The notes beneath the pieces were generated by a model, which was not told the DNA's origin, made no database searches, and saw only the letters and a program-made list of their open reading frames with translations. Shown piece by piece: positions 1-64,000 of a DNA stretch of 64,000 nucleotides. A program made the translations under genes and the position numbers. The DNA lies in assembly GCF_000378765.1 (NCBI RefSeq), contig NZ_KB905343.1, positions 4,914 through 68,913 on the forward strand, given 5' to 3'. The first letter of the stretch is position 1. Each line of letters opens with the position of its first letter. The DNA comes from Psychroflexus tropicus DSM 15496 (lineage in GTDB: Bacteria > Bacteroidota > Bacteroidia > Flavobacteriales > Flavobacteriaceae).

Positions 1-96
1 ACAGCCAAATCTTCTCACCAAAGACATAAAATCAGGTCAGTTGTAAACATAAAGCTAAGTATCTCAAACATTAAGTCAACTTAAATGAAAACCTAA

Positions 97-117
97 CTGC
101 CTGATGCAGTCAGGCAG
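97..117. repeat. Hairpin CTGCCTGA/TCAGGCAG upstream of lysS
   Basis: Perfect 8-bp arms (CTGCCTGA at 97-104, TCAGGCAG at 110-117) surround a 5-nt loop. An A-rich stretch follows, so it could terminate a transcript arriving from the left edge, or be a short intergenic palindrome. The rest of positions 1-202 shows no gene that I can support. Confidence 0.5.
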
Positions 118-202
118 ATTAGAAGAAAAAACAGACCAGAACATTTCTTAAAATTTACGAGCTTAAATCTTAGGATTATAAAAGAAATTGTTGGATTGTC
201 TT

Positions 203-210
203 TATCTTTG
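203..210 (+). promoter_or_regulatory. -7 promoter box of lysS (TATCTTTG)
   Basis: TATCTTTG matches the Bacteroidota -7 consensus TAnnTTTG and ends 21 nt before the lysS ATG. No clear TTTG -33 element is seen at the usual 19-21 nt spacing. Confidence 0.6.
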
Positions 211-231
211 CGGCTTTAAAATTATAGACTC

Positions 232-1923
232 ATGCAATTATCAGAACAGGAACGCGTTAGGCGAGATAAACTGGCTACCCTCAGGGAAATGGGGATTAAT
301 CCCTATCCCGCTGCTCAATTTGATTATTCTCATACCTCCAAACAGGTGAAGGAGAACTTCAAAGAGGGGGAGAAGGTCGTGGTTGCTGGTCGTCTGGTCT
401 CCCGAAGAATTCAAGGGAAAGCGTCTTTTGCGGAGTTGCAGGACGGCGAAGGTCGTATTCAGGTGTATTTCAACAGAGATGAAATCTGTACTGGAGAGGA
501 TAAAACCCTATACAACGAAGTCTATAAAAAATTGCTAGATATCGGTGATTTTATTGGGATGGAAGGGGAGTTGTTTACTACTATGGTGGGCGAGAAAACT
601 ATCAAAGTATTAGATTTTCAACTCTTGAGCAAGTCATTAAAACCATTGCCGCTGCCTAAAAAAGACAGAGAGGGGAATGAGTATGACGGCTTTCATGATG
701 CGGAGCAGCGCTACAGACAGCGTTACGCTGATTTAGCGGTGAACCCAGAGGTGAAGGAAATCTTCAAAAAACGTTCGGCTTTGTTTACAGCTATGCGAGA
801 TTTCTTCAACGCGCAAGGCTATATGGAGGTGGAGACGCCCATTTTGCAATCCATCCCAGGTGGGGCAGCGGCCCGTCCATTTATCACCCACCACAATGCT
901 TTGGATATTCCGTTGTATTTGAGAATTGCGAATGAATTGTACCTGAAACGTCTGATTGTTGGTGGGTTTGATGGCGTATATGAGTTTTCTAAAAACTTTA
1001 GAAACGAAGGTATGGACAGAACCCACAATCCAGAGTTTACAGCAATGGAAATCTATGTGTCTTACAAAGACTACAACTGGATGATGGAGTTTACCGAGAA
1101 CTTATTGGAGCATTGTGCGATGCAGGTGAACGGTACAACCAAAGCTAAATTTAAGGAGCATCACGTCGATTTTAAAGCGCCTTATAAGCGAGTGACGATG
1201 ACCGATGCTATTATAGAATTCACCGGTTTCGATATTACAGGTAAGTCAGAAGAGGAGCTGAGGAAAGCAGCTTTGGACATGGGCTTGGAAGTGGATGAAA
1301 CCATGGGCAAAGGCAAGCTGATTGACGAGATTTTTGGAGAAAAATGCGAAGGCAACTATATAGAGCCCACATTTATAACCGACTATCCTAAAGAGATGAG
1401 CCCGTTATGTAAAGAACACCGGGATAATCCAGACTTGACCGAGCGTTTCGAACTGATGGTCTGTGGTAAAGAAATCGCCAATGCGTATTCAGAATTAAAT
1501 GACCCCATAGATCAGCGTGAGCGTTTTGAAGAGCAGCTTAAATTGGCTAAGAAAGGCGATGATGAGGCGACTGAGTTTATCGATTACGATTTCTTAAGAG
1601 CTCTGGAATACGGGATGCCGCCCACCTCTGGTTTGGGTATAGGCATGGATAGATTAATCATGTTTTTAACCGATAATCCATCGATACAGGAAGTATTGTT
1701 CTTCCCACAAATGCGACCTGAAAAGAAAAAAGTAGAACTCACCGAAGAAGAAAAAGTGGTGTTGGAGTTATTGAAAAAAGAATCTCCTCAGGTTTTGGAT
1801 ACTATTAAAGCAAACTCAGAATTGAGCAATAAAAAGTGGGATAAAGCCATTAAAGGCCTAAGAAGTAAAGACCAAGCCACAGTCGACAAAACCGATGAAG
1901 GTTTGTTTGTGAAGTTGGTATAA
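232..1923 (+). CDS. lysS: Lysine--tRNA ligase, class II
   Basis: Charges tRNA-Lys with lysine in the cytoplasm. An N-terminal OB-fold anticodon-binding domain (about residues 48-140) is followed by the class II catalytic core. Motif 2 is visible as FRNEGMDRTHNPEFT near residues 256-270 and motif 3 as GLGIGMDRL near 467-475. At 563 aa it is longer than the roughly 500 aa of E. coli LysRS. The extra 65 or so residues form a charged, helical C-terminal tail after the motif 3 region; such tails are familiar in Bacteroidota LysRS. The ATG start fits the promoter 21 nt upstream. It is transcribed alone and converges on the deacetylase gene. Confidence 0.97.
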   Translation: MQLSEQERVRRDKLATLREMGINPYPAAQFDYSHTSKQVKENFKEGEKVVVAGRLVSRRIQGKASFAELQDGEGRIQVYFNRDEICTGEDKTLYNEVYKKLLDIGDFIGMEGELFTTMVGEKTIKVLDFQLLSKSLKPLPLPKKDREGNEYDGFHDAEQRYRQRYADLAVNPEVKEIFKKRSALFTAMRDFFNAQGYMEVETPILQSIPGGAAARPFITHHNALDIPLYLRIANELYLKRLIVGGFDGVYEFSKNFRNEGMDRTHNPEFTAMEIYVSYKDYNWMMEFTENLLEHCAMQVNGTTKAKFKEHHVDFKAPYKRVTMTDAIIEFTGFDITGKSEEELRKAALDMGLEVDETMGKGKLIDEIFGEKCEGNYIEPTFITDYPKEMSPLCKEHRDNPDLTERFELMVCGKEIANAYSELNDPIDQRERFEEQLKLAKKGDDEATEFIDYDFLRALEYGMPPTSGLGIGMDRLIMFLTDNPSIQEVLFFPQMRPEKKKVELTEEEKVVLELLKKESPQVLDTIKANSELSNKKWDKAIKGLRSKDQATVDKTDEGLFVKLV

Positions 1924-1934
1924 GCATAATTTAG

Positions 1935-1997
1935 CTTTGTGGTCTTGGTGTCTCCGTGGTAAAGTTTGTATCACGGAGGCACGGAGAACACTGAGAG
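1935..1997. repeat. Inverted repeat built of degenerate 8-nt units, no cargo gene
   Basis: The left arm (1935-1960) and the reverse complement of the right arm (1970-1997) match at about 19 of 26 positions. The inner core CTCCGTG/CACGGAG is perfect, with a loop of about 13 nt around it. The left arm reads as three related octamers (CTTTGTGG, TCTTGGTG, TCTCCGTG). It lies between the convergent lysS and deacetylase genes and may serve as a terminator. Its build resembles the arms that flank the small genes in the paa cluster. Confidence 0.6.
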
Positions 1998-2014
1998 TTT
2001 AACCGAATAATTTT

Positions 2015-2632
2015 CTATAGCTCAATCTTTTTAAACTCATAATCTTTATACGTTTCCAGCGTTTTCTCCAAAGCAAATTTCATGTTAGTCTCCGCTTTTA
2101 AACTGTCATGAAATACGACAATGCTTCCTGGTTGCGCCTGACTTTTAATTCTTTGGTAACATTGTTCTTTAGACAAACCAGCCTTATAATCTTTACTGAT
2201 GATGCTCCACATTATGATCTCCTGATTCTGCTCTAAGATCGCTTTGGCCTGAGCTGAGGTGCACTTTCCGTAGGGAGGCCTAAAAAGATTGGATTCCGTA
2301 TACTTAGATTTTATAACCTCCTGACAGCGCTTCACGTCTTTTATGTAGCTCTTGGTTGAAGATTTCCAGCCATTACTGTGATGAAATGTGTGGTTACCTA
2401 TGGCATGGCCCTCTGCAATGATTTGTTTAAACAACTCAGGGTGCTTTCTGATGTTATCTCCTATGCAGAAAAAAGTGGCTTTGGCTTTATGATTTCTTAA
2501 GGTTTCCAGGACCCAGGGAGTGACTTCCGGAATTGGACCATCATCAAAAGTGAGGAACAGTTCTTTTTTTTCAGTGGAAATGTTCCACACCCTTTTTGGA
2601 AAGATCCACTTTATAAATGCATTGGAGTTCAA
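2015..2632 (-). CDS. Polysaccharide deacetylase (NodB homology domain)
   Basis: Carbohydrate esterase family 4-type enzyme, expected to remove N-acetyl groups from a cell-surface or wall glycan. All NodB motifs are present: TFDDGP (residues 28-33, catalytic and metal Asp), HTFHH (81-85, metal His), RPPYG (118-122) and a late HD pair (175-176). The 205 aa make a bare catalytic domain. No clear signal peptide is visible, so the cellular location is open. Its start lies only 6 nt after the stop of the DUF2723 gene, so the two are probably one operon. The exact glycan substrate cannot be read from sequence. Confidence 0.9.
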   Translation of the reverse strand: MNSNAFIKWIFPKRVWNISTEKKELFLTFDDGPIPEVTPWVLETLRNHKAKATFFCIGDNIRKHPELFKQIIAEGHAIGNHTFHHSNGWKSSTKSYIKDVKRCQEVIKSKYTESNLFRPPYGKCTSAQAKAILEQNQEIIMWSIISKDYKAGLSKEQCYQRIKSQAQPGSIVVFHDSLKAETNMKFALEKTLETYKDYEFKKIEL

Positions 2633-2638
2633 TTTGGT

Positions 2639-5600
2639 TTAAGGATTAGGAATTTGATCGGGTGAGAGTAAATCTTCTACCGTGTCTTTTTCAGTTTTTT
2701 GTAGTTCTTCTTCTCCAAGCTCGTCCAACAACTCCTGGTCAACACGATCGGCATCCGAATCCTGATAGAAATGGCTGAATTTCTCCAGATAAGTATTGAA
2801 TTCTGATGCCTTTTCTTTCACCAATTCGTTATCCTGATGTATGATCAAAATATCGACCAGACTTCTGTATTTTTCGATTTCGGTAAAAATTTCATCAGCA
2901 TTGTCGATTTGCTCTTCATAGGACATACCAGCATAATAGGTAAGCCATTCCTGATAATTGGTAGCCAGTTGATTCCAAATGGTTCTGGCTTTTTCATCTT
3001 TACCAATTTGATAATATCCAGTGACAAATGGTTCTACTAATTGATAATACTTGTAATGTTTCACTGGGATATGTTTCATACCTAAATCAAGCACATCTTC
3101 AGCCTTTTTAAACTTATTGGATTTAATCAGCTTATCAGCCAACCGAGCCAAATTGCTTCTGTAAGTGATGGCATTCTTTCTGGTTTCAGGATCATGATAA
3201 ATATCATCGCTCCCGCTATTGCCCCATTCCCAGTTCATCACGATATCATACATTTTATCTTCATTTATTCGACCCATATCGAAAGGATTCTTAGGGTCAA
3301 CAGGAGTTTTAATGGGCACCAGTTTATAAGTGACGCCTTCTAGCTGTAAGTAATCTTTCATCCAGAGGTAATCCTCATCTCTAAAGCTACCACCTGTGAA
3401 GTAAATTGGTCGTTCCCAATCGTTATTCGCCAGCAGGTCTAACATCATCAGATTAGGTTTATACACCAGATTGTCTTCTAGGGTGATGTAGATGTTGTCT
3501 TCGATGAGATCTGCAAGTTCAGCTTCTAGAATACCGTTGTTTAAAACTTTTTGCTTATCAACCGGAACTTTTAAGTTTTTTGTTGGAAAGGTATTGACGA
3601 CCTGACCGCTTTGAAGTTCAGCTTTGGTGGTCTCGTTATCACTTTTTATATACTGGATGAATTTACCTATTTCTAGAGTATCAGATATTCTTGGATCTTT
3701 CTGAAACCATACAGCATCATTCGTTCCATACTTATAATCGTCGTGAACCAGAGTCGTTTTAATAGGTTCACTTTCGTAAGCCTTACGTCTCATCTGGTCG
3801 ATGTACCAGTCGGTGGCAAATAAACTCGTGTTGATGGTTCTTACATCGGTTCTATAGCCTTCAATTTCCTGCGCGTACCAAAGCGCAAAAGTGTCATTAT
3901 CACCAATAGTGAACAGGATAGCGTTTTCGTCTACCGAGTCTAGATACTTTTTGGCCATAGCTAGCGTCGTGTACTTGCCAGATCGGTCATGATCGTCCCA
4001 GTTTTCTGAGGCCATTAGTGTTGGAACTGCTAGTAAGCAGGCTATACCAACCACAGGCGCAACAATTTTAGGACTTAAGTAGGCCTTTAGGTAATGAAAT
4101 AAGGCATAAACACCCAGCCCAATCCAAATGGCAAAAACATAAAAAGAGCCTACCAAAGCATAATCACGTTCTCTGGGTTCGAATGGTCGTTCGTTGAGGT
4201 ATATCTTTAAGGCGATACCTGTGAATAAGAAAAACACGGTAAGCACCCAAAAGCGCTTTACATCTTTAGAAGCATGAAAAAATAAACCAATGAGGCCTAA
4301 AATGAGAGGTAGAAAATAATAAGTGTTTCTTGCTTTATTTTCAGCTAAATCTGACGGTAGAATGTCCTGAGAGCCCAATCGATTTTCGTCTACGAAATCA
4401 ATTCCACTCAACCAATTGCCTTCAAAGGTTCCGTATTTACCCTGCTCATCGTTTTGGCGACCAACGAAATTCCACATAAAGTACCTCCAATACATATAGC
4501 CCATCTGAAACTCAAACAGATAATTGATATTGGAAGCGGTTGAGGGTTTTTGTATGTCCAGGTATTGGTTAAATCGCTTTAGGAAGCTAATGTAGCCGTC
4601 TGAAGAGACTTCACCCTGACTATAATCGGATCTAAAGGTATTCACGATAGAGACCAGTTCCTGTTCGCCTCGGTATTCGGGTTTGATAGAAAATTCAAGA
4701 GGTCCTGTAAACATCATGTAGTTGGAGGCGTGTTGCGTACTCCACATTCTGGGCAGAAATGTTTTATGTTTAGCGTCAGAATTCTGTTTCGCGTTTTTAT
4801 AATCGTTGATGATCACGTATTCCCCTTTTTCTTCATCCTTTTCGTAGATAGGATCTTCATCCAGGTAAGGATTATCTGGGTCTAAACCAGCAAATAGCTC
4901 GGTAAACTGAGGGCCATAAAACAAATGAGTTTCTGGGTATTGATCCCTATTATAGTAGGCCAGCAGTTGCTGCGCACTACTAGGGTTATTTTCATTGATG
5001 ACCGTGCCTGCATTGGCTCGAATAGGTAGCATGATCCAACTGGAAAAACCGATAAAGACGAAAAGAACACAAAGCAAAACCGTGTTGATGTGGATATAAT
5101 TTTTCTTTCGCGTATAACGCAGTCCAAAGTAAAAGATAGCAATTGCAACCAGACCTGCTATGATGGTTCCAGAATTGAATGGCAAGCCAATACTGTTGAC
5201 AAAAAACACTTCCATTTTCGCAAAAAAGGTAAGCGAGTAGGGGAGTAACAGTTTGAATATAAAGAGTAGAATACCAACTACAATAAGATTGGCTGCAATA
5301 AAATTTTTAACGGTAATGGTCTTATAGTTTTTGAAATAATAGAGGAAGCCAATAGCTGGTATTGTTAGCAATCCCATAAAATGCACGCCAAAGGAGAGTC
5401 CAACAATAAGAGAAATAAGAATCAACCTGCGATTACCTCTAGGTTTGTGCATATCTCGTTCCCAGAGCAGTCCTACATAAAACATGGCAGCCATAATACA
5501 AGCAGCCATAGCATAAACCTCTGCTTCTACAGCACTAAACCAAAAACTATCGGTAAAGGTGAAGGTGAGTGCCCCTACCAAGCTGCTGGCGAGTATAGCC

Positions 5601-5956
5601 ATGTCTGAAGCTTTGGATTTCACTTCTATAGTCTTCGTTAGTTTTTTGAGCAATAAGGTGATAGACCAAAACATAAATAAAATGGCGAAAGCACTGGATA
5701 CGCCAGACATCAAATTCACCATAAAAGCAATCTGACTTTCATCGGAAGCAAACATAGAGAAAAAAGCACCAAAGATTTGATAAAAAGGAGCGCCAGGGGG
5801 GTGGCCTACCTGAAGTTTTGCAGAGGTAGCGATATACTCTCCTGCATCCCAAAAACTCGCTGTTGGCTCAGCTGTGAGATAGTATGTGATGAAGGCTACT
5901 AAAAAGGCAAACCAGCCTATTAGTTTATTCCAAAGAGAAAAGACGTGCTTAGACAT
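2639..5956 (-). CDS. DUF2723 family multi-pass membrane protein (GT117-like)
   Basis: Large polytopic inner-membrane protein (1105 aa), typical of Bacteroidota. The N-terminal third holds many hydrophobic helices and the family signature region after the first helix (YLTAEPTASFWDAGEYI, then VGHPPGAPFYQIFGA). A second group of helices lies around residues 550-650. The last 450 residues are soluble and end in an acidic, helical, TPR-like tail. DUF2723 proteins are classed with GT-C glycosyltransferases and suspected of protein or lipid O-glycosylation. The linked deacetylase fits a role in surface glycan metabolism. Substrate and acceptor are unknown. Confidence 0.88.
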   Translation of the reverse strand: MSKHVFSLWNKLIGWFAFLVAFITYYLTAEPTASFWDAGEYIATSAKLQVGHPPGAPFYQIFGAFFSMFASDESQIAFMVNLMSGVSSAFAILFMFWSITLLLKKLTKTIEVKSKASDMAILASSLVGALTFTFTDSFWFSAVEAEVYAMAACIMAAMFYVGLLWERDMHKPRGNRRLILISLIVGLSFGVHFMGLLTIPAIGFLYYFKNYKTITVKNFIAANLIVVGILLFIFKLLLPYSLTFFAKMEVFFVNSIGLPFNSGTIIAGLVAIAIFYFGLRYTRKKNYIHINTVLLCVLFVFIGFSSWIMLPIRANAGTVINENNPSSAQQLLAYYNRDQYPETHLFYGPQFTELFAGLDPDNPYLDEDPIYEKDEEKGEYVIINDYKNAKQNSDAKHKTFLPRMWSTQHASNYMMFTGPLEFSIKPEYRGEQELVSIVNTFRSDYSQGEVSSDGYISFLKRFNQYLDIQKPSTASNINYLFEFQMGYMYWRYFMWNFVGRQNDEQGKYGTFEGNWLSGIDFVDENRLGSQDILPSDLAENKARNTYYFLPLILGLIGLFFHASKDVKRFWVLTVFFLFTGIALKIYLNERPFEPRERDYALVGSFYVFAIWIGLGVYALFHYLKAYLSPKIVAPVVGIACLLAVPTLMASENWDDHDRSGKYTTLAMAKKYLDSVDENAILFTIGDNDTFALWYAQEIEGYRTDVRTINTSLFATDWYIDQMRRKAYESEPIKTTLVHDDYKYGTNDAVWFQKDPRISDTLEIGKFIQYIKSDNETTKAELQSGQVVNTFPTKNLKVPVDKQKVLNNGILEAELADLIEDNIYITLEDNLVYKPNLMMLDLLANNDWERPIYFTGGSFRDEDYLWMKDYLQLEGVTYKLVPIKTPVDPKNPFDMGRINEDKMYDIVMNWEWGNSGSDDIYHDPETRKNAITYRSNLARLADKLIKSNKFKKAEDVLDLGMKHIPVKHYKYYQLVEPFVTGYYQIGKDEKARTIWNQLATNYQEWLTYYAGMSYEEQIDNADEIFTEIEKYRSLVDILIIHQDNELVKEKASEFNTYLEKFSHFYQDSDADRVDQELLDELGEEELQKTEKDTVEDLLSPDQIPNP

Positions 5957-6072
5957 TAAAAAAATTTTGAACGAAAATAAACAATTATCAAATCTTACAA
6001 ACGATCAGTTTTGATTAATATTGGAGCGTTTTTTCCAAAGAAGAATTTTATAAAATAATTTTTTAAAAAGGG

Positions 6073-6103
6073 TTTGCTCATATAAAAGTTAGTTTTATAT
6101 TTG
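6073..6103 (+). promoter_or_regulatory. Promoter of tRNA-Gln (TTTG, 19 nt, TATATTTG)
   Basis: A -33 TTTG (6073-6076) and a -7 TATATTTG (6096-6103) are separated by 19 nt, the consensus layout for Bacteroidota sigma-A promoters. The -7 box ends 15 nt before the tRNA. Confidence 0.8.
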
Positions 6104-6118
6104 CACTCCAATAATTAT

Positions 6119-6191
6119 TGGCCTATGGTGTAACTGGCAACACGTCTGGTTTTGGTCCAGAAGAGTCTAGGTTCGAGCCCTAGTAGGCCAA
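6119..6191 (+). tRNA. tRNA-Gln (anticodon TTG)
   Basis: A complete cloverleaf can be folded by eye. The acceptor stem TGGCCTA pairs with TAGGCCA, followed by discriminator A. The D stem is GTGT/ACAC. The anticodon stem TCTGG/CCAGA encloses loop TTTTGGT, giving anticodon TTG for codon CAA. The T stem CTAGG/CCTAG encloses TTCGAGC. The CCA end is not encoded, as expected in many Bacteroidota. The U1-A72 start is usual for tRNA-Gln. It stands alone with its own promoter and terminator. Confidence 0.97.
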
Positions 6192-6200
6192 CTTTATTCT

Positions 6201-6237
6201 AATCCGATTTCTTAATTGAAATCGGATTTTTTTATTT
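6201..6237 (+). terminator. Intrinsic terminator after tRNA-Gln
   Basis: Eleven-bp stem AATCCGATTTC/GAAATCGGATT with a 6-nt loop and a run of T, 10 nt after the tRNA. Confidence 0.88.
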
Positions 6238-6655
6238 TTATTATAGTGTTTTATGGGCGAGAACCTGCCCGTCCGTTTAGGTGTGGTTTATCCTGAGTCT
6301 CGAAAATTGTCGGGATCGAAGTGAGCCCTATCTGCCAAACCGTTTTCATAGTTTGGGTAAGCTATTTAATTTAATGGGTTTTGATCGAAATTAACTTTTA
6401 GAGATGATATCATCTTTCATTTAGTGTCATGAAAATGTACAACTCAGTTATTCATTCTGACTTTATAGGAGATTTTGAATTTAAAGATTTGAGGAAATAT
6501 GATATCACAAATAAAAAGCTGACCTACAAGATCAGCTTTTTTTGTGTTTGACTATTCAAACTTAGGATGAAAAGCATAATAGATAATATTTTTATGCCAT
6601 TTGTCAAAATTACTTCAAATCCTTCGCTCAGTCAATACCTGCTATTAGGTACTAA
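6238..6655. other. Intergenic stretch with one terminator-like hairpin, no gene
   Basis: No supported gene. A hairpin AAAAGCTGA/TCAGCTTTT with a T run lies at 6513-6541 and could stop plus-strand transcription. The segment around 6255-6330 has short GC-richer patches, such as GGGCGAGAACCTGCCC, that look like decayed intergenic repeats. A 37-codon reading frame from 6429 runs into the hairpin and is not credible. Confidence 0.5.
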
Positions 6656-6690
6656 AACAAAAAAAAGCTCCATAAAAATTATGGAGCTTA
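6656..6690 (-). terminator. Terminator of the rimP-nusA-infB operon
   Basis: Ten-bp stem AGCTCCATAA/TTATGGAGCT with a 3-nt loop. On the minus strand it is followed by an eight-T run, about 25 nt beyond the infB stop. Confidence 0.88.
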
Positions 6691-6712
6691 TAGTGTTGGT
6701 ATTGATCAAGTC

Positions 6713-9487
6713 TTATTTTAACTTTTTCTTGACTTCTACTTCCTGGAATGCTTCTAAGATGTCACCTTCCTTGATATCATTGTAGTTTTTCAACTGCATA
6801 CCGCAGTCATAACCTTTCGAAACTTCTTTCACATCGTCTTTAAATCGTTTTAAAGAGGTTAGTGCCCCTGTGTGAATTACAATTCCGTCTCGAATCAATC
6901 GAATTCCTGAATTCCTGTAGATTTTACCTGTCAATACCATACAACCAGCAATGGTTCCAATTTTAGAAATCTTGAAGGTTTCACGTATTTCTGCAGTACC
7001 AGTGATTTCTTCCTTCAGCTCAGGAGATAACATGCCTTCCATCGCGTCTTTGATATCGTTAATCGCATCGTAGATAATGGAGTACATTCTGATATCGATT
7101 TCTTCATTATCTGCTAATGTTCTAGCATTTCCAGCTGGACGGACATTAAATCCGATGATAACAGCTTCGGATGCTGAGGCAAGTAGCACATCACTTTCTG
7201 TAATTGCTCCAACACCCCTGTGTATGATATTTACCTGAATTTCTTCGGTAGATAATTTTTGTAAACTGTCGGTTAAGGCTTCTACAGAACCATCCACATC
7301 CGCTTTAAGAATAATATTGAGTTCTTTAAAGTCTCCTAAGGCAATACGTCTTCCAATTTCATCAAGTGTAATGTGTTTCTGTGTTCTCACACTTTGTTCA
7401 CGCTGCAACTGATTTCTTTTGGAGGCAATATCTTTAGCTTCACGCTCATCCTGCATGACCTGGAAGGTGTCACCTGCCTGTGGTGCTCCGTCTAAACCTA
7501 AGATAGATACCGGAGTAGAAGGACCAGCTTCTTTAATTTTATTGCCACGCTCATCCTGCATAGCTTTTATCTTACCACTGGTTGTTCCGGCTAAGACGTA
7601 ATCACCAATCTTTAAAGTACCTGTTTGTACTAAAATTGTAGAGACATAACCACGGCCTTTATCTAAGTAGGCTTCTACAACGCTACCTTTAGCCAATCGA
7701 TCTGGATTAGCCTGTAGATCCAATAATTCTGCTTCCAGCAGTACTTTTTCTAGCAATTCTGGTACACCTGTACCATTTTTGGCTGAGATTTCCTGAGATT
7801 GAACTTTACCACCCCAATCTTCAACTAGAAGATTCATATTGGCTAAGGATTCTTTGATTTTATCCACATTGGCAGTAGGTAAATCTACTTTATTGATAGC
7901 GAATACAATCGGAACCCCTGCAGCCTGAGCATGAGAAATTGCTTCTTTAGTTTGTGGCATTACATCGTCATCTGCAGCGATAACAATAATGGCAATGTCA
8001 GTCACCTGAGCTCCTCTGGCTCTCATCGCCGTAAAGGCTTCGTGACCAGGAGTATCCAGGAATGAGATAGTTTCACCTGTTCCTATCTTAACACTATAAG
8101 CACCAATGTGCTGAGTAATTCCTCCAGATTCCCCGGCTATAACGTTCTCCTCTCTAATATGGTCAAGTAAAGAGGTTTTACCATGATCGACGTGTCCCAT
8201 AACGGTTACGATAGGCGCACGTGGTTTAAGATCTTCAGGATTATCCTGAATCTCTTCTTTTTCATCTTCGACCTCTGCACTTACGAATTCCACATCATAA
8301 CCAAATTCTTCTGCAACAACACTTAAGGTTTCTGCATCTAGTCTTTGGTTCATAGTAACCATCATGCCAAGAGACATACAGGCTGAGATAATTTTGGTCA
8401 CAGGTACATCCATCATTGTAGCGACTTCACTTACACTAACGAATTCCGTAACCTTTAAAGTTTTACTTTCTCTTTCTTGCTGATCAAGATCTTCCTGAGA
8501 ACGTTGTTTATGTTGATCTCTTTTATCTCTTCTGTACTTGGCACCTTTCTTACCTGAAGATCGACCTTGAAGTTTTTCTAAGGTCTCTCTCACTTGTTTT
8601 TGTACTTCTTCTGGAGTTGGCTCTTCTTTTTGAACCGGCTTGGCACCTCGTCTTGAAGACTTTTGACCTCCGCGTTTTGCGCCAGACTTATTGCCTCCAG
8701 AGGAAGTGTTGGTCTTGGAAATACGCTTACGCTTACGTCTACGAGAAGCGGCTTCTTTTTCCTTTTCTTTCTCTTTTTCCTTTTTGGTAGGTGTTTTTTT
8801 GAATTGATTTAAATCAATTTTTTCACCGGTGAAGTTAGGTCCAGAGAGCTTGGTATATTGTGTCTCATGCTTAACTTCTTCTTCAGTTTTTTCGTCCTCT
8901 TCTTTTTCTTTTGGCTTGCTTTCTGTTGCCTTGGAAGTTTCTTTTGAAGTAGGAGTAGCTGGTTTTGAAGACTTTTCAGGTTGCTCGGATGCTTTTTTGC
9001 TTTCTTTTTTCTTCTTTTTCTTGTCATCCTCAAGCTCAATCTTCCCAACTTGTTTTAAGCCAGAAATCTTGGACTTTGTCCTAACAGTTTCTTCTTGTTG
9101 TTCTGCAGCTTTCTGTGATTCTTCAGCCTTTTTCTCCTTTTCCTGAGCTTTAGCTTTTTCTGCTTCAGCTTTCTTTTTATTTTCCTCGGCTTCGCGTTCT
9201 TTTCTGGCCTCCTCTTCTTTTTTCTTTTCAAGCTCCTGCTCCCTAGCAAGACGCAACTCTTCCTTCTCTTTCTTGCGCTCTTCACTTACTTCTTTAGAAG
9301 CTACTTTTTTACTTTTATCAGTTTCAAATTTATCTGATAAAACCTCGTAAACTTCAGAAGAAATCTTAGTGGTAGGTCTTGCTTCAATCTCGTAGCCTTG
9401 AGAATTTAAATATTCCACGGCACGATCCAGCGAAATATTAAATTCTCTCAGTACTTTATTTAATCTTGTTTGTTTTGATTCAGCCAT
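6713..9487 (-). CDS. infB: Translation initiation factor IF-2
   Basis: GTPase that places initiator tRNA on the 30S subunit and promotes subunit joining. An N-terminal IF2_N helix region (about residues 1-60) is followed by a very long, charged, low-complexity Lys/Glu linker (about 60-350). A second IF2_N segment comes next, then the G domain with P-loop GHVDHGKTS near residue 430, DTPGHEAF near 475 and NKVD near 530. Domains II-IV end with the fMet-tRNA-binding part. At 924 aa it matches the long IF-2 of Flavobacteriia. It is the last gene of rimP-nusA-infB, 55 nt after nusA. Confidence 0.97.
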
Positions 9488-9542
9488 AAATTGCCTTAAA
9501 TATTACCTCTTATATATTGTTACAAAGATGAGTTTAATTAAT

Positions 9543-10778
9543 CTATTCTTCAAACTCTTCTTTTAAAATTTTAATCACGTTCAAAATTGTTTCTTCTTCA
9601 AGATCAGTCCTTCTTACGAGATCATTTACTTCTAATTCTAAAATGCTTTTTGCTGTATCTAGTCCTATTCGACTAAATTCTTTGATCACCCAATCTTCAA
9701 TCTCATCTGTAAATTCGGTTAATTCTACATCCTCCTCTTCAATACCGTCTCTGAAGACTTCTATACTGAACCCAGTGAGTTGACCCGCTAGTCTGATGTT
9801 ATGTCCACCACGACCAATGGCTTTAGAAACTTCCTCTGGTTTGAGTGTGACTTCAGCATATTTCTTTTCTTCGTCCAGCTTTATATTAACTATTTTGGCA
9901 GGACTTAGAGCTCTTTGGATATAGAGTTGTGGATTGTTGGTATAATTGATTACATCAATATTTTCATTACCAAGTTCTCTTACAATGCCGTGGATTCTTG
10001 AACCTTTCATCCCTACACAGGCACCTACAGGATCAATTCTGTCGTCGTAAGTGTCTACAGCTACCTTAGCTTTTTCACCTGGAATTCTTACAGCGTTTTT
10101 GACTGTAATTAAGCCGTCAAAAACTTCTGGGATTTCCTGTTCAAACAGTTTCTCAAGGAAGACCGGTGAGGTTCTGGACAGAATGATCATTGGCTTATTG
10201 CCTTTCAATTCCACTTTATCAATCACTCCTCTTACGCTATCTCCTTTTCTATAGAAATCAGCAGGAATTTGATGTTCTTTTGGTATGATGAGCTCATTTC
10301 CATCGTCATCAAGAAGTATAACAACGTTATGTCTTACGTGATGAACTTCAGCTGTATAGATTTCACCTATTAAATCTTGAAAATACTTAAAGGTGTTAGT
10401 ACTATCATGCTCATGAATTTTGGAAATCAGATTTTGTCTTAGGGCCAAGATAGCTCTTCGACCTAACTGAAAAAGTTTTACTTCTTCAGACACGTCTTCA
10501 CCAACTTCAAAGTCAGGCTCAATCTTTCTAGCATCTGTCAATGAGATTTCTGCATTATCATCCTCAACTTCTCCGTCATTAACAACTATTCTATTTCTCC
10601 AAATTTCTAAATCTCCTTTATCAGGATTGATAATAATATCAAAATTGTCATCTTGACCAAACTTCTTTTTTAAAGCATTTCTGAAAACGTCTTCCAGGAT
10701 TGCCATTAAGGTTACTCGATCAATTAATTTGTCATCTTTAAATTCTGAAAACGAGTTGATCAAATCGATATTTTCCAT
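9543..10778 (-). CDS. nusA: Transcription termination/antitermination protein NusA
   Basis: Binds RNA polymerase and nascent RNA, modulating pausing, termination and antitermination. The order is an N-terminal polymerase-binding domain (about 1-130), an S1 domain (about 130-200), two KH domains (about 200-345, with GMKGSRIHGIVREL and the KH GxxG of IGRGGHNIRLA) and a short acidic C-terminal segment. At 411 aa it lacks the two acidic repeats of E. coli NusA (495 aa), as is usual outside Gammaproteobacteria. It follows rimP by 7 nt. NusA may feed back on the hairpin in this operon's leader. Confidence 0.97.
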   Translation of the reverse strand: MENIDLINSFSEFKDDKLIDRVTLMAILEDVFRNALKKKFGQDDNFDIIINPDKGDLEIWRNRIVVNDGEVEDDNAEISLTDARKIEPDFEVGEDVSEEVKLFQLGRRAILALRQNLISKIHEHDSTNTFKYFQDLIGEIYTAEVHHVRHNVVILLDDDGNELIIPKEHQIPADFYRKGDSVRGVIDKVELKGNKPMIILSRTSPVFLEKLFEQEIPEVFDGLITVKNAVRIPGEKAKVAVDTYDDRIDPVGACVGMKGSRIHGIVRELGNENIDVINYTNNPQLYIQRALSPAKIVNIKLDEEKKYAEVTLKPEEVSKAIGRGGHNIRLAGQLTGFSIEVFRDGIEEEDVELTEFTDEIEDWVIKEFSRIGLDTAKSILELEVNDLVRRTDLEEETILNVIKILKEEFEE

Positions 10779-10785
10779 AATATCT

Positions 10786-11259
10786 TTATTTGTTAAAATT
10801 GATTATAACTTGAGCTTTCTTGATATCCTTGAAAGCTATTTTCTCTTCTTTGTGTACTTTATGCTTACCTTTTCCCACCGGTTTAGGCTCTCTGGTAGAC
10901 CATTTTAAATGAATCTGTTCATCATCTGCAGCTACCAAATCTGCTTCTATGTCTTGATCTTCTGTTTTGACCGATAACTTTCTACCTACATTTTTTTTGT
11001 ACTGTCGAGGAAAAGCTAAAGGCTCGGTAGCACCACAGGAGGCTACTTCCAACGAAAAATCTTCAATCTCTCTATCCAGATTGTGTTCTATTGCTCTGCT
11101 AATATTCACACAATCTGAAATAGATAAATCCCGATCGCCATCAATTATCACCTTGATGCTATTATCTCCGGAAATTTGTAAATCGATAAGAAATAGACTT
11201 TCATCTTCTTGAAGACCCTGTTCTACCAAAGTCATAATTTGCTCTCTTACTAAAGCCAT
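10786..11259 (-). CDS. rimP: Ribosome maturation factor RimP
   Basis: Assists maturation of the 30S subunit. At 157 aa with the two-domain RimP layout it fits the family; the N-terminal domain contains the characteristic SxxDCxxxSRAIE (S-D-C-V-N-I-S-R-A-I-E). It is the first gene of the conserved rimP-nusA-infB order. The start fits a promoter 54 nt upstream and a leader hairpin in between. Confidence 0.95.
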   Translation of the reverse strand: MALVREQIMTLVEQGLQEDESLFLIDLQISGDNSIKVIIDGDRDLSISDCVNISRAIEHNLDREIEDFSLEVASCGATEPLAFPRQYKKNVGRKLSVKTEDQDIEADLVAADDEQIHLKWSTREPKPVGKGKHKVHKEEKIAFKDIKKAQVIINFNK

Positions 11260-11275
11260 CCTATACTTATAAAAA

Positions 11276-11297
11276 GAGGGGACTAAATTGTCCCCTC
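11276..11297 (-). promoter_or_regulatory. Terminator-like leader hairpin before rimP
   Basis: On the minus strand, GAGGGGAC pairs perfectly with GTCCCCTC around a 6-nt loop and is followed at once by TTTTT. It sits between the -7 box (11313-11320) and the rimP start (11259). That is the layout of an attenuator, or of a stabilising 5'-UTR hairpin. Confidence 0.65.
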
Positions 11298-11312
11298 ATA
11301 TTCAAAACTTTG

Positions 11313-11320
11313 CAAATATA
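11313..11320 (-). promoter_or_regulatory. -7 box of rimP-nusA-infB (TATATTTG)
   Basis: The minus strand reads TATATTTG, a full match to TAnnTTTG, placing the transcript start near 11306. Confidence 0.7.
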
Positions 11321-11397
11321 ATAATAATTTACCAGTTATAAAAGGTAGTGATTTTTAAAAGTTTGAAGTAATTTTAAGTAACTTTTAATTAGATCTC

Positions 11398-12234
11398 ATG
11401 AAAAGAATCCTAGTCCCTACAGATTTTTCTCAACGTGCTAATAATGCCTTAAAAGTAGCTGCACAAATAGCAAAAAAATACGATAGTGAAATTTATTTGC
11501 TTCATCTTCTAGAGCTCCCTCTGCAACTCATCGATCCTCATAATGAAGGTGTTGGAGAAGACTTGCCAGAATCACTGTTCTTTATGAAACTGGCTCACAA
11601 AAAATTTACAGAAACCTTCGATAAGATGAGTTACTATCTGGAAGGCATCAATGTCCACGAAACTGTAGAGTTTAACGAAGCCTTTGATGGGATCATGGAT
11701 ATTACTAAAAAATATAACTGTGATTTGGTTATCATGGGTTCCAATGGGGCTGAAGGTCTTGAAGAGATTTTCATAGGTTCTAACACAGAAAAAGTAGTCC
11801 GCTTTTCAAAAGTACCTGTGCTAGTGATTAAAGAAGAAATCCCTATTTTCAAAATTGATTCTTTTGTTTTCGTTTCCAACTTATCACTCCCTAATCGGAA
11901 AGCATTTAAGGCTGCACTAAATTTCTCAAAAGCCTTCGATGTCGAATTACAATTGATTTATATAAATACCCCTCATAAATTTAAAACCACTATTCAACTT
12001 GATAAGATGTTCGATGAGTTTACAAAAGGTATTCAATTTTCAGCGTCACAATTTCACGTCTATGATGATAGGACTGTAGAAAGGGGGATCCGTCATGCAT
12101 CATCAAAGTTGAATGCAGATTTAATTGGTATTGGCACTCACGGCAGAAAAGGAATTTCTCACTTTATGAGTGGAAGTCTTGCAGAGGATATAGTCAATCA
12201 CGTCGAAAAGCCTGTAGTGACTTTCAGGATTTAA
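11398..12234 (+). CDS. Universal stress protein, two Usp domains
   Basis: Tandem UspA-family protein (278 aa) with domains of about 1-147 and 150-278. Each domain keeps an ATP-binding loop of the G-2x-G-9x-G-S type: GSNGAEGLEEIFIGS in the first and GTHGRKGISHFMSGS in the second. This suggests an ATP-binding Usp of the MJ0577 type. It is a single gene, convergent with the AsmA-like gene 9 nt downstream. The nearby redox-type regulatory cluster makes stress or low-oxygen control plausible, but no operator can be read here. Confidence 0.9.
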   Translation: MKRILVPTDFSQRANNALKVAAQIAKKYDSEIYLLHLLELPLQLIDPHNEGVGEDLPESLFFMKLAHKKFTETFDKMSYYLEGINVHETVEFNEAFDGIMDITKKYNCDLVIMGSNGAEGLEEIFIGSNTEKVVRFSKVPVLVIKEEIPIFKIDSFVFVSNLSLPNRKAFKAALNFSKAFDVELQLIYINTPHKFKTTIQLDKMFDEFTKGIQFSASQFHVYDDRTVERGIRHASSKLNADLIGIGTHGRKGISHFMSGSLAEDIVNHVEKPVVTFRI

Positions 12235-12243
12235 AATATATAA

Positions 12244-13704
12244 CTAAAGCAGAGCTCTTCTTAGGCCTTTAGAATGGAAGGTCCAAATGTAATTCCAAAA
12301 AGATTTTGAGCGGTCTCTTTCTATATGCTTTAGTTCAAAACTATGATTCACGTTATTATTTTGAACTAGAGCATTGCTTAACAAACTTGCAAAATTATTT
12401 TTTGATCCATCTTTTTCAAGCACATTGAGTTTAAGTTTTTTGTAGGCCATTGTGAAGGATCCATTAAGCTCAGTATTATTACCTTGAAATGAAGCTTCTA
12501 TTTTGTCAATAGTTCCATCGAGCTCCATCTGCATTGCAGGTGCAAAAAAACCATTGATAGATCGGTCTTCAACTTTAGTGATTAAAGTATTTACTTCAAA
12601 ATTATCGCTATCTGCTAGCAATTTCAGCTTAAAATGAATGTCGGATTGGTCAGTAAATTTCGCTTTAAAATTAGCGAAAATCATGGAATCCTTGCGTTTT
12701 GTAATATTATGAAGATTTGTGATTTGACCATGTATAGCGTTAAAGGTAATTTTCCCTGGCTTATGATTTTTTTGCAATAATTCTTGATAGGTGAGATTTA
12801 ATTTTGAAATAGAAATGGAATCAATTTCTAGAAGGAAATCAAGATCTCTTAAGGCTCTACTGTAAAGAGGTTTTACAGAGGTGTCGTCCCTAATCGTTTT
12901 ATCTCTGAATATGCTAAAGTCTGAATTTTCAATCTGAATATGCTTTGAAAGAATGTGTTTTAAGCTGTCTTTGGATTGAAAACTAAACTTGTTAATTTTT
13001 ATAGCTTTGGCTTTAAAGTTCATTAAATCTTTTTCTTTGCTAATGTGATTTACGTATTCAGATGTTGTGTATTTAGGGTTTATTTCAAAATCTGAAAATG
13101 CTAAGCTTTCACCCTTAAATGAAAAAGCTTCAGATTTCATGATATGCAAGTCATCAAGATCGTAAAACAAGGTTGAAGCCCTTATGTCTAGACTTTTATT
13201 GTTGAGCCATTTATAGTTTTGATCTAAAGGCCAAGTGAGATCTTCAGCGTTTATGTTTGCTTTAGATGCTTTAAATAGTACTTTATCATTCTTTCTGAGA
13301 ATAAGATCTATGTTGCTCAGTTCAATTTTTTTAATAGAAGTGATATCAAACTCAGCTTTTTTAGCTGTAGAGTTTTTAGATGAAGATAAATCTACATCAA
13401 TTGAGAGGTTTTCTGCAGTAACTACATCTATTTTTATGTCTTTTTGAAATAGATAATGAATAAGATCTACATTCAAGTCTATCTGATTAATGTTGATTTT
13501 CTTACCTTCTGTTTTATATTCAAAGTCCCTTACATTCAGATTGCCAATAAGGCTATTCACCTTAAGGCTGCTGTAAGCTATTGAATTTTCCTCTTCTAGC
13601 AGGCTTTCTATTTTGTTAGCGATTATAAAATTTGAAATAAAGTAACCAGCGATGAGGATGAAAATTATGGCAATAACGTAGCGATACAAAGATTTCATAA
13701 GCAT
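12244..13704 (-). CDS. AsmA/DUF748-like envelope protein, single N-terminal anchor
   Basis: 486-aa protein with one N-terminal transmembrane helix (about residues 5-30) and a long beta-rich periplasmic region with repeating 'xxLxIxxIDLxIxxxxF' texture. This is typical of AsmA/DUF748-type proteins, which are thought to act in lipid transport or outer-membrane assembly. No catalytic motif is visible. Two ATG codons (13704 and 13698) could start it. It lies 40 nt after the second Usp gene and may be the last gene of the kinase operon. The family call rests on general architecture only. Confidence 0.6.
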   Translation of the reverse strand: MLMKSLYRYVIAIIFILIAGYFISNFIIANKIESLLEEENSIAYSSLKVNSLIGNLNVRDFEYKTEGKKININQIDLNVDLIHYLFQKDIKIDVVTAENLSIDVDLSSSKNSTAKKAEFDITSIKKIELSNIDLILRKNDKVLFKASKANINAEDLTWPLDQNYKWLNNKSLDIRASTLFYDLDDLHIMKSEAFSFKGESLAFSDFEINPKYTTSEYVNHISKEKDLMNFKAKAIKINKFSFQSKDSLKHILSKHIQIENSDFSIFRDKTIRDDTSVKPLYSRALRDLDFLLEIDSISISKLNLTYQELLQKNHKPGKITFNAIHGQITNLHNITKRKDSMIFANFKAKFTDQSDIHFKLKLLADSDNFEVNTLITKVEDRSINGFFAPAMQMELDGTIDKIEASFQGNNTELNGSFTMAYKKLKLNVLEKDGSKNNFASLLSNALVQNNNVNHSFELKHIERDRSKSFWNYIWTFHSKGLRRALL

Positions 13705-13744
13705 AAGATTGGTTTATGAAATTAAAGAAAAATTCTAAATAAAG

Positions 13745-14539
13745 CTAAGCTAAAGCTAGTTTTGAGTCGTGTAAGAAAAGTATAGGGGCTTCAGGGTAAC
13801 AATTGCTATCTGTAGAAACGCTGAAAAGATCTTTAAAAATGCTTAAGTTTTTGGCAACCACTAATATAAAATCAAAACCGTTTATACATTGAAACTCGTT
13901 ATCAGGATGACTTTCACTTACACTCTTAAAGTCCAGGGAATGAACCAGGCTATAAATTTGATCTTTTGAAGAAATCGTATTGGCAATAGTGCTTTCTTTC
14001 TTTTTGGAGAGGAGTGAGAGATCGATTTGATTAATGAAATCCATCGAGTTCAAGCTGTTGAAGATACTCTGGTCAAGCGTGATGGAATAATCGGTTGGAA
14101 GTAAAGCAGTCTTGGGAAGCTGGAGTTGGGCTTGTTCTGGAATCAGGATAACAGAGCATTTTACTTTCGTTATGATTTCCAGTGTTTTTCTGTCAAAAAA
14201 TAAATTATGACTTACGCTGCTTTTCTTAGAGTTACCAAGCATTATAAGGTCGATCTTTTCTTCCTTAATAAAACTTCTAATGCTTTCGATGTAAGCGCCT
14301 TCTATGAATTTTGTATTTACTTTAGACTTTTTTGGTATCGCAGCTTGTAAAGATTTTTGTTCTTTATTTAGCTTTTGGCTAAAAATCACTCCACATTTTC
14401 CACTGCAGCTTTCTCCTTTACAAGGTGCTTTTATATGCAAAATGGTGAAATTGATAGGTTGATCCTGAAAAAGCATAGCTGCGTAATCTTGCATATGCAA
14501 AGCAGCTTGAGAAAAATCTGAAAGCAAAACAACATTCAT
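13745..14539 (-). CDS. Divergent universal stress protein with a Cys cluster
   Basis: 264-aa Usp-like protein. I prefer the internal ATG at 14539 (MNVVLLSDFSQ) over one at 14596, because the Usp fold starts exactly there. The first domain carries an insert with C40, C45 and C49 (CKGESCSGKCG), not found in ordinary Usp proteins, which could bind metal or act as a redox switch. The nucleotide loop (MLGNSKKSS) is degenerate and the second half is weak. It lies downstream of the sensor kinase and receiver-CRP gene, probably co-transcribed and perhaps regulated by them. Confidence 0.75.
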   Translation of the reverse strand: MNVVLLSDFSQAALHMQDYAAMLFQDQPINFTILHIKAPCKGESCSGKCGVIFSQKLNKEQKSLQAAIPKKSKVNTKFIEGAYIESIRSFIKEEKIDLIMLGNSKKSSVSHNLFFDRKTLEIITKVKCSVILIPEQAQLQLPKTALLPTDYSITLDQSIFNSLNSMDFINQIDLSLLSKKKESTIANTISSKDQIYSLVHSLDFKSVSESHPDNEFQCINGFDFILVVAKNLSIFKDLFSVSTDSNCYPEAPILFLHDSKLALA

Positions 14540-14621
14540 ACTACATAATCTATATGCTGCAAATGTAGTTTGAGTTCGATCTTGAAAATATGACAAAAAT
14601 CAGCAGAGCTTTTCTTTCTGC

Positions 14622-15659
14622 TTAAAGAATATTCTCTAAAGCTTCAAAGTCATTAATTTTAATATTTCTTCCCTCAACTTCAATAATGCCCTCTTTCTTG
14701 AATGTAGATAAAGTTCGGATGAGGCTTTCTGAGGCTATCCCGGCTACAGCAGCCAGATCTGCCCTTGAAATTCGAATCTGACTCAGTTTGTTTTTCTTAA
14801 GCCTTTCGGAAAAGAGTAATATGCTCTGAGCAGTCTTTCTCTTTACCGAGCTATAAGCCATGTCCATGAGTTGGTCTTTTGTATCGCTTAAATGTTCTCC
14901 CAGCTGATCTATGAATTCAAACATGATTTGAGGATTCTCATAGAACAATTGTTTTACTTTATCTTTAGTTACTTCATAGACCATTGTGTCTTCCATAGCT
15001 GAAGCATATTCGGTAAGCGTATGATCTTTAGTAAAACTTAGGTTACCAAAAACATCATTTACTTTATGAATGGCCGTGATGAGTTCTTTACCGTTCTCAT
15101 CTAGTTTGTAAGTTTTGACTACTCCTTTTTCGATAAGGTAAATTGAACTAGAGTTCTGCCCACTTTTAAATATATAGTCCTCCTTAGCAAATGTTTTCAG
15201 AGTTTCTTTTCTGAAAATTTGTTTCAGCGCTTCAAAGGATTCGAGACTTGAGTGATTGGCAGGTCTGTGATTTAGAGTACTTAAAATATCAGCCTTTGCC
15301 AACCTGCTCTCTATAGCATCGATTAATTCTTCCTCTTCGAAAGGTTTTGTGAGGTAATCATCCGCACCAAGATTCATACCCTTTCTCACATCCTTATGGT
15401 CTGTCTTAGCCGATAAAAATATAAATGGTATCCTCGCTAAAGATTCAGTGTTCGATAATTTGTCCAGTACCTGATACCCATCCATTTCTGGCATCATAAT
15501 ATCACATACAATAATATCCGGGAGGAAAACAGGGGCTTTTTGGATGCCTATCTTTCCGTTAGAAGCGGTTTCCACCTCATAATCTGATAGCTCCAGCAAT
15601 TCTGCTGTATTTTCTCTTACGGTTTTATCATCTTCTATTAACAGTACTTTCTTACTCAT
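14622..15659 (-). CDS. Response regulator: receiver + cNMP-binding + Crp/FNR HTH
   Basis: 345-aa single-chain fusion. Residues 1-125 are a CheY-like receiver with acidic pocket E9-D10-D11, phospho-acceptor D53 and K106 (LTKPF). Residues about 145-260 are a cyclic-nucleotide-type beta-barrel sensor domain. Residues about 270-340 are a Crp-type winged helix (ISRADLAAVAGIASESLIRTL). No cysteine cluster for an FNR iron-sulphur centre is present, so input probably comes by phosphorylation. It overlaps the kinase gene by 8 nt, so the two are a cognate pair. The layout merges the roles of FixJ and FixK in one protein. Target genes are unknown; the following Usp gene is a candidate. Confidence 0.92.
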   Translation of the reverse strand: MSKKVLLIEDDKTVRENTAELLELSDYEVETASNGKIGIQKAPVFLPDIIVCDIMMPEMDGYQVLDKLSNTESLARIPFIFLSAKTDHKDVRKGMNLGADDYLTKPFEEEELIDAIESRLAKADILSTLNHRPANHSSLESFEALKQIFRKETLKTFAKEDYIFKSGQNSSSIYLIEKGVVKTYKLDENGKELITAIHKVNDVFGNLSFTKDHTLTEYASAMEDTMVYEVTKDKVKQLFYENPQIMFEFIDQLGEHLSDTKDQLMDMAYSSVKRKTAQSILLFSERLKKNKLSQIRISRADLAAVAGIASESLIRTLSTFKKEGIIEVEGRNIKINDFEALENIL

Positions 15660-16908
15660 AACTAATGGGGATTTCTATAAAAAAGGTAGTGCCTTCATTG
15701 TGTTTGGATTGAAAACTAATCGATCCGTTCAGATTCTCCAAATGAACTTTAGCAATGTTGAGCCCAATACCCGTACCTTGATTGGTCAGTGCATTTTCTG
15801 CCCTGAAATAGCGTTCAAAAATATGCTTTTGATCCTTTTCGGGAATACCGATGCCCTCATCTTTAATGCTGAATTTAAGAATTTTTCCATCAATAAGTTC
15901 AGCATCAAAATAAATGGTTGAGCCTTCGGAGGAGTATTTGATCGCATTGCTCAATAAATTGGAGAGTATAAGTTCCAGTATCTGTTTGTCTTGGTTTAGA
16001 ATGGTTTCCGGTAGATCTTTTGGATAGATGATATCCTGTCCATCCTTAAGTGTAACATTAGCATTGTAAATCACCTCATTTACTAAAGTAACCAAGCTAA
16101 ACTCTTCAAACTTGTAGGTGACTTTTCCAGACTCCAGGCGCTCTATAGATAAAAAATCATTCAAGATGCCTGTGAGATAGTGAACCTTATTTTTAATCGT
16201 ATTTAAATGCCTTTCGCGCTTATCCTGCTGCTCGCTTTTTGTGTATTTTTTGGCTAAAGTGGAAGAGGTAAGAATGCCGCTTAGAGGGGTTTTGAATTCG
16301 TGAGAGACCAGCGACAAAAATTTTGTTTTCAGTTCGTTCAGTTCAATTTCTTTTTTTAAAGCCTTCTTAGTCTTAGCTTCAGCCTGTTTCCTTTTTTTGA
16401 TCTCACTTTCCAGTTTCGAATTAAGGTTTTTTAATTCACTAATGGTTAATCTCAATTCTTCTGTACGTAAGTCGATTTTTCGTTCTAGACCTCTATTGAG
16501 TTTCTCAATTTCCAGACTTTGATTTTGTCGTTCAGTAATATCGGTTACCAAGGACATGACATAGCGTTGTCCCTCAAACTGAAATGGATTTAGTCCAGCT
16601 TCTACAGGGAAAATCTCTCCGTTTTTTTTGAGTCCGTGAAGAACTCTGCCCTGTCCCATCCTCCGTTTTTCAGCTTTATCTATAAACTTATCGACGTGTT
16701 TATTATGGTTAGACCTGTAATTTTTTGGAATGAGTACATCCAAATGCTTAGCAACTAGTTCATCTTTTGTATATCCAAACATGGCTTCTGCTGCAGAGTT
16801 AACCTCAACAATATGCTGGCTTCCATCTACAACAATAATACCTTCTGAAATTCCTTCAAAAAGTAGACTGAAAATCTTAGAATTTTTTTGAAAATCTGTT
16901 TGGCTCAA
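15652..16908 (-). CDS. PAS-domain sensor histidine kinase, FixL-like
   Basis: 418-aa soluble kinase with no membrane segment. A PAS/PAC domain (about 12-128) is followed by a coiled coil (about 130-195), the H-box LVSHEFKTPLSG with H203, an N-box NLLSNAIKYS (317-326), G1 DEGIGIP (350-356) and G2 GTGIGLNI (378-385). The PAS segment IPKNYRSNHNKHVDKF and following GQGR resemble the haem helix and FG-loop Arg of rhizobial FixL. H68 aligns with the proximal haem His and R88 with the oxygen-sensing Arg. It is co-transcribed with the receiver-CRP gene, which starts inside its 3' end, and follows the small outer-membrane protein by 15 nt. Confidence 0.9.
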   Translation of the reverse strand: MSQTDFQKNSKIFSLLFEGISEGIIVVDGSQHIVEVNSAAEAMFGYTKDELVAKHLDVLIPKNYRSNHNKHVDKFIDKAEKRRMGQGRVLHGLKKNGEIFPVEAGLNPFQFEGQRYVMSLVTDITERQNQSLEIEKLNRGLERKIDLRTEELRLTISELKNLNSKLESEIKKRKQAEAKTKKALKKEIELNELKTKFLSLVSHEFKTPLSGILTSSTLAKKYTKSEQQDKRERHLNTIKNKVHYLTGILNDFLSIERLESGKVTYKFEEFSLVTLVNEVIYNANVTLKDGQDIIYPKDLPETILNQDKQILELILSNLLSNAIKYSSEGSTIYFDAELIDGKILKFSIKDEGIGIPEKDQKHIFERYFRAENALTNQGTGIGLNIAKVHLENLNGSISFQSKHNEGTTFFIEIPISYE

Positions 16909-16923
16909 AGGTCTTTCAGTGTT

Positions 16924-17463
16924 TTAAAATCTATATCCTACATTAAGTCCGGCCCTCAGGATAAAATCGAAGTTGCGTTCAGAATTAAATTCGCTAAAAA
17001 GATTACGGCCACCTCCTGCGAACACTTCTAAGACTACACCGCCATTTGAGACAAGTTTATAACCAGCAGCTATACCTAAGGCCAGATCCGTTATATCTTT
17101 ATCTCTTCTTTGTACTGGGTTAGATCCTTCAATATTAATTCTATCTTCTACATTATTTAAGTTGGCAAAGGCCTCTCCAAAAAATCCGTCAGCGCGTTTA
17201 TCTCCAAAGTAAAATCTGTAATAACCAGTAAGGTTGTAATTGATATTCCACTCAATGTAATCGTCAAAAGGTACCATAAGGTTGACACCAACACCAGACT
17301 CTTCACTCAGAAGGTATTCATAAGTGACGTCAAAGTTGCCTAGAATCAAGTAGCCAAGATTGATCTTTGGTTCATGAAATTCTGTATAAGAAAATCCAGA
17401 ATCGGATTGAGCAAAGGTGTTGATTGAACAAAATAATATGGTCGCAATAAGTAATCTCTTCAT
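16924..17463 (-). CDS. Small outer-membrane beta-barrel protein
   Basis: 179-aa protein with a clear signal peptide (MKRLLIATILFCSINTFAQS) and alternating beta-strand texture ending in aromatic YRF, typical of OmpA-like 8-stranded porin folds. I start it at the ATG at 17463, because an upstream in-frame ATG (17673) would lie inside era on the other strand and bury the signal peptide. A -7 box lies at 17479-17486. It leads the minus-strand run ahead of the sensor kinase. Its exact role is unknown. Confidence 0.85.
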   Translation of the reverse strand: MKRLLIATILFCSINTFAQSDSGFSYTEFHEPKINLGYLILGNFDVTYEYLLSEESGVGVNLMVPFDDYIEWNINYNLTGYYRFYFGDKRADGFFGEAFANLNNVEDRINIEGSNPVQRRDKDITDLALGIAAGYKLVSNGGVVLEVFAGGGRNLFSEFNSERNFDFILRAGLNVGYRF

Positions 17464-17478
17464 AAAAACTATTTTAAG

Positions 17479-17486
17479 CAAATATA
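17479..17486 (-). promoter_or_regulatory. -7 box of the outer-membrane protein/kinase operon
   Basis: The minus strand reads TATATTTG, 15 nt before the ATG at 17463. It would drive outer-membrane protein, kinase and regulator, and probably the Usp gene. Confidence 0.65.
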
Positions 17487-17531
17487 TAATATCATGCGAA
17501 GTTAAAGGGCATGTCTTAAGGCTGAATTGCT

Positions 17532-17539
17532 TATTTTTG
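17532..17539 (+). promoter_or_regulatory. -7 box upstream of era (TATTTTTG)
   Basis: Full match to TAnnTTTG. It lies inside the longest ATG-started frame, so it argues that translation of era starts downstream of about 17546. Confidence 0.6.
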
Positions 17540-18454
17540 TTGAAATCAAAATTAGACATTATCGAAACTAAAACACATAAAGCAGGATTTGTCAATATCA
17601 TTGGAAATCCAAACGTCGGTAAATCGACTTTGATGAATGCCTTTGTAGGCGAAAAGCTCTCTATTATCACCAATAAGGCACAAACAACACGGCATAGAAT
17701 TCTCGGTATTGTGAGCGGGGAGGACTTTCAAATGGTATTTAGCGACACTCCAGGTATTTTGAAGCCAGCTTACGGACTTCAGAGTTCAATGATGGATTTT
17801 GTAAAATCTGCCTTTCAGGATGCAGATGTGATACTTTATCTTGTTGAATTGGGTGAAACAGCGCTTAAGGATGAAGCATTCTTTAAGAAACTTCAACATG
17901 CTGAGGTTCCAGTCTTGCTTCTGCTGAATAAAATTGATAAAGGAAATGAAGAGCTGTTGCTAGAGCAGCAAGCGCATTGGAAAGAACAATTGCCTAATGC
18001 TGAAATCTTTGCAATATCAGCACTCGAAAATTTTGGAGTGGCAGAAGTGTTTGATCGCATCTTGGAATTATTGCCAGAATCTCCAGCCTTCTATCCTAAA
18101 GATCAGCTCACCGATAAACCTGAGCGATTCTTCGTGAACGAAAAGATTCGCGAGAAAATATTAATGCACTACAAGAAAGAAATTCCCTATAGCGTCGAGG
18201 TCGAAACTGAAAGTTTTGAAGAGTCAGACTCTATCATTCATATTCGTTCTGTGATCATGGTAGAGCGTGAGTCCCAAAAAGCAATACTTCTAGGGCATAA
18301 AGGTTCTGCGATTAAGCGAGTGGGAACGGAAGCCAGAAAGGACTTAGAAAAGTTTTTTGATAAAAAAATTCACTTGGAAACTTATGTCAAGGTGAGTAAA
18401 AATTGGAGAAACGACAAAAGCCAGTTAAAACGTTTTGGCTACGATCGTTCTTAA
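17540..18454 (+). CDS. era: GTPase Era (start codon uncertain)
   Basis: Ribosome-assembly GTPase binding the 3' end of 16S rRNA. The G domain has GNPNVGKST, DTPG and NKID motifs, and the C-terminal KH domain has GHKGSAIKRVG. The frame is open back to an ATG at 17417, but that start would add about 50 residues unlike any Era. No ATG or GTG lies between 17540 and the conserved core (THKAGFVNIIGNPNVGKS, from 17573). The remaining options are TTG at 17540, just behind a -7 box, or a rare ATT at 17558. I give TTG as the conventional choice. The end overlaps the convergent membrane-protein gene by 4 nt. Confidence 0.93.
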   Translation: MKSKLDIIETKTHKAGFVNIIGNPNVGKSTLMNAFVGEKLSIITNKAQTTRHRILGIVSGEDFQMVFSDTPGILKPAYGLQSSMMDFVKSAFQDADVILYLVELGETALKDEAFFKKLQHAEVPVLLLLNKIDKGNEELLLEQQAHWKEQLPNAEIFAISALENFGVAEVFDRILELLPESPAFYPKDQLTDKPERFFVNEKIREKILMHYKKEIPYSVEVETESFEESDSIIHIRSVIMVERESQKAILLGHKGSAIKRVGTEARKDLEKFFDKKIHLETYVKVSKNWRNDKSQLKRFGYDRS

Positions 18455-18960
18455 GTTAGAAGTCGCTTCAAAGCGCTTAATAGTCGCTGAGATTGTGGAG
18501 TAGCTTTTTTTCTATTGATTCTGGCAAAGACGTAAAGTCCTATCCATATTAGAATTACGCTTATTCCAGAAATGTAAACTAATACATTCGGTTTTTCTAA
18601 AACCATATTCGAATATCCCCAAATAAATAAGCCAATAAAAAGCAATCCCAGGAAAAAGTGAATAAACATGAATAATGTCCATACATTTGGCTCTGGACCA
18701 AAGGTGCAATGCAATATTAAGTCTTCATTCTCCTCAATTTCTACATGTAGTCTAGGTGAGAAATATTCTTTTTCAGATTCGATAATCGAAAACCAAATAT
18801 GCTCATCCAATTGTTTGAGTACGACTCCCTGAAATTGCAAATCCTCTTGCTTTGTAAATTTTAGATTTTGATAAAATGTTTGCTTCTCAGCCCTTACCTT
18901 AAAGCTTGGCTTTAATTGAACTTGACGATTTATGTCATTTATGGCAATAAATTCTGGCAT
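18451..18960 (-). CDS. Uncharacterised protein with two transmembrane helices
   Basis: 169 aa. A soluble N-terminal half (about 1-85) is followed by two hydrophobic helices (about 93-115 and 123-145) and a short basic C-terminal tail. I do not recognise a family. It is 34 nt downstream of the SIMPL-protein gene on the same strand, so the two may be one transcript. Its 3' end overlaps the era stop by 4 nt in convergent orientation. Confidence 0.75.
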   Translation of the reverse strand: MPEFIAINDINRQVQLKPSFKVRAEKQTFYQNLKFTKQEDLQFQGVVLKQLDEHIWFSIIESEKEYFSPRLHVEIEENEDLILHCTFGPEPNVWTLFMFIHFFLGLLFIGLFIWGYSNMVLEKPNVLVYISGISVILIWIGLYVFARINRKKATPQSQRLLSALKRLLT

Positions 18961-18994
18961 AGTTTAGGGTGAAATTAGTAAGCGTAATTTTGAG

Positions 18995-19726
18995 TTAGTT
19001 TACCTGATAATCCAACTTCATCGTGATTGAAGCTGTTTTATGTTTTGAAGAAGTATTGTAGGTGCCACCCCAGGAATAGTCTTCATTTGAATTTTGACCG
19101 GTGATTTGAAATACACCCATATTGGCTGTCACAAGCTTGCCGAGTTCTGCTCCAGAATTATCAGCAATCTTTTGAGCTCTCGCATAAGCATCCTGCGTAG
19201 CTTTTGAGATCATTTCAATTTTAAGATCGGCTAATTTAGTATAGTAATATCTCGGTGGTTGAGAGTAAAATTGAATCCCTTTATTTAGCAGTTCAGTGAC
19301 TTCGCGAGAAATTTTCTCAATCATATCTACATCTTTAGAATCGATTTGAAGGGACTGAGAAAGTTGAAATCCAATAAATTCTTCACCCGCATACTTTCCC
19401 TCTTCAGTATATCTGGGTTTGGTATTTTTACGAGTTGTGACGGCTTTGAATACAAGCTCTTCTTCTGCAATTCCTTTCTCGATAAGGTAAGTCGTAATAG
19501 TTTGTTTATCTGCTTCTAGCTGTTGGTAAGCTTGTTTCAAATCCATACTTTCTCTGGAGAAGGAGCCCTCCCAAACAATAAGGTCTGAAGTAAAATCTGC
19601 ATTTCCTAAACCTGTGACTGAAATATGACCTTCAGAAGAGTTTCGGTTGATAAAGGCATAGCCAAGAACTAATGAGGAAATGACGATTGCTAAACCGAAG
19701 ACTATAGCTGGTGCAAATTTTTTCAT
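18995..19726 (-). CDS. SIMPL (DUF541) domain protein
   Basis: 243 aa. An N-terminal signal anchor (about 5-26) is followed by a SIMPL/DUF541 domain starting ISVTGLGNADFTSD and ending in SITMKLDYQV. Members of this family are periplasmic or membrane-anchored proteins, some linked to oxidative-stress protection and some of unknown role. No catalytic residues can be pointed to. The following gene is a two-helix membrane protein on the same strand. Confidence 0.85.
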   Translation of the reverse strand: MKKFAPAIVFGLAIVISSLVLGYAFINRNSSEGHISVTGLGNADFTSDLIVWEGSFSRESMDLKQAYQQLEADKQTITTYLIEKGIAEEELVFKAVTTRKNTKPRYTEEGKYAGEEFIGFQLSQSLQIDSKDVDMIEKISREVTELLNKGIQFYSQPPRYYYTKLADLKIEMISKATQDAYARAQKIADNSGAELGKLVTANMGVFQITGQNSNEDYSWGGTYNTSSKHKTASITMKLDYQVN

Positions 19727-19838
19727 TTTTGTTATGATTTGTCAAGGCATAAATATAAAACGAAATTATTGAAGTCCCTCATGGCCTATAATTTTTTAAT
19801 CGTACAACCTCATTATAGAAATGCTAATTAATAAGTTG

Positions 19839-19846
19839 TAACTTTG
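19839..19846 (+). promoter_or_regulatory. -7 box of der (TAACTTTG)
   Basis: Full match to TAnnTTTG, ending 21 nt before the der ATG. Confidence 0.65.
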
Positions 19847-19867
19847 CAAATTATTTAAATTACAGTA

Positions 19868-21172
19868 ATGAATAGCATTGTAGCCGTTGTTGGACGACCA
19901 AACGTAGGAAAATCTACACTTTTCAATAGAATGATTAAGCGCAGAGAAGCTATCGTTGATTCTGTGAGTGGTGTTACACGAGATAGACATTACGGGAAAT
20001 CAGATTGGAATGGTCGTGAATTTACATTAATCGATACCGGAGGATATGTGGTTGGTAGTGACGATGTATTTGAAAAAGAAATTGATAAACAGGTAGAGTT
20101 GGCTATCGATGAGGCAGATGTTATTGTTTTTGTGGTCGATGTTGTTACCGGTATAACTCCAATGGATGAAGATGTGGCTAAATTACTTAGGCGAGTCAAT
20201 AAACCTGTAGTACTTTGTGTCAATAAAGTAGATTCTAATAAGAACAGAACCGACGCCCTTGAATTTTATAACCTTGGTTTAGGGGATTATTATACTATTT
20301 CAGCAACCAGTGGTGGCGGAACTGGTGAATTACTTGATGCTATTGTAGAAAAGTTGCCAGAACGTGAAATAGAAGAGGATGATGATCTTCCAAAATTTGC
20401 AGTCGTTGGCCGTCCTAATGCTGGAAAATCTTCTTTCATAAATGCTTTGATAGGGGAGGATCGTAACATCGTTACTGATATTGCAGGAACAACTAGAGAT
20501 TCTATAGATACGCGCTACACTAGATTTGGATTCGACTTTAAACTCGTAGATACCGCAGGGATAAGAAGAAAAGCTAAAGTTAAGGAAGATCTTGAGTTTT
20601 ATTCAGTAATGCGAAGTGTGAGAGCTATTGAAAACGCTGATGTCTGTCTGATTGTTCTTGATGCCTCTAGAGGTTTTGAAGGACAGGACCAAAGTATATT
20701 TTGGCTGGCCGAGAAAAATAGAAAAGGGATTGTAATTTTAGTGAATAAATGGGATCTGGTAGAAAAAGAAACCAACACCATGAAAGAATTTGAAGCTAAA
20801 ATCAGACAAGAGATTTCACCTTTTGTAGATGTTCCTATCGTGTTCATTTCAGTATTGAATAAGCAAAGAATCTATAAAGCCATAGAAACGGCCGTTGAGG
20901 TTTATAAGTGCAGAAGTAAAAAAATTAAAACCAGAGAGCTCAATGACATAATGCTGCCAATTATCGCAGAAAATCCACCACCAGCTCTCAAAGGCAAATA
21001 CGTAAAAATCAAGTTTATTACTCAATTGCCAACTCCTCAACCTCAGTTTGCATTTTTTTGTAATTTACCTCAATACGTTAGAGATCCCTACAAGCGATTT
21101 TTGGAAAACAAACTTAGAGATCATTTTGACTTCAAAGGCGTGCCGATATCCATTTACATGCGGAAGAAGTAG
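19868..21172 (+). CDS. der: Ribosome biogenesis GTPase Der (EngA)
   Basis: Double-GTPase needed for 50S assembly. The first G domain carries [13 protein letters not shown] and NKVD. The second carries [16 protein letters not shown] and NKWD. A C-terminal KH-like domain follows (about 350-434). At 434 aa it is normal for the family. It is monocistronic, with its own -7 box and a long inverted repeat downstream. Confidence 0.97.
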
Positions 21173-21283
21173 CATTGACACTTTTCTAATTAATTTTATA
21201 TAGAGGAGTTATCAATTATAGCTTTAATTCAATTGAAAATCGGCTGCAATATTAAATCCTATTTACGGAGCTTGAAGGAGTGA

Positions 21284-21329
21284 ATATTAAAGAAAAGAGG
21301 TTAAGATTTTAATCTCTTTTCTTTAATAT
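21284..21329. terminator. Long perfect inverted repeat between der and the TPM operon
   Basis: Sixteen perfect base pairs (ATATTAAAGAAAAGAG at 21284-21299 with its complement at 21314-21329) continue through a G-T wobble into 4 further pairs, leaving a 4-nt loop. A strong T run is absent, but the position between convergent genes suggests a two-way terminator. Confidence 0.65.
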
Positions 21330-21379
21330 GGTTCATTAAAATTTCACTAGTACTACTTCGAAAATTAATTTTTTAGACT

Positions 21380-22183
21380 TTACCAGCTTCCACCGGCACC
21401 ACCACCGCCAAAGCCACCGCCGCCGAAACCTCCACTGAAGCCTCCGCCGCCAAAGCCACCTCCAGAAGAGCCACCAAAACTACCGCCCCCCATACTTCTG
21501 CCCATGCTTCCTAAAATGAGGAAGTCAAGTAAATCTGGACCCCGACTACTGTGACCACTTCCAGGTCCATTACCCTTGTTTTTTCTTCTCACAAGGATTA
21601 AAATAACAATGAAGATAAGTATTGGGAAAAGGGCAAAAGGCCAGGTGCTTTGTTCTTCTGCCTTTTTGAGTCCAGAGGCATCGAATCTTCCAGCTAAAAC
21701 TTCAAAAATTGCTGAAGTTCCCTGGTTTAATCCTTCGTAGTAATCGCCTTTGCGAAATTCAGGTAAAATGATATTTTCAATGATGGTTTTTGATGTGGCA
21801 TCTGTCAAATACTCTTCAAGACCATAACCAGTAGTGATCCAAATTTTACTATCAGTTTTTGAAATTAAAATCAGTAGTCCGTTGTCTTTTTCTTTTTGTC
21901 CTATACCCCATTTCTGACCCCATTCTGCAGCATAAGTGCCAATATATTCTCCATTAAGTGATTTGATAGTTGCTACCACTATTTGGGTTGAAGTGGTATC
22001 GGCGTACGTTTCTAGTTTCTTTCTTAACTGGAGCTCCTCATTATCCTTCAATAGATCGGCTCCATCGTAAACAGCCATTTCTTTTGAGGGCTTCTCTGGA
22101 ATTTCAATCTGAGAGAATCCATCAGGAATGAAACAAATTAAAGCTAGTATTGTATATAAAAATAGTCGTTGTAAAGACTTCAT
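21380..22183 (-). CDS. TPM-domain (DUF477) membrane protein with Gly-rich tail
   Basis: 267 aa. A signal peptide (1-24) precedes a TPM_phosphatase/DUF477 domain (about 38-160) that begins VYDGADLLKDNEE. One transmembrane helix (about 181-199) is followed by a long cytoplasmic tail of Gly/Ser repeats (GGGSFGGSSGGGFGGGGF-like) ending GGAGGSW, as in YgcG-type proteins. It is the last gene of a run M23-MerR-LemA-TPM-TPM. LemA and TPM genes are commonly adjacent and thought to act at the membrane, but their activity is not settled. Confidence 0.9.
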   Translation of the reverse strand: MKSLQRLFLYTILALICFIPDGFSQIEIPEKPSKEMAVYDGADLLKDNEELQLRKKLETYADTTSTQIVVATIKSLNGEYIGTYAAEWGQKWGIGQKEKDNGLLILISKTDSKIWITTGYGLEEYLTDATSKTIIENIILPEFRKGDYYEGLNQGTSAIFEVLAGRFDASGLKKAEEQSTWPFALFPILIFIVILILVRRKNKGNGPGSGHSSRGPDLLDFLILGSMGRSMGGGSFGGSSGGGFGGGGFSGGFGGGGFGGGGAGGSW

Positions 22184-22186
22184 GAC

Positions 22187-22621
22187 TTAACCTTTAGAAA
22201 TTTCGTTGTCCAGTTCATCAGTGTCATCAGATTGATAAGGGAAGTGCTGTTTTAGCTGTTTTCCAGCCTCCAATATACCATTGATTAGACCTTGCTTGTA
22301 ATGTCCCTTTTTAAATTGACTTATGATCTCATCTTTTGTACTTTCCCAGAAGTCTTTTGGAACTACATCGTTGATACCTTTATCACCTATAATTGCTAAC
22401 TGATGATCGTCAATAGAAACATAGATTAAAACACCGTTAGAAAGCTCGGTTTTGTGCATCTCTAATTGCTCAAATATTTCTAGGGCATGATCTAATCTGT
22501 CACCTGTACAGGTATGTTCGATATGTAAGCGTATTTCCCCAGAGGTGTTGAGCTCTGCCTCTTTTATGGCTTCTACAATCTCTTTTTCATCTTCTGGAGT
22601 TATAAATTCAGATACTTTCAT
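22187..22621 (-). CDS. TPM-domain protein, short form
   Basis: 144 aa made of a single TPM/DUF477 domain with no signal peptide or Gly-rich tail. A conserved EIRLHIEHTC segment lies near residues 30-39. It sits between lemA and the long TPM protein with gaps of 12 and 3 nt. The two TPM proteins and LemA are probably made together. Confidence 0.88.
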   Translation of the reverse strand: MKVSEFITPEDEKEIVEAIKEAELNTSGEIRLHIEHTCTGDRLDHALEIFEQLEMHKTELSNGVLIYVSIDDHQLAIIGDKGINDVVPKDFWESTKDEIISQFKKGHYKQGLINGILEAGKQLKQHFPYQSDDTDELDNEISKG

Positions 22622-22633
22622 CTGTTTTAATCT

Positions 22634-23233
22634 TTAATTAAAGTCGAATTCTACTTCTTTAGCATTTTCTGAGCCTTCGTCTGCAGAATATCTGGACATG
22701 TCTTCAAAACCAAACCAGCCTGCAAATATGGAGTTTGGAAAGACTTTAATATGAGTATTGTATTCGCCGACCTTAGAATTATATCGGTTGCGTTCTACGT
22801 TGATTCTGTTCTCAGTACCCTCTAGCTGAGTTTGAAGATTCATGAAGTTTTGATTAGATTTTAAATCTGGATAACGTTCAACACTTACCAATAACCTGGA
22901 TAAGGCAGAATTAAGTCCACCTTGAGCCTGTTGAAATTGCTTAATGCTTTGTTCATTTAGGTTATCTGCGCTAATATTGACTGAGGTGGCTTTAGACCTG
23001 GCTTCTATCACCTCTGTAAGGGTGTTTCTTTCAAAATCTGCAGCACCTTGTACGGTCTTTACGAGATTACCAATAAGATCATTTCTTCGCTGATAAGCGC
23101 TTTCTACATTACTCCATGCTGTTTTTGCTTCTTCCTGAAGGGTGACCGCTGTGTTATTGAATCCTTTTGTCCAGCTGTAAAGTCCAAAGCCTACAACTGC
23201 AATAATAATAACAGGTATTAACCATTTTTTCAT
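22634..23233 (-). CDS. LemA family protein
   Basis: 199 aa. An N-terminal membrane anchor (about 3-20) precedes the helical LemA domain, including the hallmark stretch YQRRNDLIGNLVKTVQG and RYPDLKSNQNFMNLQ. LemA proteins are small membrane-anchored helical-bundle proteins of unclear function. It is followed by two TPM-domain genes, the usual LemA-TPM pairing. It starts 12 nt after the MerR gene stop. Confidence 0.93.
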   Translation of the reverse strand: MKKWLIPVIIIAVVGFGLYSWTKGFNNTAVTLQEEAKTAWSNVESAYQRRNDLIGNLVKTVQGAADFERNTLTEVIEARSKATSVNISADNLNEQSIKQFQQAQGGLNSALSRLLVSVERYPDLKSNQNFMNLQTQLEGTENRINVERNRYNSKVGEYNTHIKVFPNSIFAGWFGFEDMSRYSADEGSENAKEVEFDFN

Positions 23234-23245
23234 TTCTTCTCAGAT

Positions 23246-23575
23246 TTAAAGTTGATTTTTGATTGAGATCAATTCAGATTTGATAGTTTTTAATTTGCTA
23301 ATTAATTCAAATTTTGAAAGGGCTTCTTTTTTGTTTTCTCTTAAGTGTATTTTGGCGCCTTCGAGAGTGAATCCTCGCTCTTTCACCAAGTGATAGATGA
23401 GATCTATGGTTTTGAGATCCTCTCTGGTAAATTTTCGATTGCCTTTTGCATTTTTTTTTGGCTGAATTTCTTCAAATTCTTTTTCCCAAAACCTAATCAA
23501 TGATGGATTGACTTCAAAAGCCCTGGCAACTTCACCCATAGAATAATAAAGTTTATCACCAAGTTGATGTCTCAT
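23246..23575 (-). CDS. MerR family transcriptional regulator
   Basis: 109 aa. The N-terminal MerR winged helix (about 10-80) reads YSMGEVARAFEVNPSLIRFWEKEFEEIQP. A short helical C-terminal part lacks any metal-binding Cys cluster, so it is not a metal sensor of the CueR type. It overlaps the M23 peptidase stop by one nucleotide (TGATG), so the two are translationally coupled. This MerR-after-M23 order recurs in flavobacteria. Its ligand is unknown. Confidence 0.9.
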   Translation of the reverse strand: MRHQLGDKLYYSMGEVARAFEVNPSLIRFWEKEFEEIQPKKNAKGNRKFTREDLKTIDLIYHLVKERGFTLEGAKIHLRENKKEALSKFELISKLKTIKSELISIKNQL

Positions 23576-24549
23576 CAGTCTAAAGATTGATTTTCCAGAG
23601 TAGATTGATTAAGCATAATGTCATACTCTTCTGCAGTTAAGTCGCCATGGTAAAAATTAATTGGGTTGACAACTTTACCATTTTTATGCACTTCATAATG
23701 GAGATGGGGTGCAGTAGAAAGACCAGTGTTGCCTACATATCCTATTATTTCTCCTCGCTTAACTTTTTGTCCACGCCTTACATTAAATTCATTCAAGTGG
23801 GCATAATAAGTCTCATACCCAAACCCATGGTCTAAAACAATTAGATTACCAAAACCACTAGTTCTTCTGGCTTTTTTAACTGTAGCATTACCTGTGGCGA
23901 AAACTTCTGTACTGGTTGGTGCAGAAAAGTCCATTCCATTATGCATCTTTCTGTATTTTAAAATAGGATGCATACGTATACCATAACCTGAAGCCATACG
24001 TTTTAAATCATCGTTTTTTACTGGTTGTATTGCTGGGATGGAAGCTAATAAAGCTTCTTTATTCTTGGCAAGCGCTGCTATTTCGTCAAGAGATTTGGAT
24101 TGAATCACAAGACGTTTAGATAACTTATCTATATTTTTAGTTGTCTCCTTAATGATTTCGGAATTCTCGTAACCTTCAAGGTTTTTGTATCGGTTTATTC
24201 CTCCAAAACCAGATCGCCTTTGCTCATCAGAGATGGGGTTGGCTTCGAAGTAAACCCTGTAAATGTTGTTATCTCGTTCCTCTACATTTTCAAGAACTTG
24301 GACGACGTCTTGCATTCGTTTATTCAAAAGTTCATATTGAAATTTCATGTTTTCAATTTCCCTTTTGTACGCTTTCTCTTTAGGAGTTTCAACATTTGGG
24401 ATATTTAGATAAACAAGCGCTAATACAAAACTAGTAGCAATAATCCCTAATAGAAATAGAGTGGCCAGCGCAAAACTTTTACCTTTTTTGGGTTCAATTT
24501 TACGATAGGATAAGGTTTCGCTGTCGTAGTAATATTTTACTTTACTCAT
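23575..24549 (-). CDS. M23 family (LytM-type) metallopeptidase
   Basis: 324 aa membrane-anchored peptidoglycan peptidase or divisome-type activator. One transmembrane helix (about 25-46), a coiled-coil linker (about 55-180) and a C-terminal M23 domain. Zinc ligands are in HNGMDFSAP and HLHYEVHKNG, so it looks catalytically competent. It is the first gene of a five-gene minus-strand run, with a -7 box at 24608-24615. Confidence 0.94.
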   Translation of the reverse strand: MSKVKYYYDSETLSYRKIEPKKGKSFALATLFLLGIIATSFVLALVYLNIPNVETPKEKAYKREIENMKFQYELLNKRMQDVVQVLENVEERDNNIYRVYFEANPISDEQRRSGFGGINRYKNLEGYENSEIIKETTKNIDKLSKRLVIQSKSLDEIAALAKNKEALLASIPAIQPVKNDDLKRMASGYGIRMHPILKYRKMHNGMDFSAPTSTEVFATGNATVKKARRTSGFGNLIVLDHGFGYETYYAHLNEFNVRRGQKVKRGEIIGYVGNTGLSTAPHLHYEVHKNGKVVNPINFYHGDLTAEEYDIMLNQSTLENQSLD

Positions 24550-24564
24550 TCTTTAATTTTATAG

Positions 24565-24572
24565 TATTTTTG
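24565..24572 (+). promoter_or_regulatory. -7 box of alaS (TATTTTTG)
   Basis: Full TAnnTTTG match, 86 nt before the alaS ATG. It forms a divergent, overlapping promoter region with the M23 gene. Confidence 0.55.
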
Positions 24573-24607
24573 CATCCATCAGGACCTTAACACCATATTG
24601 TAACCTA

Positions 24608-24615
24608 CAAATATA
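24608..24615 (-). promoter_or_regulatory. -7 box of the M23 peptidase operon (TATATTTG)
   Basis: The minus strand reads TATATTTG, 58 nt before the peptidase ATG at 24549. Confidence 0.6.
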
Positions 24616-24658
24616 GCCTAAAATTAAAACACATAAAAATAAATCTACTTTAGACTTT

Positions 24659-27289
24659 ATGAAATCAATCGTTCTTAGACGTCAATTTTTAGAATTTTTT
24701 GAGTCCAAATCTCATACCAAAGTTAATTCTGCACCCATAGTTTTAAAAGACGATCCTACCTTAATGTTTACTAATGCTGGGATGAATCAATTTAAATCTT
24801 ATTTTTTAGGCAATGTAGATCCTGAGTCTACAAGGCTTACTAATTCTCAAAAGTGTTTACGGGTTAGCGGAAAGCATAACGACTTGGAAGAAGTTGGTAA
24901 GGACACTTATCACCATACCATGTTTGAGATGTTAGGAAACTGGAGTTTTGGAGACTACTTTAAGAAGGAAGCCATAGAATGGGCCTGGGAATTTTTAACC
25001 GAAGTACTTAAAATTGACAAGGACAGCCTTTATGTGACCATTTTTGAAGGCGATAAGGCGGATGGAACAGAAAAAGATCAGGAAGCTTTCGACATCTGGA
25101 AAAATTTAGTAGAAGAGGATAAGATCTTACTAGGCAACAAAAAAGACAACTTCTGGGAAATGGGTGATCAGGGACCTTGTGGTCCAGCTTCAGAAATTCA
25201 TGTGGATCTAAGAAGTGATAAAGAGAAGCAAAATACCCCTGGAAAAGACCTGGTCAACCAGGATCACCCCCAAGTGGTAGAAATTTGGAACTTGGTTTTC
25301 ATTCAGTATAATCGAAAAGCTAATGGGAGTTTGGAGGCATTGCCTTCTAAACATATCGATACCGGAATGGGCTTCGAACGCTTATGCATGGTTATGCAAG
25401 GGAAGACTTCCAATTATGATACAGATGTATTTACACCGCTTATCGGTGCGATTGAAAAATTAACCCAAACTACTTACGGCAAATCTGAAGAAGTAGATAT
25501 CGCCATAAGGGTAGTGGCAGACCATGTAAGGGCTGTAGCCTTTGCTATTGCAGATGGTCAATTGCCTAGTAGTACTGGAGCAGGCTATGTGATACGTAGA
25601 ATTTTAAGACGGGCCATTCGTTATGGTTTTACATTTTTGAATGCTAAATCTGCTTTTATATATCACCTGGTTGAGGTGCTGTCTCAACAAATGGGAGAAG
25701 CCTTTCCTGAAATCAACACACAGAAAGAACTCTGTAAAAATGTTATTCGGGAAGAAGAAAAATCTTTTCTGAAGACCTTAGAACAAGGACTTGGTTTGCT
25801 TGATAACTTGATGCAGGAATCCAATTCTAAAACCATTAGTGGCGAAAAAGCCTTCGAACTTTACGATACGTTTGGATTTCCGATAGATTTGACTAGCTTA
25901 ATTCTTGAGGAAAAGGGATTTAATCTTGACATAGATGCTTTCCAAAGAGAACTAAAAAAACAAAAACAACGCTCCAAAGATGCTGCTCAGTCAAGTTCAG
26001 AAGATTGGGAAGAATTACTTCAAATAAATAGCAGTGAATTTATAGGCTATGATCATCTTGAGTCTAGTATTAAATTAGTAAAATATAGAAAAATCACCTC
26101 AAAAAAGGATGGAAAACGTTACCAGTTGGTTTTTGACAAGACTCCATTTTATCCTGAAGGTGGTGGTCAGGTTGGTGATAGAGGATATCTTGAGACTAAA
26201 AGCGGAGATAAAACTTATATACTTGACACTAAAAGGGAAAACAACCAAATCATTCATTTTAGCAAAACCCTACCAGATCTTAACCAAGAAAAATTTTATG
26301 CAGTTGTCGATACTGAAAACAGACTAAAAACAGCTTGTAATCATACCGCAACTCACTTACTTCATCAGGCCCTACGAGAAGTCCTAGGAACTCACGTAGA
26401 GCAAAAAGGTTCCATGGTTCAAGCTGATTACTTAAGATTTGATTTTTCTCATTTTTCAAAAATGACTTCAGAGGAACTCACTGCTGTTGAATATTTGGTG
26501 AATGCCAGAATCGAAGAAGGGATAGCTTTTGAAGAACAAAGGTCAATACCTTATGATGATGCAATTGAGGAAGGTGCTTTAGCCTTGTTTGGTGAAAAGT
26601 ACGGAGATAAAGTTAGAATGGTAAAATTTGGGAACTCAGTAGAATTATGCGGTGGAACTCACGTGAAAAACACCTCAAAACTTTGGCATTTTATCATAAA
26701 AAATGAAACTTCGGTTGCTTCTGGTATTAGACGAATTGAAGCAATTACCTCTGAAGCAGCAAGAACCTTTCTTACAAATGAATCTGAGTTATTACATTCA
26801 GTAAAATCTATACTGAATCAACCACAAGATGTATTAAAATCAGTAGAATCTTTACAGGAAGAAAATCAAAAACTAAAGCGAGAAGTCGAGCAGCTCAATC
26901 AGCTAAAGTTGAATCAACTGAAAGATCAACTGAAATCCAAAATTAAGAATATTGAAGGAGTTCAGTTTGTAGCTTATCAAGTAGACTTGAACGCAGCAGC
27001 CATGAAAGATTTAGCTTTTCAAATTGGAGGTGAACTTGAAAACGTATTCATAGTACTAGGTTCTGCTTTAAATGAAAAAGCCCTTTTGGCTTGCTATATT
27101 TCTAAATCATTAGTAGAAACTGATGGCTGGAATGCCGGGAAAATCATCAAGTCTCTGGGAAAACACATCCAAGGAGGGGGAGGAGGACAGGCCTTCTTTG
27201 CGACCGCTGGAGGTAAAAACCCTAATGGAATTTCTAAAGCTTTAGAGGAAGCTAAACACATAGTTCAGAACAAGCGAGTAAACGGATAA
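24659..27289 (+). CDS. alaS: Alanine--tRNA ligase
   Basis: Charges tRNA-Ala and edits mischarged Ser or Gly. The class II catalytic domain (about 1-250) and tRNA-recognition domain come first. The editing domain carries zinc ligands HTATHLLH and CGGTH. A coiled coil and C-Ala domain end it, with the Gly-rich [14 protein letters not shown] motif. 876 aa is normal. The GSCFA gene follows after 1 nt and tetR overlaps that, so the three are one operon. Confidence 0.97.
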
Positions 27290-27290
27290 T

Positions 27291-28247
27291 ATGAAATTAT
27301 CGACTGAAGTTTCTATAGCAAAAGCATCTAACCCCCTAACATACGACTCCAAAGTTTTGTGTTTAGGTTCTTGTTTTGCTGAACATATCAGTGATAAGCT
27401 TAATTATTTTAAATTTCAGGTGACGAGTAATCCATTCGGAATTTTATTTCACCCAGAAGCGATTCTGAATGTGGTTGAAAAGGCTGTCAATGACCAAGAA
27501 TTTACTTCAGAGGATGTGTTTCAGCATAACGATATGTGGCATTCGTTTTTCTCGCATTCAAGGTTGAGCAGGAGTTCTTCAGCAGAAACTTTAGCAGAAT
27601 TAAATTCAGCAAAAAATAAATTAACACAAGCTATCGCTGAATCCTCTCATATTATTTTGACGCTAGGGACTTCATTTATATATCGACAAAAATCAACCAG
27701 GCAAGGGGTGGCCAACTGTCATAAAGTTCCGCAGGATCAATTTGAAAAAAAATTATCTACAATTGATGAATTACAGCGAACCTTAAATCAGCTAATTTCA
27801 AAGGCTAAAGAGCTGAACCCTGATGTAAATTTCATTTTCACGATTTCCCCAGTACGTCATACTAAAGATGGCATTGTTGAAAACCAAAGAAGCAAAGCTC
27901 ATCTTATTTCAGCTTTACATCAGGTATTAGAGAAACAGTCTAATGCTGATTATTTCCCTTCTTATGAATTGATGTTGGATGAATTTAGAGATTACAGATT
28001 CTACAATAGAGATCTTATTCATCCAAATGAACTGGCCATAGATTTAATATGGGAAAAGTTTAAATTGAATTATATTGAGGATAATTTAAAAAAAGACATG
28101 GCAAAAGTCGATAAACTTCAGAAATCTATTGCACATCGACCAATTGCAGTTTCTGGGATTGAGTTTCAAAAACTAAAAGCTTATCAGCATAATTTAAAAG
28201 AAGAGCTACAGAGCAACTATCCTTTTATGAATTTCCAAACCTTATGA
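27291..28247 (+). CDS. GSCFA domain protein
   Basis: 318 aa. The family signature GSCFAEHISDKL is at about residues 25-36. GSCFA is a SGNH/GDSL-like hydrolase-related domain; a Gly-Ser motif near the N-terminus and FTISPVRHTKDG later in the protein support such a fold. The substrate is unknown. It sits between alaS and tetR with a 1-nt gap and a 4-nt overlap. Confidence 0.9.
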   Translation: MKLSTEVSIAKASNPLTYDSKVLCLGSCFAEHISDKLNYFKFQVTSNPFGILFHPEAILNVVEKAVNDQEFTSEDVFQHNDMWHSFFSHSRLSRSSSAETLAELNSAKNKLTQAIAESSHIILTLGTSFIYRQKSTRQGVANCHKVPQDQFEKKLSTIDELQRTLNQLISKAKELNPDVNFIFTISPVRHTKDGIVENQRSKAHLISALHQVLEKQSNADYFPSYELMLDEFRDYRFYNRDLIHPNELAIDLIWEKFKLNYIEDNLKKDMAKVDKLQKSIAHRPIAVSGIEFQKLKAYQHNLKEELQSNYPFMNFQTL

Positions 28248-28807
28248 CAAGACGACAAGAAATTTTAGCTTGTGCTAAGACACTTTTTAGAGAACATGGT
28301 TATAAATCAGTAAGCATGAGGGATATGGCTCAACAGATGAATTTAAAGGCTGCGAGCTTATATAATCATATTGCTTCTAAGGAAGAAATTTTAGCCGAAA
28401 TTACTCTTAATTTAGCTCATAAATTTACTGATGAAATGTCCATGGTGAAGAAAATTCAAGCTGATTCTATAACTAAGCTTGAGGCGGTGATCAATCATCA
28501 TGTGGATATTACCCTAAAAGATCCAGAAGCCATTGCGATCGTCAATAATGACTGGGTCCACCTCAAAGGGGCTAATTTTGATGAATTTATAAAACTTAGA
28601 GATGGTTATGAACAAGATTTACGAGCTATTATATCAGCTGGCGTAAAATCTGGAGAGTTAAAAGCTAAAAGTGAAGAAGTTATTTTATTTGCCATGTTAT
28701 CTACCCTGAGGACGCTACATTCCTGGTATAGAAAGCGTAGCGGAATTGAGGGCCAACAATTAAAAAACGATATTACTGAAATACTTTTGAAAGGTGTAAC
28801 TAAATAG
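28244..28807 (+). CDS. TetR family transcriptional regulator
   Basis: 187 aa. N-terminal HTH (about 1-47) reads TRRQEILACAKTLFREHGYKS, then SMRDMAQQMNLKAASLYNHI. The C-terminal ligand domain (about 75-185) is helical. The ATG overlaps the GSCFA stop (ATGA). A TetR gene near a paa cluster is a natural candidate for its repressor, as PaaR is in other bacteria. A palindrome at the paaE promoter fits, but the five genes lying between leave the link inferential. Confidence 0.9.
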   Translation: MTRRQEILACAKTLFREHGYKSVSMRDMAQQMNLKAASLYNHIASKEEILAEITLNLAHKFTDEMSMVKKIQADSITKLEAVINHHVDITLKDPEAIAIVNNDWVHLKGANFDEFIKLRDGYEQDLRAIISAGVKSGELKAKSEEVILFAMLSTLRTLHSWYRKRSGIEGQQLKNDITEILLKGVTK

Positions 28808-28841
28808 ATTAATTTTGTAGAACTTGTACTACAAAATTAAT
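28808..28841. promoter_or_regulatory. 13-bp inverted repeat containing a -7 box
   Basis: ATTAATTTTGTAG (28808-28820) and CTACAAAATTAAT (28829-28841) are perfect inverted arms around 8 nt. The left arm holds TAATTTTG (28810-28817), a TAnnTTTG match, 31 nt before the T9SS gene. It could be an operator-promoter or a tetR terminator lacking a T run. Confidence 0.5.
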
Positions 28842-28847
28842 TGAACT

Positions 28848-31286
28848 ATGAAAACACTTTTACCTAAAGTCATTTTTGCTTCGTTGATGCTAGCGCTTAG
28901 TTTTAAAGCCCAAAGTCAGATGGGTTGGCAAATTGATCAAACCGATACTCCTTTTTTGATTGATTTTGATAATACTGTCGTGGGGGTAAATAATGGGCGG
29001 CTAAATGGGTCAGGCTTTAGTAACTTACCAAGTGCTGGCGAGATAGATTCAGATGCTATCATTGTTACTGGCATGAGCGATGGTGATTTAAGTTTTGGAG
29101 TTTTAGGAACTACAGGTGATTTTGCTAGAGGAACTAGCACTGGAGGGGTCACCACAGGTGGAGTATATGGGTTCGAAGTGTCTACCAATAATTTTGCTTT
29201 GGGGGTTCAGCCTGGTGGTTCCGATTTTACGCCTGGAGATATTATTTTAAGATTTCAAAACTCAACCTTAGAAACCATTACAGAGCTGACTTTAGCTTAC
29301 GATATTTTGGTTTTTAACGATAAGCCAAGATCAAATTCTTTTAATTTAAGTTACTCCTCAGATAACATCAACTACACTAATATTTCTAGTTTAGATTTTG
29401 CAACTATAGAGCCCGAAGATGCATCACCCGCCTGGAAAACAAGTGAAAAATCAACGATAATTTCTGGTCTTAGCTTACTTCCCAATGCTGTTATGTATCT
29501 GAAATGGACCTCAGACGATGTTTCGGGAAGTTCTAACAGAGATGAAATTGCGATTGATAACATCCAGCTAGTTCTTAACCCATCCCCAATCAATTATACT
29601 TATAATAATTCATGGACTCCGCAGGACCCTACTGGGATATCGCGTCTGGTCGATAATATTGTCATATCGGAAGGAAATGCAGTGATCTCAGGAGATACTC
29701 AAGCCAAAAATGTTGACATACAGTCTTCATCAAGTCTGGAAGTTGGTGCCAACTCGAGGCTAAGAATATCTGGAGACTTAACGATAGATGGTGATCTTGT
29801 TTTTAAAAGCGATGCTACTGGAAGTGGGCAATTGATTCAGGCTTTGACCTCTTTAATTACAGGCGATATTACAGTTGAGCGTTACATTCCTGCAAAAAGA
29901 GCTTTTCGTTTTCTAACCTCCCCGGTGGGAGGACAAACTTTTGCAGATTCATGGCAACTGGGAACTCATATTACAGGTGCTGACGGCGCGACTAATGGTT
30001 TTGACGAAACGACCACCAATAATCCATCTTTATTTACTTACGATAACCAAATTGCAGACCCTTCAAATGGAGCTGGGTGGACTGCAGTGACAAGCACCAA
30101 CGATGTTTTAGTAGCAGGAAAACCCTACAGGCTTTTTGTAAGAGGAGATAGAACAACCGATTTAACTAATAATGACGCAGCACCTTCTCCAACAACTTTA
30201 ATTTCAAAAGGTAGTTTGTTGACAGGTGAGCTTATTTCTGGGGTTAATTTACCACCTTTATCTGAGGATCCAGATCATTTTAGTTTCGTCGCGAATCCTT
30301 ATCAGGCAGTCCTGGATTTTTCTCAGGTCATTAGAAATGGAGTAACTGATTTCCTTTACGTATGGGATGCTAAAATTGCTGGAGATAATGGGAATGGAGG
30401 TTATGTCACCATCGACTTAAATTCTACTGTGCCTAGTCCTTCTACTTCTGAAGCCAATCGATACTTGATACCTGGACAGGGGTTTTTTGTTCAAAATCAA
30501 TCGTCCATTACCATTCCACCAACTTTAGTATTTGCACCTTCAGCAATTGCCTCGGATGAGGTACAGCCAGAAATACTTTCAAAATCAGATGTAGCTTTTT
30601 TAAATATGAGACTTTACAAAAAGCAAGACTTTGAAAACGGTAAAATGGAAGCTGATGCTGCTGGAATTCGATTTTCTGAAAATTTCACAACACCTCCATC
30701 TGATGAAGATGCTGGAAAGCTATTCAATTCTGGAGAAGCCTTAGTCATTTATAACGAAAACCTTTTATCAATTGATAAACGAAAGTTTCCTGATGCTGGA
30801 AAGTCAATTCAATTGCTCTTAGGTAATTATAAGCAAAGTGAATACACCTTGGATTTTGATGTTGATCTTTTATCTAATGACAAGCAATTGATTCTTATTG
30901 ACAACTATTTAAATAAAGAAATTGACGTTGCTGATGGTTCATTTTATAATTTTTCTGTTGATACCTCTGTAGAGGAAAGTGTTGCAGAGGATAGGTTTGA
31001 ATTGAAAATAAAACCTGTAACATTGAATTTAGATAATTTTAATCTCACAGAATCTGTGAGGCTGTACCCTATTCCTGCAGGGCCACAACTCCAAATAGAA
31101 ACTAAAACATCTAATTCTATAAAAAGTATTGAACTGTATTCTATGCTTGGGCAAGAAATTGACTCAGATTATAAGGTAAATGAAAAAGGCATTCAATTAG
31201 ACGTTTCCTTCTTAAGTGAAGGAGTTTATTTAGTAAAAATTGAGACTGATTATGGAACGACAACCAAGCGATTCATAAAAAAATAA
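28848..31286 (+). CDS. T9SS-secreted surface protein with C-terminal sorting domain
   Basis: 812 aa. A signal peptide (about 1-23, ending FKAQSQ) sends it to the periplasm. The middle contains Gly/Ser/Thr-rich beta-sandwich and parallel-repeat-like segments (about 30-560). The last 75 or so residues form a type A T9SS sorting domain: RLYPIPAGPQLQI, then IELYSMLGQEI and GVYLVKIETDYGTTTKRFIKK-like ending. It is therefore exported by type IX secretion and anchored or released at the surface. No enzyme motif is visible. A terminator follows. Confidence 0.9.
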   Translation: MKTLLPKVIFASLMLALSFKAQSQMGWQIDQTDTPFLIDFDNTVVGVNNGRLNGSGFSNLPSAGEIDSDAIIVTGMSDGDLSFGVLGTTGDFARGTSTGGVTTGGVYGFEVSTNNFALGVQPGGSDFTPGDIILRFQNSTLETITELTLAYDILVFNDKPRSNSFNLSYSSDNINYTNISSLDFATIEPEDASPAWKTSEKSTIISGLSLLPNAVMYLKWTSDDVSGSSNRDEIAIDNIQLVLNPSPINYTYNNSWTPQDPTGISRLVDNIVISEGNAVISGDTQAKNVDIQSSSSLEVGANSRLRISGDLTIDGDLVFKSDATGSGQLIQALTSLITGDITVERYIPAKRAFRFLTSPVGGQTFADSWQLGTHITGADGATNGFDETTTNNPSLFTYDNQIADPSNGAGWTAVTSTNDVLVAGKPYRLFVRGDRTTDLTNNDAAPSPTTLISKGSLLTGELISGVNLPPLSEDPDHFSFVANPYQAVLDFSQVIRNGVTDFLYVWDAKIAGDNGNGGYVTIDLNSTVPSPSTSEANRYLIPGQGFFVQNQSSITIPPTLVFAPSAIASDEVQPEILSKSDVAFLNMRLYKKQDFENGKMEADAAGIRFSENFTTPPSDEDAGKLFNSGEALVIYNENLLSIDKRKFPDAGKSIQLLLGNYKQSEYTLDFDVDLLSNDKQLILIDNYLNKEIDVADGSFYNFSVDTSVEESVAEDRFELKIKPVTLNLDNFNLTESVRLYPIPAGPQLQIETKTSNSIKSIELYSMLGQEIDSDYKVNEKGIQLDVSFLSEGVYLVKIETDYGTTTKRFIKK

Positions 31287-31305
31287 ATGTATAGTTTACG
31301 GATTG

Positions 31306-31337
31306 AAGGGGTTTCAGTTTTAAATTGAAACCTCTTT
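31306..31337 (+). terminator. Terminator after the T9SS protein gene
   Basis: Stem GGTTTCA/TGAAACC, extended by a G-T and A-T pairs, with a 9-nt loop and a T-rich tail (TCTTTCTGTTT). Confidence 0.75.
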
Positions 31338-31370
31338 CTGTTTATTAAACGCTTTGTTTATTTTAGTCCG

Positions 31371-31937
31371 ATGTATTTGAAGTTAGGTAAGCCTTTATTG
31401 GATTTTGTACTGAGCCTGATTGGACTGGTCTTATTAGCTCCATTTCTTATCCTGATCTGGATCTTATTGTTTTTCATTCATAAATCTAACCCCGTTTTTT
31501 TTCAAACAAGAGTGGGGCAGCATGGAACATATTTTACGGTTTATAAATTCAAGACCATTAAAGGCAATGATTCGCCTCAGAATTTACTAAAACTTCTTCG
31601 CAAAACGAAAGTTGATGAATTTCCTCAACTTTTCAATATCCTTAAAGGAGAAATGAGCCTGGTAGGACCAAGACCAGACATTCCAGGATACTATGATCTT
31701 TTAGAGGGAGGAGATCGAAAGTTACTAAAATTAAAGCCAGGTTTAACAGGATATGCTTCGCTCAAATTTTCTAATGAAGAGAAGCTTTTAAAGCAGCAAG
31801 AAGAGCCACTCGCCTATAATGATCAGGTTATATTTCCTGAAAAAGTGAAATTAAACTTATACTATTACGAAAACGTTTCACTTCTGTTAGATCTTAAAAT
31901 TCTATTGAAAACGGTACTTTTGCCTTTCAGAACTTAA
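31371..31937 (+). CDS. Sugar transferase (monotopic phosphoglycosyl transferase)
   Basis: 188 aa. A single N-terminal hydrophobic re-entrant helix (about 10-35) is followed by the bacterial sugar transferase domain (PF02397 type). Visible motifs are FFQTRVGQHGTYFTVYKFKT, KTKVDEFPQLFNILKGEMS and LVGPRPDIPGYY. Such enzymes move a sugar phosphate to undecaprenyl phosphate, starting glycan assembly. The aminotransferase that follows after 9 nt suggests an amino-sugar donor, as in PglC/PglE pairs. Confidence 0.92.
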   Translation: MYLKLGKPLLDFVLSLIGLVLLAPFLILIWILLFFIHKSNPVFFQTRVGQHGTYFTVYKFKTIKGNDSPQNLLKLLRKTKVDEFPQLFNILKGEMSLVGPRPDIPGYYDLLEGGDRKLLKLKPGLTGYASLKFSNEEKLLKQQEEPLAYNDQVIFPEKVKLNLYYYENVSLLLDLKILLKTVLLPFRT

Positions 31938-31946
31938 TCATCTTTT

Positions 31947-33095
31947 ATGCACTCAGAACTATCAAAAATCTGGCTATCCTCACCTCATATGGGTGGTCAC
32001 GAAGAGAAATTCGTAGCTAAAGCTTTCGAAGAAAACTGGATAGCACCTCTAGGGCCCAACGTTAATGGATTTGAGTCAGATCTTGAAAATTACTTAGGTC
32101 AACAGAAGCATGTGGCTGTAGTGAGTAGTGGAACAGCAGCGATACATTTGGCTTTAGTTCAGTTAAGCGTGACGCATGGCGATGAGGTCATTTGTCAGAG
32201 TTTTACTTTTTGTGGTTCTGCTAATCCTATCATGTATCAAGGAGCTATACCGATTTTTGTGGACAGCGAGCCTTCCACCTGGAATATGTGTCCCAGAGCT
32301 TTAGAAACTGCAATTCTAGATAGAATAGCCAAAGGAAAAACACCAAAGGCTATTATTCCTGTTCATCTTTATGGCATGCCTTACCTGGTAGATGAAGTTG
32401 CAGCTGTGGCTGAAAAATATGACATCCCGATCATCGAAGATGCAGCCGAATCTCTAGGGTCTACCTATAAGTCCCAAAATTGTGGAACTTTTGGGCAGTT
32501 TGCAGCTTTGTCTTTCAATGGCAATAAAATTATAACTACGTCCGGAGGAGGTGCTTTGGTTTGTGAATCAAAAGCAGCCAAAGACAAAGCAGTTTTTTAC
32601 TCAACTCAAGCCAGGGATCAGGCTCCACACTATCAGCATTCTGAAATCGGATTCAATTACCGGATGAGCAACATCTCAGCTGGCATAGGTCGCGGACAAA
32701 TGTTGGTTTTAGATGAGCATGTTAAGCTTAGGAGAAAGATGCATCAGTTTTATAAAAATTTATTTCAAAATATTGAGGGAGTAGAGGTATTGACTGAGCC
32801 TTCAGAAGACTTTTTTAGCAATCATTGGCTGTCAGCCATTCTGGTAGATCCAGACCAAACTAGTGGTGTAGATAGGGAGCAAATTCGCTTGCATCTTGGA
32901 ACTTACAATATTGAAAGTCGCCCGCTGTGGAAGCCGATGCACATGCAGCCTGTGTTTAAAGATATGCCTTACTACGGAGGTAAGGTGGCACAAGAATTGT
33001 TCAAAAATGGACTCTGTTTGCCATCTGGATCAAATTTGACAGAAGATGATAGAGATAGAATAAAGACAGCCATCTTAAAAATTTTTAAAAAATAA
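31947..33095 (+). CDS. DegT/DnrJ/EryC1 family sugar aminotransferase
   Basis: 382 aa PLP enzyme. The PLP Lys is K194 in SFNGNKIITTSGGG, and EDAAESLGS (about 164-172) contains the Asp that contacts the pyridine nitrogen. It probably makes a UDP-4-amino-4-deoxy sugar, the partner of the upstream phosphoglycosyl transferase. This would build a bacillosamine-like first sugar for a surface glycan. A dehydratase or acetyltransferase partner is not in this window. Confidence 0.92.
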   Translation: MHSELSKIWLSSPHMGGHEEKFVAKAFEENWIAPLGPNVNGFESDLENYLGQQKHVAVVSSGTAAIHLALVQLSVTHGDEVICQSFTFCGSANPIMYQGAIPIFVDSEPSTWNMCPRALETAILDRIAKGKTPKAIIPVHLYGMPYLVDEVAAVAEKYDIPIIEDAAESLGSTYKSQNCGTFGQFAALSFNGNKIITTSGGGALVCESKAAKDKAVFYSTQARDQAPHYQHSEIGFNYRMSNISAGIGRGQMLVLDEHVKLRRKMHQFYKNLFQNIEGVEVLTEPSEDFFSNHWLSAILVDPDQTSGVDREQIRLHLGTYNIESRPLWKPMHMQPVFKDMPYYGGKVAQELFKNGLCLPSGSNLTEDDRDRIKTAILKIFKK

Positions 33096-33099
33096 CATT

Positions 33100-33660
33100 A
33101 TGGACGCATTAAAAGCAATAGAAAATAGAAGATCAGTTTTCCCTAAACAATACAATGAAGAACCTATTTCAAAAGAAGAATTAGGTAAAATTCTTTTTGC
33201 GGCCAACTGGGCACCTAATCATAAGCACACCGAGCCTTGGAGATTCAAAGTGCTTCAGGGAAAGAGCCGATTGGAATTTGCAGAATTTTTAGTTAATAAA
33301 AATGCTGAAATTGAAGGAAAACCCTCTTCTTTTAAACGAAAAAAAATCGTTTCAAAATTTCAGCAGTCTCACACGGTTATTGCCATTTGTATGCAGAAAA
33401 GCCCTAAAGGTAAACCACCAGAATGGGAGGAAATATCTGCAGTGGCTATGGCAGTCCAAAATATGTGGTTAGCATGTACAGCATTAAGTATTGGAGCTTA
33501 CTGGAGTTCACCTTCGCTTAAAGATCTAGTAGGAGGTTATTTTGACCTACAAGAAGGTGAATCCTGCCTTGGATTTTTCTACATGGGTAAATACGATGGT
33601 GAACTTGAACCAGGGAAACGCAAGTCAGAGATAGACTCTAAAGTCCAGTATTTCTCCTAA
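33100..33660 (+). CDS. Nitroreductase family protein
   Basis: 186 aa FMN-dependent fold. The N-terminal NRRSVFPKQY contains the Arg-Arg-Ser phosphate-binding element, and the C-terminal region has GAYWSSP and LGFFYMGK. Substrate unknown. It follows the aminotransferase by 4 nt, and the paaE promoter begins after it, so it probably ends the upstream transcription unit. Confidence 0.9.
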   Translation: MDALKAIENRRSVFPKQYNEEPISKEELGKILFAANWAPNHKHTEPWRFKVLQGKSRLEFAEFLVNKNAEIEGKPSSFKRKKIVSKFQQSHTVIAICMQKSPKGKPPEWEEISAVAMAVQNMWLACTALSIGAYWSSPSLKDLVGGYFDLQEGESCLGFFYMGKYDGELEPGKRKSEIDSKVQYFS

Positions 33661-33714
33661 GCCCTGAGTAGCGGCTAAACCCATAAATATTTTAACACTG
33701 ATTTTTCTATTTTT

Positions 33715-33736
33715 AAACTAACAATTGTTAGTTTTG
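33715..33736 (+). promoter_or_regulatory. paa promoter: perfect 20-bp palindrome over a -7 box
   Basis: AAACTAACAATTGTTAGTTT (33715-33734) is a perfect palindrome. Its right half overlaps TAGTTTTG (33729-33736), a full TAnnTTTG match, 18 nt before the paaE ATG. A repressor bound there would block the promoter; a TetR-type protein is the natural candidate. Confidence 0.75.
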
Positions 33737-33754
33737 TTATCAAATTGAGAATAA

Positions 33755-34828
33755 ATGCCAAGTTTTTTTCCGATAAAAGTAAAGGATGTTCATAAAGAGA
33801 CAGAAGATTGTTCTGTAGTTACTTTTGATATTCCAGAAGAGTTGAAATCTGACTTTAGTTATCATCAAGGTCAGCATTTAACTTTAAAAAAAGATATAAA
33901 TGGTGAAGATGTTAGGCGGTCTTACTCCTTATGTTCGAGTCCAGTGGATGATGAATGGAAAGTAGCTGTAAAGCAAATTTTTGAAGGGAAATTTTCAACC
34001 TATGTCAACCAAGAGTTGAAAGTTAACGATGTCTTAGAAGTCATGCCTCCAAGTGGAGAATTTGGAGTTGATATTCAACAAGAGGTCGAGAAAACTTACT
34101 TATTTTTTGCTGCAGGAAGTGGAATCACTCCCATTTTATCCATGATCAAGACACATTTAGCAAAAGAGCCGAAATCAACTTGTAAGCTATTTTACTTGAA
34201 TAAGAATGCTAAATCCATTATCTTTAAGGAAGAAATCGAGCAAATTCGCAACAAGTACTTTGGTAGGTTGGAAATTTTTTATTTCCTCACCCGCGAACAG
34301 CGAGACATTGAATTATTGAATGGACGCTTTACGCCAGAGAAAATTCAAACGCTTTCTAAAACGGTGTTTGATATTGAAGAAGTAAGTGATGTGTTTATTT
34401 GTGGTCCGGAACAAATGATTTTTATGATTCGTGATGAGCTGACTGAACTTGGCTTAAGCAAAAACAGCATTCACTACGAATTATTTGTTTCTGGTTTATC
34501 TGAAGAAGATAAGAAGAGAGCTGAGGCAGCTATGGCTAAGCGAAAAGACGGAACTCAAATCACTATTTTAGATGGAGGGAAAGAGTTTCACTTTGCCATG
34601 ACTAAAGAATATGATAATATCCTGGATGCCGCTCTGGCTGCAGGAGCAGATTTACCTTTCGCCTGCAAAGGTGGAGTCTGTAGCACTTGTAAGTGTGAAG
34701 TAAAGGAGGGGAATGTTGAAATGAAGTTGAATTACGCTTTAGAAAAAGAAGAAGTTGCTCAAAATCTGGTGCTTAGCTGTCAGGCTGTACCAACAACAGA
34801 CCAAGTGACTGTCGATTTTGATGTATAA
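33755..34828 (+). CDS. paaE: Phenylacetyl-CoA epoxidase reductase, PaaE
   Basis: Feeds electrons from NAD(P)H to the PaaA di-iron site. A ferredoxin-reductase FAD/NAD domain (about 1-235, with RRSYSLCSSP and AAGSGITPILSM) is followed by a plant-type 2Fe-2S domain (about 265-357). The cluster ligands lie in CKGGVCSTCKC and the later LSCQ. 357 aa is normal. It is the first gene of the paa cluster here, 23 nt ahead of paaA. Confidence 0.96.
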   Translation: MPSFFPIKVKDVHKETEDCSVVTFDIPEELKSDFSYHQGQHLTLKKDINGEDVRRSYSLCSSPVDDEWKVAVKQIFEGKFSTYVNQELKVNDVLEVMPPSGEFGVDIQQEVEKTYLFFAAGSGITPILSMIKTHLAKEPKSTCKLFYLNKNAKSIIFKEEIEQIRNKYFGRLEIFYFLTREQRDIELLNGRFTPEKIQTLSKTVFDIEEVSDVFICGPEQMIFMIRDELTELGLSKNSIHYELFVSGLSEEDKKRAEAAMAKRKDGTQITILDGGKEFHFAMTKEYDNILDAALAAGADLPFACKGGVCSTCKCEVKEGNVEMKLNYALEKEEVAQNLVLSCQAVPTTDQVTVDFDV

Positions 34829-34850
34829 TATAAGTTGAATAATTTAAGCT

Positions 34851-35831
34851 ATGAATACTATGGAAACTATGAAGAATACAAATGAACAAACGAAAAGCTT
34901 AGAAGATATTTTTGAAGCTAAGATCGCTCGTGATGAAAAAATTGAGCCTAAAGATTGGATGCCAGAAAAGTATAGAAAAACCCATATACGTCAGATTTCG
35001 CAGCATGCGCACTCTGAGATTGTCGGTATGCTTCCTGAAGGCAACTGGATCACTAGAGCGCCTTCTTTGAGACGTAAAGTAGCACTTCTAGCTAAAGTTC
35101 AGGATGAAGCCGGTCATGGTCTTTATTTATATTCAGCTTGTGAAACACTAGGTGTATCTAGAGAAGAATTATACGAGCAGTTACATTCTGGTAAAGCTAA
35201 ATATTCTAGCATATTTAATTATCCAACTCTGACTTGGGCAGATATTGGCGCCATTGGTTGGTTAGTGGACGGTGCTGCGATTATTAATCAGGTTCCGCTT
35301 TGTAGCACCTCTTTTGGACCTTACGCCAGAGCAATGGTACGCGTATGTAAAGAGGAGAGTTTCCACCAAAGACAGGGCTATGAAATTATGATGACCCTAT
35401 GTAATGGTACTCAGGAGCAGAAAGACATGGCTCAAGACGCCCTTAATAGATGGTGGTGGCCTGCATTAATGATGTTAGGACCAACCGATGATGCTTCCAC
35501 GCATACAGAACAGTCCATGAAATGGAAATTAAAACGCAAAACTAACGATGAATTGCGTCAGCAATTTATCGATCAAACGGTACCGCAGGCGGATATTTTA
35601 GGATTGAAAGTACCAGATGAAGATTTAAAATATAACAATGAAACTGGTCATTATGACTTTGGTGAGATCGACTGGGAGGAATTCTGGCAAGTCGTAAAAG
35701 GTCACGGCATGTGTAATAAAGAACGAATCTCAGCTAGAAAAAATGCCTGGGATAATGGTGAATGGGTAAGAGATGCTGCTGTTGCTTACGCTGAAAAGCA
35801 AGCCGATAAAGAAGTTAAAGAAGCTGTATAG
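34851..35831 (+). CDS. paaA: Phenylacetyl-CoA 1,2-epoxidase catalytic subunit PaaA
   Basis: Di-iron monooxygenase subunit that adds oxygen to the aromatic ring of phenylacetyl-CoA. 326 aa. Ferritin-like helices carry di-iron ligands in QDEAGHGLY (E-x-x-H) and [10 protein letters not shown] (E-x-x-H). Two ATGs open the frame (34851 and 34860); either could be used. The stop is at 35829-35831, and the left arm of a four-helix-bundle cassette starts at the next base. Confidence 0.96.
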
Positions 35832-36276
35832 ACTGAAATCGAACTTGAAGTTGAAGTCGAACTCAGAAATTTAGTAGTAAATCGGATACTATGAATTATG
35901 ATTTAAGTGATCGATTAGAAAATTTTGCTGCTAATATTATTTTACTTTACGATAAGAAACCTTCAAGTTATGCAGGCGACTATCTAGCTAAACAACTTAT
36001 AAGACCATTGTGCTCATCAGCATTAAATTATGGTGAAGTCCTTGGAGCTCAATCTGAGAAAGATAAACTATTCAAATTGAGTATTTGTTTAAAAGAACTT
36101 AGAGAGTGTTTGCGAAATCTAAATATTCAAATGAAAGCAGGGTTGTTTGAAAATGAAAAATTGGAAACTTTAAAAGGTGAGAATGATTAGTTAATTAGAA
36201 TAATTGTAACTCGAATTAAAAATATTAAGAAGTTATAATGAAGTTTCGATTTCAATTTCTACTTCAGTTTCAATAA
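35832..36276 (+). mobile_element. Candidate IVS-like cassette 1: four-helix-bundle gene between inverted arms
   Basis: The left arm (35832-35863) and reverse complement of the right arm (36240-36276) share a degenerate 6-nt unit close to TGAAAT/TGAAGT and match at about 22 of 30 positions. They enclose the small gene at 35891. The cassette fills the paaA-paaB gap exactly, from directly after the paaA stop to 17 nt before the paaB ATG. No transposase or target duplication was seen. Confidence 0.55.
35891..36190 (+). CDS. Four-helix-bundle (23S rRNA IVP-like) protein, truncated C-terminus
   Basis: 99 aa. The pattern SDRLENFAANIILLYDK, then QLIRPLCSSALNYGEV and LKELRECLRNL, matches the family of small helical proteins encoded by 23S rRNA intervening sequences and by genes inserted elsewhere. 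Family members are about 115-125 aa. The TAG at 36188 looks premature. The same frame continues for 15 more codons (LIRIIVTRIKNIKKL) to a TAA at 36236-36238, with similarity to the last helix of the other copies, ending just before the right inverted arm. No link to phenylacetate metabolism is suggested. Confidence 0.75.
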   Translation: MNYDLSDRLENFAANIILLYDKKPSSYAGDYLAKQLIRPLCSSALNYGEVLGAQSEKDKLFKLSICLKELRECLRNLNIQMKAGLFENEKLETLKGEND

Positions 36277-36292
36277 CTAAGAATATTAAAAT

Positions 36293-36583
36293 ATGAAAAA
36301 CAAGAAAAACTGGCCACTCTGGGAAGTGTTTGTAAGAAGTAAAAATGGTTTAGAACATCGTCACTTTGGGAGTTTACACGCTCCGGATGCTGATATGGCG
36401 CTAAAAAACGCCAGAGATGTATACACCCGAAGAAGTGAAGGGGTAAGTATTTGGGTGGTAGAGTCTAAGAATATCAAAGCTTCCAATCCAGATGATAATG
36501 GGGAAATGTTTGAGCCCGCGGCCGATAAAGCTTATCGTCATCCTACATTTTACGAGCTGCCAGACGATATCGAGCACATGTAG
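36293..36583 (+). CDS. paaB: Phenylacetyl-CoA epoxidase subunit PaaB
   Basis: Small structural subunit of the PaaABC(D)E complex, 96 aa, the usual length. Conserved WPLWEVFVRSKNGLEHRHFGSLHAPDAD-type start and SIWVVES core. It follows the four-helix-bundle cassette and precedes paaC. Confidence 0.95.
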   Translation: MKNKKNWPLWEVFVRSKNGLEHRHFGSLHAPDADMALKNARDVYTRRSEGVSIWVVESKNIKASNPDDNGEMFEPAADKAYRHPTFYELPDDIEHM

Positions 36584-36621
36584 CAAATTAGACCTTTTTG
36601 TTCCCTAAAAGACAATTCAAA

Positions 36622-37377
36622 ATGACAAATGAAAATTTAATTGAATACATCTACGGCATCGCCGATAACTCCCTGATTTTAGGTCAGCGGATTTCAGAAC
36701 TTTGTGGACACGGTCCCACTCTGGAGACTGATATTGCGATGACCAACATCGCTTTGGACTTGTTAGGTCAAACGAGAAGCTATTATCAGTATGTAGCTGA
36801 ATTGTCCAAATCTGATATTACCGAAGACGATGTGGCGTTTTTGAGAACTGAGCGAGAATACAAAAATGTACTGCTAGTCGAGCAGCCTAATACAGATTTT
36901 GCTTATGTCATCACCAGACAATATTTTTTTGACGTCTTTCATTTTATGTTGCTCAAAGAATTGGAAAATTCAAAAAATGTCAACTTCCAAGCGATCGCCA
37001 AAAAGAGTTTAAAGGAAGTCTCTTACCATAAACGCTTTTCTGGGGATTGGCTCAAGCGTCTTGGAGATGGGACTGAAGAAAGTAAAAATAAAGCTCAAAA
37101 GGCAGTTAATGATTTGTGGGTATATACCAACGAATTATTTCAAATGACCTCTAACGATAAAATAATAGCAGAGGCTGGATACGGTGTCAACACTGAAGAT
37201 TTGAAAGCCGAGTATTATAACGCTATTAAAGCATTACTTAAAGAAGCTACTTTGGATATCCCTGAGGTAGAATACTTCCAAAAAGGAGGAAAGGATGGAA
37301 TTCATACTGAACATATGGGTTATATTTTGTCCGATATGCAATATATGCAACGCACCTATCCGGACATGAAATGGTAA
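36622..37377 (+). CDS. paaC: Phenylacetyl-CoA epoxidase subunit PaaC
   Basis: Ferritin-like partner of PaaA that scaffolds the complex but lacks its own complete iron site. I start at the ATG at 36622 (MTNENLIEYIYGIADNS, 251 aa), which fits the family. The frame opens 8 codons earlier at 36598, directly after paaB. Typical features are ISELCGHGPTLETDIAMTNIALDLLGQ and KEVSYHKRFSGDW. Confidence 0.94.
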   Translation: MTNENLIEYIYGIADNSLILGQRISELCGHGPTLETDIAMTNIALDLLGQTRSYYQYVAELSKSDITEDDVAFLRTEREYKNVLLVEQPNTDFAYVITRQYFFDVFHFMLLKELENSKNVNFQAIAKKSLKEVSYHKRFSGDWLKRLGDGTEESKNKAQKAVNDLWVYTNELFQMTSNDKIIAEAGYGVNTEDLKAEYYNAIKALLKEATLDIPEVEYFQKGGKDGIHTEHMGYILSDMQYMQRTYPDMKW

Positions 37378-37425
37378 ATCTCAGACATTAGAGTTTAGAT
37401 CATAGATTTTAGAATCTAAATCCAA

Positions 37426-37456
37426 AATTTTTAATTAATAATTAAAAATTCTTTTT
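37426..37456 (+). terminator. Terminator-like hairpin inside the paaC-paaD gap
   Basis: Eleven perfect pairs AATTTTTAATT/AATTAAAAATT with a 3-nt loop are followed by CTTTTTA, 6 nt before the paaD ATG. Because it is all A/T it may be weak. A second inverted repeat TTTAGAT/ATCTAAA lies just upstream (about 37394-37421). Confidence 0.45.
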
Positions 37457-37461
37457 ATCAC

Positions 37462-37962
37462 ATGACTGATCAAGCAGACATAGCTACAGAACTTTACGAT
37501 ATTTTAAAATCGGTTCCCGATCCGGAAATCCCTGTGTTGTCCATCATCGACCTGGGGGTGGTTCGCTCAGCTAAACTTCTTGAAAATAAGGTTGCGAAAG
37601 TAGATATCACCCCAACTTACAGTGGATGTCCCGCTATGGATGTGATTGGTGATGATATTAAAACAGAGCTTCAAAAACACGGCTATACACCTCAAGTTAA
37701 ACTTATACTTTCTCCGGCCTGGACTACAGACTGGATGACAGAAGAAGGTAAACAAGCCCTTAAAGAATACGGTATTGCCCCGCCCATGGATGCGACATCA
37801 GATAAGGATGCCCTGCTAGGTAATAAGCGTGTAATTCCTTGTCCACAATGCGATTCCAAAAATACAAGACTCGTGAGTCAGTTCGCTTCTACAGCTTGCA
37901 AAGCCATGTTTAAGTGTGAAGATTGTGAGGAAACCTTCGATTACTTTAAATGTTTAATTTAA
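37462..37962 (+). CDS. paaD: PaaD, phenylacetyl-CoA epoxidase assembly protein
   Basis: 166 aa. The N-terminal MIP18/DUF59 domain (about 8-100) has DPEIPVLSIIDLGVV and TPTYSGCPAMDVI with its Cys. A C-terminal zinc-ribbon-like part has CPQC, later CKAMFKCEDC and a final C. DUF59 proteins act in iron-sulphur or metal centre assembly, and PaaD is needed for an active epoxidase. Confidence 0.95.
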   Translation: MTDQADIATELYDILKSVPDPEIPVLSIIDLGVVRSAKLLENKVAKVDITPTYSGCPAMDVIGDDIKTELQKHGYTPQVKLILSPAWTTDWMTEEGKQALKEYGIAPPMDATSDKDALLGNKRVIPCPQCDSKNTRLVSQFASTACKAMFKCEDCEETFDYFKCLI

Positions 37963-37971
37963 TAAGCCTTT

Positions 37972-38075
37972 GGCGGTTGCCCCTCACCATTACATTGGTG
38001 AATGGCCGGGCTTTCGGCAGTCGCTTTCCCGTTAAAAAACGGGAAGAGCTTCAACATATACCTCTATCCCTAACC
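37972..38075 (-). repeat. Flavobacterial-type structured intergenic repeat, copy A
   Basis: GC-richer than its surroundings and full of hairpins (CACCA/TGGTG, TCCCGTT/AACGGGA). On the minus strand it begins GGTTAGGGATAGAGG and contains GAAGCTC, GCGACT and AAAGCCCGG, motifs shared with the elements at 41765 and 52261. An 83-codon frame crossing it is not credible. Confidence 0.6.
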
Positions 38076-38213
38076 GGGGCTCGTCCCAAAAGTTCAATGA
38101 TTAAAATTTTCATTAGGCTTATGTCAAGATGGATTCTATTGACTCAATTTCCAAAGGGTTCACAAACCAATTTCGTAACTTTTCCATCTAAAAATCACTA
38201 AAACTCTAAATTT

Positions 38214-38996
38214 ATGGATACCAGTATATTACTCAATATTCAAGATCAAGTGGCCTACATCACATTCAACAGGCCCAACAAATTCAACAGTTTTAATCGG
38301 GAAATGGCCTTTTTGCTTCAGAAAACCTTAGATGATTGCATTCGCAACGACGAGGTGAGAGCGATTGTATTAACCGGAGAGGGAAAGGCCTTTTGCGCCG
38401 GTCAGGATATTCAGGAAATCACCGATCCGGATCAACATCCGGGATTTAAACAAATACTCGACGATCATTACAATCCTATCATTACCAGAATCAGAAACGT
38501 AGAAAAACCAGTTGTTGCTGCAGTTAATGGTGTAGCGGCCGGTGCAGGTGCTAATATCGCTTTAGCCTGCGATATCGTGGTTGCTCACGAACAGGCCAGC
38601 TTTATACAGGCCTTTTCTAAAATCGGATTGATACCCGATTCTGCTGGGACTTTCTTTTTGCCTAGACTTGTAGGGTTTCAAAGAGCTTCAGCCTTAGCCA
38701 TGCTTGGTGATAAAGTAGGTGCTGTAGAGGCAGAGCGCATGGGGATGATTTATAAGTACTTTTCTCCCGAGACGTACGAGGACGAAGTAAAAACAATGGC
38801 AGAAAAACTCGCTAAAATGCCTACCAAAGCGCTGGCTTACACTAAGAAGGCCTTAAACAAATCTTTCAACAATTCACTGGAAGAGCAGTTGGCTCTAGAA
38901 TCGGAGTACCAAATCGCCTCTGCTTCCACTGAAGATTATGAAGAAGGCGTCAGTGCCTTTATGGAAAAGAGAGAAGCGAAGTTTAAAGGCAAATAA
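38214..38996 (+). CDS. paaG: PaaG-type enoyl-CoA hydratase/isomerase
   Basis: 260 aa crotonase. It is expected to isomerise 1,2-epoxyphenylacetyl-CoA to oxepin-CoA. The oxyanion-hole segments are GEGKAFCAGQDIQEI and NGVAAGAGANIALACD. The catalytic region SKIGLIPDSAGTFFLPR has the Asp typical of PaaG-type isomerases where hydratases carry a Glu. It sits in the expected place between paaD and paaH. Confidence 0.9.
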   Translation: MDTSILLNIQDQVAYITFNRPNKFNSFNREMAFLLQKTLDDCIRNDEVRAIVLTGEGKAFCAGQDIQEITDPDQHPGFKQILDDHYNPIITRIRNVEKPVVAAVNGVAAGAGANIALACDIVVAHEQASFIQAFSKIGLIPDSAGTFFLPRLVGFQRASALAMLGDKVGAVEAERMGMIYKYFSPETYEDEVKTMAEKLAKMPTKALAYTKKALNKSFNNSLEEQLALESEYQIASASTEDYEEGVSAFMEKREAKFKGK

Positions 38997-39003
38997 ATAA
39001 ATA

Positions 39004-39467
39004 ATTTCAAAATGCAAATTTGTTATTTATCATTTCAAATTAGAGATTAGCAATGACAGCTTCAGAACTTGAAAATAGATTAATAGATTTTGCTGTAGCT
39101 TGTATTAAAATTGCAAGCAAAGCGAATAAATCTTTTGCTACAGAGCATTTGAATAGTCAATTGATTAGATCATCCACAAGTATTGCTCTTAACTATTCTG
39201 AAGCTCTTGGAGGTTCTTCATTCAGAGACTACATTTATTAAATGCAGATTTGTTTAAAAGAACTTAAAGAATCCAAAACCAATTTACGTATCCAATGTAG
39301 ATCTAATTTTTATGAGGATGATGAATTAATCCAGACGTTAATCAAGGAGGTTGAGGAACTCATTAAGATTTTTTCAAAAAGCATAGCAACTTCGAAAAAG
39401 AAAAATGGATTGAAGTGAGCCTGTTCTTCTTAGTTAAGTCAAAAATTTGAAATAAGAATTTTGAAAT
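39004..39467 (+). mobile_element. Candidate IVS-like cassette 2, decayed
   Basis: The left side has ATTTCAAAAT (39004-39013) and ATTTCAAATT (39032-39041). The right side has the complements AATTTGAAAT (39444-39453) and ATTTTGAAAT (39458-39467). They enclose a four-helix-bundle pseudogene. It fills the paaG-paaH gap together with a degraded tandem copy of its 3' end (39512-39691). Confidence 0.55.
39053..39418 (+). pseudogene. Four-helix-bundle (IVP-like) gene split by an in-frame stop
   Basis: The frame 39053-39241 encodes 62 aa (TASELENRLIDFAVACIKIA, then SSTSIALNYSEALGG) and ends at TAA (39239-39241). In the same frame 39242-39418 encodes 58 aa beginning MQICLKELKESKTNLR, the normal continuation of the family. 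Together they give about 120 aa, full family length. A single base change can explain the stop, so this looks like a nonsense pseudogene. The ATG right after the stop could in principle permit a restart. Confidence 0.8.
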
Positions 39468-39691
39468 GATGATTATAAAATTAATGAACATAGCAATTTT
39501 GACACTTTAAAGTAGATCTGAATCCAATGAGGATAATCATTAAATTCAGGCTTTTGATTGATAAAGCAGAGGAATTTATCAAGATTTTCCGAAGAGTATT
39601 GCAACCTCGAAAAAGCAAACGGATTGAAATAAGTTTATTTAAGCCTTAAAATTTGAAATAAGAATTTTGAAATGATAAATATAAAATATAT
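39297..39691 (+). repeat. Diverged tandem duplication of cassette 2 3' end and paaH leader
   Basis: Segment 39297-39500 and segment 39512-39710 can be aligned along their length. Shared landmarks are GTAGATCT, ATGAGGATRATSA, ATYAAGATTTT, TCGAAAAAG, GGATTGAA, then AAATTTGAAATAAGAATTTTGAAATGAT. The alignment runs on into the first codons of paaH (ATGATTACAGCAAT against ATGAACATAGCAAT). The first copy is the pseudogene end; the second has lost its reading frame. Confidence 0.75.
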
Positions 39692-40864
39692 ATGATTACA
39701 GCAATAATAGGAAGCGGAACTATGGGAAGCGGTATTGCGCAGGTTGCTGCCACCGCTGGATGCCAGGTGAAGCTCTACGATACCAAAACAGAAGCACTGG
39801 ATAAAGCCGAAAGCGCTTTAGAGAAGATATTACGTCGACTCATCGAAAAAGGGCGCATAGACGAAAAAGAAAAACAAAGGATACAGTCTAATATTAGTTA
39901 TGTAGAAAGCTTGAAAGACCTCTCCGACGCCCACTTGACCATCGAAGCCATAGTAGAAAACCTGGAAGTCAAACAAAAAGTCTTTAGAGAACTGGAAAGC
40001 TATCAAAGCAAAGAGGCGATCATTGCCAGTAATACGTCCTCTTTGTCTATTGCCTCTATAGCTTCAGCTCTAGAACAACCTGAGCGCTGTATTGGGGTTC
40101 ACTTTTTCAATCCGGCTCCGCTAATGCCCTTGGTGGAGATTGTACCCGCAGTACAGACCTCAGAAGAGGTTTTTGAAAAAGTATTTTCCACGATTAAAGA
40201 TTGGAAAAAAGTGCCTGTTAAAGCGCAGGATACACCAGGCTTCATTGTAAATCGAGTCGCACGCCCGTTTTATGGTGAAGCGCTGAGAGTTTATGAAGAA
40301 CGCTTTGCAGGAGTGCCTGAAGGCGAAGCTGGATTTGCCACGATTGATTGGGCCATGAAAGAGTTTGGTGGGTTTAAAATGGGGCCTTTTCAGTTGATGG
40401 ATTTTATTGGTAATGATGTGAATTATACCGTCACTGAAACCGTTTTTGAAGCCTTCTATTACGACCCACGTTATAAACCTTCCTTTACACAAAAACGCTT
40501 TGCAGAAGCAGGCTATTTAGGCCGAAAGTCAGGCAAAGGCTTTTATGATTACATTGAAGGCACTAAGAAAGTGGCCCCTCTAAAAGATCAGAAAATGGGA
40601 CAGAAAATCTTTGATCGGGTCCTGGTGATGTTGATCAATGAAGCTGCTGATGCTTTGTTTCTGAACATCGCCACCGCTAAAGATATTGATTTGGCTATGA
40701 CCAAGGGAGTGAATTATCCTAAAGGTCTCTTAGAATGGGCCAACGAAAAAGGAATTAGCTGGTGTGTTGAGCAGATGGATCAGCTTTATGATACTTACCG
40801 TGAAGATCGGTATAGGTGTAGTCCAATACTAAGGAAGATGATGAGAGAAGGTAGTAGATTTTAG
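39692..40864 (+). CDS. paaH: 3-hydroxyacyl-CoA dehydrogenase PaaH
   Basis: Oxidises 3-hydroxyadipyl-CoA with NAD+. 390 aa. The N-terminal Rossmann motif is IGSGTMGSGIAQVAA (residues 5-19), with catalytic-region HFFNPAPLMPLVEIV. The C-terminal domain includes GRKSGKGFYDY and a second dimerisation segment. The TAG stop (40862-40864) lies inside the left arm of the next four-helix-bundle cassette. Confidence 0.93.
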   Translation: MITAIIGSGTMGSGIAQVAATAGCQVKLYDTKTEALDKAESALEKILRRLIEKGRIDEKEKQRIQSNISYVESLKDLSDAHLTIEAIVENLEVKQKVFRELESYQSKEAIIASNTSSLSIASIASALEQPERCIGVHFFNPAPLMPLVEIVPAVQTSEEVFEKVFSTIKDWKKVPVKAQDTPGFIVNRVARPFYGEALRVYEERFAGVPEGEAGFATIDWAMKEFGGFKMGPFQLMDFIGNDVNYTVTETVFEAFYYDPRYKPSFTQKRFAEAGYLGRKSGKGFYDYIEGTKKVAPLKDQKMGQKIFDRVLVMLINEAADALFLNIATAKDIDLAMTKGVNYPKGLLEWANEKGISWCVEQMDQLYDTYREDRYRCSPILRKMMREGSRF

Positions 40865-41347
40865 GCCTTAGGTCTTAAGAAATGGGTGTTAGAGATTAGG
40901 AAAAAATAGCTAAGAAATGAAAAAGTCTAAGTTTCATTTTAAGTTCGAAGATTTGAAAGTTTATCAAAAAGCGATGAGCTTTGGTGAAATTATTCATGAA
41001 CAAACTCAACATTTCCCTAAAGAGGAGCGATTTGAACTGACTTCACAATTTAAAAGGGCTAGTGATTCTATTGCTTTGAATATTGCAGAAGGTTCTGCTG
41101 GAACCGACAAGCAATTCCATAATTACTTGGGTAATGCATATTATAGTTTACACGAATGTGTCTCTTGTAGTTCAAAAGCTTTTAACAGAAATTACCTTAG
41201 TCGAGAAGAAAATGAAAAAAACAGAGAGCACTTAGTTGAACTGGCAAAAATGATTAGTAGCCTACGTGTATTAATTTCTAAACAAATTAAAAATGGTCAA
41301 TGATAAAAAAAATCTAGAACCCATAGCCTACCACCTAATACCTAAAA
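40859..41347 (+). mobile_element. Candidate IVS-like cassette 3: intact four-helix-bundle gene
   Basis: The left arm (40859-40892) and the reverse complement of the right arm (41314-41347) are both 34 nt and match at 25 positions without gaps. Shared blocks are TTTTAGG, TTAGGT, ATGGGT and TAG. The left arm covers the paaH stop codon; the right arm ends 2 nt before my preferred paaI ATG. So the cassette spans the paaH-paaI gap exactly. Confidence 0.65.
40917..41303 (+). CDS. Four-helix-bundle (23S rRNA IVP-like) protein, intact
   Basis: 128 aa. The conserved FEDLKVYQKAMSFGEII start, FPKEERFELTSQFKRASDSIALNIAEG and YYSLHECVSC are the classic signature of the 23S rRNA intervening-sequence protein / four-helix-bundle family. 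It is the only one of the three copies here without a premature stop. No enzymatic role is known for the family; related proteins bind nucleic acid in diversity-generating retroelements. Confidence 0.88.
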   Translation: MKKSKFHFKFEDLKVYQKAMSFGEIIHEQTQHFPKEERFELTSQFKRASDSIALNIAEGSAGTDKQFHNYLGNAYYSLHECVSCSSKAFNRNYLSREENEKNREHLVELAKMISSLRVLISKQIKNGQ

Positions 41348-41349
41348 GG

Positions 41350-41739
41350 ATGCTCTCCCAAGATCCCTTCAGCACCTGGCTGGGGATTGAAATTTTAGAG
41401 GTGAGTCTTGGGAAGTGTAAGGTAGGTATGACTATAAGACCTGAAATGCTCAATTCTATGCAGAAAGCTCACGGTGGGATTTCTTATGCCTTGGCAGATA
41501 CGGCATTTGGTTTTGCAGCGAATACTTATGGTAAATATGCAGTATCCATAGAGACCTCAATCAATCATATTGAAGCTTTAGAAGTCAACGATTACATTAC
41601 CGCAGAATCTAAAGTGGATGTGACTAAAAACAGACTAGGATTTCACTACGTAGAAGTCAAACGAGGAGATGAAGTTGTAGCGCTTTTTAAAGGCGTAGTG
41701 TTTAGGACTTCTAAGAAATGGAAATTAAATGGGAATTAA
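41350..41739 (+). CDS. paaI: PaaI-type hotdog thioesterase
   Basis: Acyl-CoA thioesterase that relieves CoA trapping during phenylacetate breakdown. I start at the ATG at 41350 (MLSQDPFSTWLGIEILEV, 129 aa). The frame is open back to 41293, but the extra codons coincide with the right arm of the preceding inverted repeat and encode nothing conserved. The hotdog core has MQKAHGGISYALADTAFGFA with the catalytic-region Asp, then SIETSINH. Confidence 0.87.
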   Translation: MLSQDPFSTWLGIEILEVSLGKCKVGMTIRPEMLNSMQKAHGGISYALADTAFGFAANTYGKYAVSIETSINHIEALEVNDYITAESKVDVTKNRLGFHYVEVKRGDEVVALFKGVVFRTSKKWKLNGN

Positions 41740-41764
41740 ATTTTATAAATTGAAAACGAATTTG

Positions 41765-41911
41765 CGTTAGGGATTGTAGTGGAAAGCCCGAAAGGCTAGT
41801 GATGAGCTGAAACAGCTTTGAGCATAGCGACTAAAAGAAGCTCATGCTCTATGCTTGTGAAAGCCAACACTAGACTAAGTACTTGAAGCGAAGAGCCCGT
41901 CAACGCCCAAC
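41765..41911 (+). repeat. Flavobacterial-type structured intergenic repeat, copy B
   Basis: Begins GCGTTAGGGATTGTAGTGG and contains AAAGCCCG, AGCATAG/CTATGCT arms, GCGACTAAAAGAAGCTC and a terminal GAGCCCGTCAACGCCC. It shares its opening and inner motifs with copy A (opposite strand) and copy C. It lies between paaI and paaJ and encodes no protein. Confidence 0.65.
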
Positions 41912-41931
41912 AAAATAACAAACTATAAGAT

Positions 41932-43140
41932 ATGGATGCATATATAATCGATGGAATACGAACACCGATAGGTAATTATAAAGGAACATTGTCACCAGTA
42001 AGAGCAGACGATTTGGGGGCTTTAGTCATCAAAGAATTAATAATCAGAAATGCTTCCATCCCCAAAGAAGCTTACGATGATGTGATATTAGGCTGCGCCA
42101 ATCAGGCAGGAGAAGACAACCGCAACGTAGCTCGCATGTGTTCACTCCTGGCTGGATTACCGCATTCGGTTCCTGGGGAAACAGTCAACCGCCTTTGCAG
42201 TAGCGGACTCTCGGCCATCATCCACGCCAATCGGGCCATAAAAGCCGGGGACGGAGATTTGTTTATTGCCGGAGGCGTAGAGCATATGACGCGAGGGCCC
42301 TACGCTATAGCTAAGCCCTCATCTGCCTATGGTAATGATGCTAAAATGTACGATACCAGTTTTGGATGGCGGTTTGTTAACCCTAAAATGCATGAAATGT
42401 ATGGCACCGACGGCATGGGAGTAACCGCTGAAAATTTGGTAGATATCCATAAGATTTCTCGAGAAGATCAGGATGCGTTTGCTTATCATTCACAAATGAA
42501 AGCTGCTAAAGCCCAAGAGACCGGTCGACTGGCAAAAGAAATTGTAGCTGTAAGTATCCCCAGAAGAAAACAAGACGACTTGGTGTTTGCTCAGGACGAA
42601 TTCATTAAACCTCAAACCAAACTTGAAGTACTTGGTAAATTAAGACCTGCCTTTAGAAAAGACGGTAGTGTGACTGCTGGTAACTCTTCAGGACTTAATG
42701 ATGGATCTGCGGCAACGCTTATTGCTTCCCAAAAGGCAGTAGATACTTACGGCTTGAAACCTATGGCTAAAATTCTAAGTTCTGCAGTTGTAGGTGTGGA
42801 GCCAAGAATAATGGGCATCGGTCCTGTTGAGGCTTCCAACAAGGCTTTAGCTAAAGCCGGGTTGACTATGGATGACATGGATATCATTGAGCTTAATGAA
42901 GCCTTTGCAGCGCAGTCTCTGGCTTGTATTCGGGCCTGGGGACTTAAGGATGATGATCCCCGAATTAATCCAAATGGAGGAGCGATTGCCATTGGTCATC
43001 CATTGGGCGTGACTGGAGCAAGACTGGCCCACACAGCGGCCCTTCAGCTTCAACTGACTGATAAAAAATATGCTTTAGTTACCATGTGTGTAGGCGTTGG
43101 GCAGGGCTATGCCGCAGTTATAGAGAACCTAAGTAAATAA
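41932..43140 (+). CDS. paaJ: 3-oxoadipyl-CoA thiolase PaaJ
   Basis: Thiolase cleaving 3-oxoadipyl-CoA to succinyl-CoA and acetyl-CoA, and 3-oxo-5,6-dehydrosuberyl-CoA earlier in the route. 402 aa. The nucleophile Cys lies in TVNRLCSSGLSA, with NEAFAAQ, GHPLGVTGAR and CVGVGQG completing the active site. It ends 58 nt before the toxin-antitoxin pair. Confidence 0.95.
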   Translation: MDAYIIDGIRTPIGNYKGTLSPVRADDLGALVIKELIIRNASIPKEAYDDVILGCANQAGEDNRNVARMCSLLAGLPHSVPGETVNRLCSSGLSAIIHANRAIKAGDGDLFIAGGVEHMTRGPYAIAKPSSAYGNDAKMYDTSFGWRFVNPKMHEMYGTDGMGVTAENLVDIHKISREDQDAFAYHSQMKAAKAQETGRLAKEIVAVSIPRRKQDDLVFAQDEFIKPQTKLEVLGKLRPAFRKDGSVTAGNSSGLNDGSAATLIASQKAVDTYGLKPMAKILSSAVVGVEPRIMGIGPVEASNKALAKAGLTMDDMDIIELNEAFAAQSLACIRAWGLKDDDPRINPNGGAIAIGHPLGVTGARLAHTAALQLQLTDKKYALVTMCVGVGQGYAAVIENLSK

Positions 43141-43160
43141 TTCTCACATTAATAAATACA

Positions 43161-43183
43161 AAATATAAATATGTTTTATATTT
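43161..43183. promoter_or_regulatory. Palindrome before the toxin-antitoxin genes (possible operator)
   Basis: AAATATAAA (43161-43169) and TTTATATTT (43175-43183) are perfect 9-bp arms around 5 nt, 15 nt before the antitoxin ATG. Ribbon-helix-helix antitoxins usually repress their own operon from such sites. Confidence 0.5.
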
Positions 43184-43198
43184 ACTAAAAATAAAGAC

Positions 43199-43444
43199 AT
43201 GACAACGTTTACCTCTTCACTTCCAGATGATTTGCTAGATAAATTAGCCAAAGCTTCTTCCAAATTAAAAATGCCTAAGAATAAGATTATAGAAAGAGCA
43301 TTGGACATTTATTTGGAACAACTCGATAGGGCAGCTTATGAAAAATCCTATAAAAGAATGGCTAAAGATCCAGATATGATTGCCATGGCTGAAGAAGGAA
43401 TGGCAGATTATTTTGAGCTCTTAAAGGAATTTGACCAAAAATGA
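43199..43444 (+). CDS. Ribbon-helix-helix antitoxin
   Basis: 81 aa. The N-terminal TTFTSSLPDDLLDKLAKASSK and PKNKIIERALDIYLEQL read as a CopG/RHH DNA-binding fold. The acidic C-terminal half (MAEEGMADYFELLKEFDQ) would wrap the toxin. It overlaps the toxin ATG by 4 nt (ATGA), a typical coupled pair. Confidence 0.88.
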   Translation: MTTFTSSLPDDLLDKLAKASSKLKMPKNKIIERALDIYLEQLDRAAYEKSYKRMAKDPDMIAMAEEGMADYFELLKEFDQK

Positions 43445-43773
43445 AAAAAGGAGAAATTTGGGAAGTATTCCTCGATCCTACCATTGGAAGCGAACAAAGT
43501 GGACGACGTCCTGCGGTAGTTATTTCTGGTGATCTAGCTAATAAACATTTAAATACAATTATAATTTGCCCTTTAACTTCAAAACTTAAGAATTATCACG
43601 GTAATTTAATTGTTAGCCCAAATTCAAAAAATGGTTTGAAAAGAAAATCTGAGGTAATGTCAGTACATGTAAGATCTATTTCCAAAGAAAGGTTCAAGAA
43701 AAAACTAGGTCACTTCAATCATAATGAAATGGAAGTTGTTATCGAAAACCTTGAGAAAATTATTAAATATTGA
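43441..43773 (+). CDS. MazF/PemK-type mRNA interferase toxin
   Basis: 110 aa. Family hallmarks are MKKGEIWEVFLDPTIGSEQSGRRPAVVIS at the start, IIICPLTSKLK, and VHVRSISKERF near the end. The Arg in the first loop and the Thr/Ser in PLTS lie where the RNase active site is placed in this family. Paired with the upstream antitoxin. The pair interrupts paaJ-paaZ and is probably an acquired module. Confidence 0.92.
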   Translation: MKKGEIWEVFLDPTIGSEQSGRRPAVVISGDLANKHLNTIIICPLTSKLKNYHGNLIVSPNSKNGLKRKSEVMSVHVRSISKERFKKKLGHFNHNEMEVVIENLEKIIKY

Positions 43774-43789
43774 TTTTAAATATTAAAAC

Positions 43790-46300
43790 ATGCAAACCAC
43801 ACAAAGTTATATAAAAGGACAATGGACACAAGGAAAAGGAGAGGGTCATCCGATTTATGATTCCATCACTGGAGAACAGTTCACCAATGTGAATGTCGAA
43901 GGATTCGATATTCCTGAAGTTCTAGCTTATGGAAGAGAAAAAGGAGAGGCCTTGCGACAAATGACCTTTCAGGAGCGCGGAAATATGCTGAAGTCTTTAG
44001 CCTTTTACCTTCAAAAAAGAAAAAAAGCATTTTACGAATTGAGCTACCGCACTGGGGCTACCAAAATGGACTCCTGGTTTGATATAGACGGGGGATTTGG
44101 TAATCTGTTTGCCAATGCCTCATTAAGAAAATTGTTTCCCAATCAGCCGTTTGATGTAGAAGGGGATCCTATAGATTTATCCAGAGGCGGACGCTTTATG
44201 GCTCATCATATTTTGGTGCCTAAAGAAGGGGTGGCCGTTCATATCAATGCGTTTAACTTTCCGGTGTGGGGAATGCTGGAAAAATGTGCTGTCAACTGGA
44301 TGGCCGGAGTGCCGGCTGTGGTTTTGCCAGCTCCTCAATCTGCTTACTTAACTGAAGCCGTGGTTAAAGAAATTATTGCCTCAGGTATTTTACCTGAAGG
44401 GGCTCTACAATTAATTTCTGGTACTGAAAAAACAATCCTGGAGAGTGTAGAGTCTCAGGATATTGTGACGTTTACCGGTTCTGCAGCTACGGGGAGATTA
44501 TTAAAGAATCACCCAAGATTACTAGAAGAATCAGTACCATTTACTATGGAGGCAGATTCTCTAAACGCCTGTATTCTTGGAGAAGACGCCGTCCCAGGAA
44601 CTCCAGAGTTTGATCTGTTCATCAGAGAAGTTCGAAATGAAATGACGGTGAAATGCGGACAGAAATGTACAGCGATTCGTCGAGCTATTGTACCAGAATC
44701 CCTGATTGAGGACGTTCAGATTGCCTTAGGTAAAGCTTTAGATAAGGTTACTTTGGGTGATCCTAGATTGAAAGAGGTAAGAATGGGAAGCTTAATCGAC
44801 AAAAAACAGGTAGAAGCCGTTAAAAACGCAGTCAATGAAATTTCTAAAACAGCTGAAGTAGTTTACGGGGGCTTTAATTCGGCTGAGACTATTAACGCCG
44901 ATTTTGAAAAAGGAGCTTTCATCAAACCAATTTTGATGAGAGAGGATCAGCCTTTTAAAAATGAAGCCGCTCACATTACCGAAGCTTTCGGTCCGGTGAG
45001 TACATTAATGCCTTATAAAAGTCTGGAAGAAGCGATTCAACTTTCAAAAAAAGGAAAGGGTTCGTTGGTGAGTTCTATTTTTACCAACGATGATGCTATT
45101 GCTCGTGATTATACCCTTCAGGCGGCTTCTCATCACGGTCGGATCATGTCAATAAACAGAGAATCGGCCAAGCAAAGCACAGGACATGGTTCGCCGCTAC
45201 CAAACCTTATTCACGGTGGCCCAGGTCGCGCCGGAGGAGGTGAAGAGATGGGAGGTAAGCGAGGCATTAAACACTTTATGCAACGCTGTGCCATCCAGGG
45301 CAGTCCAACAACTTTAACTGAAATCACAGGAATTTATCAGCCTAAAGCAGATTATAAAGAGGCTGAAAGGCATCCATTTGCTTACCATTGGGAGGATATT
45401 CAGCCCGGGATGTCACTTAAAACCCACAACCGAACATTAACCGATACCGATATCATCAACTTTGGTAACCTAACCTGGGATCATTTTTATGCGCATACCG
45501 ATATCACGTCTTTGGAAGGAAGCATATTTGAACAGCGTACTGCTCACGGCTATTTCATTATTTCTGCTGCTGCTGGATTATTCGTCTATCCCAATAAAGG
45601 CCCGGTTGCTGCGAATTACGGTTTAGAAGAGATTAGATTCTTAAGACCGCTGTATCATAACGATACGATTAATGTGCGTTTGACCTGTAAAGAAAAAGTG
45701 GATCGCGACCCCAAAGGAAAAGAATTGCCTAGTGGTATTGTAAAGTGGTACGTGGAGGTTTTCGATGTCGAAGCCGTGGAAGAAGAGGATAAATTGGTGG
45801 CTATAGCTACGATATTGACGATGGTTCAGAAAAAACAGGAGACTTTTCACGAAGTAGATAAAGGGTTCATTGAAAATAAATTGAAATCGCTTTCAGCAGA
45901 TGATAAAGCTAAGTGGGGTAAAATGACACCACAGCATATGCTTGAGCACTTGGAAATGACTCTTCGTATCGCTACTGGCGAAATTTCAAACTTTAAGGTG
46001 GTCACTCTAGAAGAGCATATTGAGAAAGTACAGGAAACTCTCTATACTTATGAGAAGATGCCTCGAGGCTACAAGTTTCCTTTAATTAAGGAGGATGAGT
46101 TAGAAGCGCTGAAGCATGAAAATATCGAAGAGGCGAAAAAGTCTCTACTTCAGGCTTATGAAGCTTATGAAGCTTTCTTTAGAGAACATCCAGAGGTAAC
46201 GACCAAAAATGCGGTATTTGGAGAACTCAACGCTTTTGAATGGAAACTTTTAAATCGAAAACATTTCAATCATCACTTTGAACAGTTTGGATTGATTTAG
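43790..46300 (+). CDS. paaZ: PaaZ ring-opening enzyme with an extra C-terminal DUF1569-like domain
   Basis: Bifunctional oxepin-CoA hydrolase / semialdehyde dehydrogenase. The N-terminal aldehyde dehydrogenase (about 1-515) has the base E254 and catalytic Cys in VKCGQKCTA (C293). The MaoC-like hydratase (about 530-680) has WDHFYAHTD around D564. The usual PaaZ stops near 680 aa, but this one is 836 aa. Residues about 695-836 contain KMTPQHMLEHL and end WKLLNRKHFNHHFEQFGLI, which looks like a DUF1569/DinB-type helical domain with several His. There is no break or internal stop, so it is a true fusion. Confidence 0.92.
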   Translation: MQTTQSYIKGQWTQGKGEGHPIYDSITGEQFTNVNVEGFDIPEVLAYGREKGEALRQMTFQERGNMLKSLAFYLQKRKKAFYELSYRTGATKMDSWFDIDGGFGNLFANASLRKLFPNQPFDVEGDPIDLSRGGRFMAHHILVPKEGVAVHINAFNFPVWGMLEKCAVNWMAGVPAVVLPAPQSAYLTEAVVKEIIASGILPEGALQLISGTEKTILESVESQDIVTFTGSAATGRLLKNHPRLLEESVPFTMEADSLNACILGEDAVPGTPEFDLFIREVRNEMTVKCGQKCTAIRRAIVPESLIEDVQIALGKALDKVTLGDPRLKEVRMGSLIDKKQVEAVKNAVNEISKTAEVVYGGFNSAETINADFEKGAFIKPILMREDQPFKNEAAHITEAFGPVSTLMPYKSLEEAIQLSKKGKGSLVSSIFTNDDAIARDYTLQAASHHGRIMSINRESAKQSTGHGSPLPNLIHGGPGRAGGGEEMGGKRGIKHFMQRCAIQGSPTTLTEITGIYQPKADYKEAERHPFAYHWEDIQPGMSLKTHNRTLTDTDIINFGNLTWDHFYAHTDITSLEGSIFEQRTAHGYFIISAAAGLFVYPNKGPVAANYGLEEIRFLRPLYHNDTINVRLTCKEKVDRDPKGKELPSGIVKWYVEVFDVEAVEEEDKLVAIATILTMVQKKQETFHEVDKGFIENKLKSLSADDKAKWGKMTPQHMLEHLEMTLRIATGEISNFKVVTLEEHIEKVQETLYTYEKMPRGYKFPLIKEDELEALKHENIEEAKKSLLQAYEAYEAFFREHPEVTTKNAVFGELNAFEWKLLNRKHFNHHFEQFGLI

Positions 46301-46388
46301 TATAAACTAAAGCTAATTCAATTGTAAAGCATACGAACAATCATTAGTTTTGAAGATAATTCGAAAACGATTGAGAAAACTATAAACC

Positions 46389-47141
46389 ATGACGAAACCT
46401 TACGTTAAAAAAGACATACAAGACAAAATTGCAACCATAGAATTTTTTCATCCTGCTCACAATTCATTACCAAGTGATATACTGGCTCAACTTGCAGAAA
46501 CCATTACAGAAGTTGGGAGTAATGATGAAGTATTAGTTATTATTTTAAAGTCAGGAGGTGACCGAACGTTTTGCGCGGGTGCAAGTTTTAAAGAGTTGAT
46601 TTCTATAGAAGACGAAAAAACCGGGGAACAATTTTTTAGTGGCTTTGCCAATGTCATCAATGCGATGCGAAAATGTCCAAAGTTTATTATTGGTAGAGTA
46701 CAGGGTAAAACCGTAGGAGGGGGAGTAGGTTTAGCTTCCTCTATGGATTATTGCATGGCGACTAAGTATGCTTCTATCAAATTGAGCGAATTGAATCTAG
46801 GTATTGGTCCTTTTGTTGTAGGACCTGCTGTGGAGCGTAAGCTAGGGGTGAGTGGTATGTCACAAATCGCTATAGATGCCAATACTTTTTATACGGCTGA
46901 ATGGGCTAAAGACAAAGGTTTATTTGCTAATGTGTACGACACCACTGAGGACTTAGATATCGCTGTATCAGAGTTTGCTAAAAATTTATGTGAATATAAC
47001 CCCGAAGCGGTTAAACATATGAAACAAATGTTCTGGAGAGGCACAGAAGATTGGGATGAACTGTTACAAGAACGTGCTAAAATAAGTGGAAAATTAGTCT
47101 TGAGTTCTTTTACCAAAGAGAAGCTGAAGAGGTTTAAGTAA
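46389..47141 (+). CDS. Enoyl-CoA hydratase/isomerase family protein (PaaF candidate)
   Basis: 250 aa crotonase-fold enzyme. Oxyanion-hole segments are GGDRTFCAGASFKEL and VQGKTVGGGVGLASS. The position usually holding the hydratase Glu falls in IKLSELNLGIGP. The natural role here is 2,3-dehydroadipyl-CoA hydratase (PaaF), since no other candidate lies in the cluster. Its sequence is not typical enough to be certain. A perfect hairpin follows the stop. Confidence 0.85.
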   Translation: MTKPYVKKDIQDKIATIEFFHPAHNSLPSDILAQLAETITEVGSNDEVLVIILKSGGDRTFCAGASFKELISIEDEKTGEQFFSGFANVINAMRKCPKFIIGRVQGKTVGGGVGLASSMDYCMATKYASIKLSELNLGIGPFVVGPAVERKLGVSGMSQIAIDANTFYTAEWAKDKGLFANVYDTTEDLDIAVSEFAKNLCEYNPEAVKHMKQMFWRGTEDWDELLQERAKISGKLVLSSFTKEKLKRFK

Positions 47142-47144
47142 TAA

Positions 47145-47164
47145 ACATCCGTGAAAACGGATGT
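47145..47164. terminator. Hairpin ACATCCGT/ACGGATGT after the hydratase
   Basis: Eight perfect pairs with a GAAA loop directly after the stop at 47141. No T run follows. It is the left palindrome beside the GIY-YIG gene. Confidence 0.55.
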
Positions 47165-47204
47165 CTTAATGCACAAAGAATTATGCGATAAATCAAACCT
47201 TTAT

Positions 47205-47522
47205 ATGTCTTATTATGTTTACGTAATGACGAATAAATCTAATTCGTTAATATATATTGGAGTAACTGATAATTTAGACGAGCGAGTGAAAGAGCACAAA
47301 TTGAAAGTCCATCCGAACTCTTTCACTTCACGCTATAATTGTAATAAACTAGTCTATTTTGAAGAGTTTGAGAACGATTCAGATGCAAGCCTAAGAGAAA
47401 GAAGATTTAAAAAATGGAATAGGGCTTGGAAAGTTGATTTAATTGAAGAAATGAATCCAAATTGGTCTGATTTAACTGATAATTGGAATTTAGATTTATC
47501 TAACACTCGGCTCTCAAAATAG
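47205..47522 (+). CDS. GIY-YIG nuclease-domain protein
   Basis: 105 aa single-domain protein. MSYYVYVMTNKSNSLIYIGVT gives the GIY-YIG-like tyrosines (YVYVM and YIGVT). HKLKVHPNSFTSRYNCNKLVYFEEF and LRERRFKKWNR complete the UPF0213/YhbQ-type domain. I use the ATG at 47205; a GTG at 47151 would start inside a hairpin. Such small GIY-YIG genes are scattered through Bacteroidota genomes as insert-like single genes, and here it interrupts the paa cluster. Confidence 0.88.
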   Translation: MSYYVYVMTNKSNSLIYIGVTDNLDERVKEHKLKVHPNSFTSRYNCNKLVYFEEFENDSDASLRERRFKKWNRAWKVDLIEEMNPNWSDLTDNWNLDLSNTRLSK

Positions 47523-47531
47523 AATGAATTA

Positions 47532-47561
47532 GGCGGAAAGAGATTTCCGCAAAAGCGGAAA
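47532..47561. repeat. Overlapping small palindromes after the GIY-YIG gene
   Basis: GCGGAAA/TTTCCGC and TTCCGC/GCGGAA overlap, so the RNA could fold in two alternative hairpins. The core CCGCAAAAGCGG resembles the CCGTGAAAACGG palindrome on the other side of the gene (47149-47160). Confidence 0.55.
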
Positions 47562-47565
47562 TAAA

Positions 47566-48165
47566 ATGATCTATAAATTCAAAAATCATATACCAGTAAT
47601 CCACCCCTCCAGCTTTGTGCACCCCCAAGCCGCTATTACTGGCAATGTGATCATCGGGAAAGATTGCTACATCGGTCCAGGGGCCGCCATTCGAGGTGAT
47701 TGGGGGGAGATCATTTTAGAAGATGGTGTGAATGTCCAGGAAAATTGCACGGTACATATGTTCCCAGGGAAAAGCATTACTCTAAAAACCGGAGCACACG
47801 TAGGCCACGGGGCTATTATTCATGGAGCCAATCTTGGAGAAAATTGTTTGATTGGTATGAATGCGGTGATCATGGATGATGCTGACATCGGAGCTGAGTC
47901 GATTATCGGTGCTTTAGCCTTTGTAAAAGCTGAAACAAAGATTCCAAAACGAAGTTTAGTTGTAGGAAATCCGGCTAAAATCATCAAAGAAGTATCAGAT
48001 GAAATGATCGCCTGGAAAACAGCGGGAACTCGTTTATATCAGCAGTTACCAGCCGACTGTCATGAGAGTCTGCAAGTAGTTGAACCCTTAAGAGAAATAC
48101 CCAAAAACAGGCCTGTGCAAGAAGATTTTTATAAAACATTGCAGGAATTTAAGAGCGGTAAATAA
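47566..48165 (+). CDS. paaY: PaaY-like hexapeptide-repeat protein
   Basis: 199 aa left-handed beta-helix protein of the gamma-carbonic anhydrase/PaaY family. Hexapeptide repeats run through about residues 20-130 (VHPQAAITGNVIIGKDCYIGPG). His ligands appear in TVHMFPG and VGHGAIIHGAN. PaaY is reported as a thioesterase aiding phenylacetate catabolism. Its place within the cluster supports this name over a bare carbonic anhydrase. Confidence 0.88.
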   Translation: MIYKFKNHIPVIHPSSFVHPQAAITGNVIIGKDCYIGPGAAIRGDWGEIILEDGVNVQENCTVHMFPGKSITLKTGAHVGHGAIIHGANLGENCLIGMNAVIMDDADIGAESIIGALAFVKAETKIPKRSLVVGNPAKIIKEVSDEMIAWKTAGTRLYQQLPADCHESLQVVEPLREIPKNRPVQEDFYKTLQEFKSGK

Positions 48166-48208
48166 TTAAAATGTAAAGGATCCAAATTAGAAGTAAGAAT
48201 CAAAAATT

Positions 48209-49534
48209 ATGAGTAATAAAACCACAGAATTTAAACTTCCAAAGATGGGAGAAAGCATCACAGAAGGTACCATTCTGAATTGGGTAGTGAATGTTGGGGA
48301 TAGCTTTCAGGAAGGAGATATTTTGGTAGAAGTGGGAACTGATAAGGTCGATAATGAAGTTCCAGCACCTTCTGCTGGAACTTTAAAAGAAATTAAATTT
48401 GAAACTAATGATGTCGTAAAGGTCGGTGAGGTGATAGCTATTCTCGAAGCTTCAAATCAGGGAGACTCTTCATCAAAGGAAAAGAAAGTCTCTACCGAAG
48501 ATAAAGAGCCAAAGGCAAAGTCAGAAAAACCCAGTCCTCAACAACTCAAGAAAAAACATAAAGAACCAACTAAGGCACCGGCGTCAACGGCATGGAAGTC
48601 AAGTTCTAGAGACAATCACTTTTATTCGCCCCTGGTTGAAAAAATAGCTAAAGACTATCATATTAGTTACGAAGAGTTAGCTAGAATACCGGCTACTGGA
48701 GTTCAAGATAGACTTAAAAAATCAGACATATTTAAATACATCGAACAGGGGAGGCCTGCTCAATTTGCCCAGCCTGAGCAAGTGGATACTCCTACAGGAT
48801 TTCAGGTACCTGATTTAAAATTTGACAAAGGTAAAGGTAAGCCTGTAGAGATGGATAGGATGCGTCAAATGATAGCCGATCATATGGTGTTTTCCAAACA
48901 TACCTCTCCACATGTTACGGCTTATGTGGAAGCTGACATGACCAACCTGGTCAATTGGAGAAATGAAAATAAGAGTAAATTCAAAGAAGAGACTGGTGAG
49001 AAACTCACATTTACCCCTCTGTTTATTCAAGCGGTGACTAAAGCTATTCAGGATTTCCCCATGATCAATTCATCATTGGATGGTAATCAAATCATCGTAA
49101 AAGACGATATCAATATTGGTATGGCTACTGCCTTACCAAGTGGTAATCTGATTGTACCGGTAGTAAAAAATGCAGACAAAAAAAACTTAGAAGAATTAGC
49201 TGGAGAAGTAAATGCTCTTGTCGCTAAGGCTAGAGATAACCAATTAAGCAGCGATGAAACCAAAGGCAGCACTTTTACCATATCTAATGTGGGGACCTTT
49301 GGCAGCTTGATGGGAACGCCAATTATTAATCAGCCGGAAGCAGCTATTTTAGCCACTGGAATTATCAAAAAACGTGCTGAGGTGATTGAATATGAAGATG
49401 GTGATAAAATCGAAATTAGACCGATGATGTACCTGTCCCTTTCTTTTGATCATCGTATTGTTGATGGGTATTTGGCTGGAAGTTTTTTAAGAAGAATTGC
49501 GGATTACTTTGAAAATTTGAATACCGACAATTAG
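48209..49534 (+). CDS. 2-oxoacid dehydrogenase E2 (lipoyl acyltransferase)
   Basis: 441 aa. A lipoyl domain (about 5-80) carries lipoyl-Lys K46 in VEVGTDKVDNEVPAP. A Lys/Pro-rich linker, an E1/E3-binding domain (about 132-170) and a catalytic domain (about 205-441) with FDHRIVDG follow. It belongs with the E1 gene at 50118 and is split from it by a GxxExxY gene. Substrate is probably a branched-chain 2-oxoacid, by resemblance to fused-E1 systems; no E3 gene is nearby. Confidence 0.92.
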   Translation: MSNKTTEFKLPKMGESITEGTILNWVVNVGDSFQEGDILVEVGTDKVDNEVPAPSAGTLKEIKFETNDVVKVGEVIAILEASNQGDSSSKEKKVSTEDKEPKAKSEKPSPQQLKKKHKEPTKAPASTAWKSSSRDNHFYSPLVEKIAKDYHISYEELARIPATGVQDRLKKSDIFKYIEQGRPAQFAQPEQVDTPTGFQVPDLKFDKGKGKPVEMDRMRQMIADHMVFSKHTSPHVTAYVEADMTNLVNWRNENKSKFKEETGEKLTFTPLFIQAVTKAIQDFPMINSSLDGNQIIVKDDINIGMATALPSGNLIVPVVKNADKKNLEELAGEVNALVAKARDNQLSSDETKGSTFTISNVGTFGSLMGTPIINQPEAAILATGIIKKRAEVIEYEDGDKIEIRPMMYLSLSFDHRIVDGYLAGSFLRRIADYFENLNTDN

Positions 49535-49630
49535 AAACACGACGTATCGAGACAGGACATAACTTAGAATGATGAGACGACATAACTTTAAGAAGTTGTT
49601 AATTCGGAGAATTCGAAATTGAAATCACTT

Positions 49631-50085
49631 AAAGGCGCTAGGCCGCAAAAAAGAATGTAAATTTAGAAGCAAATGGATGAGAATCAACTTTCAAAAGTTA
49701 TAGTAAATACAGCATATCAAATCCATAATAAGTTAGGTCCAGGTCTTCTTGAATCGGTTTATGAAGAAATTATGTATTTCGAACTTAGAAAGCAAAATTT
49801 AAATGTCGAGAGGCAAAAAACAATTCCTGTCATTTGGGATGATTTAAAAATGCAATTGGGTTTCAGGGCAGATATAATAGTAAACAATAAAGTAATTATC
49901 GAATTGAAATCTGTTGAAAATATCGCGCCTGTTCATCCAAAACAAGTATTGACTTACTTAAGATTAACAGAGCTAAAGTTAGGTTTACTTATCAATTTTA
50001 ATGAATCATTAATTAAGAACGGAATCACAAGAATCGTTAATAATTTATAAACATTTTGAACTTCGCGTCTTTGCGACTTTGCGAG
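49631..50085 (+). mobile_element. Candidate cassette: GxxExxY gene between octamer-repeat arms
   Basis: The left arm AAAGGCGCTAGGCCGCAAA (49631-49649) matches the reverse complement of the right arm (within 50061-50085, CTTCGCGT CTTTGCGA CTTTGCGA) at about 14 of 19 positions. The right arm is three near-perfect 8-nt repeats. The arms enclose only the GxxExxY gene. Confidence 0.5.
49673..50050 (+). CDS. GxxExxY protein
   Basis: 125 aa. The name-giving motif GLLESVYE is at about residues 23-30. The rest has a PD-(D/E)XK nuclease-like layout: ADIIVNNKVIIELKS with the D...E-x-K spacing, then HPKQVLTYLRLT and GLLINFN. Function is unproven; the fold suggests a nuclease-like role. Such genes are often found as isolated inserts, and here it separates E2 from E1. 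Confidence 0.9.
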   Translation: MDENQLSKVIVNTAYQIHNKLGPGLLESVYEEIMYFELRKQNLNVERQKTIPVIWDDLKMQLGFRADIIVNNKVIIELKSVENIAPVHPKQVLTYLRLTELKLGLLINFNESLIKNGITRIVNNL

Positions 50086-50117
50086 AGTTTTGACATAATT
50101 AAAAATATAAAATCATT

Positions 50118-52172
50118 ATGATTTCAAAAGACATATTCAAAAAAGCTTTCACCAATCTAGTTACTGCTAAAGCTTTGGCAGAATTATACGAAGAGAATTT
50201 TAAAGTGGTATCAAAATATGTACATGCCACCTCTCGTGGTCATGAGGTGATTCAGACCGCAGTAGGCATGCAGCTAAAACCGCAGGATTATGTTTATCCA
50301 TATTATAGAGATGATTCTGTTTTGCTGGCTATTGGCATGCAACCTAAGGATTTAATGCTTCAGCTATTGGCCAAAAAAGCGGATCCGTTTTCTGCAGGTA
50401 GGACCTACTATTCGCATCCTAGTTTAAATGATGCTGATAAACCTAAAATTCCGCACCAAAGTTCGGCAACAGGAATGCAAGCAATTCCAGCTACAGGGGC
50501 AGCTTTAGGATTTTCTTACAAAGAACACGAAAAGTCTGGTTTTGATAATGAAAATGAACTTCCGGTAGTCGTCTGCTCGCTTGGAGATGCTTCAGTCACC
50601 GAAGGTGAAATTGCAGAGGCTTTCCAAATGGCAGCCTTAAAGCAATTACCTATCATTTACGTCATTCAGGACAACGATTGGGATATTTCAGCTAACGCTG
50701 AAGAAACCAGAGCACAGAACGCTTTTGAATATGCTAAAGGCTTTCATGGTTTAGAAGCTATTAGTATTGACGGAACTGATTTTGTAGAGTCGTATACTGA
50801 ATTTAAAAAAGTACTGGAGACCGTCAGAAAGGAGCGAAGACCTTTTCTGGTTCATGCTCAATGTCCCTTGCTGAATCACCATACTTCTGGTGTGCGTATG
50901 GAGTTTTATAGAGATGATTTGGAAGAGTCCAAAACCAGAGATCCCTACCCAAAACTAAGACAACAACTGCTGGACAGCGATTTTGCAGAAGATGAGCTCG
51001 ATGCGATAGAAAAAGCAGCAAAAGCAGTGGTGGCTAAAGAATACCAGGAAGCCCTTCAGGCAGAAGATCCTAAACCAGAAGACCTATTTACTCATGATTT
51101 TGCACCAACACCGGTCACTGAAGAAAAAGGGGAACGCTCTCCGCAGGGAGCTGAGAAAGTCGTGATGGTGGATTGCGCCCTTTTTGCTATTGAAGAGCTG
51201 ATGACCCAAAATAAAGAATGCTTACTTTACGGACAAGATGTAGGCGGACGATTGGGAGGCGTGTTTAGAGAGGCAGCCACTCTAGCGCAAAAATTCGGTG
51301 ACCATCGCGTGTTCAATACACCGATTCAGGAGGCTTTTATAGTAGGGTCTACTGTGGGGATGTCGGCTGTTGGTCTAAAGCCAATTGTTGAAGTTCAGTT
51401 TGCAGATTACATCTGGCCAGGTCTTAATCAGTTGTTTACTGAGGTGAGCCGAAGCTGTTATTTATCCAACGGGAAATGGCCAGTGTCTATGATCTTGCGA
51501 GTGCCTATTGGTGCTTACGGAAGTGGAGGTCCATACCATTCTTCTTCGGTAGAAAGTGTGGTGTCAAACATCCGCGGACTTAAAATTGCTTACCCAAGTA
51601 ATGGAGCCGATCTCAAAGGTTTAATGAAAGCCGCCTATCATGATCCCAATCCAGTGGTGATTTTTGAACACAAAGGCTTGTACTGGAGTAAAGTTCCAGG
51701 AACCAAAGGGGCGACAAGCATCGAGCCGGCAGAAGATTATGTACTACCTTTCGGAAAAGCATGGGTCTTACAGGAAATCTGGCCTCAGGATGATAAAGAA
51801 ACGCTAAGCATCATCACCTACGGCATGGGTGTGCACTGGGCGATGAATGCTTCAGAGGAATTAGGTTTACAGGATCAGATCGAAATTGTTGATTTGAGAA
51901 CATTACATCCCCTTGATGAAGAAACAATCATGAAATCAGTTAAAAAATGCAAGAAATGCTTAGTCGTTACTGAAGAACCTTCAGATAATACGTTTGCCAG
52001 AGCACTTAGTGGAAAAATTCAGGAACACTGTTTTCAAGATTTGGACGCTCCGGTAATGACGATAGGTTCAGAAAATATGCCAGCTATTCCGCTGAATTCA
52101 GTCCTGGAAGAAACCATGATTCCGAGCACACAAAAGGTTAAAGAAAAAATTCAGGAGTTACTGGACTATTAG
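50118..52172 (+). CDS. Fused 2-oxoacid dehydrogenase E1 alpha/beta
   Basis: 684 aa. The N-terminal E1-alpha part (about 1-320) has the thiamine diphosphate motif GDASVTEG near residue 156 continuing to a later Asn (QDNDWD). The C-terminal transketolase-like E1-beta part (about 345-684) has the LYGQDVGGRLGGVFR segment and VTEEPSDNTFA. The one-chain fusion is typical of Bacteroidota branched-chain-type E1. With the E2 it would make acyl-CoA from a 2-oxoacid. Why it lies in the paa cluster is not clear. Confidence 0.92.
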   Translation: MISKDIFKKAFTNLVTAKALAELYEENFKVVSKYVHATSRGHEVIQTAVGMQLKPQDYVYPYYRDDSVLLAIGMQPKDLMLQLLAKKADPFSAGRTYYSHPSLNDADKPKIPHQSSATGMQAIPATGAALGFSYKEHEKSGFDNENELPVVVCSLGDASVTEGEIAEAFQMAALKQLPIIYVIQDNDWDISANAEETRAQNAFEYAKGFHGLEAISIDGTDFVESYTEFKKVLETVRKERRPFLVHAQCPLLNHHTSGVRMEFYRDDLEESKTRDPYPKLRQQLLDSDFAEDELDAIEKAAKAVVAKEYQEALQAEDPKPEDLFTHDFAPTPVTEEKGERSPQGAEKVVMVDCALFAIEELMTQNKECLLYGQDVGGRLGGVFREAATLAQKFGDHRVFNTPIQEAFIVGSTVGMSAVGLKPIVEVQFADYIWPGLNQLFTEVSRSCYLSNGKWPVSMILRVPIGAYGSGGPYHSSSVESVVSNIRGLKIAYPSNGADLKGLMKAAYHDPNPVVIFEHKGLYWSKVPGTKGATSIEPAEDYVLPFGKAWVLQEIWPQDDKETLSIITYGMGVHWAMNASEELGLQDQIEIVDLRTLHPLDEETIMKSVKKCKKCLVVTEEPSDNTFARALSGKIQEHCFQDLDAPVMTIGSENMPAIPLNSVLEETMIPSTQKVKEKIQELLDY

Positions 52173-52260
52173 TCTGATAAGTCGTCTTAAAATTTTGTTT
52201 TAGGGGACGAAACACTTTTGAGTATATTTTTAGTAACCTTAATCTAATTGTTTTTATAAA

Positions 52261-52402
52261 GCGCCAGCCTGGCATAAGGATAGAACGGAAAGCACGCAAA
52301 AAACAAAACTTTAGATCATGCGAAATCAAAAAGCGACTATTAGAAGCTCTTTTGATGAATTAATGATGCGCTTTTGTTTTGCGGACTTGGAGAGATAGCC
52401 TG
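52261..52402 (+). repeat. Flavobacterial-type structured intergenic repeat, copy C (degenerate)
   Basis: Contains GCCTGGCATAAGGATAGAACGGAAAGCACGC-like text (start at 52268) and AAGCGACTATTAGAAGCTCTT, matching motif order in copy B (GCGACTAAAAGAAGCTC). It occupies most of the 282-nt gap after the E1 gene; I see no gene in that gap. Confidence 0.5.
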
Positions 52403-52454
52403 GTCATGCCCCTATAAAAGCACAAAGGTTGAAAGCACTTTTTAGGAATCTAGA

Positions 52455-53267
52455 TTATTTGGTCTTGATGTTTCGGTTGAAAGGGATTTTTAATTGAAAC
52501 CAGACGTCTTCATCTTTGGAATCTTCCACGATGTCTAAGCCATATTGTATTTTGTTCTGATCCTCATAAAGGTAGGTGCCGAAAAGTCTATCCCAAATTG
52601 AAAACATATTTCCGTAGTTGGTATCAGTCCAGGGTAAATCCCTGTGGTGATGAAATTTATGCATTATTGGGGTCACGAACACATAACTTAGATACTTATC
52701 TATTCTACCAAGATTGATGTTGGCATGCGTAAAATAGGTAAAAAATACACTTAGAATCCGATAAAATAGATAATAGGAAATCGGCATTCCCATGATTATT
52801 ACGGCAATTAAAGCAAAGGTTTCTCTTACCGTAAAATCCAATGGATGGTGTCTGGTTCCTGTGGTGACATCCACCTTGGTGTCACTATGATGAATGATAT
52901 GCAGTCGCCACATCCACTTGACTTTATGTAATAGGAAATGAACGCCATATTGTGCGATAAAATCTAAAGCTAGCAAGGCTAAGAGTAATTCTACGGCTAC
53001 CGGCAAGTCGATGAGATTCAACAATCCAAACTGGCTGGCTTCGATCCAGTAAAATACACCGAGCGTAAGTGCACCAAAACCAACGTTTATAATCATCGTA
53101 AATAGGAGGAAAATAAAATTTACTCCTGCATGTTTGGCTTTTTTGTATTTTAAGAAGGTCAAAGAATAGTAGCCTTCCAAAATCCAAAACACCGTCAAAA
53201 CACCCACCACCCAGGCTAACTTCATCCAAATGGGCATTTCTTCGAAAAAAGCAAGAAATCCTGACAT
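52455..53267 (-). CDS. Sterol desaturase / fatty acid hydroxylase family protein
   Basis: 270 aa integral membrane di-iron oxygenase. Several transmembrane helices occupy the first 170 residues. The His boxes are HFLLHK, RLHIIHH with TRHHPLDF, and HKFHHHRD, matching the family's ligand set. The substrate could be a lipid head group, carotenoid or fatty acid. It stands after a terminator and is probably a single gene. Confidence 0.92.
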   Translation of the reverse strand: MSGFLAFFEEMPIWMKLAWVVGVLTVFWILEGYYSLTFLKYKKAKHAGVNFIFLLFTMIINVGFGALTLGVFYWIEASQFGLLNLIDLPVAVELLLALLALDFIAQYGVHFLLHKVKWMWRLHIIHHSDTKVDVTTGTRHHPLDFTVRETFALIAVIIMGMPISYYLFYRILSVFFTYFTHANINLGRIDKYLSYVFVTPIMHKFHHHRDLPWTDTNYGNMFSIWDRLFGTYLYEDQNKIQYGLDIVEDSKDEDVWFQLKIPFNRNIKTK

Positions 53268-53324
53268 AATTTTAATTGTTTTTTTAAAAATACGTAAATC
53301 TGTTCATTTCTTGCTCTTAAAATT

Positions 53325-53352
53325 AAAAAGCCTCATATCGATGAGGCTTTTT
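53325..53352 (-). terminator. Terminator of the flavin reductase gene
   Basis: Perfect 12-bp stem AAAAAGCCTCAT/ATGAGGCTTTTT with a 4-nt loop. T runs on both strands make it bidirectional. Confidence 0.9.
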
Positions 53353-53374
53353 ATGTAGCTGAAAATGAGAATAA

Positions 53375-54040
53375 TTACTCTTCAATAATGATATGCTCTT
53401 CTTTTACACCTAATTCTTTTAAATCATTAACCACGCTTTCTATCATTGGCTCTGGTCCGCAGACATAGAACTTTTGTTGTAAATTAAGGATGTGTTTTTT
53501 AAGGAAAGTTTGATCGATATGACCATGAGCATATTGATCCGTTTTTTCATCAGACAGGATGTTTATGAAGTTAGCGCCCAGCATGTCTTCCAACTCATCT
53601 TTAAGGATGATGTCTTTTTCCGACTTATTTGCAAAAATCAATTTGTTATTCTCGTTTTGGTCGCCATGTTTATGTCGGTTTCTCAAAATAGCGATTAATG
53701 GAGTAAGACCAGCCCCACCAGCTATAAAGGTACCTTCTTCTCTAAAATAGATATTACCAAAAATATCGGTTTGTAGAAATTCATCCCCTTCTTTTAAATC
53801 GAGTAACTGTTCCGTGACCCCGTTATGATCGGGATAGGTTTTGATGACAAATTCCAGATGGTCATCTTCTGGTAAACTCGTAAAGGTAAATGGTCGGCCT
53901 TCTTCTTTCCAGCCTTCTTTATTGATAAAAAGCTCTGTAGCTTGTCCCGGTTTAAAATCTAAATCTGATGGCTTTGTGGTTCGGATTTGAAGCACATCTG
54001 GTGTAATTTTTTGGATGGATTTAATCTGTAAAGTATTCAT
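53375..54040 (-). CDS. Ferredoxin reductase-like FAD/NAD(P) oxidoreductase
   Basis: 221 aa. FAD-binding segment RPFTFTSLPEDD and NAD-binding GGAGLTPLIAILR followed by YVCGPEPMIESV show an FNR-type fold with no ferredoxin domain attached. It would pass electrons to a separate partner. The neighbouring sterol-desaturase-like oxygenase is a tempting one, but a strong terminator separates the genes. Confidence 0.9.
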   Translation of the reverse strand: MNTLQIKSIQKITPDVLQIRTTKPSDLDFKPGQATELFINKEGWKEEGRPFTFTSLPEDDHLEFVIKTYPDHNGVTEQLLDLKEGDEFLQTDIFGNIYFREEGTFIAGGAGLTPLIAILRNRHKHGDQNENNKLIFANKSEKDIILKDELEDMLGANFINILSDEKTDQYAHGHIDQTFLKKHILNLQQKFYVCGPEPMIESVVNDLKELGVKEEHIIIEE

Positions 54041-54139
54041 TTTTTATTTTTAAAAATACGAAAGCTAAAGCCCGTGTTTATAGTGATTAAGAAATTAAGC
54101 TCTCTTTTTTAACAGTATTGATTATGTCAGCAATATTTC

Positions 54140-54147
54140 TATGTTTG
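54140..54147 (+). promoter_or_regulatory. -7 box of the MscS gene (TATGTTTG)
   Basis: Full TAnnTTTG match 40 nt before the ATG at 54188. Confidence 0.5.
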
Positions 54148-54187
54148 ATAATTAATACTTACCTTTTAGATTATTATTTAAAAATTT

Positions 54188-55036
54188 ATGGATACATCAT
54201 TTATTGAAACTATCAAAGCCTATGTATTGGACCTGTTGAAGTATATAGGACCCAAATTACTCTACGCTTTAATTAGTATTATCATTGGTGTAATAGTCAT
54301 TAGGCTCTTGATGAGGCTATTGAAAGCAACCTTAAGAAAATCCAGGGTTGAATTATCACTGAAGACCTTTGTAGAAAGCTTGTCTATTTTTGTTCTTTAC
54401 GGGCTTTTATTCACTTTGGTAGGCTCTCTTCTTGGGGTCAAGGCCACTTCGTTTTTAGCTATTTTTGGAGCTGCGGGTATAGCAGTTGGCTTAGCCTTAC
54501 AAGGAAGTTTAGCGAATTTTGCAGGTGGAGTGTTGATTTTGGTATTTAAACCTTTTAAGGTGGGAGATTTAATTGAGGTTAGTACCAATTTAGGGCATGT
54601 CATTAAGATTGATATTTTATACACGCGAATTGAAACCTTCGACGGTAGAATTATCACTATGCCTAATGGCAATGTCGCCAATAGTGATGTGGATAACCGG
54701 ACAATGAATCCAATTAGAAGAATAGATCTCAGTTTAAAATTTCCACTGACTGAATCTTTAGACACTCTAAGACCAATTCTAGTAAAGGCTATGGAACAAA
54801 ATCCAAATATTGAATCTACTCCAGCTCCAGATGTTTGGTTAGATCAAATCGGTGAATCTGAACTCCAGATTACTGCCAGATCCTGGGTGGAATCACCACT
54901 GTATTGGCCTACATACTGGGAACAGCTAGAAGCTGTAAAGAAAGCATTAGACCAGAACAATATTGAAATGCACGTTCCGAGAAGGATTGTTTACCAGGGT
55001 GGTGAACATAAACCTTCTGTAAAAAATGACAATTAA
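54188..55036 (+). CDS. MscS family mechanosensitive channel
   Basis: 282 aa small-conductance mechanosensitive channel. Three transmembrane helices (about 15-40, 60-80, 88-115) are followed by the pore-lining segment FGAAGIAVGLALQGSLANFAGG and the beta domain beginning FKVGDLIEV, with ITMPNG. Length and layout match the MscS core. It overlaps the convergent aminotransferase stop by 4 nt. Confidence 0.94.
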   Translation: MDTSFIETIKAYVLDLLKYIGPKLLYALISIIIGVIVIRLLMRLLKATLRKSRVELSLKTFVESLSIFVLYGLLFTLVGSLLGVKATSFLAIFGAAGIAVGLALQGSLANFAGGVLILVFKPFKVGDLIEVSTNLGHVIKIDILYTRIETFDGRIITMPNGNVANSDVDNRTMNPIRRIDLSLKFPLTESLDTLRPILVKAMEQNPNIESTPAPDVWLDQIGESELQITARSWVESPLYWPTYWEQLEAVKKALDQNNIEMHVPRRIVYQGGEHKPSVKNDN

Positions 55037-56217
55037 CTCAAAGATTTACTGATTCTATTCATAGCTTCCTTGATATTATCTTCGCTAGCTGCATAAGAAA
55101 TCCTAATACAGTTCGGATTGCCAAAAGCCTCACCGGTCACAGTAGCTACATTAGCGACTTCTAGTAAAAACATTGAGAAATCTGTTGCGTTTTCTATTTT
55201 TTTACCTCCATAAGTCTTTCCAAAGAAGGAAGAAACATTAGGGAAAATGTAAAAGGCGCCTTTTGGTTCGTTACATTCAAACCCAGGGATGGTTTCAACT
55301 AAATCTAATATAAGTTTACGTCTTGATTTAAACTTATCGATCATAAACTGAATCTTACTTACTGGGGCTTCAAGAGCTGTGATAACTGCACGCTGAGCAA
55401 TACAATTGGCTCCACTAGTCACCTGGCCCTGTAGCTTCTTGCAGGCATTAGCAATTTTTTGTGGAGCTCCAATATATCCAATCCTCCAGCCTGTCATGGC
55501 AAAGGCCTTTGACACTCCATTTACAGTCACTGTCCTGTCATACATCTCTGGTATTTCGGCCATCGAAAATCTTTCCTCACCAAAATTGATGTGTTCATAA
55601 ATCTCATCACTAACGACGATGATGTCTGGAAATTCTTTAAGAACTTCTGCTAGTGCTTTCAATTCATCTTTGGTATAAACAGAACCACTGGGATTACAAG
55701 GCGAACTGTACCAAAGCATTTTAGTTTTTGGAGTAATTGCCGACCTAAGCTGTTCAGGTGTCATTTTAAAATCCTGATCGATATCGGTTTCAACTTCAAC
55801 CGGAACACCTTCGTTTAATTTAACAATATCACTGTAGCTAACCCAGTATGGGCAGGGAAGGATTACTTCATCTCCTGGATTCAACACCACCGATGCGATG
55901 TTGTATAAAGATTGTTTGGCGCCAGTTGAGACCACAATCTGGTTTAAGTCGTATTCCAGGTGATTGTCTCTTTTAAACTTAGTCTGTATGGCTTTTTTTA
56001 AATCCTCATAACCATCAACAGGTGTATAAGAGTTATAATTATCGTTGATGGCTTGAACAGCAGCTTCTTTGATAAAATCTGGAGTGTTAAAGTCTGGTTC
56101 TCCCAAACTTAAACCAATAATATCTTTGCCTTGTGCTTTGAGTTCTCTGGCTTTAGCTGCCATTGCTAAAGTGGCAGATGTTTCGAGTTTTTGGATTTTA
56201 TCAGAAAGTTGAATCAT
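55033..56217 (-). CDS. Pyridoxal-phosphate aminotransferase (aspartate aminotransferase type)
   Basis: Class I/II aminotransferase, 394 aa from the ATG at 56217 (MIQLSDKIQKLETSATLAMA). The frame opens at 56253, but that would overlap the desaturase gene. PLP-Lys lies in VNGVSKAFAMTGWRIGY, with SSPCNPSG and SDEIYEH also present. Asp/prephenate-type substrates are likely. It is 10 nt after the desaturase stop, so co-transcribed. Confidence 0.94.
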   Translation of the reverse strand: MIQLSDKIQKLETSATLAMAAKARELKAQGKDIIGLSLGEPDFNTPDFIKEAAVQAINDNYNSYTPVDGYEDLKKAIQTKFKRDNHLEYDLNQIVVSTGAKQSLYNIASVVLNPGDEVILPCPYWVSYSDIVKLNEGVPVEVETDIDQDFKMTPEQLRSAITPKTKMLWYSSPCNPSGSVYTKDELKALAEVLKEFPDIIVVSDEIYEHINFGEERFSMAEIPEMYDRTVTVNGVSKAFAMTGWRIGYIGAPQKIANACKKLQGQVTSGANCIAQRAVITALEAPVSKIQFMIDKFKSRRKLILDLVETIPGFECNEPKGAFYIFPNVSSFFGKTYGGKKIENATDFSMFLLEVANVATVTGEAFGNPNCIRISYAASEDNIKEAMNRISKSLS

Positions 56218-56227
56218 AAATGTATTG

Positions 56228-57322
56228 TTATGAGAGTTGAGGTTCACTTCCAAGCATTCTTAAATGTCTAAAGTGAGAGCGAATAGCTTCGCGGGTTGAT
56301 TCATATTCGTTGTAAGGAAGGTTGAATTCCTTTGCAGTCTCTTTTACGATCTTACTGATCTTGTCGTAGTGGATATGACTGATATTTGGGAAAATGTGAT
56401 GCTCAACCTGATGATTTAAACCACCACTGAACCAGTTGATAATTTTATTATTGGTTGCAAAATTGGTTGTGGTAAATAGCTGGTGAATAGCCCAGGTATT
56501 TTTCATTTCTCCTACTTCATTCGGCATGGGCATGTCATTATTTTCTACCATATGCGCTAATTGAAAAATGATGCTCAAGATCAACCCAGCCGTATAGTGC
56601 ATGATAAAAAAGCCAAGCAACACTTTCCACCAAACAATACCAATTAATATTGGTATCAATATCCAAATGGATAAATATATAAACTTTGTTACTCCAAGTA
56701 TGCTCCACTGTTTCCATTTAGCTGGCATTTTGCCATAAGAAAGTTGACGTTTCAGATACCTCCTTGTCTGCTTAAAATCTGAAGTTAAGGCCCAGTTGAA
56801 AGTTAATAGCCCATAAAGAAAGACAGAATAAATATGTTGAAACTTGTGAAAACGCTTCCATTTGGCATGTTTGGAAAAACGTATAATACCTCCTGCATCA
56901 ATATCTTCATCATGTCCGTGAATGTTGGTATATGTATGGTGGAGTACATTGTGTTGAACTTGCCAATTGTAAACATTACCTGCCAAGATATAAATGGAAC
57001 TACCCATAAATTTGTTAACCCATTTTTTTCTTGAATAAGTGCCATGATTTCCATCATGCATCACATTCATTCCTACACCAGCCATTCCAGCTCCCATTAA
57101 GACCGTGAATAATAATTTCCACCAGTCTGAAATATCTAAGAACAAAATCAGAAAATAAGGAGTAAGAAACAAAGCAAACATGACTATGGTCTTCAAATGC
57201 AGTTTCCAGTTCCCTGTTTTTTTAATATTGTTCTCGTTAAAGTAAGTATTGACTCTTTTATTGAGTGTTTTAAAAAACTTTTGTGGGTCTTTTCTAGAGA
57301 ATTTAATCGAAGGATTTGTCAT
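56228..57322 (-). CDS. Membrane fatty acid desaturase (acyl-CoA/linoleoyl type)
   Basis: 364 aa. Three His boxes are clear: HDGNHG, HNVLHHTYTN and QVEHHIFPNISH. Hydrophobic helices lie around residues 47-85 and 195-250. The last box has the Q-x-x-HH form found in front-end-type desaturases. It would adjust membrane lipid unsaturation. Its -7 box is at 57342-57349. Confidence 0.94.
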   Translation of the reverse strand: MTNPSIKFSRKDPQKFFKTLNKRVNTYFNENNIKKTGNWKLHLKTIVMFALFLTPYFLILFLDISDWWKLLFTVLMGAGMAGVGMNVMHDGNHGTYSRKKWVNKFMGSSIYILAGNVYNWQVQHNVLHHTYTNIHGHDEDIDAGGIIRFSKHAKWKRFHKFQHIYSVFLYGLLTFNWALTSDFKQTRRYLKRQLSYGKMPAKWKQWSILGVTKFIYLSIWILIPILIGIVWWKVLLGFFIMHYTAGLILSIIFQLAHMVENNDMPMPNEVGEMKNTWAIHQLFTTTNFATNNKIINWFSGGLNHQVEHHIFPNISHIHYDKISKIVKETAKEFNLPYNEYESTREAIRSHFRHLRMLGSEPQLS

Positions 57323-57341
57323 CTTATAAATTTAATAAAAG

Positions 57342-57349
57342 CAAATATA
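57342..57349 (-). promoter_or_regulatory. -7 box of the desaturase operon (TATATTTG)
   Basis: The minus strand reads TATATTTG, 19 nt before the desaturase ATG. Confidence 0.6.
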
Positions 57350-57487
57350 AAAATTTATATATACCAGTGCTTTGGACAATTCCCAATTGTGCTGTTTTTA
57401 TGGGTGCATTGCTAACGTATAGGGTTATAAAGAAGACTATTCTAGAATTATAGGACTTCGAAAGACCTAAAACAAAACCAGATCTCT

Positions 57488-57495
57488 TATTTTTG
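57488..57495 (+). promoter_or_regulatory. -7 box of rsmG (TATTTTTG)
   Basis: Full TAnnTTTG match ending only 13 nt before the likely TTG start, implying a 5' leader of just a few nucleotides. Confidence 0.6.
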
Positions 57496-57508
57496 CAGAA
57501 AAAAAGCA

Positions 57509-58138
57509 TTGGAAACTATCAAACGCTATTTCCCCGATTTATCTGAAACGCAACTAGGGCAATTTAAAGCTATTGCAGAGGTTTATAAAGACTGGAATCA
57601 AAAAATAAATGTGGTTTCTAGAAAAGACATTGATGAAATTTATATACGGCATGTCCTGCATAGCCTAGCCATTGCAAAAATACAGAGTTTTCAGCCAGGT
57701 TCAAAGGTATTGGATGTTGGTACAGGTGGTGGATTTCCTGGAATTCCTCTCGCTATTCTTTTTCCAGAAACGCAATTTACGCTCGTTGACAGCATTGGAA
57801 AAAAAATAAAAGTTGTAGAAGAGGTTGTAGAGGCTTTAGGTCTTGAGAACGTTACAGCTATCAATGATCGAGTTGAAAATACCTCTGGCGAATTCGATTT
57901 TATTGTGAGTAGGGCAGTAGCAGTAATGCCAAGTTTTGTACACTGGGTAAAGGGGAAAATTGCAAAAGAATCTAGACACGAACTCAAAAATGGAATATTA
58001 TACCTTAAAGGAGGGGATTTAACTGAAGAGTTAAAGCCTTATAGAACAGTGAAGATTTACGAACTATGCGATCTTTTTGAGGAAGAGTTTTTTGATACAA
58101 AAAAAGTAGTTTATCTTCCCATGAAATACAGAGCTTAA
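57509..58138 (+). CDS. rsmG: 16S rRNA m7G527 methyltransferase RsmG
   Basis: Methylates G527 of 16S rRNA using SAM. 209 aa. The SAM site is VLDVGTGGGFPGIPLAILFPE, with an SRAVAVMPSF motif later. The start is a TTG at 57509 (ETIKRYFPDLSETQ follows), which fits the family N-terminus; no ATG exists close by. A terminator follows. Confidence 0.95.
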   Translation: METIKRYFPDLSETQLGQFKAIAEVYKDWNQKINVVSRKDIDEIYIRHVLHSLAIAKIQSFQPGSKVLDVGTGGGFPGIPLAILFPETQFTLVDSIGKKIKVVEEVVEALGLENVTAINDRVENTSGEFDFIVSRAVAVMPSFVHWVKGKIAKESRHELKNGILYLKGGDLTEELKPYRTVKIYELCDLFEEEFFDTKKVVYLPMKYRA

Positions 58139-58146
58139 GTCAATAA

Positions 58147-58179
58147 AAAAGCCCTTAATTATAGAAATTAAGGGCTTTT
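58147..58179. terminator. Bidirectional terminator between rsmG and pruA
   Basis: Fourteen perfect pairs AAAAGCCCTTAATT/AATTAAGGGCTTTT with a 5-nt loop between convergent genes. Confidence 0.92.
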
Positions 58180-58197
58180 ACTTTTATTGGATTCAAA

Positions 58198-59823
58198 TTA
58201 TCCCATGTGTGGATATTTGTAATCTTTAGCTGGAACAAAGGTTTCTTTAATCAACCTTGGTGAAGTCCATCTTAAAAGGTTCAATTTAGATCCAGCTTTA
58301 TCATTTGTACCACTGTTTCTAGCTCCTCCAAATGGCTGACGACCCACTACAGCTCCAGTACATTTATCATTGATGTAGAAATTACCTGCAGAATTTTGTA
58401 AAATGTCTGTGGCAAGCGTTGCCGCATAACGATCTGTAGAAATTATGGCGCCTGTCAGTCCGTATTGGCTTGTATTATCTACAAGATGTAATGTTTCTTC
58501 GTATTTATCATCATCATAAACGTAAAGCGTCAAGACTGGTCCAAATAATTCTTCGACCATAGTTTCATACTTAGGATTCGTTGTGACAATAACTGTAGGT
58601 TCTACGAAATAACCTTTTGATTTATCGCAGTTTCCGCCTACAATGATTTCAGCTTCATCACTTTTCTTAGCACGCTCAATATATTCAGAAAGTTTATCAA
58701 AGGATTGTTCATGAATAACAGCACCCATAAAATTGCTTAAGTCTCCAGTAGGGCCCATTTTAATAGACTTCACATCATTCACAAGCTTTTCTTTTACGCT
58801 TGGCCATATGCTGCTAGAAATGTAAGATCTGGAAGCGGCACTACATTTTTGACCTTGAAATTCAAAAGCACCTCTAAGCAACGCAGTGGCAACAACATCT
58901 ACATTTGCAGATTTGTGTGCCATAATAAAGTCTTTACCACCTGTTTCTCCTACGATTCTAGGATAGGTATTATAAGTGTGGATATTTTCACCTATTTTGG
59001 CCCAAATTCCTTTAAATACATTCGTACTTCCTGTAAAGTGTACTCCAGCAAATTCTTTTCTAGCTAATACCTTTTCAGTAATCATGGCAGGATCACCTAC
59101 AATCATATTGATGACGCCGTCTGGTAAACCTGCTTCTTTAAATACTTCCATAATAACCTGTGCAGATAGCATCTGGCTATCACTTGGCTTCCATACTGCC
59201 ACATTACCCATTAAGGCAGCGCTTGAAGGTAAATTACCTGCAATTGCAGTAAAATTAAATGGAGTGATCGCATATACGAAACCTTCTAGCGGTCTGTGTT
59301 CAACTCTGTTCCATTCGTTATCTGCAGACTCTGGCTGTTCTCTGTAAATTTCTGTCATATATTCAACGTTGAATCTTAAGAAATCACAGATTTCGCATGC
59401 AGAATCAATTTCAGCTTGAAATACTGTTTTAGATTGACCAATCATTGTTGTAGCATTCATCTTGTCTCTGTAAGGACCAGCAATAAGATCTGCTGCTTTC
59501 AAAAAGACGGCAGCTCTTTGCTCCCAAGGCAACTTTGCCCATTCTTTTCTTGCTTCCAGAGCAGTATCAATAGCCTGGTCCACATGCTTTTCTTCAGCAT
59601 TATGATAAATTCCGACCTCATGTTGATGATCGTGAGGTGGTCTTATACTTTTAGTGTGACCAGTTTTAATTTCTTCACTTCCTATGTAAAGTGGAATTTC
59701 AACTTTTTGATTGTATAATTTCTTATACATGTTTTGAATAGATTCTCTTTCTGGAGTACCTGGTGCATAAGATTTAGTTGGTTCATTTATGGCAGATGGT
59801 ACCTGAAAATATCCTTTACCCAT
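58198..59823 (-). CDS. pruA: L-glutamate gamma-semialdehyde (pyrroline-5-carboxylate) dehydrogenase
   Basis: Second step of proline catabolism: glutamate semialdehyde to glutamate with NAD+. 541 aa single-function form as in other Bacteroidota, without a PutA fusion. Catalytic Cys lies in FQGQKCSAASRSY, with the Glu in GETGGKDF and the cofactor loop FTGSTNVF. It is transcribed alone between terminator and DUF5103 gene; no proline dehydrogenase is in the window. Confidence 0.95.
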   Translation of the reverse strand: MGKGYFQVPSAINEPTKSYAPGTPERESIQNMYKKLYNQKVEIPLYIGSEEIKTGHTKSIRPPHDHQHEVGIYHNAEEKHVDQAIDTALEARKEWAKLPWEQRAAVFLKAADLIAGPYRDKMNATTMIGQSKTVFQAEIDSACEICDFLRFNVEYMTEIYREQPESADNEWNRVEHRPLEGFVYAITPFNFTAIAGNLPSSAALMGNVAVWKPSDSQMLSAQVIMEVFKEAGLPDGVINMIVGDPAMITEKVLARKEFAGVHFTGSTNVFKGIWAKIGENIHTYNTYPRIVGETGGKDFIMAHKSANVDVVATALLRGAFEFQGQKCSAASRSYISSSIWPSVKEKLVNDVKSIKMGPTGDLSNFMGAVIHEQSFDKLSEYIERAKKSDEAEIIVGGNCDKSKGYFVEPTVIVTTNPKYETMVEELFGPVLTLYVYDDDKYEETLHLVDNTSQYGLTGAIISTDRYAATLATDILQNSAGNFYINDKCTGAVVGRQPFGGARNSGTNDKAGSKLNLLRWTSPRLIKETFVPAKDYKYPHMG

Positions 59824-59925
59824 ATTTTTTAAATTTTATTTTTATTAGTTTGCGTAAATATAAGGCTTATATATCATTATGAAAATTCATGATGATAAGC
59901 TTTTATTAATAGCTGTTAAGAATGC

Positions 59926-61197
59926 TTAATTGATAATATTTTCACTGTTCTCATAACCGATTCCGACTACTCGGTCGTACCTGGCACCAATATCTCTGTA
60001 ATAGACAATTACCTGATAGTCGTTTTCAGTGATATCATGATCTCCGCTGATAAAACCCTCTATAAATTTGCCGTTTTTATCTAAATAGACGTATTTAAAA
60101 TTATAAAATCCCTGCTTTAAGAGTAGCTCATTTGTGAGGAGATTGGCTTCTTTCTCACTAGGTTTCATCAATGTAGTGTCGTCTAATACATAGTTATTGA
60201 ACCTCCCGTAAAGATGAATCTCACCGCCGTTTAAATCCTTATAATTTTGCAGTGAAAAGTGGACTTTGGCATATTCTGATTCAATGTCATCATCTTCACC
60301 TTGCACCGAATTAATTCTAAAGGCTCCATTGATGTCTGGATTGAAGACATATTCTCTGCCATCTCTTATAAAATTTGGATATAAATATGAATTGTAGAGC
60401 TCATCCAGTTCAACACGCTCAATTCTTAAGGTTCCCTGTCTGATGTCTTTATTATCAAAATTCAGGTATTCATTTCCTCCCCAAAAAGAAGCTTCCTGGT
60501 CGTATCTGTAAACTAAAGTATTACCTTGAGTGAACTGCGGTTTAAGATCATAAATAGCTGTATTAAAATCATTATTCTGCACAACTACAGTCTTAACAGT
60601 CTGATCTGGGTTTCTAAAAAAGAAATCATCTCGACCTATTTCAAAGTTGACCACCTGTTTCTCGTCAATATAGTTTAAATCTCTAGACCTTCTTAAAGTA
60701 ATGTTGACATTGACCAAGTCTTCGTAGACAATAAATTTTCTTGAAAATAGGAGTTGCCTGTCTTCATTGTAAATCTTTAACATGTAATTCCCGCTTACTT
60801 TGAGTCTTCTGGTATTTTGGTTAGGGATTTTTAATTCATGGTGAGTGTAGGGTTGAAGAGTGGTGAAAGAATTTTCAAAATCGAACAGCCTTATATTGTC
60901 AAACCCCTCTAAATATTCGTTTTTTGCCAACACAGAAGGAGTCCAGTCAAAATTGAAGTGCTCAATTTCGTAATAATAATCGTTTTCTGCAGCGGTTAAA
61001 TCATCAAATTTCAGCTCCAAAGACTCCTGCATGGAGATGATAGGTGTCCCGCTAAACTCGCTGTTGGATCCATAAAACTCAATGGTTTTAATGAAATCTG
61101 GAGGTAATGTTTCATAAACCTGTTGTGCAGACAATGAAGAATATATAAAACTTACTAAAAGGACTCCGAATAGCTTTTTTTTGAAAGGTTGTATCAT
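59926..61197 (-). CDS. Type IX secretion system plug-type protein (DUF5103)
   Basis: 423 aa with a signal peptide (about 1-24, ending LSAQQ). All-beta domain texture and typical DUF5103 stretches such as NEYLEGFDNIRLFDFENSF and FNFDWTPS are seen. DUF5103 has been named the T9SS plug protein after its place on the SprA translocon structure. It is divergent from nqrA. Its role is assigned by family, with good but not certain recognition. Confidence 0.85.
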   Translation of the reverse strand: MIQPFKKKLFGVLLVSFIYSSLSAQQVYETLPPDFIKTIEFYGSNSEFSGTPIISMQESLELKFDDLTAAENDYYYEIEHFNFDWTPSVLAKNEYLEGFDNIRLFDFENSFTTLQPYTHHELKIPNQNTRRLKVSGNYMLKIYNEDRQLLFSRKFIVYEDLVNVNITLRRSRDLNYIDEKQVVNFEIGRDDFFFRNPDQTVKTVVVQNNDFNTAIYDLKPQFTQGNTLVYRYDQEASFWGGNEYLNFDNKDIRQGTLRIERVELDELYNSYLYPNFIRDGREYVFNPDINGAFRINSVQGEDDDIESEYAKVHFSLQNYKDLNGGEIHLYGRFNNYVLDDTTLMKPSEKEANLLTNELLLKQGFYNFKYVYLDKNGKFIEGFISGDHDITENDYQVIVYYRDIGARYDRVVGIGYENSENIIN

Positions 61198-61286
61198 TAA
61201 ATTTGTATGTAATATTAGTTATTTAGAACTATTATAAATAATAGAACTATAAGAATTGTTTGCTTTAAGAATGTAAGTTTAATTAT

Positions 61287-61294
61287 TAAATTTG
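61287..61294 (+). promoter_or_regulatory. -7 box of the nqr operon (TAAATTTG)
   Basis: Full TAnnTTTG match ending 24 nt before the nqrA ATG at 61319. It rules out a TTG start at 61292. Confidence 0.65.
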
Positions 61295-61318
61295 CAAACC
61301 AAAAATAAACTTTTTCAA

Positions 61319-62662
61319 ATGCCTATAGATGTCAAAATTAAAAAGGGTTTAAAGCTCAACTTGAAAGGTGAGCCTGAAAATTCAATCGAGCAAGCTCAAA
61401 AATCAAAGACTGTTGCTTTAAGACCATCAAATTTTCATTCTCTGGTGCCAAAAATGGTCATCAAAGAAGGGGCGAAAATAAAGGCTGGAGAAGAGGTTTT
61501 CTTTTCAAAGTATTCTGATAAGACCAGAGTAGTTTCTCCAGTAAGTGGAACATTAAAAGAAATTAAAAGAGGTGCCAAAAGAAAAATACTCGAGGTTGTC
61601 ATTGAAGCAGATACTGAAATAGAGTACAAAGATTTTGGAACTATGGATCCGTTGAAGTCTGATTCTTCTGAGGTAAAACATAGGATATTTTCTACCGGAT
61701 TAGGTGTTTTCTTAAACCAAAGACCATATAGTATTCCTGCTAATGCGGAGGACACTCCAAAAGCTATTTATATTTCAGCTTATAACACAGCGCCATTAAC
61801 AGCTTCGTTTGAGGTCGTTTTGAAAGACAAAATTGAATTTTTTCAAAATGGAATCAATGCTTTAACCAAGCTTACAGGAGGGAAAGTATACTTGGGTGTT
61901 GATAAACAGGCAGCAAGCTTTTTAAAAGATATCGATAATGTAGAGGTCTTAAATATCTCTGGTCCTCACCCTGCTGGTAATGTAGGAACTTTGATACATG
62001 AGACTGAGCCTCTCAACCGAGGTGAAAAAGTCTGGACAATTAATCCAGAAGATGTGGCCATTATAGGTGAACAATTCAAAACTGGAAAGTACAATGCTGA
62101 GCGAACGGTTGCAATTACTGGTACTGCAGCAAAGCATAAAAAATATTTCAAAACAATTATTGGGTCGGAAGTGTCTTCTATTCTGAAAGATTATGAAGAC
62201 AATTCAAGAATAATCAGTGGAGATGTATTAACTGGTGAGAAGGTTGAAGGTGATGGTTATCTGAATTTTTTCTCAAATACTCTAACAGTGATTCCAGAAG
62301 GAGATAAGCACAGAATGTTCGGTTGGCTTCCATTTAAAGATAACGACATTCATTCTGCCTCAAAGACGTCTTTGGCATGGTTATTTCCTAATAAGAAGTA
62401 TGAAGTTAATACCAACTTAAACGGTGAGGAAAGAGCTCTTGTGGTAACTGGTGAGATGGAAGAGGTAATGCCTTTGGATATTCTACCAATGCAACTTATT
62501 AAAGCCTGCATGGCGGGTGATATTGAAAAAATGGAAAATCTTGGAATTTATGAAGTTGCTCCAGAAGATTTTGCTCTTGTAGATTACACGAATACGTCTA
62601 AAATTGAAGCGCAGGAAATTATACGCAACGGTTTAGATATTATGATAACTGAAGTAGGATAA
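61319..62662 (+). CDS. nqrA: Na+-translocating NADH:quinone reductase subunit A
   Basis: Quinone-side peripheral subunit of the sodium pump. 447 aa from the ATG at 61319 (MPIDVKIKKGLKLNLKGEP), the usual N-terminus; an alternative start at 61292 would lie in the -7 box. An N-terminal biotinyl-lipoyl-like barrel (VVSPVSGTLKEIKRG) and an SLBB-like region are visible. It is the first gene of nqrABC. Confidence 0.96.
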   Translation: MPIDVKIKKGLKLNLKGEPENSIEQAQKSKTVALRPSNFHSLVPKMVIKEGAKIKAGEEVFFSKYSDKTRVVSPVSGTLKEIKRGAKRKILEVVIEADTEIEYKDFGTMDPLKSDSSEVKHRIFSTGLGVFLNQRPYSIPANAEDTPKAIYISAYNTAPLTASFEVVLKDKIEFFQNGINALTKLTGGKVYLGVDKQAASFLKDIDNVEVLNISGPHPAGNVGTLIHETEPLNRGEKVWTINPEDVAIIGEQFKTGKYNAERTVAITGTAAKHKKYFKTIIGSEVSSILKDYEDNSRIISGDVLTGEKVEGDGYLNFFSNTLTVIPEGDKHRMFGWLPFKDNDIHSASKTSLAWLFPNKKYEVNTNLNGEERALVVTGEMEEVMPLDILPMQLIKACMAGDIEKMENLGIYEVAPEDFALVDYTNTSKIEAQEIIRNGLDIMITEVG

Positions 62663-62676
62663 ATTTATATAACACT

Positions 62677-63849
62677 ATGAATTGGATTAGACAGAAAATT
62701 GATCAAATTAAGGAACCTTTTGAGCCTGGCAATAAGCTTGAAAAGTATCGCCCGGCAATAAATGCCTTAGATACGTTTTTGTTTGTGCCTGATCACACAA
62801 CAAAAAAGGGTTCACACATTCGGGATGCAGTAGACCTGAAGAGGACGATGATTACAGTGGTCTTGGCTTTAGTTCCTGCCTTATTGTTTGGAATGTGGAA
62901 TACAGGATATCAGCATTATACACAATTAGGTGAGAATCCAGCTATTTTAGATGCTTTTTTACATGGAGCTTATAAAATCGTACCAATGATTGTAGTTTCA
63001 TATGCTGTAGGACTTGGTTTAGAGTTTGCTTTTGCAATAATGAGAGGTCATGAGGTGAATGAAGGTTACTTGGTAACAGGTTTATTAATACCAATGATTA
63101 TGCCTGTGGATATTCCTTTATGGATGGTAGCTCTATCTGTGATCTTTGCCGTTCTTATTGGTAAAGAAGCATTTGGAGGTACTGGAATGAATATTCTAAA
63201 CCCAGCCTTAACGGCAAGAGCATTTGCCTATTTTGCATATCCAACTTATATGTCGGGAAACAAAGTTTGGGTAAGTGAAGCTTCTAACATAGATACAATT
63301 TCAGGAGAAACTATATTAGGTTCTGTTGCTGCAAATAAAGAAGTTACTTACACAGCTGCAGAAATGTTCACTGGTGTTATTCCTGGTTCTATTGCGGAGA
63401 CCTCTGTTATTTGTATAATAGCCGGAGCCTTGCTTTTAGTACTTACAAAAGTAGCAGACTGGAGAATTATTCTCAGTGGAGTATTAGGTGCAGCAGCTAT
63501 GGGCTTATTATTAAATGCTTTACCTTCTTTTGGTATAGAAGGTAATGGAATGACCAATTTTGCTTGGTATAATCACCTAATCGTAGGTGGGTTTGCATTT
63601 GGTATTGTCTTCATGGCAACCGATCCTGTGAGCGCAGCCCAAACTATGAAAGGGAAATGGATTTACGGAGCGCTTATCGGTTTAATTGCAATCTTAATTA
63701 GAACGTTAAACCCAGCATATCCTGAAGGAATTATGTTAGCCATTCTTCTTTTAAATGTTTTTGCGCCTACCATAGATCATTATGTGATCCAGGGAAATAT
63801 AAAAAGAAGACAAAAACGTTTATCAGCCAAAACAGTCAAAACAGCTTAA
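62677..63849 (+). CDS. nqrB: Na+-translocating NADH:quinone reductase subunit B
   Basis: 390 aa integral membrane subunit, with about ten hydrophobic helices. Family motifs FGGTGMNILNPALTARAFAYFAYP and FGIVFMATDPVSAAQTMKG are present. NqrB binds FMN and riboflavin and forms the ion path. The nqrC start overlaps or abuts its stop (TAATGATG). Confidence 0.96.
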   Translation: MNWIRQKIDQIKEPFEPGNKLEKYRPAINALDTFLFVPDHTTKKGSHIRDAVDLKRTMITVVLALVPALLFGMWNTGYQHYTQLGENPAILDAFLHGAYKIVPMIVVSYAVGLGLEFAFAIMRGHEVNEGYLVTGLLIPMIMPVDIPLWMVALSVIFAVLIGKEAFGGTGMNILNPALTARAFAYFAYPTYMSGNKVWVSEASNIDTISGETILGSVAANKEVTYTAAEMFTGVIPGSIAETSVICIIAGALLLVLTKVADWRIILSGVLGAAAMGLLLNALPSFGIEGNGMTNFAWYNHLIVGGFAFGIVFMATDPVSAAQTMKGKWIYGALIGLIAILIRTLNPAYPEGIMLAILLLNVFAPTIDHYVIQGNIKRRQKRLSAKTVKTA

Positions 63850-63851
63850 TG

Positions 63852-64000
63852 ATGGATAGAAACAGTAATGCTTACACATTTATTTTTGCAATAGCTATGG
63901 TTATTGTAGTTGCAGTTACCTTATCTTTTACTGCAACAAGTTTAAACCCATTGCAAAAAGAAAATGTGCGTAAAGAAAAAATGCAAAACATCTTATCTAC
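63852..64000 (+). CDS. nqrC: Na+-translocating NADH:quinone reductase subunit C (partial, N-terminus)
   Basis: The window ends after about 50 codons. The visible part, MDRNSNAYTFIFAIAMVIVV followed by AVTLSFTATSLNPLQ and a basic stretch, is the N-terminal helix and start of the periplasmic FMN domain of NqrC. Two adjacent ATGs (63849, 63852) are possible starts. The covalent-FMN Thr lies beyond the window. Confidence 0.92.
   Translation, partial: MDRNSNAYTFIFAIAMVIVVAVTLSFTATSLNPLQKENVRKEKMQNILS

Follow-up and report, generated by a model that had tools for sequence, protein, structure and literature searches.

IVP/S23-family genes in the paa gaps of Psychroflexus tropicus point to a widespread, mobile-type cassette with arms of a short repeated word

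IVP genes in the gaps of the paa cluster

What are the small genes lodged between the paa cistrons of Psychroflexus tropicus DSM 15496, and what are the repeats around them for? We addressed this question in a stretch of 64,000 nucleotides (contig NZ_KB905343.1, positions 4,914 to 68,913; hereafter the window), in which all features described below are given on the + strand. Three genes of the IVP/S23 family, at 35891, 39053 and 40917, and a GxxExxY gene at 49673 are, as originally predicted, each solitary and flanked by two co-directional cistrons. The IVP gene at 40917..41303 is intact and is a PF05635 member, given a match of 100.8 bits (100.7 in the whole-genome search), above the cut-off of 33.8 bits, and the four-helix fold of its predicted model. 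This model matches 2gsc (TM 0.86) and, less closely, Avd (4dwl/8ub7; TM about 0.75, probability 1.00, E 0.03-0.2), and we know of no catalytic motif in IVP. The solved relative XCC0516, also a four-helix bundle, is a five-fold ring in the portion of its description consulted here, and the ring state is taken from that literature rather than from our models.

The other two IVP genes are degenerate or broken, both being below the PF05635 cut-off as translated and above it when read through their stops. The short form at 35891..36190 scores 31.6 bits as translated and 34.6 bits in the whole-genome profile search (C2:40825-41118), with one TAG near the end of the match. The broken gene at 39053..39419 is open from 39053 to 39241, where an in-frame TAA follows; it scores 28.7 bits as translated and 50.1 bits in the whole-genome search, in which the family match passes the internal TAA and extends to about 39373. 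These window loci sit between paa genes and not inside a 23S rRNA gene, and Rfam at gathering scores returned nothing but a tRNA in the window.

Arms around the window genes

Arms were sought as the best local match between the 120 nt upstream of a gene and the reverse complement of the 120 nt downstream, with p values from shuffles. The upstream arm of the first cassette (35813..35866) has 6-nt GAANTN-like units, discerned by eye from about 35833, and its inverted downstream arm (36241..36278) holds an 18-nt core found by a repeat finder at 36245-36262; 35813-35846 matches 36241-36278 with score 17 (p 0.005 with dinucleotide and 0.004 with mononucleotide shuffles). At the broken gene, the upstream arm (38997..39044, identified by the repeat finder) matches 39428-39476 of an inverted downstream arm (39428..39483; second copy at about 39649-39687) with score 18 (p 0.035 and 0.014, respectively). 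In the third cassette, the upstream arm (40859..40893) has TTAGGNN-like words and overlaps the paaH stop, and the inverted downstream arm (41313..41347) stops just ahead of the likely paaI start at 41350 (score 17, p 0.005 and 0.004). The GxxExxY/PDDEXK_3 gene (49673..50050; PF13366, 140.7 bits) is followed by a CGCGTCTTTGCGACTTTGCG stretch at 50062..50089, read from the sequence, and is preceded by a possible decayed arm at 49622..49649; the two flanks match with score 10 (p 0.83 and 0.66), which alone is not above chance.

The inverted repeat that had been proposed for all four genes is thus clear at 35891 and 40917, weak at the broken 39053 gene and not upheld at the GxxExxY gene; a stricter repeat finder returned inverted pairs only at 35891 and 39053. 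The four arm sequences look unrelated to one another, as had been noticed, and the short periodic units can be made out by eye; no window array, however, passes the array threshold. Since the same threshold yields 16 arrays on the 342-kb contig C3 of this genome and none in the window, the window copies are worn. In the whole genome, 6 of the 11 IVP loci tested reach p<0.05 and 5 have p values of 0.05 or more.

Arm matching and period across many loci

PF05635 genes occur in 74 of 100 genomes from the window's family and in 157 of 198 from its phylum, a single genome having as many as 16 matches. Among the named matches listed, Aequorivita antarctica gave the best one to the IVP alignment. We assembled a family set of 100 loci (11 from the own genome, 29 returned by search and 60 taken down the match list), a cross-phylum set formed by the best 80 of at least 523 loci, many of them from metagenome bins whose phylum labels may be wrong, and a genus set of 87 new loci, from which one short locus (L365) was left out. 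The fragment L012 and the PemK locus L116 were also excluded. With dinucleotide shuffles, an inverted arm match at p<0.01 was obtained in 127 of 266 IVP loci (family 41/100, cross-phylum 45/79, genus 41/87), many of which are orthologs, so that the counts are not independent. Among the controls, the same was observed in none of 19 PemK loci and in 1 of 46 other small ORFs of C3. A direct-orientation match at p<0.01 was found in 54 of the 266 IVP loci, and 17 share a word only directly; 139 have no inverted match at this level and 119 have neither. One PemK locus has a direct match at p<0.01. At p<0.05 the cross-phylum set gives 64/80 with mononucleotide and 58/79 with dinucleotide shuffles.

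When arms were swapped between IVP loci, own arms scored 16.3 and swapped arms 10.5 (9.3 and 9.1 for PemK), and this swap, a stricter test than shuffling, retained 21 of 100 IVP loci at p<0.01. The flanks of IVP genes have a period of 7, 14 and 21 nt on both sides, which PemK flanks do not show and which is also present in the pooled non-Bacteroidota IVP loci. This period is a property of the class, which four window copies could not reveal. By eye, unit number and variants are unequal between the two arms, and the word is common to both. The cross-locus comparison, the shuffles and the PemK and small-ORF controls rule out chance matching in A/T-rich gaps; the comparison of homologue flanks with controls, which the original prediction had proposed, came out in its favour, with more inverted-repeat signal in IVP flanks than in those of PemK or other small ORFs. 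A polarity of G-rich flanks upstream and C-rich flanks downstream (81 and 77 of 100 loci) was discarded as a special mark, as 18 of 19 PemK loci are likewise polarized upstream.

For PDDEXK_3 genes, arms reach p<0.01 in 14 of 30 family loci, and the flanks have no 7-nt period. A word like CGCGTCTTTGCGACTTTGCG flanks some other PDDEXK_3 genes (L133, L125 and L148).

Repeat arrays also occur away from IVP genes. On C3, which has three IVP genes, 4 of the 16 arrays lie no more than 150 nt from one of these genes, in about 0.6% of the contig altogether, and the other 12 are distant, so that arrays may be independent things. At a laxer threshold, 56 arrays were counted, 15 of them near IVP or PDDEXK genes, and shuffled sequence gave 14, in four sources of which two were chosen because they hold IVP genes. 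Of six copies of a Nostocales repeat, five were seen by eye to have GGGAACA-like words on either side.

Gain, loss and evolution of the cassettes

Both neighbours are co-directional with the IVP gene in 95 of 98 loci and both opposite in one, an arrangement that suits a role in RNA and equally suits reliance on read-through transcription. We compared the readable gaps of the own genome and of relatives up to the order (27/29 for paaA-paaB, 21/30 for paaG-paaH and 19/30 for paaH-paaI) and found filled and empty versions of all three, and array-only versions as well, in line with the gain and loss that had been anticipated. Since relatives show empty as well as filled gaps, IVP genes are not fixed members of the paa cluster. 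In the paaG-paaH gap, a change of word around one fixed ORF was also rejected, because the different arms accompany ORFs that resemble, from their translations, different lineages.

Related ORFs (69-79% nucleotide identity in the 25 listed of 149 pairs) were found at loci without common neighbours, and in most of them the words look similar by eye; presence/absence polymorphism and a similar unit at unrelated sites are both observed. In different contexts, word sharing rises with protein identity, from a mean of 10.2 at 30-40% to 14.2 at 60-70% and 19.6 from 70% upwards (n=8), by a crude context test in which the eight top pairs come from few loci. Plain co-inheritance can make the word track protein identity. 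A common neighbourhood is shared by 687 of 15,099 IVP protein pairs, and many cassettes stay put.

Exchanging arms between orthologs showed that the two arms of one locus co-evolve as orthologs diverge. At 60-70% ORF identity, own arms score 14.2 and swapped arms 10.6, with own arms better in 13 of 13 pairs; at 70-80% the values are 16.3 and 13.7 (30 pairs against 7), and above 80% neither own nor swapped arms are favoured (14 pairs against 16, and 1 against 3). Some of the low-identity pairs may be separate insertions. The IVP genes themselves are under purifying selection (dN/dS median 0.087, maximum 0.23, 56 pairs).

Congener and Nostoc sites, filled and empty, compared by eye, showed no target-site duplication or precise ends, the ends being blurred, and in the Nostoc plasmid pair of filled and empty gaps the flank is altered. 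Terminal repeats conserved family-wide, a mark of transposons and MITEs, are absent: the word differs between lineages and is common mainly to related proteins. One IVP protein query had no match in phage records.

These patterns could be a mutational by-product, in which slippage lengthens the units and the two sides are equalized by template switching from one inverted copy to the other, no recognition being involved. Variable unit number, co-evolution within a locus, the lack of a G-U signature (see below) and the arrays without IVP all agree with it. We nevertheless hold it to be quite unlikely, since arrays are concentrated at IVP genes on C3, other small genes seldom have matched arms, palindrome correction could hardly produce direct-only arms and the 7-nt period would be left unexplained.

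What the arms may do

The original prediction saw the arms as folding each ORF into a closed loop of the polycistronic mRNA. In 166 of 267 loci, those with an arm score of at least 15, opposed mismatches number 205 for G/T, 331 for A/C, 377 for A.A and 150 for T.T; G/T against A/C gives 59 and 87, 50 and 79, and 48 and 119 in three sets (157 versus 285 in sum). The tilt towards A/C is mostly explained by an A-rich sense strand, as reflected in A.A and T.T, and no G-U preference is left. The same full mismatch table led us to drop antisense or single-strand DNA pairing as the source of the A-C excess, and the lack of a G-U excess speaks against selection for an RNA stem on the sense strand. An mRNA-level IVS, whose arms would pair in the transcript and loop out the ORF for cleavage by RNase III, is consistent with the co-directional setting, with inverted arms being commoner than direct ones and with Coxiella, where, in the part of the source consulted, RNase III cuts the stem of the 23S IVS and tandem heptamers precede the S23p ORF (PMC4990558). 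It appears unlikely, however, given the mismatches, the 17 loci with a word in direct orientation only and the result that none of seven 23S k-mers occurs in 392 loci, though a 23S gene beyond their short flanks could have escaped this search. What stands of the predicted family of IVS-like cassettes in operon gaps is thus the genes with their arms and their kinship, through the protein, with the ORF of 23S IVS; the loop is not supported, the arms having no G-U preference, variable units and sometimes direct words only.

By analogy with TRAP, IVP could be an operon-resident autoregulator whose ring binds the upstream words of its own mRNA, the arms being operator sites and not mobile ends. An upstream arm close before the start codon, purifying selection on IVP and the Avd-like fold, Avd belonging to a ribonucleoprotein (8ub7), would fit. 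Such a role is nonetheless very unlikely in our judgement, as a leader site is not needed in reverse on the far side, the IVP gene comes and goes from gaps, and a similar word and protein recur at unrelated sites.

We consider about evenly poised the reading that the IVP ring binds the arms, as iterated sites which act as cassette ends. Starting from the observed anatomy, period, matching, orientation, gain and loss, purifying selection and arm co-evolution, we infer the binding, the mechanism of mobility and the exact ends. A cassette consists of one IVP/S23 gene with an array of a degenerate 7-8-nt word on either side. The word varies between cassette lineages and, in the second array, is mostly inverted. 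The three IVP genes of the paa gaps would be members of this widespread class. The cassettes lie between cistrons that run in the same direction as they do, and are presumably expressed by read-through. They come and go, relatives having the same gap empty, apparently occupied by another lineage with another word, or with arrays alone. If the IVP ring recognizes its own word in nucleic acid, both arms must follow its specificity, which would explain why they have a word, but no exact copy, in common, why they change jointly and why related proteins keep the same word at unrelated sites. IVP might then be an end-binding or chaperone factor, with other enzymes cutting and joining.

Comparison with known systems

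Taken together, the data point to a small, widespread, mobile-type cassette built around the IVP protein. The family owes its name to 23S rRNA, yet no locus in the fetched set was observed there, and the matched heptamer arms are a first genomic handle on the role of its protein. An operon neighbour of this family, for instance in cas operons, may be a lodger and not a working part. More speculatively, and with less confidence than for the binding-site reading itself, IVP cassettes could be a new class of bacterial mobile element, in which a ring reads a 7-nt word at both ends, perhaps one unit per subunit, and word and protein co-evolve so that the ends are particular to each lineage. Special cases would then be the 23S IVS, many of the unexplained heptamer arrays found in Cyanobacteria and Bacteroidetes, and the association of IVP genes with CRISPR adaptation modules that has been reported.

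The 23S rRNA IVS with an S23p/IVP ORF (Leptospira, Coxiella) have the PF05635 protein in common with the cassettes. The Coxiella IVS is described, in the part of the source consulted, as 428 nt long, with the ORF between terminal inverted repeats and with tandem heptamers of strain-variable number before it (PMC4990558). The cassettes differ in their position between protein genes, with several in one genome and no 23S k-mer in the loci checked, and in their arms, whose repeated word is not the same from cassette to cassette, is sometimes direct and shows no sign of selection for RNA pairing. The likeness of the IVP model to Avd of diversity-generating retroelements agrees with a description of PF05635 as resembling Avd, in the consulted part of that source (PMC10053308).

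Cassettes also suggest where some of the heptamer arrays that have been reported without an explanation may come from. Cyanobacterial STRR sequences are heptamer direct repeats. The TAACTGA heptamers of Beggiatoaceae, Cyanobacteria and Bacteroidetes are presented, as far as the consulted part of the source goes, as intergenic 7-nt tandem words, often just 5' of a start codon (PMC4679880); they are direct repeats of one word, unlike paired arms, and the main text of that source contains neither 'helix bundle', '23S rRNA' nor 'S23', the part consulted making no mention of paired arms around an IVP gene.

Small gap repeats tied to a small protein are a feature that the cassettes have in common with REP/REPIN-RAYT systems and MITEs. 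RAYT proteins are transposases that have a catalytic tyrosine and go with fixed REP sequences, whereas IVP has no known catalytic motif and its word changes between lineages. The likeness to REP/REPIN-RAYT and MITEs would extend to possible gene-less versions with the same word.

IVP Genes and Their Arms in the paa Cluster

A profile search identified three genes of the 23S rRNA-intervening sequence protein family (IVP, S23; Pfam PF05635) in gaps of the window, paaA/paaB (gene at 35891), paaG/paaH (39053) and paaH/paaI-like (40917), and a PDDEXK_3/GxxExxY gene (49673-50050) occupies the gap between E2-like and E1-like genes (the names paa, E1 and E2 are those we presume). All three small four-helix-bundle genes that the original prediction had placed between cistrons are thus PF05635 members. 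An inverted repeat had also been proposed around each of the four genes; against dinucleotide-shuffled flanks, inverted arms (word arrays upstream and downstream of the gene) are present at two IVP genes (p 0.005 each) and weakly at the middle one, which is interrupted by a stop codon (p 0.035), and none above chance was found at the GxxExxY gene (p 0.83). By eye, the final part of the interrupted IVP gene and the arm that follows it appear to be doubled within 39340-39690 (~39340-39483 and ~39560-39690), and a repeat finder recovered both copies of the arm. No array in the window passed a threshold yielding 16 on the 342-kb contig of the same genome, and therefore the window holds worn copies of a cassette class that is real and common.

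A solitary GIY-YIG gene (47151-47522), whose neighbours we take to be enoyl-CoA hydratase-like and PaaY-like genes, gave no arm signal in its flanks (score 9, p 0.58). The ribbon-helix-helix and PemK/MazF toxin-antitoxin pair (43199-43773), between thiolase-like and aldehyde dehydrogenase-like genes, is another lodger of the paa cluster, with arms that were not significant (p 0.12). Two gaps with stem-like words (37960-38213 and 41740-41930) are probably non-coding, and no Rfam family was found in either at gathering score.

Occurrence, Arm Matching and Heptamer Period

PF05635 is present in 26/27 genus, 74/100 family and 157/198 phylum genomes. P. tropicus itself has 12 matches, including two adjacent fragments; several have plain arms, inverted arms reached p<0.05 at 6 of the 11 loci tested, and one gene has eight GGTCTACT units upstream and about eleven GGTCAACT downstream, the word being shared directly and not inverted. 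When the upstream 120 nt were scored against the reverse complement of the downstream 120 nt, the 100 family loci gave a mean of 16.3 with their own arms and 10.5 with arms swapped between loci (swap test p<0.01 at 21/100), whereas 19 PemK genes of the same bacterial family gave 9.3 and 9.1 (0/19). Against dinucleotide shuffles, inverted arms reached p<0.01 at 127/266 IVP loci (family 41/100, genus 41/87, and 45/79 from the best 80 of 523 cross-phylum loci), 14/30 PDDEXK_3 and 0/19 PemK loci, and at one of 46 other small ORFs of the 342-kb contig (three at p<0.05), so that the comparison of homologous flanks with controls turned out as predicted. The one small ORF at p<0.01 lies at 256405-256849 of that contig (C3).

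Both flanks of IVP genes are self-similar at 7, 14 and 21 nt (at 7 nt, the mean excess identity is 0.089 and 0.105), a 7-nt periodicity that was looked for in PemK flanks and is absent there; some cassettes have 8-nt words. Within the best 80 of 523 cross-phylum loci, the excess identity at 7 nt is 0.10 in 56 Bacteroidota loci and 0.14 in the 24 others pooled (by record title, Verrucomicrobia, Acidobacteria, Clostridia, Chthonomonadales, Nitrospirae, Proteobacteria, Fibrobacter, Kiritimatiellaeota and candidate phyla), 21 of which have arms at p<0.05 (mononucleotide shuffles). On cyanobacterial plasmids we read by eye GGGAACA (Nostoc), GGTGACA/GGGAACA (Anabaena sp. 90) and AAAAGCT (Pseudanabaena). 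Among the 266 loci, arms are inverted at 127 (p<0.01), direct at 54, both at 34 and direct without an inverted match at 17. An orthologous cassette at four loci of the genus (L385, L387, L388 and L389) has, by eye, longer CTATGGTTACTATAG-like words in both orientations around the gene.

Position, Gain and Loss

IVP genes follow the direction of their hosts: both neighbours are co-directional at 95 of the 98 family loci (of 100) with both neighbours readable and opposite at one, and at 61 and one, respectively, of 72 readable loci within the best 80 of 523 cross-phylum, compared with 26/30 for PDDEXK_3 and 8/19 for PemK. In the family set, the upstream stop and downstream start lie at medians of 51 and 41 nt.

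Readable gaps were compared in P. tropicus, its congeners and others of the order, and filled and empty versions, as had been anticipated, were found for all three paa gaps. An IVP gene is present in three of 27 genomes for paaA-paaB (gap of at most 65 nt in twelve), ten of 21, one by eye, for paaG-paaH (at most 34 nt in eight) and eight of 19 for paaH-paaI (at most 77 nt in eight), where the gap of one genome resembles a deletion remnant. A single gap holds, in different genomes, ORFs resembling different lineages, each with different arms. Several genomes have periodic arrays and no IVP match in paaA-paaB; at L297, L299, L300 and L301 of this gap, CTTTGCGNCTTTGCG-like words, resembling those in some GxxExxY flanks, lie beside the heptamer arrays. 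In the genome of P. tropicus, heptamer arrays without an IVP gene (C3:216941, 281877, 14214 and 22875, loci L162, L166, L152 and L153; C1:145030 and 149002, L171), one of them ~180 nt of CACTAAT units, are either solo arms or something independent.

The genus set contains 149 pairs of similar ORFs without common neighbours, and most of 25 printed share a word by eye; a congener paaA-paaB cassette (L398), for instance, pairs with cassettes adjoining what is presumably a thiolase-like gene (L318, L321, L322). Among 175 proteins in different contexts, mean word sharing climbs with protein identity, from 10.2 (30-40%) to 14.2 (60-70%) and 19.6 (at least 70%; n=8, from few loci). The content of one Nostoc plasmid gap varies: nothing in one relative, an IVP cassette in two and, in a fourth (97.6% identity over the aligned part, which is 80% of the query), a repeat of ~120-150 nt that is apparently gene-less and lies between GGGAACA-like words. 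This repeat is dispersed over Nostocales plasmids (L404, L408-L412) with GGGAACA/TGTTCCC-like borders, with GGGAACA-like words on both sides in 5/6 copies examined by eye, and is possibly a non-autonomous partner of the cassettes.

Selection and Co-evolution of the Arms

Orthologous IVP genes have a median dN/dS of 0.087 (maximum 0.23, median dS 1.14; Nei-Gojobori, 56 pairs). In 95 same-context pairs, some of which at low identity may be separate insertions, own-arm scores are alike at every divergence (13.4 to 16.3), and scores drop in more diverged pairs when the partner arm is taken from the ortholog: own versus swapped arms score 13.4 and 13.8 above 90% ORF identity (own higher in 1 pair against 3), 14.6 and 14.3 at 80-90% (14 against 16), 16.3 and 13.7 at 70-80% (30 against 7) and 14.2 and 10.6 at 60-70% (13/13).

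The arms had also been thought to pair as RNA in the transcript, and arms so held should tolerate G-U over A-C mismatches. Such tolerance was not found (205 versus 331; 166 of 267 loci), and directly repeated arms speak against RNA pairing as well. The same table gives 377 A.A and 150 T.T, which shows that most of this tilt comes from a sense strand rich in A. Young arms could hide a G-U signal, so an RNA role may still exist; nothing in the data asks for it.

Protein Fold and Proposed Mechanism

The 40917 protein model (pLDDT 95.9) matches XCC0516 (2gsc; TM 0.86, E 3e-7) and BT_0352 (2rld; TM 0.73). The Xanthomonas protein is described, in a passage of PMC4990558, as a ring of five four-helix bundles. 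An IVP ring would grip nucleic acid, reading the repeated 7-nt word; this putative binding seems the simplest way to tie protein conservation, word iteration and arm co-evolution together. We give a mechanism of this kind about an even chance.

Relation to Known Systems

Paired heptamer arms around IVP genes were not found described in open-licence PMC literature (titles and abstract starts), and, as far as this search reaches, the cassette class is undescribed. TAACTGA heptamer repeats are mentioned in PMC4679880, in whose main text "helix bundle", "23S rRNA" and "S23" are absent. In PMC10910872, the legend to a panel showing new associations of CRISPR adaptation modules includes 23S rRNA IVP in its abbreviations. 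On Anabaena and Pseudanabaena plasmids, the gap between cas6 and cas4 contains IVP genes with different flanking words (L400 1495-1863 and L407 1107-1466; related locus L403). The same gap of a Dolichospermum plasmid (98.7% identity over the aligned part) has another insert and no annotated IVP gene; therefore, the association with CRISPR may be that of a lodger.

PF05635 was likened to Avd in a passage of PMC10053308, and the 40917 model matches Avd, both as a free protein and within its ribonucleoprotein (4dwl, 8ub7; TM ~0.75, E 0.03-0.2, probability 1.00), the protein known from diversity-generating retroelements, more weakly than 2gsc. Transposons are resembled in some of their marks, not all. 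The Coxiella IVS is described, in part of PMC4990558, as an inverted-repeat stem, processed by RNase III, with tandem heptamers ahead of the S23p ORF. The predicted kinship with such sequences holds for the protein, which is PF05635, and fails for the place, since the window element is no 23S IVS by location.
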